Shown here piece by piece: positions 1-64,000 of a stretch of 64,000 nucleotides of DNA (the stretch's first letter is position 1; the number at the start of each line of letters is the position of its first letter). The position numbers were made by a program, and so were the translations under genes. The notes beneath the pieces were generated by a model. The model saw only the letters and a list, made by a program, of their open reading frames with translations, ran no database searches and was not told where the DNA came from. This DNA is from Chondrosia reniformis. Taxonomy: Eukaryota > Porifera > Demospongiae > Chondrillida > Chondrillidae. Where the stretch lies: assembly GCA_947172415.1 (NCBI GenBank), contig OX359196.1:3598501-3662500 (forward strand). Direction: 5' to 3'.

Positions 1-795
1 AGAAGACACAATGGGTCTTAGCGGTCTGTCTACCTTGTGGATCTTTGGTAACCCGTATATACGTGGTGGTTGGCAATGGGATGGTGCTAGCTTTAATCTA
101 GTCTCCCTATCAATTAGTCCTTTCTGTTCAATCGGCTTAATAGTTTGGTTGATCTCTCTTTCAATTTTGGTAGTTGGATTTTTCTTTATTTCTTGATAGG
201 TGTCATCTTTGAGTAGATTCTCCATTTTGATGTGGTATTCTGTAGTATTAATGACCACTGTGGCTTTTCCTTTGTCAGCAGGTATGATTTTGATAGAGTC
301 ATCATTCCGTAACCTTCTTATAGCTAACCGTTGCAATCTTGTTGTGTTGGGTTGTGGTATTCTTACATGTTTGAGGCACCACTTTACTCTGGACTTTAAA
401 TCCTGTGATCTGAGTCCACTCATGCTCCTTGCAATAGACTCGGTTCTGGCAATGATGTCTGTGTATGGGATAGACTTGGGTGAGATGGAGAAGTTGAGTC
501 CAAGGGAAAGTACCTCCTCTTCAATCTTGTCAAGATTACGGCTGCTATAGTTGTGTACAACCTTCTTTTGCTTTATCTGACCTTGACATTCCAAGATGAG
601 TCTATCTAATTTCTTTTGATGTCTTTCTTTACATTGCTTATAGGTTGTCTCTTCATGCTGCATGATCCAGGTTTCCATTTCTCTGTGTTGTTGTTGGTCC
701 AACATTCTAAGTGAGCATTGTTGTAATTCGTGTTTGGATTTCCATAGGTAGGACTGTTTCCTGTGAGCTTGGCAAAGAATTAAACAAGATTCTCT
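1..795 (-). pseudogene. Penelope-like element, N-terminal region up to early RT
   Basis: Read leftwards, the minus strand is open for about 265 codons and runs off the left edge. It starts in a Gln/Lys-rich, coiled-coil-like stretch (HRKQSYLWKSKHEL, then QQQHREMETW). It then gives PADKGKATVV, the TTEYH..KMENLL..DTYQ block, YGLPKIHK, and RPLRPIVSS at the window edge. This order is characteristic of the N-terminus and first RT motifs of Penelope-like retroelements (family knowledge). No stop is seen inside the window. The piece is head-to-head with the plus-strand Penelope sequence that starts near 799, with only a C-rich run between them. It is either a separate copy continuing leftward or the inverted 5' half of the same insertion; the window cannot decide. 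Confidence 0.82.
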
Positions 796-798
796 CCC

Positions 799-2206
799 CC
801 CCTTGCTGGTAAATCATGTCATACTGTACGTAACTCCATCCACTTTGTACAGTTACTCAGGGACATCAGGATTGAGCCTAATGACAGAATGGTTAGCTTT
901 GATGTGCTAAACCATTTTACCAAATTACCAATCAATGAAGCCATCAGCATTGTTTCGGATCTACTACACAAAGACACAACTCTTGTGGAGAGAACAAACC
1001 TACAACCCGACATAATTACTGACTTACTGAAGAAGTGCCTTACCACAACTTTCTTTAAATTTGGGGACAATTTCTACCAACAAACTGAAGGGGCTGCCAT
1101 GGGTTCCCCCTGTCCCCAGTAGTTGCTAACATTTATATGGAATATTTTGAGAACTTAGCAATCAACTCTACCACCAAGAAACCAACTATATGGCTAAGGT
1201 ATGTGGATGACACCTTTGTAATATGGAGACATGGTAAAGAACAACTGAAAGGTTTTCTCGAACATCTCAACTCTATTAAGGACAACATCAAATTCACAAT
1301 GGAGGAAGAAAAACAAGGACAATTACCTTTCTTAGATGTCTTGGTCGAAAGAGTTTCACAACAATTCCACACCAGTGTGTTCAGAAAGCCTACACATAAC
1401 GATAGCTATATTCACTACAATTCTAATCACCATCCGTCCACCAAGATTGGCACCATCTTATGCCTCAAAAAAGGGCTGAACACCTATACAAAGGACAATC
1501 ATTACAAAGAGAACTCGAACACATCAAAACCACCTTCATTGCCAATGGCTACCCAGAAGGACTTGTAAGAAGAACACTAAAGAAGAAGAAAAGAAGGAAT
1601 GATGATCTGATTAAAGAAGGAGAACGTGTCCTCTGCTTACCTTACATCAAAGGTTTAAGTGAAACCCTACAAAGAGTTTGCAGACCACTGGAAGTGAGAA
1701 TCAGACACAAGGCAACTAGCACTCTTCGCTCCCTATTGACTAGGATTAAGACACCACTACCAGAGACTCAGAAGACAGGAGTCATTTATGAAATACCTTG
1801 CAGATGCGGACAAGTGTACATTGGTTAAACATTGACAGGATGAAGGAACATAAAAGGCCAGTACAAAAAATTGACACCAACAACTCTCTAGCTGTACATG
1901 TTAAAGAAACCTTGCATGACATCTCATGGGAGAATGCTAAAGTATTACAGAAAGATCAACATAACATCAGAAGAAAGATCAAGGAGGCTATACTAGTACA
2001 GAAAACACCTTGCATGAACATGGACTTAGGAATGAATGTGGATCCCATTTGGAAGGACATACTTAATTAATTAACACTACCACCTTATTTAATTCTTTTT
2101 CATTCTAATTAATATTTGGCGCAATTCACTATTACATCATCACTCACCACCAGCCACCCAACATCTATTTAAAACACACTTGTGCTCCTCTTTTCATTAT
2201 TGCTGA
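799..2206 (+). mobile_element. Penelope-like element, RT core plus GIY-YIG, broken
   Basis: Contains RT motifs in order: MVSFDV..HFTKLP, the GAAMGSP block, YVDD at 1200-1211 (YVDDTFVIW) and QLPFLDVLV. These are followed by a basic KKKKRR linker and the start of a GIY-YIG nuclease (GVIYEIPCRCGQVYIG, about 1778-1825), then RMKEHKR and the C-terminal MNMDLGMNVDPIWKD block ending at 2070. The RT-to-GIY-YIG order is that of endonuclease-bearing Penelope-like elements, which reverse-transcribe their RNA at a nicked target. The reading frame is broken in a few places, so no full enzyme is made. About 130 bp of 3' non-coding sequence follows, ending at GCTGATGA, where the tRNA-like satellite starts. 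The copies at 39894-41280 and 55100-56490 are roughly 97% identical. Confidence 0.88.
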
Positions 2207-5200
2207 TGACCCAGTCTGGTATAGAATCAGGGAATCCTAGTACCCTGTGTCCAGATGATGTCATCCGTAAGATCATTGGTAACGTGAGTCTCCCAATATA
2301 TAATGTAAATGAAGTCCTATTTATATAACACACTTTTGACTTTACCTTTATTTGCAATATAAAAGATATATAATATTCAAATAAGATATATACAATATAT
2401 ATATGAGATATAAGACATATAGAACATATATAAGATGTATACTTTTTTCTTTTTCAGGTGACCCAGCCTGGTATCCAACCAGGGCATCCTCTTACCCTGT
2501 ATCCAGATGATGTCATCCGTAACACCATTGGTCACGCGGGTCTCCAAATATATGTTGTTAATGAAGTCCTATTTATATATCACACACTTTTGACCTTACA
2601 TATATATGTAATATATAAGATATATAATATACATATATAGTATATAAATATAAGATATAAATATATAGAACATATATAAGATGAATATTTTTTCTTTTTT
2701 CAGGTGACCGAGCCTGGTATCGAACAAAGGCATCCTCGTACCCTGTATCCAGATGATGTTATCCATAAGATCATCGGTAACATGAGTCACCCAGTACATG
2801 ATGTAAATGAAGTCCTATTTATATAACACACACTTTTTAATCTACATATGTATATAATATATAAAATATATAATATACAAATAAGATACATATAATACAT
2901 AACATATATAATACATACAAAAGATTTATATTTTTTCTTTTTTCAAGTGACCCAGCCTGGTTTCAAAACAGGGCATCCTCGTACCCTGTATCGAGATGAT
3001 GTCATCCGTAACCCCATCGCTAATGTAGGTCTCCCAATGTATGTTGTAAATGTAGTCCTATTTATATATCACACCCTTTGACCTTATATATATATGTTAT
3101 ATATAAGATATTTAATATACATATAAGATATAGACTATATATATATAAGATATAATCTCTATAGAACATACATAGAATCTATACTTTTTTCTTTTTTAGG
3201 TGTCCCAGCCTGGTATCGAACCAGGGTATCCTTGTACCCTGTATCCAGATGATGTCAACCGTAACACCATCGGTCATGTGGGCCACCCAATATATGATGT
3301 TAATGAAGTCCTATTTATATATCACACACTTTTGACCTTACATATATTTGTAATATAGAAGATATATAATATACATATTAGATATATACTATATATATAT
3401 ATATAAGATATACATATATAGAACATATATAAGATGAATATTTTATTTTCCAGGTGACCCAGCCTGGTATCGAACCAGGGCATCCTCGTACCCTGTATCC
3501 AGATGATGTTTACCATAAGATCATCGGTAACATGAGTCACCCAGTTCATGATGTAAATGAAGTCCTATTTATATAACACAAACTTTTGACCTTACATAGA
3601 TATTTTATCTATAAATTATTTAATATACATATAACATATATACTCTATCTATATAAGATATAAGATATATAGAACATATATAAGATGTATACTTTTTCTT
3701 TTTTCAGGTGACCCAGCCTGGTATCGAACCAGGGCATCCTCGTACCCCGTATACAGATGATGTCATCCGTAAAATCATCGGTCACGTGAGTCTCCCAATA
3801 TATGATGTAAATGAAGACTTATTTATATAACACACACTTTTGACCTTACATATATATGCATATATATGCTATATATAAGATATATAAAATTCAAATAAGA
3901 TATATACTATATATATATGAGATATAAGATATATAGAACATATATAAGATGTATATTTTTTCATGTGTCCCAGCTTGGTATCGAACCAGGGCATCCTTCT
4001 ACGCTGTATCCAGATGATGTCACCCGTAACACCATCGGTCACATAGGTCACCCAATATAGTTTGTAAATTAAGTCCTATTTATATATCACACACTTTTAA
4101 CCTTACATATATATGCATATATATGCAATATATAAGATATATGATATCCAAATGAGATATATACTATAAATATATATAAGATATAAGATATATAGAACAT
4201 ATATAGGATGTATACTTCTTTTTTTAAGGTTACCCAATCTGGTATCAAACCAGGGCATCCTCGTACCCTGTGTCCAGATGATGTCATCCGTAAGATCATT
4301 GGTAACGTGAGTCACCCAATATATGATGTAAATGAAGTCCTATTTATATATCACACACTTTTGACTTTCCATATACATGCAATATATAAGATATATAATA
4401 TTCATATAAGATATATACTATATATATATAAGATATAAGATGTATAGAACATATATAAGATGTATACTTTTTCGTTTTTCAGGTGACCCAGTCTGTTATT
4501 GAACCAGGGCATCCTCCTACGCTGTATCCAGATGATGTGAACCGTAACACCATTGGTCACGTGGGTCACCCAATATAATTTGTAAATTTAGTCCTATTTA
4601 TATATCACACACTTTTGACCTTACATATATATGCATATATATGCAATATATAAGATATATTATATTCAAATCAGAAATATACTATATATATATATATATA
4701 TAATATAAGATATATAGAACATATATAGGATGTATCCTTTTTTTTCAGGTGACCCAGCCTGGTATCAAACCAGGGCATCCTCGTACCCTGTCTCCAGATG
4801 ATGTCATCCGTAAGATCATTGGTAACGTGAGTCACCCAATATATGATGTAAATTAAGTCCTATTTATATAACACACACTTTTGATCTTACATATATATGC
4901 AATATATATGAGATATAAGATATATAGAATATATATAAGATGTATATGTCTTTCTTTTTTCAAGTGTCCCATCCTGGAATTGAACGAGGGCATCCTCGTA
5001 CGCTGTATCCAGATGATGTCAACCGTAACACCATCGTACACGTGGGTCACCCAATATATCTTGTAAATGAAGTCCTATTTATATTACACACACTTTTGAC
5101 CTTACATATATATGTAATATATAAGATATATGATATGCATACAAGATAACTGCTACATATATATAAGATATAAGATATATAGAACATATATAGGATGTAT

Positions 5201-5885
5201 ACTTTTTTCTTTTTTCAGGTGACCCAGCCTGGTATCGAACCAGGGCATCCTCATACCCTTTATCCAGATGATGTCAACCGTAACACCATTGGTCAAGTGG
5301 GTCAACCTATATATGATATAAATTAAGTCCTATTTATATATCACACACTTTTGACCTTACATATATATGCAATATATAAGATTTATACTATCTATATATA
5401 AGATATAACATATATAGAACCTATATAGGATGAATATTTTTTCTTTTTTCAGGTGACCCACCCTGGTATTGAACTAGGGCACCTCGTACCCTGTTTCCAG
5501 ATGATGTCAACTGTAACACCATCGGTCACGTGAGTCACCCAATATATGATGTAAATAAAGTCCTATTTATATATCACACACTTTTGACTTTATATATATA
5601 TGTAATATATAAGATATATAATATAAATATATTATATATACTGTATATATAAAAGATATAAGATATATAGAACATCTATAAGATGTATATTTTTTCTTTT
5701 TTCAGGTGACCCAGCCTGGTATGGAACCATGGCATCCTTGTGCTTTGTATCCAGATGATGTCATCCATAATATCATCGACAGTCACCCAATATATGTAGT
5801 AAATGAAGGCCTATTTATATATCACACACTTTTGACCTTCCATATAAATGCAATATATAAGATATACAATAATCAAATAAGATAT
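2207..5885 (-). repeat. tRNA-like satellite array, block 1
   Basis: Head-to-tail monomers of about 243-256 bp. Each has four parts. (1) On the plus strand, a pyrimidine tract ending in CAG. (2) A GC-richer core of about 85 bp that reads on the minus strand as a tRNA-like unit. (3) ACATATATTGGG and then CCTATTTATATA, which is TATAAATA on the minus strand. (4) An AT-rich tail of TATAAGATATA-type words. The minus strand is given because the tRNA-like unit reads that way. This block has about 15 monomers, starting with an incomplete one fused to the Penelope 3' end. The AT-rich tails vary most in length; the core is the most conserved. Confidence 0.93.
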
Positions 5886-6644
5886 GTGGCAGTCGAGGTT
5901 AGAAACTCGACTTTATGTCAGGGGGTCGCATTTTAAGTTTTTTGCATTTTTGGAAAGAAGAACTATTGGACTATCTTTGCTGAAAGTTTCAAAGCAATGC
6001 CTTCATTTATGGCAGAGCTAGAGCCTCAGAAGTATCCGCGATTGGACTCCAGCCGTCTCCTTCCATATAATTTGCATATTAACAAGCTATAAAATGGCCG
6101 CCGCCACATTCACGGACTATCGGATTTCGTTCCAAAACAGCCCGATCCTGCATCGTAATTGGTAAGTTCCTTAGCAATTTACACCACACAGTATGATAAG
6201 CAGCATTTTATTCTAGAGCAAAAGATTGACAAGTAGGAAAACAATAGTTATTATTGTTTTTAGTTAGCTAGCTAGCTAGCATTTACTAGCTACCTTATCC
6301 TTAAATAGTCTTACTGATGAACGCAAAGCGACGTGTACCAAAATGCATGCAGAAAATCATACTCCACTAGGTAGCTAATACAAGTAGCATAAACAACATG
6401 TAGCTACATCTGACAAACCATATAGCTACTGTCACATTTTTGAGCGAGCATATCGTGGTCCAGGAACGTGATATTGTCGTCGGTCAAAGACCAAAAGATA
6501 GCCCTTTGACTGGACAACACGCTGCAAGTAGTCAAACACGACTTCTGAGAATGCAAACAGTCGAATACTAACGAAAACTTTGCACGCGCCGTTCTCAAAA
6601 CTAGTATTGCGACATAACGTCGAGTTTCTAACCTCGACTGCCAC
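5886..6644. mobile_element. Non-autonomous TIR DNA transposon (759 bp)
   Basis: It starts GTGGCAGTCGAGGTTAGAAA and ends with the reverse complement of the same sequence. The inverted repeats are about 34 bp with one mismatch. Each also contains its own hairpin (GTCGAG, 8-nt loop, CTCGAC). The flanks are satellite on both sides (AAGATAT / ATATATT), so an ATAT target duplication is possible but uninformative in AT-rich DNA. No transposase is seen. The interior carries an octamer ATTTGCAT (6070-6077), TATAAAA (6088-6094), a short ATG frame and a GTAAGT donor at 6162-6167. These look like the 5' end of a lost gene. An 80-codon frame on the minus strand (6404-6646) has no recognised domain. Superfamily not assigned. 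Confidence 0.82.
6070..6167 (+). promoter_or_regulatory. Promoter-like segment with a splice donor inside the TIR element
   Basis: An octamer (ATTTGCAT, 6070-6077) lies 11 bp before a TATA box (TATAAAA, 6088-6094). A GTAAGT consensus donor follows at 6162-6167. An ATG at 6094 opens about 22 codons (MAAATFTDYRISFQNS...) that reach the donor without a stop. It overlaps the TATA box, so it may sit upstream of any real transcript start. This could be the first exon of an ancestral transposase or captured gene. Chance co-occurrence is possible. Confidence 0.35.
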
Positions 6645-7299
6645 ATATATTATATATATATGATATATAAGATATACAATAATCAAATAAGATATATTAT
6701 ATATATATGATGTATAAGATATACAGAACATATATCAGATGTACAATTTTTCTTTATTCAGGTATCCCAGACTGGTATTGAACCAGGGCATCCTCTTACG
6801 CTGTATCCCACTGATGTGAACCGTAACACCAACGGTCACGTGGGTCACCCAATATATGTTTTAAATGAAGTCCTATTTATATATCATACACTTTTGACTT
6901 ACATATATATGTAATATATAAGATATATAAAATTCAAATAAGATATATACTATATATATATATATATAAGATATAAGATATATAGAACATATATATGATG
7001 TATACTATTTTCTTTTTTTAGGTTACCCAGCCGGGTTTCGAACCAGGGCATCCTTGTACCTTGCTTCCAGCTGATGTCATATATACATATATTTTCCACG
7101 TGTCCCAGCCTGGTATTGAACCAGGGCATCCACCTACTCTGTATCCGGATGATGTGAACCGTAACACCATTGGTCCCATGGTTCTCCCAATATATGTTGT
7201 AAATGAGGTCCTATTTATATATCACACACTTTTGACCTTACATATATATGTAAAATATAAGATATATAATATACATACAAGACATATACTATATATTTA
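6645..7299 (-). repeat. tRNA-like satellite array, block 2
   Basis: About two and a half monomers. The monomer near 7020-7080 is cut short: its core runs into a second pyrimidine-free start at about 7099, so a partial monomer is fused to the next. The last AT tail (7261-7299) is nearly identical to 34741-34780, which is also followed by the same foldback element. Confidence 0.88.
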
Positions 7300-8020
7300 C
7301 TAGAGAGCAATAAACATTTTCTACAAAAATAGTGAAGATGTAGGGATGGCACAAAAAGCACAGAAACAAGAAAGGGATGTTACACAGTGAAGCATTAGCT
7401 ATATATGCATGAATCATACAACAACCTTGCTTGTAGGATTCAGCATAGCTAATGCTTCACTGTGTAATATCACTTTCTTCTTTCTGTGCTTTTTGTGATT
7501 TCCCTACATCTTGACTATTTTTGTAGAAAATGTTTATTGTTCTCTAGTTTCTGTACTTTTTATGGAGCATAAGGTAGGAATTCGTTGTATTTTAAACCAC
7601 TTTGGTTTCGCAATCTTTGACTGATATGACGTCATTAAAATGGCAAATTTGTTGAGGTCTTAACTCTGGAGCCATGAAAACTGTAAAACTCAATAATAGT
7701 GTTATCGCTCTCACTTCTACAAAAGAATACAGCTCGGAAAATTTAGAGTAATTTCGCTTAAGAAGTAGTCCGAAGGCTTATTGCATTTTTTAGTTACAAC
7801 TGGCGAAGAAAATGAAGAAGAAGAACACCAAAATGGAAGATTTCAAAGTTCGTTCATTTGCCAATGATACACGGTCGCTTGCCTTCAAGGCCAATTTATA
7901 GCATGGCTGTTCAATATTTAACTCTACATAGTCTCGTTTCGGTGATTTTCAGCCTATTTCGGAATTTCTCTCCTGTACCAATGTATAGGGAAAACGAAAC
8001 AACTAGTACCATCCCTACAT
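7300..8020 (+). mobile_element. Foldback MITE-like element, copy A1
   Basis: The first 250 bp fold into a long hairpin. An arm with ATAGTGAAGATGTAGGGATGG and a GGGATGTTACACAGTGAAGC block returns in reverse complement around 7440-7540, with the turn near ACAACCTTGCTTGTAGG. A body of about 470 bp follows, with ATGACGTCAT (a CRE-like palindrome), a GAA/CTT-rich stretch and a terminal CCATCCCTACAT that mirrors the TGTAGGGATGG of the hairpin. No protein is encoded. It is inserted in the AT tail of a satellite monomer. Confidence 0.8.
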
Positions 8021-8783
8021 AATACACCTGAAAAGATATAAGATATATAGAACATGTATAAGATGTACATTTTTTCATTTTTCAGGTGTCCCAGCCTGGT
8101 ATTGAACCAAGGCATCCTCATACCCTGTATCCAGATGATTTCATCCGTAACACCATCGATCACGTGGGTCACCCAATATATGAAGTAAATTAAGTCCTAT
8201 TTATACATCACACACTTTTGACTTTACATGTATATGTAATATATAAGATATATAATATAAATACAAGATATATACTATATATATAAGATATTAGATATAT
8301 AGAACATAAAGAAGGTGTACATTTTTTTCTTTTTTCACGGGTCCCATCCTGGTATTGAACCAGGGAATCCTCCTACGCTGTATCCAGATGATGTCAACCT
8401 TAACACCATTGGTCATGTGGGTCATCCAATATATGTTGTAAATAAAGGCCTATTTATATATCACACACTTTTGACCTTAATATATATGTAATATATAAGA
8501 TATATAATATAGATACAAGATATATACTATATATATATATATATAAGATATAAGATATATAGAACATGTTTAGGATGTATACTTTTTCTTTTTCAGGTGA
8601 CCCAGCCTGCTATCGAAACAGGGCATCCTCGTACTCTGTATCTAGATGATGTCATCGTAAGATCATCGGGCACGTGAGTCACCCAATATAAGATGTAAAT
8701 GAAGTCTTATTTATATAACACACACATTTGACTTTCCATAAATATGCAATATAAAAGATATATAATATTCAAATAAGATATAT
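8021..8783 (-). repeat. tRNA-like satellite array, block 3
   Basis: About three monomers between two oppositely oriented foldback elements. One core (8595-8680) has lost a base in its GATGATGTCATC segment and carries an altered T-loop, so the array contains decayed units. Confidence 0.88.
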
Positions 8784-9535
8784 CAGAGAGTACGGTAGTA
8801 CTCTCTATGTAGGGATGGTACGGGTTGTTTCGTTTTCCCCATACATTGGTATAGGAGCAAAATTCCGAATTAGGCTGAAAATCGCCAAAACGAGACTATG
8901 TAGAGTTGAATATAGAACAAACATGCTATAAATTGGCCTTGAAGGCAAGCGACCGTGTATCGTTGGCAAACGAACGAACTTTGAAATCTCCTATTTTCGT
9001 TTTCTTCTTCTTCATCTTCTTCTTCTTCTTCATCTTCTTCGCCCGCTGTAACTAAAAAAACTATACAAGGTTTTGGACTAATTGTTAAACGAAATTATTG
9101 CAAATTTTCCGAGCTGTATTCTTTTATAGAAGCGAGAGCGATAACGCTATTATTGAGTATGACGGTTTTCATGGCCCCAGAGTCAAGGCCTCGATAATTT
9201 CGCCATTTTAATGACGTCATATTCGGTCGAAGATTGCGAAACCAAAATGGTATTCAATTATAATTCCTAGCCCATGCTCCATAAAAAGTACAGAAACTAG
9301 AAATATTAAACATTTTCTACAAAAATAGTGAAGATGTATGGATGGCATAAAAAGTAGAGAAACAAGAAAGGGATGTTACACAGTGAAGCATTAGCTATAC
9401 ATGAATCATACAAACAAGGGTGTTGTATGATTCATGAACAGCATGTATAGCTAATACTTCACTGTGTAACATCCCTTTCTTGTTTCTCTACTTTTTGTGC
9501 CATCCCTACATCTTCACTATTTTTGTAGAAAATTT
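8784..9535 (-). mobile_element. Foldback MITE-like element, copy A2
   Basis: Reverse orientation to A1. It begins with a small terminal hairpin: AGAGAGTAC, loop GGTA, GTACTCTCT (8785-8806). The body follows, with an expanded CTT/CAT triplet stretch (about 9003-9042) and TGACGTCA near 9213. The long hairpin lies at about 9300-9533 and turns at CAAACAAGGGTG. It ends in an AT-rich satellite tail. Confidence 0.8.
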
Positions 9536-9735
9536 ACTAATATATAAGATATGAGATATGTAGATCATATAAAAGATGTACATTTTTTCTTTTTTCAGGT
9601 GACACAGCCTCTTATCAAACCAGGGCATCCTCGTACTTTGAATCCAGATGATGTCATCCATAAGATCATCGGTCATGTGAGTCACCAAATATATATAGTA
9701 AATGAAGTCCTATTTCTATAACACACGCTTTTGAC
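9536..9735 (-). repeat. Single satellite monomer between foldback copies A2 and A3
   Basis: One monomer core (GGTGACACAGCC at 9598) with conserved GATGATGTCATCC and CCTATTT. It is cut at CTTTTGACC by the next element, so A3 entered a different point of the monomer from A2. Confidence 0.85.
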
Positions 9736-10488
9736 CGTACGGTAGTACTCCCTATGTAGGGATGACACGGTTTTTTTCGTTTTCCCCATACATTGGTATA
9801 GGAGCGAAATCCCGAAATAGGCCGAAAATCGACAAAACAAGGCTATGTATAGCTAAATATACAATATACATACTCTAAATAGACCTTAAAAGCAAGCGAA
9901 TATGTCCTGCTGGCGAAATAATAAACTTTAAAAATTCCCATTTTCGTCTTCTTCATATTCTTCTTCTTCTTCTTCTTCTTCTTCTTCGTCAGCCATAACT
10001 AAAAAACTATATAAGCTTTTGGACTAATTGTTACATGAAACTACTGCAAATTTTCCGAGCTGTATTCTTTTGTAGAAGCGAGCGCGATAACGCTATTATT
10101 GATCATGATGGTTTTCATGACCCTAGAGTCAAGGCCGCAATAAAGTCGCCATTTTAATGACGTCATAATCAGTTGAAGATTGCAAAACCAAAATGATTTT
10201 AATTATACGATCTAATTCCTAGCCCATGCTCCATAAAAAGTACAGAAACTAGAAATATTAAAAATTTTCTACAAAAATAGTGAAGATGTAGGGATGGCAC
10301 AAAAAGTAGAAAACAAGAAAGGGATGTTACACAGTGAAGTATTAGCTATGCATGAATCGTACAACACCCTTGCTTGTAGGATTCATGTATAGCTAATACT
10401 TCACTGTGTAACATCCCTTTCTTGTTTCTCTACTTTTTGTGCCATCCCTACATCTTCACTATTTTTGTAGAAAATTTTTAATATTTCT
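9736..10488 (-). mobile_element. Foldback MITE-like element, copy A3
   Basis: Same orientation and parts as A2: GTACGGTAGTACTCCCT end, TTC triplet run (about 9958-9987), TGACGTCA near 10157, and the long hairpin at about 10255-10480. Its body differs from A2 at many positions, so it is an independent or older copy. An AT-rich dinucleotide run follows. Confidence 0.8.
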
Positions 10489-12249
10489 ATATATATATAT
10501 ATATACCATATATATAAGATATAAGATGTATATTTTTTCTTTATTCAGGTGACCCAGTCTGGTATTGAACCAGAGCATCCTCGTACCCTGTATCCAGATG
10601 ATGTCATCCGTAACCCCATCGCTCACGTGGGTCTCCCAATATATGTTGTAAATGTAGTCCTATTTGTATATCACACACTTTTGACCTTACATATATATGT
10701 TGTATATAAGATATTTAATTTACATATAAGATATAAGATATATAGAACATATGTAAGATGTATATAATTTTCTTTATTCAGGTGACCAAGCCTGGTATCG
10801 AACCAGGGCATCCTTGTACCCTATATCCAGATGACGTCATCCGTAACCCCATCGGTCACGTGGGTCTCCCAAAAGATGTTGTAAATGAAGTCCTATTTAT
10901 ATATCACACACTTTTGACCTTACATATATATGTTATATATAAGATATTACATGTACATATAAGATATATACTATATATATATAAGATATAAGATATATAG
11001 AACATATATAAGATGTATACTTTTTTCTTTTTTCAGGTGACCCAGCCGGGTTTCGAACCAGGGCATCCTTGTACCCTGTATCCAGATGATGTCATGCGTA
11101 ACACCATCAGTCAAGTGGGTCTCCCAATATATGTTGTAAATGAATTCCTATTTATATATCACACACTTTTGGCCTTACATATTTATGTTATATATAAGAT
11201 ATATAATATACATAAAAGATATATTCTATATAAATATAAGATATAAGATATATAGAACATATATCAGATGTATCCTTTTTTCTATTTTAGGTGACCCAGG
11301 CTGGTATCGAACCAGGGCATCCTATTTCCCTCTATCCAGATGATGTTATCCATAAGATCATCGGTAACCTGAGTCACCCAGAACATGATGTAAATGAAGT
11401 CCTATTTATATAACTCACACTTTTGAACCTACATATGTATGTAATATATAAAATATATAATATACAAATAAGATATATATAATACATAAGATATATAATA
11501 CATACATAAGATTTATACTTTTTTCTTTTTTAAGGTGACCCAGCCTGGTATCGAACCAGGCCATCCTCGTACCCTGTATCAAGATGATGTCATCCATAAC
11601 CCCATCGCTCACGTGGGTCTCCCAATATATGTTGTAAATGTAGTCCTATTTGTATATCACACACTTTTGACCTTACATATATATGTTATATATAAGATAT
11701 TTAATATATATATAAGATATATACTATATATATATAAGATATAATCTATATAGAACATATATAAGATGTATATTTTTTTATTCAGGTGACCCAGCCTGGT
11801 ATCGAACTAGGGCATCCTCGTACCCTGTATCCAGATGATGTCATCCGTAACACTATCGGTCATGCCGGTCTACCAATATATGTTGTTAATGAAGTCCAAT
11901 TTATATATCACACACTCTTGACCTTAGATATATATGTTATATATACGTTATATAATATACATATAAGATATATTATATATATATAAGATATAATATATAC
12001 AAAACATATATCAGATGTATGCGTTTTTTCATTTTTAAGGAGACCCAGCCTGGTATCCAACCAGGCCATCCTTGTACCCTGTATCCAGATGATGTCATCC
12101 GTGACACCATCGGTCACCTGGGTCTCCCAATATATGTTGTAAATGAAGTCCTATATATATATCGCACACTTTTGAACCTACATATGTATGTAATATATAA
12201 GTTATATAATATACATATAAGATATATACTATATATATATAAGATATAA
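10489..12249 (-). repeat. tRNA-like satellite array, block 4
   Basis: Seven monomers. Several keep the full CACGTG motif at the core edge (10626, 10858, 11610). The block ends in ...AGATATAA, which is repeated just after the LINE and is taken as its target duplication. Confidence 0.9.
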
Positions 12250-12468
12250 ATTAAAAAAAAAAATTTCCGCCGCTGGCAGTAGTCAGTAGTCAGTAGTCAG
12301 TAGTAGCCAATATTTGCCAGGTTTGATTGCCAATTTGATCGAACTAGTCTTCATCATAGCCTCATTTGAGTCTCTAAGCCATCCCCGCTTGATTGGTACC
12401 AACAGAAGATTAACAAGGAGCCTGCGTGCACAGCATCCTCGGAATGCAGCTTCACTGGTGAGCATGCA

Positions 12469-12816
12469 GTGAACCGGGCGCTCTGTAAGATATGTCACCG
12501 CCCGATGCCCCTGAGAAGGGACGGCACCATACGTGTGCACGGCCCAGTTAGTGAGCGATGCCCGGGATCGGGCGTTGCACGCTTCCTTGTGACGTCCCTT
12601 CTGCCGAAACTCCTCAACAAACTGTCACCAAGCGTCCACAGAGGACCTCTCCATACTGCCACATGTGAGGATCTTGAAGAGGCTTCCACGTGCCTCACGA
12701 GTCCAATCGGCAAGGAAGCTGGCCACCATCCTAGACGGGGTGACAGTTGCCAACAGTTTCAACAGCTGGATGCGCCTCTTAAAGTTCCCCAGGCGCTGTC
12801 TCCGTGTCCCTATTAG
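12469..12816 (+). pseudogene. LINE N-terminal zinc-finger segment
   Basis: Reads ALCKICHRPMPLRRDG, then IRVHGPVSERCPGSG: a C-x2-C...H-x5-C zinc finger. An N-terminal finger of this kind, which would bind the DNA target, is usual upstream of RT in RLE-type LINEs (family knowledge). The frame is lost after about residue 60. The following linker, including LAKHVNHQLAEEGDP (about 12838-12882), continues in another frame (12665-12949), so at least one indel separates them. The start is the first ATG of the open frame and is not verified. Confidence 0.65.
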
Positions 12817-12952
12817 AGGGGGTCGACACTGGAATCTGGCTAAACATGTCAACCACCAGTTGGCTGAAGAGGGTGATCCTCTCCCCACTGCTCCCCTGGG
12901 CCATAGGAAGGCCAACCACTCTACCCCAAAGTCCCAGGACCCACTGTAGTTA

Positions 12953-13573
12953 TTGGCCAAAAGAGTATCAGAGAAATTGGAGGAGGGAGATTTCAGGGGA
13001 GCTGTACGCCTAACGTGCTCAGAGAATTCCATTGCGAGTAACAGTGAAGACACCATAGCTGCTTTGAGATCTAAGCATCCACCTCCCCACCCAAAATCCA
13101 CTCCGTCTGAGGCACCTAGCAGAAGTGCAATGACAGTTAATGAAGTAGATGTGATGCAGGCGATACGATCTTCCCCAAAAGGCTCAGCAGGTGGCCCCGA
13201 TGGCCTCCGACCACAACATCTTCAGGACATGGTTGGGACATCAGCGGGTGCTGAGGGCATCTTGCTACTGCAATCTCTTACTACCTTCACCAACCTTGTG
13301 CTTACAGGAGACATCCCTGCTGAGATACGGCCCTTCTTCTGTGGGGCTTCCCTCACAGCACTTAATAAGAAGGATGGAGGGGTAAGACCCATTGCAGTGG
13401 GTTGTACCCTTCGGCGTCTTGTAGCAAAGGTGGCCAGCAGGTCTGTCATGGAGAGAATGGGCAGTACCTATCACCCTTACAACTTGTGTATGGCACCCCC
13501 CTCGGTGCGGAGGCAGCAGTCCATGCGTCTAGATTATATCTGCTTCTACTGCCACCTGATCATGTCTCCTTGA
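12953..13573 (+). pseudogene. LINE reverse transcriptase, fingers part
   Basis: Follows the N-terminal linker directly (LAKRVSEKLEEGDF). It carries an early RT block, GSAGGPDGLRPQHLQDM (residues about 76-93), and then LTALNKKDGGVRPIAVG and TLRRLVAKV. These are RT motifs 1 and 2 of non-LTR elements (template and nucleotide binding). After about residue 165 the peptide is out of frame; the true continuation, starting LVYGTPLGAEAAVHASR, is in the overlapping frame. Confidence 0.75.
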
Positions 13574-14085
13574 AACTTGATTTTAGGAATGCCTTTAATA
13601 CAATCAGAAGAGATAAAATTTTATCAGCCGCTAGAGATATGGTACCTGAAATTTTCCCCTTCGTTTTGGCATGCTATTCTGCACCCTCAACCCTATTCTA
13701 CCGAGATACCACCATACTGTCTGCTGAGGATGTTCAGCAAGGGGACATCTTGGGCCCTTTACTGTTCAGTCTCGTGATCCACCCATTGATACTTCAGTTG
13801 AGGTCGGAGCTTCGCATCTTTTACCTGGATGATGGCACTTTGGGAGGCCCTGAAGAGGAGGTCTTACAAGACTTTCAGTTCATTGAACGTGAAGCGGAAT
13901 ATCTGGGCGTTGACCTGAACCGAAGCAAGATAGAACTAATTTGTGCAGAGCAAGCTGGCAGGAAGATCCTTTATGCTGCCCCTACCCTGTGCAAAGTCCC
14001 CCTGAACAGGCTGTCATCCTGGGATCAACCATTGGCCAGAGAGACTCAATTGATACCTCCCTTGCCGACAAGACACAGGCCTTGA
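13402..14085 (+). pseudogene. LINE reverse transcriptase, palm/catalytic part
   Basis: Contains LKLDFRNAFNTIRRDK (motif A, catalytic Asp), QQGDILGPLLF (motif B), and IFYLDDGTLGG with YLDD at 13822-13833 (motif C). NRSKIEL follows as motif D. The catalytic residues needed for cDNA synthesis at a nicked target are all visible. The frame fails near 14000 and coding continues in the 13941-15278 frame (AVILGSTIGQRDSID). Confidence 0.85.
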
Positions 14086-15278
14086 AGACCATGGGAGCAA
14101 GGTTGAGCCACTTTTCCAAACATGATGCCATCACCCTGTTGCGCTATTCCATAGCCATCTCAAAGGTACTGCTAAGGACTGCGCCTTGTTTCCAGTCTCC
14201 GCTTCTCAAGTCCTTTGACCTAGAGCTTCGCTCTTGTCTCAGTGCCATCCTCAATGTTGATCTGGTCGACAATTCGACATGGGCCCAGGCAACCTTACCC
14301 ATTGGGTTTGGAGGTATTGGGGTCCGCAACACATCACAGCTTGCACCATCTGCCTTCCTGGCTTCTGCTGCTGGTTGTGTGAGCCTCACTGAACAGATCC
14401 TGCCACCTAGGCTGCATGGCATCTCCCACCCAGCAGCTGAGGAGGCTCTACAGGAGCGGAGAATGGGTCACAGTCATCAGCCTCCAGTCTCCCCTGGAAA
14501 CATTCACCAAAGATCTTGGGACCAGCCACGTGTCCAAGCTACCCTTGATGGTCTCCTTGATACCACCACTGACCCCAAGGACCGAGCAAGGCTCTTGGCA
14601 GCCTCCACAAAGGAGTCAGGTGCTTGGCTGAATGCCCAACCAATCACATCCCTGGGTTTACGCATGGATGACGAGGTGGTACGTTTAGCTGTTGGGCTTC
14701 GCCTGGGTGTTCCACTGTGCCACCCACACACATGCTGCCATTGTGGTACCCTTGTGGACAAACAGGCCACCCACGGTCTCAGCTGCTACAAAAGCGAGGG
14801 TGGCCATTCCCGTCATGCAGCTTTTAGCGACATCATTAAGCACTCCTTGGCGGCGGCACATATTCCATCAATGTTGGAGCCTACAGGGCTTTGCAGATCA
14901 GATGGCAAGAGACCCGATGGGGTTACGATCATCCTCTGGAGGTCAGGCCGCACCTTCATCTGGGATGCTACATGTACTGATACCTTTGCTGCATCGCATC
15001 TGAACCGGGCTGCAAGGGAGGCAGGGGCTATTGCAGCATTGGCGGAGCAAAGAAAGAAAGCAAAGTACCTTGACTTAGCCCAGACGCACCACTTTGTTGC
15101 AGTTGTTGTGGAGACGGCTGGTGCCTTGGGTAGTGATGCCCTGGACTTTTTTGCTGACATTGGCAGCCGAGTCAGAGCGGTCACTAATGAAGCACAATCA
15201 CGGGCCTTCATCCTGCAGCAGGTCTCTGTGGTCTTCCAGCGAGGCAGCGCTGCTTCAGTCCTGGGGACCTTCGGGTGA
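13941..15278 (+). pseudogene. LINE C-terminal domain: thumb, CCHC finger, restriction-like endonuclease
   Basis: About 445 codons stay open. The first 10-15 residues are probably out of frame; real similarity starts at VILGSTIG. A long helical region (LRYSIAISKVLLRTAPCF, then LPIGFGGIGVR) leads to a finger C-x2-C-x9-H-x3-C around residues 264-280 (CCHCGTLVDKQATHGLSC). Next comes RPDG (Pro-Asp at 14913-14918) and, 15 residues later, WDAT (Asp at 14964-14966). This matches a PD..D nuclease core of R2-like elements, which nicks the target for priming. It ends at a TGA at 15276-15278. Confidence 0.8.
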
Positions 15279-16006
15279 CCTTATAATCTTTATGATTGAT
15301 AATTGAACTGGAAAGTATGTATATATTATTTATTTGTCATAAACAATAAACAATATTACTTTTTGATTGTATTGTAAACGTTACTTTTATGTTATATTGT
15401 ATTTTGATTTTCTGAGATTAGTTTGCTCTTTTTCTTATTTGTTGTAGATATAAGATATATAGAACATATATGTGGTGTATATTTTTTCTTTTTTCAGGTG
15501 ACCCAGCCTGGTATCGAACCAGGGCATCCTCATACCCTGTATCCAGATGATGTCAGTCGTTTCACCATCGTCACATCGGTCTCCCAATATATATTGTAAA
15601 TGAAGTCCTATTTATATATCACACACTTTGGACCTTACATATATATGTTATATATAACATATATAATATACATAAAAGATATATAATATATATATATAAT
15701 ATATAAGATATATTGAAAATATTTAAGTTGTATAATTTTTCTCTTTTCAGGTGACTCAGACTGGTATCCAACCTGGGAATCCGCGTACCCTGTATCCAGA
15801 TGATGTCATCAGTAAGATCATCGCTCATGTGAGTCACCCAATATATGTATTAAATGAAGTCCTATTTATAAAACACACACTTTTGACCTTCCATATATAT
15901 GCAATATAAAAGATGTATAATATACATATAAGATATATTCTATATATATATAAGATATAAGATATATAGAACATATATAACTTGTATATTTTTTCTTTTT
16001 ACAGGT

Positions 16007-16089
16007 GACCCAGCCTGGTATCGAACCAGGGCATCCTCGTACCCTGTATCCAGATGATGTCATCCATAAAACCATCGGTCACGTGGGTC
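16007..16089 (-). other. Representative tRNA-like unit in a satellite monomer
   Basis: On the minus strand it begins GACCCAC and ends CTGGGTC: 6 of 7 acceptor pairs form. The T arm is exact: CCTGG, loop TTCGATA, CCAGG. The B box GGTTCGATACC differs from the GGTTCGANTCC consensus at one base. TGACCGATGGT fits the Pol III A box loosely. The end is followed by ACC and an A-rich tail (A-G-A runs), like a discriminator base plus part of CCA. Length 83 nt would suit a long-variable-arm tRNA. No 7-nt anticodon loop can be drawn: GATG/CATC and CTG/CAG mini-hairpins occupy that region, so no anticodon is assigned. Confidence 0.6.
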
Positions 16090-16116
16090 TCCCAATATAT
16101 GATGTAAATGAAGTCC

Positions 16117-16124
16117 TATTTATA
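16117..16124 (-). promoter_or_regulatory. Conserved TATAAATA upstream of the tRNA-like unit
   Basis: Minus-strand TATAAATA begins 35 nt before the first acceptor base of the unit at 16007-16089. The same word at the same spacing is present in most monomers of the window. The spacing matches TATA-box placement. Function is not shown. Confidence 0.4.
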
Positions 16125-18334
16125 TAATACCCATTTTTCACCTTCCATATATATGCAATATATAAGATATATAATATTCAAATAAGATATATACTATCGA
16201 TATATATAAATTAGATATAAGATAAATAGAACATATATAAGATGTATATTTTTTCTTTTACAGGTGTCCCTGCCTGGTATTGAACAAGGACAACCACGTA
16301 CGATGTATCCAAATAATGGCAACCGTAACACCATCGGTCACGTGGGTCTCCCAATATATGATGTAAATGAAGTCCTTTTTATATATCACAAACTTTTGAC
16401 CTTACATATATATGTAATATATAAGATATATAATATACATATAAGATATATACTATATCTATATAAGATATAAGATATAGGACATATATAGGATGTATAC
16501 TTTTTTCTTTTTTCAGGTGACCCACCCTGGTATCAAACCAGGGCATCCTCGTATCCTGTATTCAGATGAAATCATCCGTAAGATCTTCGGTCACATGAGT
16601 CACCCATTATATGATGTAAATGAAGTCCTATTTATATATCACACACTTTTGACCTTACATGTATATGTAATATATAAGATATATAATATACATATAAGAT
16701 ATATTCTATATATATATAAGATATAAGATATATAGAACATATATAACTTGTATACTTTTTCTTTTTACAGGTGACCCAGCCTGGTATCCAACCTGGGAAT
16801 CCGCATACCCTGTATCCAGATGATGTCATCCGTAAGATCATCGGTCATGTGAGTCACCCATTATATGATGTAAATGAAGTCCTATTTAATATTACACACA
16901 CTTTTGACCTTACATACATATGTAATATATAAGATATATAATATACATATAAGATATATTCTATATATATATAAGATATAAGATATATAGAACATATATA
17001 ACTTGTATATTTTTTTTTTTACAGGTGACCCAGCCTGGTATCGAACCAGGGCATCCTCGTACTCTGTATCCAGATGATGTCATCCATAAAACCATCGGTC
17101 ACGTGGGTCTCCCAATATATGATGTAAATGAAGTCCTATTTATATAATACCCATTTTTCACCTTCCATATATATGCAATATATAAGATATATAATATTTA
17201 AATAAGATATATACTATATATAATTTAGATATAAGAAAAATAGAACATATATAAGATGTATATTTTTTCTTTTTACAGGTCACCCAGCCTGGTATCCAAC
17301 CTGGGAATCCGCGTACCCTGTATCCAGATGATGTCATCCGTAAGATCATCGGTCATATGAGTCACCCATTATATGATGTAAATGAAGTCCTATTTAATAT
17401 TACACACACTTTTGACCTTACATACATATGTAATATATAAGATATATAATATACATATAAGATATATTCTATATATATATAAGATATAAGATATATAGAA
17501 CATATTTAACTTGTATATTTTTTCTTTTTACAGGTGACCCAGCCTGGTATCGAACCAGGGCATCCTCGTACTCTGTATCCAGATGATGTCATCCATAAAA
17601 CCATCGGTCACGTGGGTCACCCATTATATGATGTAAATGAAGTCCTATTTATATATCACACACTTTTGACCTTACATGTATATGCAATATATAAGATATA
17701 TAATATACATATAAGATATATACTATATATATAAAAGATATAAGATATGTAGAACATATATAAGATGTATACGTTTTTCTTTTTCAGGTGACCCAGCCTG
17801 GTATCGAACCAGGGCATCCTCGTACCTTGTATACAAATGATGTCATCCGTAACATCATTGGTCACATGAGTCACCCAGTCCATGATATAAATTAAGTCCT
17901 ATTTATATAATACCCACTTTTGAACCTACATATGTATGTAATATATAAGATATATAATATACAAATAAAATATATATAATATATAAGATATATAATACTT
18001 ACATAAGATTTATACTTTTTCTTTTTTCAGGTGACCCAGCCTGGTATCGAACCAGGGCATCCTTGTACCTTGTATACAGGTGATGTCATCCATAACCCCA
18101 TCGCTCACGTGGGTCTCCCAATATATGTCCTAAATGTAGTCCTATTTATACATCACACACTTTTGACCTTACATATATATGTTATATATATGATATTTAA
18201 TATACATATAAGATATATACTATATATATATAAGATATAATCTATATAGAACATATATAAGATGTATATTTTTTTATTCAGGTGACCCAGCCTGGTATCG
18301 AACCAGGGCATCCTCGTACCCTGTATCCAGATGA

Positions 18335-18605
18335 ACCTTTCCAATAAAGTATAGAACGTAGTTCTAGCTTTTTCCTAGACTAAGCGCATAGTGTCTGAGA
18401 GTTTTAAAATCGGCCCTTTTTAACACGTTATATCTTCGATATTGGTTGTTCAATCTCGCTCAAATTTTTGATTTCACTGACATTTAAATAAGCGCTTCGA
18501 TGTATACCAGTTTAAGTTAGCAAATCGTTTCTGTTAGAACGAAACTTGCTTTTAAAAGTGTTTATAAAAAACGTAAAAACACGCAGATCAGTCATATGGC
18601 ACCTG
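18335..18605. other. 271-bp non-satellite insert, unidentified
   Basis: It interrupts a monomer core between CCAGATGA and TGATGTCATCC, so TGA may be a 3-bp target duplication. No inverted ends, ORF or known motif was recognised. The composition is mixed, with a TCTTCGATATTGG word and T-runs. Confidence 0.5.
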
Positions 18606-21600
18606 TGATGTCATCCATAAGACAATTGGTCACGTGGGTCTCCCAATTTATGTTGTAAATGAAGTCCTATTTATATATCACACACTTTTGACCTTGCATA
18701 TATATGTTATATATAAGGTATTTCATATAAGTATAAGATATATACTATATACATATAAGATATAAGATATATAGAACATATATATGCTGTACATTTTTTC
18801 TTTTTTCCGGTGACCCAGCCTGGTATCGAACCATTGAATCCTCATACCCTGTATTCAGATGATGTCATCCATAACACAATCGGTCACGTGGGTCTCCCAA
18901 TTTATGTTGTAAATGAAGTCCTATTTATATATCACACACTTTTGAACCTACATATGTATGTAATATATAAGTTATAAAATATACATATATAAGATGTATA
19001 TATTTTCTTTTTTCATTTGACCCAGCCTGGTATCGAACCAGGGCATCCTCGTTCCCTATATCCAGATGATGTCATCCGTAACACCATCGATGAAGTGGGT
19101 CTCCCAATATATGTTGTAAATGATGTTGTATTCATATGTCACATATTATTGACCTCCGATATATATGTTCTATATAAGATATTTAATATACATATAAGAT
19201 ATATACTACAAATATATAAGATATTAGATATATAGAACATATATAAGATGTATATTTTTTTTTTTTTCTGGTGACCCAGCCTGGTATCCGACCAGGGCAT
19301 CCTCGTACCCTGTATCCAGATGATGTCATACGTAACACCATCGGTCACGTCGGTCTCCCAATATATGTTGTAAATGAAGTCCAATTTATATATCACACAC
19401 TTTTGAACCTACATATGTATGTAATATATAAGTTATATAATATATATATAGGATATATGCTATATATATATATAAGATATAAGATATATAGTACATATAT
19501 AAGATGAACATTTTTTCCTTTTTCATGTGCCCCAGCCTGGTATCAAATCAGGGCATCCTCGTACCCTGTATCCAGATGATGTCAACCGTAAAACCATCGG
19601 TGATGTGAGTCACCCAATATATGTAGTAAATGAAGTCCTATTTATATAACACACATTTTTGACCTTCGATATATATGCAAAATATAAGATAAAAAATATT
19701 CCAATAAGATATATACTTTATGTATATATGATATGAGATATATAGAACATATATAAGATGTACTTTTTTCTTTTCTTAGGAGTCCCAGCCTGTTATGGAA
19801 CCAGGACATCCTCGTAAGCTGTAACCAGATGATGTCAACAGTAACACCATCAGTCAAGTGGGTCACCCAATATATGATGTATATGATGTCCTTTTTATAT
19901 ATCACACACTTTTGACCTTATATATATATGTAATATATAAGATATATAAGATATATAATATACATATAAGATATATAGAACATATATAAGATATTTTTTC
20001 TTTATTCAGGTGACCCAGCCTGGTATCGAACCAAGTCATCCTTGTACCCTGTATCCAGATGATGTCATACGTAACGCCATCAGTCACGTCGGTCTCACCA
20101 TATATGTTGTAAATGAAGTCCTATTTATATATCACACACTTTTGACCTTTCATGTATATGTTATATATAAGGTTTTTCATGTACATATGAGATATATACT
20201 ATATATATTTATATAAGATATAAAATATATAGAACATATATAAGATGTATACTTTTTTCTTTTGCAGGTGACCCAGGCGGGTTTCGAACCAGGACATCCT
20301 TGTACCCTATATCCAGATGATGTCATACGTAACACCATCAGTCACATGGGTCAGCCAATATATGTAGTAATTGAAGTCCTATTTGTATAACACACACTTA
20401 TGACCTTCGATATATAGGCAAAATATAAGATATAAAATATTCAAATAAGATATAAACTATATATATATTAGATATGAGATATATAGAACATATATAAGAT
20501 GTACTTTTTCTTTTCTTAGGAGTCGAAGCCTGTTATTGGACAAGGACATCCTCGTAAGCTGTAACCAGATGATGTCAACAGTAACACCATCAGTCACGTG
20601 GGTCACCCAATATATGATGTTTATGAAGTCCTATTTATATATCACACACTTTTGACCTTATATATATATGTAATATATAAGATATATAATATACATATAA
20701 GATATATACTATATATATATAAGATATGAGATATATAGAACATTCATAAGATGTATATTTTTCCTTTATTCAGGTGACCCAGCCTGGTATCAAACCAGGG
20801 CATCCTCGTACCCTGTATCCTGATAATGTCAACCGTTACACCCTCGATCATGTGGTTCACCCAATATATGATGTAAATGAAGTCCTATTTATACATCACA
20901 CACTTTTAACTTTACATATATATGTAATTTATAAGATATATAATATACAAATAGGATATATACTATATATATATAAGATATAAATATATAGAACATATAT
21001 AAGATGAATATTTTTTCTATTTTTCAGGTGACTCAGCCTGGTAACAAACCAGGGAATCCTTGTACCCTGTATCCAGATGATGTCAACCGTAACACCATCG
21101 GTCACATGAGTCACCCAATATTTGTAGTAAATGAAGTCCTATTTATATGACACATACTTTTGACTTTCGATATATATGCAAAATATATGATGTAAAATAT
21201 TCAAATAAGATATAAACTATATATATATTAGATATGATATATATAGAACATATATAAGATGTACTTTTTTCTTTGTTTAGGAGTCCCAGCCTGTTTTGGA
21301 ACCAGGACATCCTCATAAGCTGTAACCAGATGATGTCAACCATAACACCATCAGTCACGTGGGTCACCCAATATATGATGTATATGAAGTCCTATTTATA
21401 TATCACACACTTTTGACCTTATATATATATGTAATATATAAGATATATAATATACATATAAGATATATACTATACATATATGAGATATGAGATATATAGA
21501 ACATATATAAGATGTATACTTTTTCTTTTTTCAGGTGACCCAGCTGGGTTTCGAACCAGGGCATCCTTATACCCTGTATCCAGATGATGTCATACGTAAC

Positions 21601-23256
21601 ACCATCAGTCACGTGGGTCTCCCAATATATGTTGTAAATGAAGTCCTATTTATATATCACACACTTTTGACCTTACATATAAATGTTATATATCAGGTAT
21701 TTCATGTGCATATAAGATATATACTATATATATATATAAGATATAAGATATGTAGAACATATACAACAAGTATCTTTTTTCAGGTGACCAAGCCAGGTTT
21801 CGTACCAGGGCATCCTTGTACCCTGTATCCAGATGATGCCATCTGTAACACCATCGGTCATGTGGGTCTCTCAAAATATGTTGTAAATGAAGTCCTATTT
21901 ATATATCACACACTTTTGACCTTACATATATATGTTATATATGACATATATAATATACATAAAAGATATATTCTATATATATATAAGATATAAGATATAT
22001 AGATCATATATAAAATGTATACTTCTTTCTTTTTTAGGTGACCCAGCCTGGTATCGAACCAGGGCATCCTCGTACCCTGTATCCAGATGATGTCAACCGT
22101 TACACCATCAATCATGTGGTTCACCCAATATATGATGTAAATGAAGTCCTATTTATACATCACACACTTTTGACTTTACATATATATGTAATTTATAAGA
22201 TATATAATATACAAATAGGATATATACTATATATATATAAGATATAAATATATAGAACATATATAGGATGAATATTTTTTCTATTTTTCAGGTGACTCAG
22301 CCTGGTATCAAACCAGGGAATCCTTGTACCCTGTAACCAGATGATGTCAACCGTAACGTAACACCATCGGTCACATGAGTCACCCAATATTTGTAGTAAA
22401 TGAATTCCTATTTATATGACACACACTTTTGACTTTCGATATATATGCAAAATATATGATATAAAATATTCAAATAAGATATAAACTATATATATATTAG
22501 ATATGATATATATAGAACATATATAAGATGTACTTTTTTCTTTGTTTAGGAGTCCCAGCCTGTTTTGGAACCAGGACATCCTCATAAGGTGTAACCAGAT
22601 GATGTCAACCGTAACACCATCAGTCACGTGGGTCACCCAATATATGATGTATATGAAGTCCTATTTATATATCACACACTTTTGACCTTATATATATATG
22701 TAATATATAAGATATATAATATACATATAAGATATATAATATACATATATAAGATATGAGGTATATAGAACATATATAAGATGTATACTTCTTCTTTTTT
22801 CAGGTGACCCAGCCGGGTTTCGAACCAGGGCATCCTTATACCCTGTATCCAGATGATGCCATCCGTAACACCATCGGTCATATGGGTCTCTCAAAATATG
22901 TTGTAAATGAAGTCCTATTTATATATCACACACTTTTGACCTTACATATATATGTAATATATAAGATATATAATATACATAAAAGATATATTCTATATAT
23001 ATATAAGATATAAGATATATAGATCATATATAAAATGTATACTTCTTTCTTTTTTAGGTGACCCAGGCTGGTATCGAACCAGGGCATCCTCGTACCCTGT
23101 ATCCAGATGATATCAACCGTTACACCATCAATCATGTGGTTCACCCAATATATGATGTAAATGAAGTCCTATTTATACATCACACACTTTTGACTTTACA
23201 TACATATGTAATTTATGAGATATATAATATACAAATAGGATATATACTATATATAT
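18606..23256 (-). repeat. tRNA-like satellite array, block 6, with a 1.27-kb higher-order repeat
   Basis: About nineteen monomers. From about 20750 a multi-monomer unit repeats: blocks at 21143-21367 and 21403-21612 recur 1269 bp later at 22412-22636 and 22672-22881. The second copy has lost one monomer (later blocks are offset by 1020 bp). One variant monomer carries AGGAGTCCCAGCCTGTT in place of the usual core start. Confidence 0.9.
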
Positions 23257-24740
23257 ACAGTGCAAGTTACAATATACTAAGGTAATCTAATATAATATAT
23301 ATAATATAAATAAATAAATAATATAATTAATTAATTCATATGGCTCCAAGAAAGAACCTAAAAACAAAATGGGCATATCATCATAAAGTTTAGGGTATAA
23401 AACTCATTTTAAATTAAGGGATTTTTGATTTCGGCCTCCGTTTGTTAGAAAAAAGAGGACAAAGTCTGCATATAAAAGGCCATAGGACTATAGAAAACAT
23501 ATGGGAAATTTATATTGAAACAATGTGTTATATTAATAAAAATTATCAATTTGTCATATAACTGTGAAATCAACATATATCATGGTACATGTGTATAAGA
23601 AATGTCTGGCGAAGGTTTGCTTAATTAAATGAGCAAAATAATCAAGATATAATGAAGAATTCAAAGTTACGATTGCGCAAGCTGGTGATGTATTGTGATG
23701 TTCTTCTATTGCGTCACCAACACCTTCGTATGTCGCTCGGTACACACATTTTGAGAATCTTGTGACGTTGCGAAAACGTCACCGCCTCGTTGCTAAAGAA
23801 GATCATCCTTTCGAGAACGGCTATGACAAGTTGACGCTCTCCTACGAGAAGGAGCTACCGAATAAGAGAGTTGTAGCGAAGGTTAGATAAAGCGTATTTG
23901 TATACGTTCATGCTAAGTTTAAGCCAAAAGTGTTGCTATATATATTGATGTAAAGAAATAAAAGAAATTCGTTTAGACGACCATAGTAAAACTGTGGTAC
24001 TTTAAGCTCCGTCATCTCTTCTTATGTTTTCTATTGCTTATCCATGTGTGTACGTGTGCAGGAGTGTAATTGGATACGTAGGGGTGGATTTGGATAAATA
24101 TGCATGCGTGCAAGCTCATGAGTTGAGTTGAGATGAGTTGAGATAATGTGAGATTCCACTCTATATACAGTGCAAGTAAATTCATGTACACATTCATATA
24201 TATATATATATATTAATTGTCCATGTGTAGGAATAAGGAGTGCTATATTAAGCATGTTTAAATACAATCAAGTACTACACAGTGCAAGTTACAAAAATTT
24301 ACATGGATGCAAGTGACTCCCAAGATAATCACACTGAGGTATATAATATAATACGGATACAAATGACTCCCAAAATAATCACAATCAGGTATATTAAACG
24401 CTACAAGACTTTAGCCACACTGAAATTCTCAACTGCTGCATACAGAGTAGTAGTCTCTACAGATCATATAAGGTTAAACGCATGGCCTTCCAATTACCTT
24501 TTCACACCTTAGTATAGACTGAAGATGATGCATCTGCATGCCATTATCAGCAAAAATTCCAGTCTCAGGCAGGGGGTCTCAGCCAATAATCACCGCAGAT
24601 TTGACTTGCCTTGAGTGTGAGCTAGGAGTACCGTTGGTTGCTTGCATGCATTCACATAAACAACAGGGTGAGAGACAATTTGGTAACTTGCACACAAGGG
24701 ACATAAAGGCTGGGGCCTTTAATTTATTTCATGAACAATG
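23257..24740. other. 1.5-kb non-satellite insert with unknown content
   Basis: It splits a monomer AT tail: the left side stops at ACTATATATATA and the right side resumes at TATATAAGATATAAATATA, as in the intact relative at 22230-22260. A TATATA duplication is possible. The word CAGTGCAAGT occurs at its left end and again at 24167 and 24281. It contains an exon-like frame at 23699-23890, a GAGTT-rich run (24120-24155) and two unremarkable frames (24282-24512, 24538-24777). No TIR or RT domain was seen, so the element type is unknown. Confidence 0.5.
23699..23890 (+). CDS. Exon-like open frame, unrecognised
   Basis: A 63-codon frame with no internal stop, ending at TAA 23888-23890. Its second half reads RKRHRLVAKEDHPF, then LTLSYEKELPNKRVVAKVR, which has a protein-like composition unlike the satellite. 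AATAAAAG follows about 70 bp later (near 23960), fitting a poly(A) signal. An AG dinucleotide before AATCTTGTGACG (about 23755) could be a splice acceptor. It might be the last exon of a captured gene or of the inserted element. No family is recognised and it may not be coding. Confidence 0.25.
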   Translation, partial: CSSIASPTPSYVARYTHFENLVTLRKRHRLVAKEDHPFENGYDKLTLSYEKELPNKRVVAKVR

Positions 24741-27700
24741 TCCCTATATAAGATATAAATATATACAACATATATAAGATGAATATTTTTTCTATTTTTC
24801 ATGTGACTCAGCCTGGTATCGAACCAGGGAATCCTTGTACCCTGTATCCAGATGATGTCAACCGTAACGTAACACCATCGGTCACGTGAGTAACCCAATA
24901 TTTGTAGTAAATGAAGTCCTATTTATATATCACACACTTTTGACTTTCGATATATATGCAAAATATATGATATAAAATATTCAAATAAGATATAAACTAT
25001 ATATATATTCGATATGAGATATATAGAACATATATAAGATGTACTTTTTTTCTTTTCTTAGGAGTCCCAGCCTGTTATGGAACCAGGTCATCCTCGTAAG
25101 CTGTAATCAGATGATGTCAACAGTAACACCATCAGTCACGTGGGTCACCCAATATATGATGTAAATGAAGTCCTATTTATATATCACACACTTTTGACCA
25201 GACATATATATGTTATATGCAAGATATATAATATATATAAAAGATATATTCTATATATATATAAGATATAAGATATATAAAACATATGTCAGATGTATAC
25301 GTTTTTCTTTTTTAGGTGACCCAGCCTGTTATGGAACCAGGGCATCCAAGTGCCCTATATCCAGATGATGTCAACCGTTACACCATTGATCATGTGGTTC
25401 ACCCAATATATGATGTAAATGAAGTCCTATTTATATATCACACACTTTTGACCTTATATATATATATGTAATATATAAGATATATAATATACATATAAGA
25501 TATATACTATACATATATAAGATATGAGATATATAGAACATATATAAGATGTATACTTTTTTCTTTTTTCAGGTGACCCAGCCGGGTTTCAAACCAGGGC
25601 ATCCTTGTACCCTGTATCCAGATGATGTCATACGTAACACCATCAGTCACGTGGGTCTCCCAATATATGTTGTAAATGAAGTCCTATTTATATATCACAC
25701 ACTTTTGACCAGACATATATATGTTATATATAAGATATATAATATACATAAAAGATATATTCTATATAAATATAAGATATAAGATATATAGAACATATGT
25801 CAGATGTATACGTTTTTCTTTTTTAGGTGACCCAGCCTGTTATGGAACCAGGGCATCCAAGTGCCCTATATCCAGATGATGTCAACCGTTACACCATTGA
25901 TCATGTGGTTCACCCAATATATGATGTAAATGAAGTCCTATTTATACATCACACACTTTTGACTTTATAATTTATAAGATATATAATATACAAATAGGAT
26001 ATATACTATATATATTTAAGATATAAATATATAGAACATATATAATATGAATATTTTTTCTATTTTTCAGGTGACTCAGCCTGGTATTGAACCAGGGAAT
26101 CCTTGTACCCTGTATCCAGATGATGTCAACCGTAACGTAACACCATCGGTCACGTGAGTAACCCAATATTTGTAGTAAATGAAGTCTTATTTATATGACA
26201 CACACTTTTGACTTTCGATATATATGCAAAATATATGATATAAAATATTCAAATAAGATATAAACTATATATATATTAGATATGAGATATATAGAACATA
26301 TATAAGATGTACTTTTTTCTTTTCTTAGGAGTCCCAGCCTGTTATGGAACCAGGTCATCCTCATAAGCTGTAACCAGATGATGCCAACCGTAACACCATC
26401 AGTCACATCGGTCACCCAATATATGATGTATATGAAGTCCTATTTATATATCACACACGTTTGACCTTATATATATATATGTAATATATAAGATATATAA
26501 TATACATATAAGATATATACTATACATATATAAGATATAAGATATATAGAACATATAAAAGATGTATACTTTTTTCTTTTTTCAGGTGACCCAGCCGGGT
26601 TTCGAACCAGGGCATCCTTGTACCCTGTATCCAGATGATGTCATACGTAACACCATCAGTCAAGTGGGTCTCCCAATATATGTTGTAAATGAAGTCCTAT
26701 TTATATATCACACACTTTTGACCTTATATATATATGTAATATATAAGATATATAATATATATAAAAGATATATTCTATATATATATAAGATATAAGATAT
26801 ATAGAACATATGTCAGATGTATACGTTTTTTCTTTTTTAGGTGACCCAGGCTGGTATCGAACCAGGGCATCCTCGTAACCTGTATCCAAATGATGTTATC
26901 CATAAGATCATCGGTAACCTGAGTCACCCAGTACATGATGTAATTGAAGTCCTATTTATATAATACACACTTTTTAACCTACATATATATGTAATATATA
27001 AAATATATAATATACAAATAATATATATATAATACATAAGACATATAATACATACACAAGATTTATACTTTTTTCTTTTTTCAAATCACCCAGTCTTGTA
27101 TCGAACCAGGGTATCCTCGTACCCTGTATCAAGATGATGTCATCCGTAACCCCATCGCTCACGTGGGTCTCCCAATATATGTTGTAAATGAAGTCCTACT
27201 TATATATCACACACTTTTGACCTTACATATATATGTTATATATAAAATATTAATATACATATAAGATATATACTAAATATATATAAGATATAATCTATAT
27301 AGAACATATATAGGATGATTACTTTTTTTATTCAGGTGACCCAGCCTGGTATCGACCCAGGGCATCCTCGTACCCTGTATCAAGATGATATCATCCGTAA
27401 CACCATCGGTGACGCGGCTCTCCCAATATATGTTGTTAATGAAGTCCTATTTATATATCACACACTTTTGACCTTACATATATATGTTATATATAAGTTA
27501 TAAAATATACATATAAGATATATTATATATATATAAGATAAAATATATATAGAACATATATCAGATGAATACTTTTTTGTTTTTCAGGTGACCCAGTCTG
27601 GTATCGAACCAGGGCATCCTCGTACCCTGTTTCCAGATGATGTCATCTGTGACACCATCGGTAACGTGGTTCACCCAATATATGTTGTAAATGAAGTCCT

Positions 27701-30700
27701 ATCTATATATCACAAACTTTTGACCTTACATAGATATATTATCTATAAGGTGTTTCATATACATATAAAATATATACTAAGATATAAGATATATAGAACA
27801 TAGATAGGATGTAAACTTTTTTCTTTTTCCAGGTGACCCAGCCTGGTATCGAACCAGGGCATCCTCGTACCTTGTATCCAGATGATGTCATCCGTAAGAT
27901 CATCGGTCACCTGAGTCACCCAATATATGATGTAAATGAAGTCCTATTTATATAACACACACTATTGACCTTCCATATATATGCAATATATAAGATATAT
28001 AATATTCAAATAAGGTATATACTATATGTATATAAGATATAAGATATATAGAACATATATAGGATGTTATTCAGGTGACCCAGCCTGGTAATGACCCAGG
28101 GCATCCTCGTACCCTGTATCAAGATGATATCATCCGTAACATCATCGGTGACGCGGCTCTCCCAATATATGTTGTTAATGAAGTCCTATTTATATATCAC
28201 ACACTTTTGACCTTACATATATATGTTATATATAAGTTATAAAATATACATATAAGATATATTATATATATATAAGATAAAATATATATAGAACATATAT
28301 CAGATGAATACTTTTTTGTTTTTCAGGTGACCCAGTCTGGTATCGAACCAGGGCATCCTCGTACCCTGTTTCCAGATGATGTCATCCGTGACACCATCGG
28401 TAACGTGGGTCTCCCAATATATGTTGTAAATGAAGTCCTATTTATATATCACACACTTTTGAACCTACATATGTATATAATATATAAGTTATATAATATA
28501 CATATAAGATATATACTATATATATATAAGATATATAAGATGTATATTTTTTCTTTTTTCAGGTGACCCTGCCTGAAATCAAACCAAGGCATTCTCGTAC
28601 CCTGTATCGAGATGATGTCATCCGTAACCCCATCGGTCACTTGGTTCACCCAATATATGATGTAAATGAAGTCCTATTTATATAACACACACTATTGACC
28701 TTCCATATATATGCAATATATAAGATATATACTATTCAAATAAGGTATATACTATATGTATATAAGATATAAGATATATAGAACATATATAGGATGTTAT
28801 TCAGGTGACCCAGCCTGGTATCGACCCAGGGCATCCTCGTACCCTGTATCAAGATGATATCATCCGTAACACCATCGGTGACGCGGCTCTCCCAATATAT
28901 GTTGTTAATGAAGTCCTATTTATATATCACACACTTTTGACCTTACATATATATGTTATATATAAGTTATAAAATATACATATAAGATATATTATATATA
29001 TATAAGATAAAATATATATAGAACATATATCAGATGAATACTTTTTTGTTTTTCAGGTGACCCAGTCTGGTATCGAACCAGGGCATCCTCGTACCCTGTT
29101 TCCAGATGATGTCATCTGTGACACCATCGGTAACGTGGTTCACCCAATATATGTTGTAAATGAAGTCCTATCTATATATCACAAACTTTTGACCTTACAT
29201 AGATATATTATCTATAAGGTGTTTCATATACATATAAAATATATACTAAGATATAAGATATATAGAACATAGATAGGATGTAAACTTTTTTCTTTTTCCA
29301 GGTGACCCAGCCTGGTATCGAACCAGGGCATCCTCGTACCTTGTATCCAGATGATGTCATCCGTAAGATCATCGGTCACCTGAGTCACCCAATATATGAT
29401 GTAAATGAAGTCCTATTTATATAACACACACTATTGACCTTCCATATATATGCAATATATAAGATATATAATATTCAAATAAGGTATATACTATATGTAT
29501 ATAAGATATAAGATATATAGAACATATATAGGATGTTATTCAGGTGACCCAGCCTGGTAATGACCCAGGGCATCCTCGTACCCTGTATCAAGATGATATC
29601 ATCCGTAACATCATCGGTGACGCGGCTCTCCCAATATATGTTGTTAATGAAGTCCTATTTATATATCACACACTTTTGACCTTACATATATATGTTATAT
29701 ATAAGTTATAAAATATACATATAAGATATATTATATATATATAAGATAAAATATATATAGAACATATATCAGATGAATACTTTTTTGTTTTTCAGGTGAC
29801 CCAGTCTGGTATCGAACCAGGGCATCCTCGTACCCTGTTTCCAGATGATGTCATCCGTGACACCATCGGTAACGTGGGTCTCCCAATATATGTTGTAAAT
29901 GAAGTCCTATTTATATACCACACACTTTTGAACCTACATATGTATATAATATATAAGTTATATAATATACATATAAGATATATACTATATATATATAAGA
30001 TATATAAGATGTATATTTTTTCTTTTTTCAGGTGACCCTGCCTGAAATCAAACCAAGGCATTCTCGTACCCTGTATCGAGATGATGTCATCCGTAACCCC
30101 ATCGGTCACTTGGTTCACCCAATATATGATGTAAATGAAGTCCTATTTATATAACACACACTATTGACCTTCCATATATATGCAATATATAAGATATATA
30201 CTATTCAAATAAGGTATATACTATATGTATATAAGATATAAGATATATAGAACATATATAGGATGTTATTCAGGTGACCCAGCCTGGTATCGACCCAGGG
30301 CATCCTCGTACCCTGTATCAAGATGATATCATCCGTAACACCATCGGTGACGCGGCTCTCCCAATATATGTTGTTAATGAAGTCCTATTTATATATCACA
30401 CACTTTTGACCTTACATATATATGTTATATATAAGTTATAAAATATACATATAAGATATATTATATATATATAAGATAAAATATATATAGAACATATATC
30501 AGATGAATACTTTTTTTATTTTTCAGGTGACCCAGTCTGGTATCGAACCAGGGCATCCTCTACCCTGTTTCCAGATGATGTCATCCGTGACACCATCGGT
30601 AACGTGGGTCTCCCAATATATGTTGTAAATGAAGTCCTATTTATATATAACACACTTTTGAACCTACATATGTATATAATATATAAGTTATATAATATAC

Positions 30701-31762
30701 ATATAAGATATATAAGATGTATATTTTTTCTTTTTTCAGGTGACCCTGCCTGAAATCAAACCAAGACATCCTCGTACCCTGTATTGAGATGATGTCATCC
30801 GTAACCCCATCGGTCACGTGGTTCACCAAATATATGTTGTAAATGAAGTCCTATCTATATATCACAAACTTTTGACCTTACATAGATATATTATCTATAA
30901 GGTATTTCATATACATATAAGATATATACTAAGATATAAGATATATAGAACATAGATAGGATGTAAACTTTTTTCTTTTTCCAGGTAACCCAGCCTGGTA
31001 TCGAACCAGGGCATCCACGTACCTTGTATCTAGATGATGTCATCCATAAGATCATCGGTCACCTGAGTCACCCAATATATGATGTAAATGAAGTCCTATT
31101 TATATAACACACACTATTGACCTTCCATATATATGCAATATATAAGATATATAATATTCAAATAAGGTATATACTATATGTATATAAGATATAAGATATA
31201 TAGAACGTATATAAGATGTACATTTTTTCTTTTTTCAGGTGTCCCTGCCTGGTATTGAACCAGGGCATACTCGTACGCTGCATCCAAATGATGGCAACCG
31301 TAACCCCATCAGTCACGTGGGTCACCCAATATATGATGTAATTGAAGTCCTATTTATATATCACACACTTTTGAACTGACTTATATATGTAATATATAAG
31401 ATATATAAAATACATATAAGATATATACTATATATATATAAGATATAAAATTTATAGAACATATATAAGATGTATATTTTTTACGTGACCCTGCCTGGAA
31501 TCGAACCAAGACATCCTCGTACCCAAGATGATGTCATACGTAACATCATTGGTCACGTGAGTCACCCAGTACATAATGTAAATGAAGTCCTATTTATATA
31601 ACACACACTTTTAATTTACATATGTATGCAATATATAAGTTAAATAATATACAAATAAGATATATATTATATATAAGATATATAATACATACATAAGATT
31701 TATACCTATTTTTTTCAGGTGACCCAGCCTGGTATCGAGCCAGGGCATCCTCGTACCCTGTA
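24741..31762 (-). repeat. tRNA-like satellite array, block 7, with 1.27-kb and 1.47-kb higher-order repeats
   Basis: About 28 monomers. At the left end, the blocks at about 24797 and 26065 repeat after 1268 bp, and a two-monomer block repeats after 510 bp (25316 and 25826, both with GGGCATCCAAGTGCCC). Further right a six-monomer unit of 1469 bp is duplicated almost exactly (see separate entry). The last monomer is cut at ACCCTGTA by the insert at 31763. Confidence 0.9.
27332..30269 (-). repeat. Tandem duplication of a six-monomer, 1469-bp higher-order unit
   Basis: 27332-28800 recurs as 28801-30269. Variants such as TATCGACCCAGGG (27351, 28820), GTAATGACCC (28088, 29557) and TTTCCAGATGATGTCATC (27629, 29098) keep their order and spacing. 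A third, partial unit follows (30270 to about 31200) with one monomer deleted. This is recent unequal exchange. Confidence 0.88.
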
Positions 31763-31863
31763 CAAGGCAGTCAGACCAGGTCAGGCTTTCGGGCCATTGC
31801 CTGACCACTTTTCGTCCTGGGTAGTCCTTGAGAAATGTCCAAAAATTTGGTAAAACAGATCTT

Positions 31864-32076
31864 CTACCCCCCATGGACTGAACAACCTCGGCGATAGTAG
31901 TATGAGTGATTGGAGCTGAGTTTCTTAGCGTTGAAAGCAGTAAGAGCCTCAATTACTTTGGTGGCGCGAAGAGTAGTACTGTGCCCTCCTGAAAGGCAGG
32001 CTAGCAGCACGTCGAAGTCTCTTCTTGTGCAAAGAGAACGCGCAGCGTCGTAGTTGTCCGGAAATACCCCACGCAT
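31864..32076 (-). CDS. Unrecognised frame, possible exon
   Basis: Begins MRGVFPDNYDAARSL, then RRDFDVLLACLSGGH and TTLRATKVIEALTAFN, a protein-like sequence. After about residue 55 it probably shifts frame: sequence such as TTIAEVVQSMGGRR, LPNFWTFLKDYPG and RQWPESLTW lies in the neighbouring frame down to about 31770. The end is the edge of the insert. No family was recognised, so the function is unknown. The shared upstream gap with the plus-strand exon suggests a common promoter. Confidence 0.4.
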   Translation of the reverse strand: MRGVFPDNYDAARSLCTRRDFDVLLACLSGGHSTTLRATKVIEALTAFNAKKLSSNHSYYYRRGCSVHGG

Positions 32077-32165
32077 TATGTGTAATCTATTGCATGCATA
32101 CTGTATAAATTACCAAACAACAAAGCCTAAGCGCCCCTGGCTCTACGTGCGAGAAGAGCTGTGAC
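32077..32165. promoter_or_regulatory. Short gap between divergent frames, possible bidirectional promoter
   Basis: 89 bp between the two start codons. It contains ATTGCATGCATACTGTATAAATTACC, split here as a GCATGC palindrome and a TATAAAT word. This is inferred from geometry only. Confidence 0.22.
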
Positions 32166-32340
32166 ATGACAAGCTCATCCTATGAGTATCGTATCGATTT
32201 GGAAACTTTGCCAGACATCAGGGAGCACCCTAACCAGCCAGCTAAATTTAGTTTTCAGAAGCGAGCATTTGGCATGAAGTTGGTCGTTTATCGATCGTTT
32301 CAGCCTCAATGGTTTCAGAAATGGTCTTGGATCCATCCAG
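32166..32340 (+). CDS. First exon of a TTF-type zinc-finger / hAT-related protein (fragment)
   Basis: Starts at ATG 32166 and runs 58 codons to CAG|GTATGT, a strong splice donor at 32341. It contains FSFQKRAFG, then VVYRSFQPQWFQKWSWIH. The pattern F..R.FG....V.RSFQ..WF..W.WlH is the opening of TTF-type zinc-finger proteins related to hAT transposases and ZMYM1-like genes (recognised from memory). The zinc ligands would lie in the next exon, which is absent: satellite resumes 100 bp later. So this is a stranded 5' exon, either host-derived or from a hAT element. Confidence 0.6.
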
Positions 32341-32437
32341 GTATGTTTATTCTCTGAATCTGGGCGTGCGCATGGGGGGCAAAAGTAGAAGGGGATGGTA
32401 TAGGCCTGACAACTCTAAAACTGCTTCCGATGGACCT

Positions 32438-34780
32438 CCTGTATCCAGATGATGTCATCCGTAACACCATCGGTCATGTGGGTCTGCGAATATATGTTGT
32501 AAATGAAGTCCTATTTATATGTCACACACTTTTGACCTTACATGCATATGCAATATATAAGATATATAATATTCAAATAAGATATATACTATATATATAA
32601 GATATAAGATATATAGAACATATTTAAGATGTATATTTGTTATTTTTTCAAGTGTCCCTGCCTGGTATTGAACCAGGGCATCCTCCTACGCTGTCTCCAG
32701 ATGATGTGAACTGTAACACCATCAGTCACGTGGGTCACCCAATATATGTTGTAAATGAAGTCCTATTTATATATCAAACACTTTTGACCTGACATAAATA
32801 TGCATATATATGCAATATATAAGATATACTATATATATATGAGATATAAGATACATAGACCATATATAAGATATATATCTTTTTCTTTTTTCATGTGTCC
32901 CAGCCTGGTTTTGAACCAGGGCATCCTTCTATGCCGTATCCAGATGATGTCATCCGTAACACCATCGGTCACGTGGGTCTCCCAATATATGTTTTAAATG
33001 AAGTCCTATTTATATAACACACACTTTTGACTCTACATTTATATGAAATATATAAGATATATACTGTATATATATAAGATATAACATATATAGAACAAAT
33101 ATAAGATGTATATTTTTTCTTTTTCAGGTGACCCAGCCTGATATCAAACCACGGCATCCTCGTGCCCTTTATCCAGATAATGTCAACCGTAACACCATCG
33201 GTCACGTGGGTCACCCTATATATGATAAAAATGAAGTCCTATTTATATATCACACACTTTTGATCTTACATATATATGCAATATATAAGATTTATACTAT
33301 ATATATATAAGATATAACATATATAGAACCTATATAGGATGAATTTTTTTTTTCAGGTGACCAATCTCCTGGTATCACACTAAGGCATCCTCGTATCCTG
33401 TATCCAGATGATATCATCCGTAACACCATCGGTCACGTAGGTCTCCCAATATATGTTGTAAGTGAAGTCCTATTTATATAACACACACTTTTGACCTTAC
33501 ATATATATATATGCAATATATAAGATATATACTATATATATGTAAGATAGAAGATATATAGAACATATATTACATGTATATTTTTTCTTTTTTCAGGTGA
33601 CCCGGCCTGCTAAAGAAACAGGGCATCCTCGTACTTTGTATCCAGATGATGTCATCCATAAGATCATCAGTCACGTGAGTCACCCAATATATGTAGTAAA
33701 TGGAGTCCTATTTATATGACACACACTTTTGACTCTACATTTATATGAAATATATAAGATATATACTGTATATATATAAGATATAACATATATAGAACAA
33801 ATATAAGATGTATATTTTTTTCTTTTTCAGGTGACCCAGCCTGATATCGAACCACGGCATCCTCGTGCCCTTTATCCAGATAATGTCAACCATCGGTTAC
33901 GTGGGTCACCCTATATATGATAAAATGAAGTCCTATTTATATATCACACACTTTTGATCTTACGTATATATGCAATATATAAGATTTATACTATATATAT
34001 ATAAGATATAACATATATAGAACCTATATAGGATGAATATTTTTTTTTCAGGTGACCCATCCTGGTATCACACCAAGGCATCCTCGTATCCTGTATCCAG
34101 ATGATGTCATCCGTAACACCATCGGTCAAGGGGGTCACCCAATATAATTTTAAATTAAGTCCTATTTATATATCACACACTTTTGACCTTACATATATAT
34201 GCATATATATGCAATATATAGGATATATGATATTCAAATCAGATATATACTATATATATATATATATATATATATAAGATATAAGATATATAGAACATAT
34301 ATAGGATGTTTACTTTTTTTCAGGTGACCCAGCCTGGTATCGAACCTGGGCATCCTCGTACCCTGTATACAGATGATGTTGTCTGTAAGATCTTCGGTCA
34401 CGTGAGTCACTCAATATATGATGTAAATGAAGTCCTATTTATATAACACACACTTTTGACCTTCCATATATATGCAATATATTAGATATATAATATTCAT
34501 ATAAGATATATACTATATATATATATAAGATATAAGATATATAGAACATATATAAGATGTACATTTTTTCTTTTTTCAGGTGACCCAGCCTGGTATTGAA
34601 CCAGGGCATTCTCGAATGCTGGATCCAGATGATGTAAACCGTATCACCAATCGTCCCGTGGGTCTCCCAATATATGTTGTAAATGAAGTCCTATTTATAT
34701 ATCACACACTTTTGACCTTACATATATATGTAATATATAAGATATATAATATACATACAAGACATATACTATATATTTAC
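32438..34780 (-). repeat. tRNA-like satellite array, block 8
   Basis: About nine monomers. Two-monomer repeats are visible: the 33080-33460 segment recurs at 33760-34140 with few changes (GATATCAAACCACGGC / GATATCGAACCACGGC cores). From 34145 rightward this block has a mirror copy ending at 64000. Confidence 0.9.
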
Positions 34781-34927
34781 TAGAGAACAATATAAAGTTT
34801 CTACAAAAATAGTGAAGATGTAGGGATGGCACAAAAGCACAGAAACAAGAAAGGGATGTTACACAGTGAAGCATTAGCTGTATATGCATGAATCATACAA
34901 CACCCTTGCTTGTAGGATTCAGCATAG
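34781..34927 (+). mobile_element. Half of a foldback element, cut at its hairpin tip
   Basis: Matches the first hairpin arm of copy A1 (7301-7447), including the flank CATACAAGACATATACTATA. It stops at GGATTCAGCATAG, just past the turn, where Helitron sequence begins. The second arm and the body are missing. Confidence 0.8.
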
Positions 34928-35366
34928 TTTGCTGCTTCTTTACATTCCTTGGAGGAAGGAACCCGTTGATCTCCTACTACACCACTCTTCAGCAATGGAG
35001 GCTTTCATTGCAAGGGAGGGAGAAATGGTTGTTCTTAATGCAGAGAACCACACTTTTGCAGAGGAGGTGCAGAGGGCTGTTGTACAATTGCAAGCCTGGA
35101 AAGATGATGCTTATCAGGATGCAGTTGCACCTATGACACTCCAAGTTCATCGAGAGGATGCTGCCAAACCTCCTGTAGAGGCTGAGGGTGGATTGATGAA
35201 CCCTGAGAATTTTCCTGAACCTCATTACTTTCAGGATGACACTGAGGGTGCAGGAAATTTATATGAAGGGATTACAAATGATGACGACAATGCCATTGGG
35301 GCAATAATTAGATGCACCCTTCCAGATGAGGTCTTTCGGCAACTAGTTTCAAACCTCAATACATAA
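34926..35366 (+). pseudogene. Helitron Rep-helicase linker fragment
   Basis: Reads IQHSLLLLYIPWRKEPVDLLL near its start. The L.LY.PWR.E..LL block is a hallmark of Helitron proteins just before the helicase. An acidic, low-conservation stretch follows (NFPEPHYFQDDTEG), then NAIGAIIRCTLPDEVF, ending at a TAA. The reading continues in the same frame past that stop as QQRVPFDIVVQYT. The upstream ATG at 34884 lies in foldback-element sequence and is not a real start. Confidence 0.7.
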
Positions 35367-35414
35367 CAACGGGTTCCATTTGACATAGTTGTTCAGTACA
35401 CTTGAGAATTACAT

Positions 35415-35918
35415 ATGTACCAAATGAAGCTACGCCCAAAAGCTCCAGAATCTTTTCATCTGTTTTTGACAGGTGGAGTGCGCACTGGTAAATCACATGT
35501 AATTAGAGCAATTAAAGAGCATTTGGAGCGCTCGGTCTCTAGTGGGCCAGACAAGCATGCATGCATCTTGATGGCACCCACAGGGGTTGCAGCCTTTAAC
35601 GTTGGAGGCCTAACCATCCACAGAGCCCTGAGACTGCAAGTAGAGCATGGCAAGACGGCCCATCAGTTACAACTGCATGCTTTAGCATTGCATGATTTGA
35701 GAAAATTGTGGCAAGGGGTGCACACTCTCATAATTGATGAAATCAGTATGGTTTCATACCAGATATTGAAGTCTGTACACAGCCGTCGGTGTGAAATTTA
35801 TGGAAATGATGAAATATTTGGTGGTTTGAATGTCATAGCTGTGGGAGACTTATACCAGCTGTCGCCTGTGAATGGGAGCCATGTTTTCAGTAAGAAACCT
35901 GGTCGTTCATCAGGCTGA
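35415..35918 (+). pseudogene. PIF1-family helicase of the Helitron, N-terminal ATPase part
   Basis: Walker A is GGVRTGKS (residues 20-27); LMAPTGVAAFNVGG is PIF1 motif Ia; Walker B is LIIDEISMV with DEIS at 108-111; GDLYQLSPV follows as motif III. This enzyme would unwind DNA 5'-3' during rolling-circle transposition. The usual Helitron Walker A is GGAGTGKS; here V-R replaces A-G. After the stop at 35916 the same frame goes on through HLWRDFFKVIEL and LNRVRIGNHT to about 36329, so the protein is interrupted rather than finished. Confidence 0.85.
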
Positions 35919-36329
35919 TTGTCTTCACACCTTTGGAGAGATTTCTTCAAGGTCATTGAATTAGAAGCTAACATGCAGCAGCAAAAAGATGCTACCTTTT
36001 CAGATATCCTTAATCGTGTCAGAATAGGCAACCACACGGTTGAAGATGTTAAAGTTTTGCACACATGATTGCTTTCCAGTGGGTCTGTGGATTTACTGGC
36101 TCCCCCATTTAATACTACCCTCAGATTGTATCCTCGTTCAGTGGATGTAGAAGGATATAATGAAACCCAGATTACATGTTGGGCAAAAGACAATCAACTG
36201 TATAGAATTGATGCAGAACATGCAATTCTACAGAGTTGAGTACAATTCTTTGCCCATGTTAATTACAATGAGGTTCCTGAATGCCTCATTCCACAGGATG
36301 ACAAAGATTGTGCTGCATTACCTCGTCAA

Positions 36330-36689
36330 TTGAAGTTAGCTGTTGGTGCCAGAGTGATGCTTCGCCGTAACATCAACTGTGGTGATGGCCTTGTGAATGG
36401 TGCCAGAGGTATAATTGTGGGATTCAAATGGCCAGGAACAACAAATAATCAGAGAAAACCTGGTGAAATGCCTACAGAGGTGTATGTCAAATTCTCAAAG
36501 GTGACAATTGCCTCTGGTGATCAGGAAGTTGTGCCGATTGCAGCAATTTCAGCATGCTTCTATGGAAAGGAAGGCACACTCTTGCAGAGAACACAGATTC
36601 CTTTGATTCTCTGCTGGGCAGCCACTGTGCATAAAGTGCAAGGTTTGTCACTTGATGCAGCAGTCATGGATCTTGGTAAGGACTTTTGA
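36330..36689 (+). pseudogene. PIF1-family helicase of the Helitron, C-terminal part
   Basis: Contains LAVGARVMLRRNIN, GLVNGARGIIVGF and then LCWAATVHKVQGLSLD (motif V-like). These are the conserved C-terminal blocks of PIF1/RecD2-type helicases. It continues the frame of the ATPase part. A one-base shift near 36680 moves motif VI (EPGMAYVALSRVHTL) into the next frame. Confidence 0.85.
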
Positions 36690-37536
36690 ACCTGGTATGG
36701 CCTATGTAGCTCTCAGTCGCGTGCATACTCTAAATGGAGTGGCCCTACTGAACTTTGAGCCACAAAAGATGACAGCAAACAAGAGAGTTCATGTGGAAAT
36801 GGCAAGGCTGCGACAACAGTCTACTTGTGGTAGTGTATTCCAAAGTGACGGGCAGACATCAGATCTATTGGTTCAGAACTGCAAACGTCCTGACAAATTA
36901 AACAGTGAAAACAGGGCCAATCCTTTGGTGGAGGACAACAGTGCTGCATTGCATAGTGAGAAGCAGACAATCTCTACTAAAAATATGGATGATGAGTTAA
37001 ATGGCAAGCAGAAGCCTTCAGTAGTCCACATGGAAGTCAGTCAATCTGTACACTTAAATCCGATTGTTAGTGTTGATGCACAGCTGGTGTCCTCACTGAA
37101 AACGGCACTAGAAGTGATAGTAAATGAAAATAGTCCAACTGTTGAGTCAATAACAAAATGGGCAAACTCTCACAGCCATGAAATAGACTGTATTTTAAAA
37201 GTGATAAATATACCTTGCAGGGCTACATTTAGCAACTGTCATCTAGTAGATATTTTGGAAAAGGAAAAGATCTTTGCAGCTGTTACTTCTCAATATGTCC
37301 CAGTGTGCACTAAAGGAGATGGTAATTGCATATATAACATGCTTTCCCTATCACTTTCTGGTACTGAGCAATGTATGTGGCACTTGAGGTTGTTGACTGC
37401 TTATAGTATAATTGTACATCGAGAACGCATGATAAAAGTCATACAACCAGTTTCAGGAATACATATACCGCCAGGGGAACGAGAGCCTCTTGCAGTTGCT
37501 AAGGCAGCAGAGAGACAGCAGTTCACTCCAAGATAA
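36652..37536 (+). pseudogene. Helitron helicase motif VI and OTU-like domain
   Basis: The first 13 or so residues are out of frame. Then MAYVALSRVHTLNGVALL is PIF1 motif VI, followed by a tail of about 150 polar residues without recognisable motifs. Residues about 217-240 read VCTKGDGNCIYNMLSLSL. GDGNC at 37315-37329 is the catalytic Cys box of OTU cysteine proteases (deubiquitinase-like). The segment ends after HIPPGEREPLAVAKAAE. The OTU C-terminus follows in another frame. Whether the protease was ever active cannot be judged. Confidence 0.75.
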
Positions 37537-37558
37537 AGCATGAGGTGACCAATTTCAT

Positions 37559-37879
37559 TTGTATGCCCTAGCTCTGATTTTAAAAAGGCCTATCTGGTTG
37601 TATGGTGTGATGTGCAACAGAAGTCTCTATCATGAAGGGGAAAGGCTCCAACCAATTAAGCATGACATTACACAAGCTGAATTAAAAGATCTTTTTAAAA
37701 TGAGAGATAAGCGATTAAATAACAAATATTGCTATTGTCCTGACTCAGTCCTGGAAGATAAAGTGCACTTAAAGTTTTTTGGATTCCTCTCATTTCACTG
37801 CCTTACTTCCAGTAGAATCTGCAAAGGTTTCAACAGATTTTGCTCCATTTGCCACCTTTTTGTCACAGTGTGGTCCTAA
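37559..37879 (+). pseudogene. C-terminal continuation of the OTU-like domain
   Basis: Just before the ATG the frame reads DQFHLYALALILKRPIWLYG, which fits the second half of Helitron OTU domains (strand region after the Cys box). DITQAELKDLFKMRDKR and VHLKFFG follow. A catalytic His could not be picked out with confidence. A one- or two-base shift separates it from the Cys-box segment. The open frame ends before the 37900-37922 hairpin. Confidence 0.55.
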
Positions 37880-37899
37880 AGAATGATTAAAAGGAACAG

Positions 37900-37922
37900 T
37901 GCAGTGGCAATGGGCCACTGCA
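37900..37922 (+). other. 8-bp-stem hairpin after the Helitron coding region
   Basis: TGCAGTGG, 7-nt loop, CCACTGCA. Helitrons carry a short hairpin near the 3' end. No CTRR terminus directly follows, so it may be an internal or unrelated hairpin. In the mirror arm the loop differs by one base (CACTGGG for CAATGGG). Confidence 0.4.
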
Positions 37923-38763
37923 TTGGGATGTGATTAAAGACAACCGTGGTGGTGATATATACATTCACATTAATTGTCCAGCAATACAAGGTGTTGGTTT
38001 AAATGCATGCCTGTTAGTGATTGTGCAGGTTTTGTTTGCATGTTATAAGAGGCAATTTGTTTTGTATACTTTTTTATTGTTTGCATGTAGATGTGTTCAC
38101 ATACTTTTCTATTTCTATTGCAAAGAAGGATAAGGAGGAGTAATGTCACTCGTAAGCCAATTATTAATCATTTTTTAAATTGCAATGAATATTTAATCAT
38201 TTCAGGGAGATTTTCTTTAATTGCAAGTTATCCAGTTTTATAGCCACTTAAAGTTTATGTCTGCACAATAAGGAAAATGTAGATCAAGTTACACTTAGTG
38301 ATTCTGGAGATGTCATGGAAAAGAAGCATTTTATTTATTGTCATATGGTAAGTAGATGCTTTACACTATTGTTGGTTTGCAAACATCATACATTCAGTGT
38401 TAAAATCTCTTTCATTATACAGGAGAGACTAATTCTTGCAAACCCAAAATTGATAAACTGGACAAGTCATTTTGGAACCAGTCTGCTACTAATTTCTACA
38501 TGGTTATAGTCACTTACATTAACTTAACTCGGAACTTCAAGGTTTCTGGCAAATTTATTTTTCTCACTAACTTTTGGTAACACTCTTTTAGAGGCTGTGT
38601 TTATTAGTTCCATTTACTGTATTCATTTTTAAGTATTTCATTTCATATCATAGATATATATGATAATAGAAGTTGCAAAAATATAATACACATTCTACAA
38701 TTTACATCTTGAGAATATCTTAAGCTTAGAATATGGCAGAATACAAAATCATCCGAAAGCCGC
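37923..38763. other. AT-rich non-coding stretch between Helitron coding part and terminal hairpin
   Basis: No protein motif or tandem repeat was seen. It holds two short frames (37930-38133, 38315-38509) that look like chance. It is probably the Helitron 3' non-coding region, since satellite resumes right after the hairpin at 38764-38824. Confidence 0.45.
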
Positions 38764-38824
38764 CAAGTAGTTCGAGTGCGTGGGAGGCGGCAGCCCCCAC
38801 GACTTTTTTAACTCGAACTACTTG
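38764..38824. repeat. Nested hairpin at the Helitron/satellite boundary
   Basis: 14-bp perfect inverted arms CAAGTAGTTCGAGT (38764-38777) and ACTCGAACTACTTG (38811-38824) enclose a second, GC-rich stem CGTGGG/CCCACG. Satellite resumes within 10 bp. Subterminal inverted repeats of this size are known from Helentrons, so this may be the element end. The mirror is at 59321-59381. Confidence 0.6.
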
Positions 38825-38829
38825 TTTCT

Positions 38830-39893
38830 TTTGTCAGGTGACCCACCCGGGTTTCGAACCAGGACATCCTTGTACCCTGTATCCAGATGATTTCATACAT
38901 AACACCATCAGTCACGTGGGTCTCCCAATATATGTTGTAAATGTAGTCCTATTTATATATCACACACTTTTGACCTTACATATATATATTATATATAAGG
39001 TATTTCATGTACATATAAGATATATACTACATATATATAAGATATAAATATATAGAACATACATAAGATGAATACTTCTTTCTTTTTTCAGGTGACTCAG
39101 CCTGGTATCAAACCAGGGCATCCTCGTACCCTGTGTCCAGATGATGTCAACCGTAACACTATCGGTCACGTGAGTCACCCAATATATGTAGTAAATGAAG
39201 TCCCATTTATATAACACACACTTTAGACCTTCGATATATATGCAAAATATAAGATATAAAATATTCAAATATGATATATACTATATATATATTAGATATG
39301 AGATGTATAGAACATATATATGATGTACTTTTTTTCTTTTCTTAGGAGTTCTCAGCCAGTTATTGAACCAGGACATCCTCCTAGGCTGTAACCAGATGAT
39401 GTCAACCATAACACCATCAGTCACGTTGGTCACCCCATATATGATGTAAATGAAGTCCTATTTATTTATCACACACCTTTGACCTTATATATATGTGTAA
39501 TATATAAGATATGCAAAATTCATATAAGATATATACTATACATATATATAAGATATAAGATATATAGAACATATATAAGATCTTTATTTTTTCTTTATTC
39601 ATGTGACCCAGCCTGGTATCGAACCAAGGCATCCTTGTACCCTGTATCCAGATGATGTCATCCGTAACACCATCAGTCACATGGGTCTCCCAAAATATGT
39701 TGTAAATGAAGTCCTATTTATATATCACACACTTTTGACTTTACATATATATGTTATATATATGGTATTTCATGTACATATAAGATATATACTATATATA
39801 TATAAAATATAAGATATATAGAACATATATTAGATGTATACTTTTTTCTTACATATATATGTTTTATATAATATATATAAAAGATATATAATG
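38830..39893 (-). repeat. tRNA-like satellite array, block 9
   Basis: Four monomers and a partial one. The first monomer is a hybrid: its left part matches the unit mirrored at about 59290 and its right part matches the unit mirrored at about 57400. This marks where 1765 bp differ between the two arms. Confidence 0.9.
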
Positions 39894-41280
39894 AAGTGAT
39901 ATGGAGTAGTTGTTGCGATCATAATTAGTTAACTGATGTTTATTGAGCTACAGCAACAGGAATATTCTTTAGAATTGAACGTTTTGATCCTAAGGTCTTC
40001 ATCAGCAATAATGAAAAGAGGAGCACAAGTGTGTTTTAAATAGATGTTGGGTGGCAGGTGGTGAGTGATGATGTAATAGTGAATTGCGCCAAATATTAAT
40101 TAGGATGAAAAATAATTAAATAAGGTGGTAGTGTTAATTAATTAAGTGTGTCCTTCCAAATGGGATCCACATTCATTCCTAAGTCCATGTTCATGCAAGG
40201 TGTTTTCTGTATTAGTATAGCCTCCTTGATCTTTCTTCTGATTTTATGTTGTTCTTTCTGTAATACTTTAGCATTCTCCCATGAGATGTCATGCAAGGTT
40301 TCTTTAACATATACAACTAGAGAGTTGTTGGTGTCAATTTTTTGTACTGGCCTTTTATGTTCCTTCATCCTGTCAATGTTTAACCAATGTACACTTGTCC
40401 GCATCTGCAAGGTATTTCATAAATGACTCCTGTCTTCTGAGTCTCTGGTAGTGGTGTCTTAATCCTGGTCAATAGGGAGCGAAGAGTGTTAGTTGCCTTG
40501 TGTCTGATTCTCACTTCCAGTGGTCTGCAAACTCCTTGTAGGGTTTCACTTAAACCTTTGATGTAAGGTAAGCAGAGGACACGTTCTCCTTCTTTAATCA
40601 GATCATCATTCCTTCTTTTCTTCTTCTTTAGTGTTCTTCTTACAAGTCCTTCTGGGTAGCCATTGGCAATGAAGGTGGTTTTGATGTGTTCAAGTTCTCT
40701 TTGTAATGATTGTCCTTTGCATAGGTGTTCAGCCCTTTTTTGAGGCATAAGATGGTGCCAATCTTGGTGGACGGATGGTGATTAGAATTGTAGTGAATAT
40801 AGCTATCGGTATGTGTAGGCTTTCTGAACACACTGGTGTGGAATTGTTGTGAAACTCTTTCGACCAAGGCATCTAAGAAAGGAAATTGTCCTTGTTTTTC
40901 TTCCTCCATTGTGAATTTGATGTTGTCCTTAATAGAGTTGAGATGTTCGAGAAAACCTTTCAGTTGTTCTTTACCATGTCTCCATATTACAAAGGTGTCA
41001 TCCACATACCTTAGCCATATAGTTGGTTTCTTGGTGGTAGAGTTGATTGCTAAGTTCTCAAAATATTCCATATAAATGTTAGCAACTACTGGGGACAGGG
41101 GGAACCCATGGCAACCCCTTCAGTTTGTTGGTAGAAATTGCCCCCAAAGTTAAAGAAAGTTGTGGTAAGGCACTTCTTCAGTAAGTCAGAAATTATGTCG
41201 GGTGGTAGGTTTTTTCTCTCCACAAGAGTTGTGTCTTTGTGTAGTAGATCCGAAACAATGCTGATGGCTTCATTGAAGCT
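39894..41280 (-). mobile_element. Penelope-like element, 5'-truncated, left-arm copy
   Basis: Minus strand. It starts within the RT (just after the motif-A region, at the INEAISIVSDLL-like block near 41277). It keeps YVDDTFVIW, the KKKKRR linker, the GIY-YIG start and the WKD C-terminus (to 40138). It ends with a 3' tail of about 220 bp, about 120 bp longer than in the copy at 799-2206. Near 40004 on the minus strand lies CTGATGA...AAAACG, a hammerhead-core-like word. The frame is broken, with several breaks shared with the other copies. Left neighbour is tRNA-like satellite; right neighbour is the 13-bp minisatellite. Confidence 0.87.
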
Positions 41281-44088
41281 TTAACTGAAATGCACTATAC
41301 AACTAGTTCTACAACTAGGACATATAAATAGCACATACAACTAGTACATATAACCAGTACATACACATATAACTAGTACTTATAAACAGTACAAAAAACT
41401 AGAATATACACTAGTACATACAAATAGTAAATACAACTAGTGTACATACAACTACTAATTCAACTTCTACCCACAACTAGTACATATAACCAGTACATAC
41501 ACATATAACCAGTACATACAACTAGAACATACAACTAGGACATAAAATAGTAACGAGAACATACAACTAGTACATTGAGCTAATACATACAAATTGTACA
41601 TACTACTAGTACATGCAACTAGCACCTACAACTAGAAAATGGAATTAGTACATACGACGAGTACATACAATTAGGACCTACCTAGTACCTAGTATAACTA
41701 CTACTAGAACCTAAAACTAGTTCATAAAACTGGTACATACAACTAGTACGTATCACTGTTTACTTGTACATACAAATAGTATATATAACTAGTACATACA
41801 ACTAGTTCATACAACTAGTACATAAAAATAGTACATACAACTAGAACCTACAACAAGTATAAACCACTGTTTACTTGTACATACAAATAGTATATATAAC
41901 TAGTACATACAACTAGTTCATACAACTAGTACATAAAAATAGTACATACAACTAGAACATACAACTAGTAAAAACCACTGTTTACTAGTACATACAAAAA
42001 GTATATATAACTAGTACATACAAGTAGTACAAACAACTAGTACATACAACTAGTACCAACAACTAGTATATACGTAGTACCTAGCATAAATAATACTAAA
42101 ACTTTCCAACTAGTACATGCAGCTAGTACAAACAACAAGTACTTGCAATTATTACATACAATTAATATATATATAAATAGTCCATAAAACTAGTAAATAC
42201 AACTAGTATATACCATTGTTTACTAGTAATTACAAATAGTATATATAACTAGAACATACAACTAATACAAACAACTAGTACATACAACTAGTACATACAA
42301 CTAGTTAACAAAAGTAGGATTTAGTACAAACAACTAGTACATACGTAGTACCTAGTATAAATAATACTAGAACTTTCCAACTAGTACATGCAGCTAGTAC
42401 AAACAACTAGTACATGCAATTAGTACATATAATTAGTACATATAATTAGTACATACACCTTTAACTAGTATAGATAAATAGTATATACAACTGGGATATA
42501 CAACTAGTAAATGCAACTAGTATATACAAGTAGTTACTACTACATTCAGCTACTACATTGAACTAGTACGTCCATTTAGTTACTAGTACAAAGAACTATT
42601 ACATACAAATAGCACATAAAACCGGTAAATACACATATAACTAGTTCATATAAACAGTACATAAAACTAGAACATACAACTAGTACATACAGCTACTAAA
42701 TACAACGTTTACACACAACTAGTACATATAACCAATACATACACATAAACTAGTACATATATCTAGTGAATACAACTAGTACTTAAAACTAGAAACTAGT
42801 TCATACAAGTAGTACATAAATCTAGTAACTAGTAAATACAACTAGTACACACAACTAGTACATAAAAGTACTAAATACAACTATTACATACAACGGGTAC
42901 ATAAAACTAGTACATAAAACTACTGCATATAACTAGTACATACAACTAGTTACTATATCTAGTAAATGTAACTAGTCCATACAACAATTATTTACAACTA
43001 GTACATACATGTAGAACATATACCCAAATACAACTAGTACATACAACTAGTTCATACAAATATATTGAACATACAACTGCTACAAACAACTAGGACATAC
43101 AACTAGTACCTACTACAAGTAAATATAGCTAGTGCTAGTACATACAACTAGTACATACAACTAGTACATGCTACTAGTAACGAGTACATAAAACTAGTAC
43201 ATACAACTAATACATTCAATTAGTACCTAGAAATAGTATATAATAACTACTACATATAACTACTAGATAGAACGAGTACATAAAACTAGTACAAACAACT
43301 ACTACAAAGAACTAGTACTACAACTCGGACATACATAATTAGTATATAAAACTAGTACAAATACCTAGTATATACAACTAGTACATATAAATAAGTCATA
43401 TATCTAGTATATACACCTGGTACATACAACTAGAACATAAAACTAGTTCCTACAACTCGTACATATAACTAGAACTAGTACATAAAACTAGTACATACAA
43501 CTAGGACATAAAAATAGTAACGAGAAGATACATGCAAACAACCAGGACATAAAAATTGAGAACAAACAACTACTACATTAAACTAGTACAAACAACTTGT
43601 ACATACTGCTAGTACATACAACTAGTACCTACAACTAGTACATACAACTAGTACATACAAGTGGTACATACAACTAGTAGATACAATTAGTACACACAAG
43701 TAGTACATATAACAATTACACACAACTAGTACAAACAAATACTTCATACAGCTAGTACCTACTTATTACCTAGTATAACTACTAATAGAACCTACAACTA
43801 GTATATACAACTAGTACTTACAAATAGTACCAACCAATAGTACATACAACTAGTACATACAACTAGTAAGCACAACTAGTACCTACAAGTAGTAAATATA
43901 ACTAGTACATACAGCAATTACCCACAACTAGTACACACAACTAGTACATATATCTAGACCATGTAACCATCCATAATACTAGTACATACAACTACTACAT
44001 ATAACTAGTACGTACAATAAGTACATACACCTAGAACATACAACCAGTACATACAACTAGTACAAACAACTAGTTCTTACGAGTAGTA

Positions 44089-44336
44089 CATAGCCAAGGA
44101 TTCACAGAAGATCAAGATAAAGAAAAAGACAAAGACTCCCAGGATCACTGATGAAGGGTGGAATTCCCAGAAACGGCAGTCTGACCCAGTGGAGAAAAAG
44201 ATGAAAGAAAGGAAAAAAGGAAAAAGACTCCTGTATCTTCATCTAAAGCTCTCTTTAGGTTTAGTTCCCCTATAGGCTCTTTTTACAGAATAGGCATATA
44301 GCATGTAGGAAAATGGTATCTTAGATTTTTCATATA
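44089..44336 (+). other. Unique insert with a Lys-rich frame
   Basis: About 250 bp without minisatellite words. A plus-strand frame reads KDSQKIKIKKKTKTPRI, then EGWNSQKRQSDPVEKKMKE, over about 50 codons before it degenerates. This could be a captured exon of a Lys-rich nuclear protein, but no start, acceptor or family is clear. Mirror: about 52044-52290. Confidence 0.35.
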
Positions 44337-44513
44337 ACTAGTACACACAACTATTACATACAATTAGTACATACAACTAGAACAAACAACTATTACATAC
44401 AACTAGGATCTACCTAGTACCTAGAATAACTAGAACTAGAACCTACAACTTGTCCATACTTTTAGTATATACACCTAGAGCAAACAACTAGTACACACAG
44501 CTAGTTCATTCAA

Positions 44514-44851
44514 CTACCGTGGTTCGGGAAATTTTCGTGTTCGGAAATTTTCGTGGAAAAAATTTTCGTGTTAAAATATTTTTGTGGTCTGGGGGCTACC
44601 ACGAAAATTTATACACGTTACGTAATTACGTTGAGAAATAGAGGATTACGAAAGGGATCTCTGTGTTCGCGGCTTTCACGAAAGTGAGCCCTTTGGGTCC
44701 GGTAAACCGTCCTTGCGCTGCAGGTATCGCAGTAGAGCCATTTTGGCCGCGCTCAGCTGTGTTGCGTTTACATATATACGTAGATTGTACAACGTGTTAT
44801 TATTCGTTGTTAAAAATAGTTTAACAACGAAAATTTCCCGAACTACGGTAG
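44514..44851. mobile_element. 338-bp MITE with CTACCGTRGTTCGGGAAATT ends
   Basis: Terminal inverted repeats of about 25 bp with one or two mismatches: CTACCGTGGTTCGGGAAATT on the left, CTACCGTAGTTCGGGAAATT on the right strand. The left end has a tandem AATTTTCGTG run; the centre is GC-richer (GGGTCCGGTAAACCG). No coding capacity. Inserted in the minisatellite. Mirror: 51528-51865. Confidence 0.75.
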
Positions 44852-45824
44852 TACAAAGAACTAGTACATTTACCTAGTACCAACCTAGTACTTAGTATAA
44901 CTAGTACTATAACCTACAACTAGTACAAACATCTAGTACATACAAATAGTACAAACCAATAGTTCATACAACTAGTTACTAGTACATACAAGTAGTACCT
45001 ACAACAAGGAAATATAACTATTACATACAACAACTATCCACAATTAGTACAACCAACTAGCACATATAACTAGTACACACAGCTAGTAGGTACAACTAGT
45101 ACACTAAAGTAGTACATATAACAATTACACACAACTAGTACATACAAATGGTAAAGAGAATAGTATATACAAATAGTACATACACATAGTACATACAACT
45201 AGTACACACAACCAGTTCACACAACTAGTTCACACAACTAGTACATAAAACTAGTACAAACAACTAGTTCATACAACTAGTACAAACAACTAGTACATAC
45301 AACTAGTACATACAACTAGTACAAACAACTAGTTCATACAACTAGTACAAACAACTAGTACAAACAACTAGTACATACAACTAGAACAAACAACTATTAC
45401 ATACAACTAGAATCTACCTAGTACCTAGAATAACTAGAACTAGAACCTACAACTTGTCCATACTTTTAGCATATACACCTAGAGCAAACAACTAGTACAG
45501 AAAATTAGTTAGTAGTACATACAACTAGTACACACAACTAGTACACACAACCAGTTCACACAACTAGTTCACACAAATAGTACATACAACTAGTACAAAC
45601 AACTAGTTCATACAACTAGTACAAACAACTAGTACATACAACCATTACATACAACTAGTACAAACAACTAGTTCATACAACTAGTACAAACAACTAGTAC
45701 ATACAACTACTACAAACAACTAGTACATACAACTAGTACATACAACTAGTACATACAACTAGTACAAACAACTAGTACATACAACTAGTACAAACAACTA
45801 GTATATACAATAATTACTCAAAAC

Positions 45825-46048
45825 TGGGGCGATGGATACCGGGGAAATGGTAGAAACCGTGAAAATGGCTGTGGAGGCTTATGATAAAGCCATAAAACTA
45901 GCATGCAGCTTTCTATTTAAATTTGCGTATGGCTGTCCTATTGTGTGAACGTCTGAAAACAGCGACAGAGAGTGAAAAATGGCGGCACGCAAGCAAAAAT
46001 GGCAAACAGTAAGGCGAGCTAAGACTGGTCAGCCTTAAGTGCATCAAT
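45825..46048 (+). other. Unique insert in the minisatellite
   Basis: About 220 bp of non-repeat DNA with a 38-codon frame from ATG 45832 (MDTGEMVETVKMAVEAYDKA...). CATTTTTG and AAAATGGC words recur near both ends, but no clean inverted repeat was confirmed. Unidentified. Mirror: about 50332-50555. Confidence 0.35.
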
Positions 46049-46640
46049 ATACAACTAGTACATATAGGTAGTACATACAACTAGTACACACAACAAGTAC
46101 ATACAAATTGTACACACAACTAGTACAAGCAACTAGTGCATACACCTAGTACCTACCTAGTACCTAGTATAACTAGTAACACAACCTAAAATTTGTACAT
46201 TCAACTAGTACATAAAACTAGTACATACAACAAGTACATATAACTAGTAGATACAACTAGTTCATATAACCACTACATACAATATAGCTAGTACACAAAA
46301 ATTGTAGATACAACTAGAACATATTACTAGTACAAACAACTTTTAAATACAACTAGAACATTTGACTAGTACATACAACTAGTACATAAAACTAATACAA
46401 ACAAATATATAAAACAAACAACAAATACAAACTTGTACCTACCTAGTACCTACTATAACTAGTTCTAGAACCTACAACTAGTTCAAACAGTTAGTACATA
46501 CAACTAGTTCACACAACTAGTACATGCAACTAGTATATTCCACTAGTACCTACTTTTACCTGGTGTAACTAGTATTATAACCTACAACGTGTACATACAC
46601 CTAGTACATACAACTAGTACATACAACTAGTACATATAAC

Positions 46641-47003
46641 TAATCGCTAGTGGAACGTTTCCACACTTCCGAAAATTTTCAATAAAAGTCCCTAACTAAC
46701 ACTCTTTTTCAATTTAATCTATTTTACTTTAGAAACTTCGTATCGCTAAACAAATTGTATAGAATAAAAGCGCTATTCTTTCTTAATAATTTGGCTACAA
46801 CAGTCTCAAGATTGAAAGTTTAAAGGAGAAGGTAAGCGGCTGTAAGTGATTGGTGCCAAATCGCCAAAAATGTTTTTTTGGACAGTGGAACATGCAAATA
46901 TAGAATAAATGGTGACACCAATCTATGAAGGATTATGATATCTAATGATTGAATGTATATTCCTTTTAAATTCCCTTTAGTGTTTTAATTATAATCGAAA
47001 ACG
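46641..47003. mobile_element. Truncated copy of the central TIR element (left arm)
   Basis: Reverse complement of 49376-49738. It starts with CTAGTGGAACGTTTCCAC and breaks off at ...AATCGAAAACG, where the inverted duplication ends. Only about 360 of the roughly 1280 bp are present. Confidence 0.8.
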
Positions 47004-48453
47004 GACGTCCTACAACCTACAACTTGTATATACAACTAGTACATATGTACATATATACTAGGTAGTAGGTGGGTACTAGTTGAATGTTCTAGTTCTGTGC
47101 ACTAGTTGTAGGTACTAGGTTTATGGACTAGTTGTACGTACCTGTAGTGTGTACTAGTTGTATGTACTCACTAGTTGTATGTACCAGTTGTATATACTAG
47201 TACTAGCTATATCTACTAGTTGTAGGTAGTTGTTGTATGTACTAGTTGTATGTAGTAGCTGTATGTATTAATTGTATATACTAGTTGTATGCACTAGTTG
47301 AATGTAATAGTTGTAAGTACTGGTTTTATGGATAGTACTAGTTGAATGTACTAGTTGTATGTACCATTTGTATGTACTAGTTGTATTTACCAGTTGGATG
47401 TACTAATTGTAGGTACTAGGTATTTGTACTCTTTATATGTACTAGTTATATGTGTATGTAAAAGTTATATAGTAGTTGTGTGTACGACCTAAATGAACAA
47501 GTTGTATCAACTAGTTGTATGTACTAGTAGTTTGCACAAGTTGTAGGTTGTAGTACTAGTTATACTAGGTACTGGGTAGGTACCTGTTGTATGTACTAGT
47601 TGCTAGTTCTAGTTGTGTTCACTTTGTGTATGTACTACTTGAATGAAGTAATTGTATGTACTAGTTGTAGGTACTAGTATGATGGATTAATTGTATCTAC
47701 TAGTTGTATGTACTAGTTGTATGAACTAGTTGTATGTACTAGCTATGGACTAGTTGTATGTAATAGTTGTATGTACTGATTGTATGGATTACCTATGTAC
47801 TAGTTGTATGTAACAGTTGCGTGTACTAGTTTTATGTACTCGTTCTATGTACTAGGTATATGTTCTAGTTTTAGTACTAGTTATATGTACTAGTTGTATG
47901 TACTATATAGTACTATGTATTATTTGTATGTATCTGTTATATGTACTATTTCTATGTAGTTGTTGTGTGTACTAGTTATATATACTAGTTTTATGTCGTA
48001 GTGGTGTGTACTAGTTGCTTGTTCTAATTGTGTGTACTAGTTTTATGTACTAGTTGTGTGAACTAGTTGTATGTAGTACTTGTATATACTTGTTGTAAGT
48101 TCTAGTTGTAGTACTAGTTGTATGTACTAGTTATATGTACTATTTATATGTACTTGTTATATGTGTATGAACTACTTATAGGTAGTAGTTGTGTGTACTA
48201 GTTATATGTACTAGTTGTATGGACTAGTTGAATGTCCTTTTTGTATATACTAGTTGTATGTACAAGTTGTAGGTTGTATTATTAGTTATACTCGGTACTA
48301 GGTCGGTACTAGTAGTATGTACTAGTTATATGTACTCGTTATATGTGTATGTACTAGTTATATGTAGTAGTTGTGTGTACTAGTTATATGAACTGTTTAT
48401 ATGTACTAGTTATATTTGTATATACTAGGCTTATGTACTAGTTGTATTTATTG
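47004..48453. repeat. 13-bp minisatellite, central array in reversed orientation
   Basis: About 1.4 kb of TACTAGTTGTATG units (reverse complement of the left array). It follows a short GACGTCCTACAACC junction. It is not a mirror of the left array at close identity, so it belongs to the spacer between the arms. It ends at the left end of the central TIR element. Confidence 0.85.
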
Positions 48454-48700
48454 CATGTGGAACATGTCTACGAATATTTGATTTTGTGAATTGTCATATT
48501 AGTGCCTACTGAGGGGTCACATTCCAGGTGGAAGTGTCTCTAGCATGTGACCTACGCATGAAGCGGAGCACTCGCCCACTGAAACGTCACGAATCATCAT
48601 TAGTTGTTATCGATGTTAAATTATCAATTGAGAAAACTTATGTGCAATTCATATAGGAAGGAGGAGGAAGGCCCATAAAGTCCTACAGGACTTTTGATTA

Positions 48701-48900
48701 NNNNNNNNNNNNNNNNNNNNNNNNNNNNNNNNNNNNNNNNNNNNNNNNNNNNNNNNNNNNNNNNNNNNNNNNNNNNNNNNNNNNNNNNNNNNNNNNNNNN
48801 NNNNNNNNNNNNNNNNNNNNNNNNNNNNNNNNNNNNNNNNNNNNNNNNNNNNNNNNNNNNNNNNNNNNNNNNNNNNNNNNNNNNNNNNNNNNNNNNNNNN
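48701..48900. other. Assembly gap, 200 N
   Basis: Exactly 200 undefined bases, a fixed-size scaffolding gap rather than a measured length. Frames drawn across it are meaningless. Confidence 0.99.
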
Positions 48901-49141
48901 TACTTCGTTAATTGCTCATACATTTTTGTCACAGATAATTACATAAATATTAGTAGACATGCAATATGCTTACTGTTTCCACTTACCTCTTGCGACAACA
49001 AAAAACTTCGATCAATGAAACTGTATCGCTCCCTTGAAGCCTTACTTGACATATCAACTTCGGAAGTCTAATGTTTGTTAATGTTTTACCAAATATTTGG
49101 GTACATATGCAAGTCATAAGACGTCATTGTATGATGGCTAA

Positions 49142-49330
49142 GTTATACTACTAATTTTGGCTGATAATCACGTAACAATACCATTACTCGAAGGAGAAGA
49201 GACAAATGGAAAACAATCCGATTATTTGACAGTGGAGGAATGTATATCTAACCATTTTTTGACATCAAGCTCTTCAATAAGTAACAGCCTAAAAGTGGTA
49301 TGTATCCTTTTGGAATATTCCCTTGCTTAA
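49142..49330 (+). CDS. Possible exon in the central TIR element
   Basis: Open for 62 codons after a TAA. It reads ILADNHVTIPLLEGEE, then SDYLTVEECISNHFL, which looks more protein-like than its AT-rich surroundings. A donor-like GTATGT lies at 49298-49303 (GTG|GTATGT). No start codon or family was found. The part between 49142 and 49375 exists only once in the window. Confidence 0.22.
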   Translation, partial: VILLILADNHVTIPLLEGEETNGKQSDYLTVEECISNHFLTSSSSISNSLKVVCILLEYSLA

Positions 49331-49738
49331 CTGAGATATGAAGTACTAGAGGCGCCCTATAAAAGTACGAAAATACGTTTTCGATTATAATTAAAACACT
49401 AAAGGGAATTTAAAAGGAATATACATTCAATCATTAGATATCATAATCCTTCATAGATTGGTGTCACCATTTATTCTATATTCGCATGTTCCACTGTCCA
49501 AAAAAACATTTTTGGCGATTTGGCACCAATCACTTACAGCCGCTTACCTTCTCCTTTAAACTTTCAATCTTGATACTGTTGTAGCCAAATTATTAAGAAA
49601 GAATAGCGCTTTTATTCTATACAATTTGTTTAGCGATACGAAGTTTCTAAAGTAAAATAGATTAAATTGAAAAAGAGTGTTAGTTAGGGACTTTTATTGA
49701 AAATTTTCGGAAGTGTGGAAACGTTCCACTAGCGATTA

Positions 49739-52700
49739 GTTATATGTACTAGTTGTATGTACTAGTTGTATGTACTAGGTGTATGTACACGTTGTAGGTT
49801 ATAATACTAGTTACACCAGGTAAAAGTAGGTACTAGAGGAATATACTAGTTGCATGTACTAGTTGTGTGAACTAGTTGTATGTACTAACTGTTTGAACTA
49901 GTTGTAGGTTCTAGAACTAGTTATAGTAGGTACTAGGTAGGTACAAGTTTGTATTTGTTGTTTGTTTTATATATTTGTTTGTATTAGTTTTATGTACTAG
50001 TTGTATGTACTAGTCAAATGTTCTAGTTGTATTTAAAAGTTGTTTGTACTAGTAATATGTTCTAGTTGTATCTACAATTTTTGTGTACTAGCTATATTGT
50101 ATGTAGTGGTTATATGAACTAGTTGTATCTACTAGTTATATGTACTTGTTGTATGTACTAGTTTTATGTACTAGTTGAATGTACAAATTTTAGGTTGTGT
50201 TACTAGTTATACTAGGTACTAGGTAGGTACTAGGTGTATGCACTAGTTGCTTGTACTAGTTGTGTGTACAATTTGTATGTACTTGTTGTGTGTACTAGTT
50301 GTATGTACTACCTATATGTACTAGTTGTATATTGATGCACTTAAGGCTGACCAGTCTTAGCTCGCCTTACTGTTTGCCATTTTTGCTTGCGTGCCGCCAT
50401 TTTTCACTCTCTGTCGCTGTTTTCAGACGTTCACACAATAGGACAGCCATACGCAAATTTAAATAGAAAGCTGCATGCTAGTTTTATGGCTTTATCATAA
50501 GCCTCCACAGCCATTTTCACGGTTTCTACCATTTCCCCGGTATCCATCGCCCCAGTTTTGAGTAATTATTGTATATACTAGTTGTTTGTACTAGTTGTAT
50601 GTACTAGTTGTTTGTACTAGTTGTATGTACTAGTTGTATGTACTAGTTGTATGTACTAGTTGTTTGTAGTAGTTGTATGTACTAGTTGTTTGTACTAGTT
50701 GTATGAACTAGTTGTTTGTACTAGTTGTATGTAATGGTTGTATGTACTAGTTGTTTGTACTAGTTGTATGAACTAGTTGTTTGTACTAGTTGTATGTACT
50801 ATTTGTGTGAACTAGTTGTGTGAACTGGTTGTGTGTACTAGTTGTGTGTACTAGTTGTATGTACTACTAACTAATTTTCTGTACTAGTTGTTTGCTCTAG
50901 GTGTATATGCTAAAAGTATGGACAAGTTGTAGGTTCTAGTTCTAGTTATTCTAGGTACTAGGTAGATTCTAGTTGTATGTAATAGTTGTTTGTTCTAGTT
51001 GTATGTACTAGTTGTTTGTACTAGTTGTTTGTACTAGTTGTATGAACTAGTTGTTTGTACTAGTTGTATGTACTAGTTGTATGTACTAGTTGTTTGTACT
51101 AGTTGTATGAACTAGTTGTTTGTACTAGTTTTATGTACTAGTTGTGTGAACTAGTTGTGTGAACTGGTTGTGTGTACTAGTTGTATGTACTATGTGTATG
51201 TACTATTTGTATATACTATTCTCTTTACCATTTGTATGTACTAGTTGTGTGTAATTGTTATATGTACTACTTTAGTGTACTAGTTGTACCTACTAGCTGT
51301 GTGTACTAGTTATATGTGCTAGTTGGTTGTACTAATTGTGGATAGTTGTTGTATGTAATAGTTATATTTCCTTGTTGTAGGTACTACTTGTATGTACTAG
51401 TAACTAGTTGTATGAACTATTGGTTTGTACTATTTGTATGTACTAGATGTTTGTACTAGTTGTAGGTTATAGTACTAGTTATACTAAGTACTAGGTTGGT
51501 ACTAGGTAAATGTACTAGTTCTTTGTACTACCGTAGTTCGGGAAATTTTCGTTGTTAAACTATTTTTAACAACGAATAATAACACGTTGTACAATCTACG
51601 TATATATGTAAACGCAACACAGCTGAGCGCGGCCAAAATGGCTCTACTGCGATACCTGCAGCGCAAGGACGGTTTACCGGACCCAAAGGGCTCACTTTCG
51701 TGAAAGCCGCGAACACAGAGATCCCTTTCGTAATCCTCTATTTCTCAACGTAATTACGTAACGTGTATAAATTTTCGTGGTAGCCCCCAGACCACAAAAA
51801 TATTTTAACACGAAAATTTTTTCCACGAAAATTTCCGAACACGAAAATTTCCCGAACCACGGTAGTTGAATGAACTAGCTGTGTGTACTAGTTGTTTGCT
51901 CTAGGTGTATATACTAAAAGTATGGACAAGTTGTAGGTTCTAGTTCTAGTTATTCTAGGTACTAGGTAGATCCTAGTTGTATGTAATAGTTGTTTGTTCT
52001 AGTTGTATGTACTAATTGTATGTAATAGTTGTGTGTACTAGTTATATGAAAAATCTAAGATACCATTTTCCTACATGCTATATGCCTATTCTGTAAAAAG
52101 AGCCTATAGGGGAACTAAACCTAAAGAGAGCTTTAGATGAAGATACAGGAGTCTTTTTTCTTTTTTTCCTTTCTTTCATCTTTTTCTCCACTGGGTCAGA
52201 CTGCCGTTTCTGGGAATTCCACCCTTCATCAGTGATCCTGGGAGTCTTTGTCTTTTTCTTTATCTTGATCTTCTGTGAATCCTTGGCTATGTACTACTCG
52301 TAAGAACTAGTTGTTTGTACTAGTTGTATGTACTGGTTGTATGTTCTAGGTGTATGTACTTATTGTACGTACTAGTTATATGTAGTAGTTGTATGTACTA
52401 GTATTATGGATGGTTACATGGTCTAGATATATGTACTAGTTGTGTGTACTAGTTGTGGGTAATTGCTGTATGTACTAGTTATATTTACTACTTGTAGGTA
52501 CTAGTTGTGCTTACTAGTTGTATGTACTAGTTGTATGTACTATTGGTTGGTACTATTTGTAAGTACTAGTTGTATATACTAGTTGTAGGTTCTATTAGTA
52601 GTTATACTAGGTAATAAGTAGGTACTAGCTGTATGAAGTATTTGTTTGTACTAGTTGTGTGTAATTGTTATATGTACTACTTGTGTGTACTAATTGTATC

Positions 52701-55090
52701 TACTAGTTGTATGTACCACTTGTATGTACTAGTTGTATGTACTAGTTGTAAGTACTAGTTGTATGTACTAGCAGTATGTACAAGTTGTTTGTACTAGTTT
52801 AATGTAGTAGTTGTTTGTTCTCAATTTTTATGTCCTGGTTGTTTGCATGTATCTTCTCGTTACTATTTTTATGTCCTAGTTGTATGTACTAGTTTTATGT
52901 ACTAGTTCTAGTTATATGTACGAGTTGTAGGAACTAGTTTTATGTTCTAGTTGTATGTACCAGGTGTATATACTAGATATATGACTTATTTATATGTACT
53001 AGTTGTATATACTAGGTATTTGTACTAGTTTTATATACTAATTATGTATGTCCGAGTTGTAGTACTAGTTCTTTGTAGTAGTTGTTTGTACTAGTTTTAT
53101 GTACTCGTTCTATCTAGTAGTTATATGTAGTAGTTATTATATACTATTTCTAGGTACTAATTGAATGTATTAGTTGTATGTACTAGTTTTATGTACTCGT
53201 TACTAGTAGCATGTACTAGTTGTATGTACTAGTTGTATGTACTAGCACTAGCTATATTTACTTGTAGTAGGTACTAGTTGTATGTCCTAGTTGTTTGTAG
53301 CAGTTGTATGTTCAATATATTTGTATGAACTAGTTGTATGTACTAGTTGTATTTGGGTATATGTTCTACATGTATGTACTAGTTGTAAATAATTGTTGTA
53401 TGGACTAGTTACATTTACTAGATATAGTAACTAGTTGTATGTACTAGTTATATGCAGTAGTTTTATGTACTAGTTTTATGTACCCGTTGTATGTAATAGT
53501 TGTATTTAGTACTTTTATGTACTAGTTGTGTGTACTAGTTGTATTTACTAGTTACTAGATTTATGTACTACTTGTATGAACTAGTTTCTAGTTTTAAGTA
53601 CTAGTTGTATTCACTAGATATATGTACTAGTTTATGTGTATGTATTGGTTATATGTACTAGTTGTGTGTAAACGTTGTATTTAGTAGCTGTATGTACTAG
53701 TTGTATGTTCTAGTTTTATGTACTGTTTATATGAACTAGTTATATGTGTATTTACCGGTTTTATGTGCTATTTGTATGTAATAGTTCTTTGTACTAGTAA
53801 CTAAATGGACGTACTAGTTCAATGTAGTAGCTGAATGTAGTAGTAACTACTTGTATATACTAGTTGCATTTACTAGTTGTATATCCCAGTTGTATATACT
53901 ATTTATCTATACTAGTTAAAGGTGTATGTACTAATTATATGTACTAATTATATGTACTAATTGCATGTACTAGTTGTTTGTACTAGCTGCATGTACTAGT
54001 TGGAAAGTTCTAGTATTATTTATACTAGGTACTACGTATGTACTAGTTGTTTGTACTAAATCCTACTTTTGTTAACTAGTTGTATGTACTAGTTGTATGT
54101 ACTAGTTGTTTGTATTAGTTGTATGTTCTAGTTATATATACTATTTGTAATTACTAGTAAACAATGGTATATACTAGTTGTATTTACTAGTTTTATGGAC
54201 TATTTATATATATATTAATTGTATGTAATAATTGCAAGTACTTGTTGTTTGTACTAGCTGCATGTACTAGTTGGAAAGTTTTAGTATTATTTATGCTAGG
54301 TACTACGTATATACTAGTTGTTGGTACTAGTTGTATGTACTAGTTGTTTGTACTACTTGTATGTACTAGTTATATATACTTTTTGTATGTACTAGTAAAC
54401 AGTGGTTTTTACTAGTTGTATGTTCTAGTTGTATGTACTATTTTTATGTACTAGTTGTATGAACTAGTTGTATGTACTAGTTATATATACTATTTGTATG
54501 TACAAGTAAACAGTGGTTTATACTTGTTGTAGGTTCTAGTTGTATGTACTATTTTTATGTACTAGTTGTATGAACTAGTTGTATGTACTAGTTATATATA
54601 CTATTTGTATGTACAAGTAAACAGTGATACGTACTAGTTGTATGTACCAGTTTTATGAACTAGTTTTAGGTTCTAGTAGTAGTTATACTAGGTACTAGGT
54701 AGGTCCTAATTGTATGTACTCGTTGTATGTACTAATTCCATTTTCTAGTTGTAGGTGCTAGTTGCATGTACTAGTAGTATGTACAATTTGTATGTATTAG
54801 CTCAATGTACTAGTTGTATGTTCTCGTTACTATTTTATGTCCTAGTTGTATGTTCTAGTTGTATGTACTGGTTATATGTGTATGTACTGGTTATATGTAC
54901 TAGTTGTGGGTAGAAGTTGAATTAGTAGTTGTATGTACACTAGTTGTATTTACTATTTGTATGTACTAGTGTATATTCTAGTTTTTTGTACTGTTTATAA
55001 GTACTAGTTATATGTGTATGTACTGGTTATATGTACTAGTTGTATGTGCTATTTATATGTCCTAGTTGTAGAACTAGTTGTATAGTGCAT
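49739..55090. repeat. 13-bp minisatellite, right array
   Basis: Mirror of 41285-46640, with the same embedded inserts: unique stretches at about 50332-50555 and 52044-52290, and the 338-bp MITE at 51528-51865. Array length matches the left arm to within a few bases. This is unusual for a minisatellite and points to very recent duplication or allelic origin. Confidence 0.92.
51528..51865. mobile_element. 338-bp MITE, right-arm copy
   Basis: Same length and ends as the copy at 44514-44851, reverse orientation. Confidence 0.75.
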
Positions 55091-55099
55091 TTCAGTTAA

Positions 55100-56490
55100 A
55101 GCTTCAATGAAGCCATCAGCATTGTTTCGGATCTACTACACAAAGACACAACTCTTGTGGAGAGAAAAAACCTACCACCCGACATAATTTCTGACTTACT
55201 GAAGAAGTGCCTTACCACAACTTTCTTTAACTTTGGGGGCAATTTCTACCAACAAACTGAAGGGGTTGCCATGGGTTCCCCCTGTCCCCAGTAGTTGCTA
55301 ACATTTATATGGAATATTTTGAGAACTTAGCAATCAACTCTACCACCAAGAAACCAACTATATGGCTAAGGTATGTGGATGACACCTTTGTAATATGGAG
55401 ACATGGTAAAGAACAACTGAAAGGTTTTCTCGAACATCTCAACTCTATTAAGGACAACATCAAATTCACAATGGAGGAAGAAAAACAAGGACAATTTCCT
55501 TTCTTAGATGCCTTGGTCGAAAGAGTTTCACAACAATTCCACACCAGTGTGTTCAGAAAGCCTACACATACCGATAGCTATATTCACTACAATTCTAATC
55601 ACCATCCGTCCACCAAGATTGGCACCATCTTATGCCTCAAAAAAGGGCTGAACACCTATGCAAAGGACAATCATTACAAAGAGAACTTGAACACATCAAA
55701 ACCACCTTCATTGCCAATGGCTACCCAGAAGGACTTGTAAGAAGAACACTAAAGAAGAAGAAAAGAAGGAATGATGATCTGATTAAAGAAGGAGAACGTG
55801 TCCTCTGCTTACCTTACATCAAAGGTTTAAGTGAAACCCTACAAGGAGTTTGCAGACCACTGGAAGTGAGAATCAGACACAAGGCAACTAACACTCTTCG
55901 CTCCCTATTGACCAGGATTAAGACACCACTACCAGAGACTCAGAAGACAGGAGTCATTTATGAAATACCTTGCAGATGCGGACAAGTGTACATTGGTTAA
56001 ACATTGACAGGATGAAGGAACATAAAAGGCCAGTACAAAAAATTGACACCAACAACTCTCTAGTTGTATATGTTAAAGAAACCTTGCATGACATCTCATG
56101 GGAGAATGCTAAAGTATTACAGAAAGAACAACATAAAATCAGAAGAAAGATCAAGGAGGCTATACTAATACAGAAAACACCTTGCATGAACATGGACTTA
56201 GGAATGAATGTGGATCCCATTTGGAAGGACATACTTAATTAATTAACACTACCACCTTATTTAATTATTTTTCATCCTAATTAATATTTGGCGCAATTCA
56301 CTATTACATCATCACTCACCACCTGCCACCCAACATCTATTTAAAACACACTTGTGCTCCTCTTTTCATTATTGCTGATGAAGACCTTAGGATCAAAACG
56401 TTCAATTCTAAAGAATATTCCTGTTGCTGTAGCTCAATAAACATCAGTTAACTAATTATGATCGCAACAACTACTCCATATCACTTCATT
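55100..56490 (+). mobile_element. Penelope-like element, 5'-truncated, right-arm copy
   Basis: Plus-strand mirror of 39894-41280. The coding blocks differ from the left-arm copy by about one residue (WKDILN here, WKDTLN there). The 3' tail includes CTGATGA (56375-56381), then AGACCTTAGGATC and AAAACG: spacing like the core of the hammerhead ribozymes known from Penelope-like elements, but the GAAAC box reads AAAAC. The tail ends near TATCACTTCATT before satellite. Confidence 0.87.
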
Positions 56491-57865
56491 ATATATCTTT
56501 TATATATATTATATAAAACATATATATGTAAGAAAAAAGTATACATCTAATATATGTTCTATATATCTTATATTTTATATATATATAGTATATATCTTAT
56601 ATGTACATGAAATACCATATATATAACATATATATGTAAAGTCAAAAGTGTGTGATATATAAATAGGACTTCATTTACAACATATTTTGGGAGACCCATG
56701 TGACTGATGGTGTTACGGATGACATCATCTGGATACAGGGTACAAGGATGCCTTGGTTCGATACCAGGCTGGGTCACATGAATAAAGAAAAAATAAAGAT
56801 CTTATATATGTTCTATATATCTTATATCTTATATATATGTATAGTATATATCTTATATGAATTTTGTATATCTTATATATTACACATATATATAAGGTCA
56901 AAGGTGTGTGATAAATAAATAGGACTTCATTTACATCATATATGGGGTGACCAACGTGACTGATGGTGTTATGGTTGACATCATCTGGTTACAGCCTAGG
57001 AGGATGTCCTGGTTCAATAACTGGCTGAGAACTCCTAAGAAAAGAAAAAAAGTACATCATATATATGTTCTATACATCTCATATCTAATATATATATAGT
57101 ATATATCATATTTGAATATTTTATATCTTATATTTTGCATATATATCGAAGGTCTAAAGTGTGTGTTATATAAATGGGACTTCATTTACTACATATATTG
57201 GGTGACTCACGTGACCGATAGTGTTACGGTTGACATCATCTGGACACAGGGTACGAGGATGCCCTGGTTTGATACCAGGCTGAGTCACCTGAAAAAAGAA
57301 AGAAGTATTCATCTTATGTATGTTCTATATATTTATATCTTATATATATGTAGTATATATCTTATATGTACATGAAATACCTTATATATAATATATATAT
57401 GTAAGGTCAAAAGTGTGTGATATATAAATAGGACTACATTTACAACATATATTGGGAGAACCACGTGAGTGATGGGGTTCCGGATGACATCATCTTGATA
57501 CAGGGTACGAGGATGCCCTGGTTCAAAACCAGGCTGGGTCACCTGAAAAAAGAAAAAGTATAAATCTGATATATGTTCTATATATCTTATATCTTATATA
57601 TATATAGTATATATCTTATATGTATATTACATATCTTATATATTACATATATATGTAAAGTCAAAAGTGTGTGATGTATTAATAGGACTTCATTTACATC
57701 ATACATTGGGTGAACAACGTGCCCGATGGCGTTACGGTTGACATCATCTGGATACAGGGTACGAGGATGCCCTGGTTCGATACCAGGCTGGGTCACCTGA
57801 AAAATAAAATAAGTATACATCTGATATATTTTCTATATATTTTATATCTTATATATATATATAGT
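56491..57865 (+). repeat. tRNA-like satellite array, block 10 (reversed)
   Basis: Five monomers and part of a sixth. The tRNA-like unit now reads on the plus strand, for example around 56692-56775. The monomers after about 57400 have no counterpart in the left arm. Confidence 0.9.
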
Positions 57866-58627
57866 AAGAGAACAATAAAAATTTTCTGCAAAAATAGTGA
57901 AGATGTAGGGATGGCACAAAAAGCATAGAAACAAGAAAGGGATGTTACACAGTGAAGCATTAGCTATATATGCATGAATCATACAACACCCTTGCTTGTA
58001 GGATTCATGCATAGCTAATGCTTCACTGTGTAACATCCCTTTCTTGTTTCTATGCTTTTTGTGCCATCCCTACATCTTCACTATTTTTGTAGAAAATTTT
58101 TATTGTTCTCTAGTTTCTGTACTTTTTATGGAGCATAAGCTAGGAATTCGTTGTATTTTAAACCACTTTGGTTTCGCAATCTTCGACTGATTATGACGTC
58201 ATTAAAATGGCGAATTTATTGAGGTCTTGACTCTTGAGCCATGAAAACTGTCATACTCAATAATAGCGTTATCGCTCTCGCTTCTACAAAAGAATACAGC
58301 TCGGAAAATTTAGAGTAATTTCGATTAAGAAGTAGTCCGAAGGCTTATTTCGTTTTTTAGTTACAGCGGGCGAAGAAGATGAAGAAGAAGAAGAAGATGA
58401 AGAAGAAGAAAACGAAAATGGGAGATTTCAAAGTTCGTTCATTTGCCAACGATACATGGTCGCTTGCCTTCAAGGCCAATTTATAGCATGTTTGTTCTAT
58501 ATTTAACTCTACATAGTCTCGTTTTGGCGATTTTCAGCCTAATTCGGAATTTTGCTCCTATACCAATGTATGGGGAAAACGAAACTACCCGTACCATCCC
58601 TACATAGAGAGTACTACCGTAATCTCT
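57866..58627 (+). mobile_element. Foldback MITE-like element, copy A4 (right arm only)
   Basis: Full copy with the A1 orientation: the long hairpin (about 57880-58100) turns at CAACACCCTTGCTTG, TGACGTCA lies near 58195, the GAA/GAT triplet run at about 58375-58408, and the end is GAGAGTACTACCGTAATCTC. It has the best-paired hairpin of all copies. It is absent from the left arm because of the 1765-bp difference there. Confidence 0.82.
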
Positions 58628-59320
58628 GATATATCTTATATGTACGTACATGAAATACCTTATATATAACATATATATGTAAGGTCAAAAGTGTGTGATA
58701 TATAAATAGGACTACATTTACAACATATATTGGGTGACCCACGTGACTGATGGTGTTACAGGTGACATCATCTGGTTACAGCTTACGGGGATGTCCTTAT
58801 TCAATAACATGCTGGGACTCCTAAGAAAAGAAAAAAAGTACATCTTATATATGTTCTATATATTTATATCATATACATATAGTATATATCTTATATGTAT
58901 ATTATATATTTTATATATTGCATATATATCGAAAGTCAAAAGTGTGTGTTATATAAATAGGACTTCATTTACTACATATATTGGGTGACTCACGTGACCG
59001 ATGATCTTACGGTTGACATCATCTTGATACAGGGTACGAGGATGCCCTGGTTCGATACCAGGCTGGGTCACCTAAAAAAGAAAAAGTATACATCTGATAT
59101 ATGTTCTATATATCTTATGTCTTATATGTATATAGAATATATCTTTAATATATCTTATATATTACATATATATGTAAGGTCAAAATTGTGTGATATATAA
59201 ATCTTTACATCATATATTGGGAGACCCACGTGACTGATGGTGTTATGTATGAAATCATCTGGATACAGGGTACAAGGATGTCCTGGTTCGAAACCCGGGT
59301 GGGTCACCTGACAAAAGAAA
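58628..59320 (+). repeat. tRNA-like satellite array, block 11 (reversed)
   Basis: About two and a half monomers. The last one (59160-59300) has a shortened region after GATATATAAAT, where the usual AGGACTTCATT is partly lost. It meets the Helitron boundary hairpin. Confidence 0.88.
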
Positions 59321-59381
59321 CAAGTAGTTCGAGTTAAAAAAGTCGTGGGGGCTGCCGCCTCCCACGCACTCGAACTACTTG
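59321..59381. repeat. Nested hairpin at Helitron boundary, right-arm copy
   Basis: Same 14-bp arms and inner GC stem as 38764-38824. Confidence 0.6.
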
Positions 59382-60222
59382 GCGGCTTTCGGATGATTTT
59401 GTATTCTGCCATATTCTAAGCTTAAGATATTCTCAAGATGTAAATTGTAGAATGTGTATTATATTTTTGCAACTTCTATTATCATATATATCTATGATAT
59501 GAAATGAAATACTTAAAAATGAATACAGTAAATGGAACTAATAAACACAGCCTCTAAAAGAGTGTTACCAAAAGTTAGTGAGAAAAATAAATTTGCCAGA
59601 AACCTTGAAGTTCCGAGTTAAGTTAATGTAAGTGACTATAACCATGTAGAAATTAGTAGCAGACTGGTTCCAAAATGACTTGTCCAGTTTATCAATTTTG
59701 GGTTTGCAAGAATTAGTCTCTCCTGTATAATGAAAGAGATTTTAACACTGAATGTATGATGTTTGCAAACCAACAATAGTGTAAAGCATCTACTTACCAT
59801 ATGACAATAAATAAAATGCTTCTTTTCCATGACATCTCCAGAATCACTAAGTGTAACTTGATCTACATTTTCCTTATTGTGCAGACATAAACTTTAAGTG
59901 GCTATAAAACTGGATAACTTGCAATTAAAGAAAATCTCCCTGAAATGATTAAATATTCATTGCAATTTAAAAAATGATTAATAATTGGCTTACGAGTGAC
60001 ATTACTCCTCCTTATCCTTCTTTGCAATAGAAATAGAAAAGTATGTGAACACATCTACATGCAAACAATAAAAAAGTATACAAAACAAATTGCCTCTTAT
60101 AACATGCAAACAAAACCTGCACAATCACTAACAGGCATGCATTTAAACCAACACCTTGTATTGCTGGACAATTAATGTGAATGTATATATCACCACCACG
60201 GTTGTCTTTAATCACATCCCAA
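59382..60222. other. Non-coding stretch, mirror of 37923-38763
   Basis: Nothing recognisable beyond what its left-arm partner shows. Confidence 0.45.
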
Positions 60223-63217
60223 TGCAGTGGCCCAGTGCCACTGCACTGTTCCTTTTAATCATTCTTTAGGACCACACTGTGACAAAAAGGTGGCAAATGG
60301 AGCAAAATCTGTTGAAACCTTTGCAGATTCTACTGGAAGTAAGGCAGTGAAATGAGAGGAATCCAAAAAACTTTAAGTGCACTTTATCTTCCAGGACTGA
60401 GTCAGGACAATAGCAATATTTGTTATTTAATCGCTTATCTCTCATTTTAAAAAGATCTTTTAATTCAGCTTGTGTAATGTCATGCTTAATTGGTTGGAGC
60501 CTTTCCCCTTCATGATAGAGACTTCTGTTGCACATCACACCATACAACCAGATAGGCCTTTTTAAAATCAGAGCTAGGGCATACAAATGAAATTGGTCAC
60601 CTCATGCTTTATCTTGGAGTGAACTGCTGTCTCTCTGCTGCCTTAGCAACTGCAAGAGGCTCTCGTTCCCCTGGCGGTATATGTATTCCTGAAACTGGTT
60701 GTATGACTTTTATCATGCGTTCTCGATGTACAATTATACTATAAGCAGTCAACAACCTCAAGTGCCACATACATTGCTCAGTACCAGAAAGTGATAGGGA
60801 AAGCATGTTATATATGCAATTACCATCTCCTTTAGTGCACACTGGGACATATTGAGAAGTAACAGCTGCAAAGATCTTTTCCTTTTCCAAAATATCTACT
60901 AGATGACAGTTGCTAAATGTAGCCCTGCAAGGTATATTTATCACTTTTAAAATACAGTCTATTTCATGGCTGTGAGAGTTTGCCCATTTTGTTATTGACT
61001 CAACAGTTGGACTATTTTCATTTACTATCACTTCTAGTGCCGTTTTCAGTGAGGACACCAGCTGTGCATCAACACTAACAATCGGATTTAAGTGTACAGA
61101 TTGACTGACTTCCATGTGGACTACTGAAGGCTTCTGCTTGCCATTTAACTCATCATCCATATTTTTAGTAGAGAATGTCTGCTTCTCACTATGCAATGCA
61201 GCACTGTTGTCCTCCACCAAAGGATTGGCCCTGTTTTCACTGTTTAATTTGTCAGGACGTTTGCAGTTCTGAACCAATAGATCTGATGTCTGCCCGTCAC
61301 TTTGGAATACACTACCACAAGTAGACTGTTGTCGCAGCCTTGCCATTTCCACATGAACTCTCTTGTTTGCTGTCATCTTTTGTGGCTCAAAGTTCAGTAG
61401 GGCCACTCCATTTAGAGTATGCACGCGACTGAGAGCTACATAGGCCATACCAGGTTCAAAAGTCCTTACCAAGATCCATGACTGCTGCATCAAGTGACAA
61501 ACCTTGCACTTTATGCACAGTGGCTGCCCAGCAGAGAATCAAAGGAATCTGTGTTCTCTGCAAGAGTGTGCCTTCCTTTCCATAGAAGCATGCTGAAATT
61601 GCTGCAATCGGCACAACTTCCTGATCACCAGAGGCAATTGTCACCTTTGAGAATTTGACATACACCTCTGTAGGCATTTCACCAGGTTTTCTCTGATTAT
61701 TTGTTGTTCCTGGCCATTTGAATCCCACAATTATACCTCTGGCACCATTCACAAGGCCATCACCACAGTTGATGTTACGGCGAAGCATCACTCTGGCACC
61801 AACAGCTAACTTCAATTGACGAGGTAATGCAGCACAATCTTTGTCATCCTGTGGAATGAGGCATTCAGGAACCTCATTGTAATTAACATGGGCAAAGAAT
61901 TGTACTCAACTCTGTAGAATTGCATGTTCTGCATCAATTCTATACAGTTGATTGTCTTTTGCCCAACATGTAATCTGGGTTTCATTATATCCTTCTACAT
62001 CCACTGAACGAGGATACAATCTGAGGGTAGTATCAAATGGGGGAGCCAGTAAATCCACAGACCCACTGGAAAGCAATCATGTGTGCAAAACTTTAACATC
62101 TTCAACCGTGTGGTTGCCTATTCTGACACGATTAAGGATATCTGAAAAGGTAGCATCTTTTTGCTGCTGCATATTAGCTTCTAATTCAATGACCTTGAAG
62201 AAATCTCTCCAAAGGTGTGAAGACAATCAGCCTGATGAACGACCAGGTTTCTTACTGAAAACATGGCTCCCATTCACAGGCGACAGCTGGTATAAGTCTC
62301 CCACAGCTATGACATTCAAACCACCAAATATTTCATCATTTCCATAAATTTCACACCGACGGCTGTGTACAGACTTCAATATCTGGTATGAAACCATACT
62401 GATTTCATCAATTATGAGAGTGTGCACCCCTTGCCACAATTTTCTCAAATCATGCAATGCTAAAGCATGCAGTTGTAACTGATGGGCCGTCTTGCCATGC
62501 TCTACTTGCAGTCTCAGGGCTCTGTGGATGGTTAGGCCTCCAACGTTAAAGGCTGCAACCCCTGTGGGTGCCATCAAGATGCATGCATGCTTGTCTGGCC
62601 CACTAGAGACCGAGCGCTCCAAATGCTCTTTAATTGCTCTAATTACATGTGATTTACCAGTGCGCACTCCACCTGTCAAAAACAGATGAAAAGATTCTGG
62701 AGCTTTTGGGCGTAGCTTCATTTGGTACATATGTAATTCTCAAGTGTACTGAACAACTATGTCAAATGGAACCCGTTGTTATGTATTGAGGTTTGAAACT
62801 AGTTGCCGAAAGACCTCATCTGGAAGGGTGCATCTAATTATTGCCCCAATGGCATTGTCGTCATCATTTGTAATCCCTTCATATACATTTCCTGCACCCT
62901 CAGTGTCATCCTGAAAGTAATGAGGTTCAGGAAAATTCTCAGGGTTCATCAATCCACCCTCAGCCTCTACAGGAGGTTTGGCAGCATCCTCTCGATGAAC
63001 TTGGAGTGTCATAGGTGCAACTGCATCCTGATAAGCATCATCTTTCCAGGCTTGCAATTGTACAACAGCCCTCTGCACCTCCTCTGCAAAAGTGTGGTTC
63101 TCTGCATTAAGAACAACCATTTCTCCCTCCCTTGCAATGAAAGCCTCCATTGCTGAAGAGTGGTGTAGTAGGAGATCAACGGGTTCCTTCCTCCAAGGAA
63201 TGTAAAGAAGCAGCAAA
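60223..63217 (-). mobile_element. Decayed Helitron fragment, right-arm copy
   Basis: Mirror of 34928-37922. The PIF1 parts lie at 62227-62730 (Walker A, Walker B) and 61456-61815, helicase motif VI plus the OTU Cys box at 60609-61493, the OTU end at 60266-60586, and the linker at 62779-63219. The frames end at the same places as in the left arm, so the stops are older than the duplication. Differences noticed include NVYEG for NLYEG and QTFST for QTIST. Confidence 0.82.
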
Positions 63218-63364
63218 CTATGCTGAATCCTACAAGCAAGGGTGTTGTATGATTCATGCATATACAGCTAATGCTTCACTGTGTAACATCCCTTTCTTGT
63301 TTCTGTGCCTTTGTGCCATCCCTACATCTTCACTATTTTTGTAGAAACTTTATATTGTTCTCTA
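63218..63364 (-). mobile_element. Half of a foldback element, right-arm copy
   Basis: Mirror of 34781-34927, joined to the Helitron at the same base. Confidence 0.8.
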
Positions 63365-64000
63365 GTAAATATATAGTATATGTCTTGTATGTATATTATA
63401 TATCTTATATATTACATATATATGTAAGGTCAAAAGTGTGTGATATATAAATAGGACTTCATTTACAACATATATTGGGAGACCCACGGGACGATTGGTG
63501 ATACGGTTTACATCATCTGGATCCAGCATTCGAGAATGCCCTGGTTCAATACCAGGCTGGGTCACCTGAAAAAAGAAAAAATGTACATCTTATATATGTT
63601 CTATATATCTTATATCTTATATATATATATAGTATATATCTTATATGAATATTATATATCTAATATATTGCATATATATGGAAGGTCAAAAGTGTGTGTT
63701 ATATAAATAGGACTTCATTTACATCATATATTGAGTGACTCACGTGACCGAAGATCTTACAGACAACATCATCTGTATACAGGGTACGAGGATGCCCAGG
63801 TTCGATACCAGGCTGGGTCACCTGAAAAAAAGTAAACATCCTATATATGTTCTATATATCTTATATCTTATATATATATATATATATATATATAGTATAT
63901 ATCTGATTTGAATATCATATATCCTATATATTGCATATATATGCATATATATGTAAGGTCAAAAGTGTGTGATATATAAATAGGACTTAATTTAAAATTA
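63365..64000 (+). repeat. tRNA-like satellite array, block 12 (reversed)
   Basis: About two and a half monomers, mirror of 34145-34780. The window ends inside a monomer, so the array continues to the right. Confidence 0.9.

Follow-up and report, generated by a model that had tools for sequence, protein, structure and literature searches.

A probable recent inverted duplication in repeat-rich DNA of chromosome 8 of the sponge Chondrosia reniformis

The stretch of Chondrosia reniformis DNA analysed here, 64,000 nucleotides of chromosome 8 (C8:3598501-3662500, hereafter the window), probably carries a genuine and recent inverted duplication, lying in repeat-rich and probably pericentromeric heterochromatin. 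It shows mirror symmetry with sharp ends, a near-uniform divergence of 0.16% between the arms, a complex inner junction, a run of N at which no bases are missing, and changes private to each arm. The genome comprises 117,379,552 bases in 15 contigs and, in the account of assembly odChoReni1.1 given by PMC12181767, is described as 117.37 Mb in 14 chromosomes plus the mitochondrion, produced by hifiasm (primary mode), purge_dups and YaHS (contig breaking on), and consisting of 42 contigs in 14 scaffolds, therefore with 28 gaps. The HiFi data reported in the same account amount to 10.31 Gb in 0.80 million reads (PMC12181767), which gives a mean read of about 12.9 kb; this exceeds the centre of the duplication and is shorter than either arm (17.3 and 19.5 kb), and the junctions are therefore within reach of reads. 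The pericentromeric setting is suggested by the relatives of its repeats, which, among the matches listed, lie mostly in the middle of each chromosome.

Self-comparison of the window found 38819-47003 to be the reverse complement of 49376-57560 at 99.7% identity, and 34145-39534 to match 58629-64000 in inverted orientation at 98.3%. An earlier note on this DNA had described a mirrored pair at 34145-47003 and 49376-64000; the inverted duplication is present, but the limits 34145 and 64000 had been imposed by the end of the window. When flanking chromosome was added, the arms extended over 29722-47003 and 49376-68914, the outermost 4.9 kb of the right arm lying beyond the window. The centre of 2.4 kb that had been described between the arms was confirmed, at 2,372 bp. 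The main parts are:

29722-47003, plus strand: left arm, 17,282 bp, from the arm alignment, with homology ending at 29721 and 47004
47004-49375, plus strand: centre (spacer), single at full identity; copies related to it elsewhere show it collinear with the right arm
48701-48900: run of 200 N, read as a scaffold gap without missing bases
49376-64000, continuing to 68914 (C8:3667414) outside the window, minus strand: right arm, reverse complement of the left, 19,539 bp in total

The near-identity of the arms, which had been noticed from inspection of the letters, was borne out by a global alignment, with 28 substitutions, 18 of them transitions, among 17,068 aligned bases (0.164%). These are scattered along the arms, except for a cluster of seven that spans 99 bp of two neighbouring satellite units, and the divergence per 500 columns of the alignment is 0-0.7%, with one bin at 1.4%. 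Beyond 29722 and 68914, homology is lost abruptly when the flanks are aligned as well. An identity gradient along the arms, hinted at by BLAST chunks, was refuted by the global alignment, the lower BLAST identity of the outer half being due to satellite register. Six indels distinguish the arms: 1,765 bp and 702 bp found in the right arm only, 214 bp in the left arm only, and three of 1-2 bp. The two inverted copies surround a spacer of normal copy number, as among the matches listed the spacer occurs at 100% in one place only. A 3-kb query from the inner arm has, among the matches listed, only two of about 100%, the next matches of more than 600 bp being 79% or less identical; shorter inserts of the inner arm (325-530 bp) recur at 82-99% among the matches listed. 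In these genome-wide searches absence is weak evidence, for a query from C3:3161501-3171500 (bases 1-6000) missed its own place and the outer-junction query missed the left-arm copy.

The repeats that make up the two arms are as follows:

24795-31762, plus strand: 254-bp satellite block, within which the left arm starts, at 29722, the array being unbroken
32438-34664, plus strand: 254-bp satellite block of the left arm; its right-arm partner, 63481-66411, is 702 bp longer
34926-38827, plus strand: Helitron-like element of the left arm, 5'-truncated, with PIF1-helicase pieces
38829-39687, plus strand: 254-bp satellite block, its first left-arm unit a chimera of two right-arm units, with 1,765 bp lost
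39999-41276, minus strand: reverse-transcriptase fragment (RVT_1) of the left arm
41297-47003, minus strand: 13-bp minisatellite with inserts, left arm
49376-55083, plus strand: 13-bp minisatellite with inserts, right arm
55104-56381, plus strand: RVT_1 fragment of the right arm, its end taken from the arm alignment
57446-59210, minus strand: the 1,765 bp present in the right arm only, satellite units plus about 0.93 kb of other sequence
59318-63219, minus strand: Helitron-like element of the right arm, its ends taken from the arm alignment

Each arm carries changes of its own. The chimeric satellite unit of the left arm goes together with the 1,765 bp that are absent relative to the right arm, and this segment was lost from the left arm by recombination between two satellite units. 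The extra 702 bp of the right arm are a gain by that arm, three units whose copies match one another exactly and have their differences from the left arm in common. A change of 214 bp affects one arm, and a minisatellite stretch has changed by 1 bp. Given these private changes, the arms are evolving separately, and their homogenisation is incomplete. The earlier statement that minisatellite lengths are equal in both arms stands to within 1 bp for the 13-bp stretches and does not extend to the 254-bp satellite arrays, which are unequal.

Pfam was run on 20 ORFs, namely 10 of the 15 that reach 150 aa within the window and a further 10 from the 29 that reach 70 aa and overlap 34000-49400; the left arm holds 14 of the 20. 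Matches above the curated cut-offs were to RVT_1 (three ORFs) and to PIF1/AAA helicase domains (two ORFs), and four others fell short of the cut-off or were weak. None of the 20 ORFs gave a host gene domain, in a search that short exons would escape, and no Rep domain was found in the Helitron-like element. In the window, Rfam detected no RNA gene at its gathering scores, and ARAGORN, run with the bacterial code, no tRNA. The 254-bp satellite (window 15489-39687 and other blocks) carries GGTTCGATACC on its minus strand, which resembles a tRNA B box. Copies of the Helitron-like element on chromosomes 1 and 6 are 99.6% identical over 5.4 kb, and the 3' end of such copies has a double hairpin and no CTRR, as in Helentrons. 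Near the left end of the window (770-2209, together with the 1.5 kb to the left of position 1) is an inverted pair of the reverse-transcriptase element, 97.7% identical, with a gap of about 0.8 to 1.1 kb.

Around the spacer, several small features mark the inner ends of the arms:

47004-47010: filler of 7 bases at the inner junction, without counterpart in five related minisatellite stretches
47011-47045, minus strand: reversed minisatellite piece, in left-arm orientation, ahead of the turn of the array to plus
47039-47050: perfect 12-bp palindrome GTACATATGTAC, read from the sequence, at the site where the minisatellite changes orientation
47073-48450, plus strand: 13-bp minisatellite array of the centre, unit GTACTAGTTGTAT
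49368-49383: small hairpin, CGAAAA-TACG-TTTTCG, whose loop contains the arm boundary 49375/49376

The reversed minisatellite piece is about 35-45 bp long and ends in the palindrome at the turn to plus orientation. The inner end of the left arm is the loop of a hairpin whose intact form sits on the right, at 49368-49383. Seven related copies likewise end their match at 47003 or one base before it, and the inner join is therefore particular to the left side. The centre continues into the right arm in five of six relatives, at 88-90%, while the match of the sixth ends at 49259, short of the boundary, and this inner evidence appears to place the spacer with the right arm. No inverted match of at least 5 bp was found between the ends of the spacer (1,461 of 2,000 shuffles had one), and the pre-event sequence to the left of 47004, against which matches of 2-4 bp would have to be judged, is gone. 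A strong DNA hairpin at the inner junction was considered and rejected, the fold of 47000-47110 being no better than that of shuffles (z 0.11; 107 of 200 at least as good).

The right arm ends, on its outer side, partway through a unit of the 254-bp satellite and is followed by a 23-bp-type minisatellite, and a match through the whole outer-junction query was found only here, among the matches listed. Some satellite matches run about 45 bp beyond this end, so the junction is placed only to within some tens of bases. The minisatellite beyond it (about GGGATATATTCGGCAAAAACTAT) extends from C8:3667415 to about C8:3682400 and, among the matches listed, was seen on chromosome 8 only. On the left, the satellite array crosses 29722 unbroken. 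A 1,469-bp block of six satellite units occurs there as a tandem repeat of almost 100% identity, which straddles the arm boundary (window 27333-30270). All 15 of the plus-strand 254-bp satellite blocks found lie in the left arm or to the left of it, all four of the minus-strand blocks lie in the right arm, and the right flank, followed to 163,900, yielded none. As the 254-bp satellite domain to its left is in plus orientation, the left arm is more likely to be the parental one. Set against this, the collinearity of the spacer with the right arm means that a simple one-step fold-back would need either a later flip of the spacer or a satellite-mediated join.

Most likely, the duplication began with a break or a stalled fork within the 13-bp minisatellite array, and repair copied the chromosome back on itself, by fold-back synthesis or by a template switch to the other strand. 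Satellite and transposon debris amounting to at least 17 kb would have been mirrored in this way, leaving a single-copy spacer of 2.4 kb; copying would have ended inside a 254-bp satellite unit, the end then being joined to the different, 23-bp-type minisatellite. The spacer could later have been flipped by arm-to-arm recombination, and such a flip, a sister fusion or template switching would reconcile the inner and outer evidence, the alternative being a right-side fold-back with a satellite-mediated join. The assembled order, the repair mechanism and the identity of the copied arm are inferred.

The earlier description of the centre had left its 200 N bases unmentioned. They are the only N in 223,900 bases examined, with none in 160 kb of flank, and under 28 randomly placed gaps the expectation of such a run within the 2.4-kb centre is about 0.0006. 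Its presence there is improbable by chance, and therefore something at the locus disturbed assembly or scaffolding. The bases on either side are adjacent, with 0 missing, in six of six related copies (from chromosomes 1 and 9, and two each from chromosomes 3 and 10), the two from chromosome 3 being related to each other. A length of 200 N is the usual gap size of YaHS. A mask applied by a tool was rejected as the source: the run does start at a multiple of 100 in chromosome coordinates, in keeping with a mask, but the six relatives have no bases there to hide; one may suppose that such a start would also fit a binned Hi-C cut. YaHS is described in PMC9848053, in its passages on contig breaking, as breaking contigs where Hi-C coverage is absent. 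Near-identical arms would draw few uniquely mapped Hi-C pairs. The run probably represents one contig that was cut and then rejoined in the same order, and it would serve as a caution that N within a palindrome need not denote an allelic misjoin, and may reflect a cut and rejoin with nothing missing.

The earlier note had offered two options, a genuine young palindrome or two allelic contigs, and it is the former that the present results favour. That the arms are two alleles of one locus, set head to head by the assembler or scaffolder, is unlikely, even with the N-run inside the centre and a primary/alternate hifiasm assembly in whose curation, according to the account in PMC12181767, 20 misjoins or missing joins were corrected and 4 haplotypic duplications removed. 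Two contigs that merely ended at the N-run should overlap or lack some bases, so the adjacency of its flanks in all six relatives counts against an allelic join, and two independently ending contigs would not give it. Moreover, the homology ends at 29722 and 68914 in gap-free sequence, not at contig ends. Comparison of the flanks (left 89.7 kb against right 95 kb) gave, in the best 25 rows, dispersed repeats of 75-96% that are non-collinear, and an allelic overlap would therefore have to begin and end inside contigs. The divergence of the arms, 0.16%, is also lower than the heterozygosity of 1.0-1.3%, which is six or more times as high but is a rough value, derived by hand from k-mer completeness (69.43% for the primary, 74.54% for the alternate and 93.73% for the combined assembly, as given in PMC12181767); regions of low diversity also exist. 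A chimeric hairpin read, left by a missed adapter, was rejected as the origin of the arms, because they are longer than the mean read and carry 28 differences. The assembler may still have erred at 47003/47004.

Two other explanations accept the palindrome as real. It might be old, its arms kept similar through gene conversion between them, as happens on sex chromosomes; near-identical arms, a short spacer, sharp ends and a possibly flipped spacer would all agree with this, but the satellite length changes private to each arm (1,765, 702 and 214 bp) do not, there is no host gene among the 20 ORFs searched with Pfam for selection to keep alike, and no sign of a sex chromosome was seen, which makes this reading very improbable. 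As for the sex-chromosome kind of palindrome raised in the earlier note, nothing seen ties the locus to such a chromosome, and the 14 left-arm ORFs scanned gave no host gene domain. It would be more surprising still if the palindrome were a single mobile element with very long inverted ends. A related Helitron-like subfamily does form inverted pairs of comparable size, on chromosomes 2, 3 and 11, but the arms are a mosaic of several repeats, and they end in the middle of a satellite unit and within a repeated stretch flanking the minisatellite, rather than at the ends of an element. Among the matches listed, the pieces used as queries were nowhere else together, and no second copy of both junctions appeared.

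A genuine, young inverted duplication has parallels in other systems. In the human fold-back inverted duplications of Hermetz et al. 2014, as far as the cases set out in PMC3907307 go, a spacer of a few kb is typical, five have inserted and/or inverted junction sequence, and the junctions have 2-8 bp of inverted homology. The sponge locus resembles them in its mirror copy, few-kilobase spacer, extra inserted or inverted junction bases and, apparently, a second end joined elsewhere, and differs from the cases described there (PMC3907307) in its size (17-19.5 kb against megabases), in its interstitial position, where the second end showed no telomere, and in the absence of an inverted match of at least 5 bp between the ends of the spacer. 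With the sex-chromosome palindromes described in PMC11168930 (apes) and PMC7023750 (willow) it shares long, near-identical arms, whereas, compared with those descriptions, no host genes were found here among the ORFs searched, no link to a sex chromosome was seen, and the arms are not fully homogenised. Near-identical neighbouring copies beside a run of N are also what a haplotypic duplication artefact of a primary assembly looks like, but here the bases are continuous across the run, the homology is bounded and the divergence low.

Mirrored repeats occur on other chromosomes as well. On chromosome 3, C3:4214501-4224500 and C3:3161501-3171500, which lie 1.05 Mb apart, mirror each other for about 9.2 kb with an identity of 92-96%. 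Among the opposite-strand pairs on this chromosome that are more than 1 Mb apart, five of seven share an axis at 3.693-3.698 Mb, in a hand-picked set and not a scan; two of the five have the same partner, and one is the mirrored stretch just described. As a lead, this points to a possible large inverted repeat of old date that would enclose a core of chromosome 3. A second, short palindrome on chromosome 3, around 2,891,421 (C3:2882311-2900532), has symmetric matches around a Helitron-like element, and its outer arms are 99.65% identical (1,998 bp compared). Chromosomes 2 and 11 have Helitron-like inverted pairs of similar size, and chromosome 14 has a smaller pair; because of the related pairs on chromosomes 2 and 11, the short palindrome of chromosome 3 may be a composite element. 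That mirrored duplication is recurrent in the pericentromeres of this sponge, fresh on chromosome 8 and old on chromosome 3 (92-96%, about 3.69-3.70 Mb, with a core of about 1.05 Mb), is a decidedly doubtful proposition, but if true the recurrence would resemble a centromere core flanked by inverted arms.

Duplications of this type are already known, and the present one looks like an ordinary chromosome rearrangement, with no function found. If real, it would provide a young inverted duplication, well resolved and readable at both junctions, from an animal that is not among the usual models. It would also allow an internal comparison of clocks, with 28 base changes on one side and, on the other, three satellite length changes and one 1-bp minisatellite change since the copy was made.
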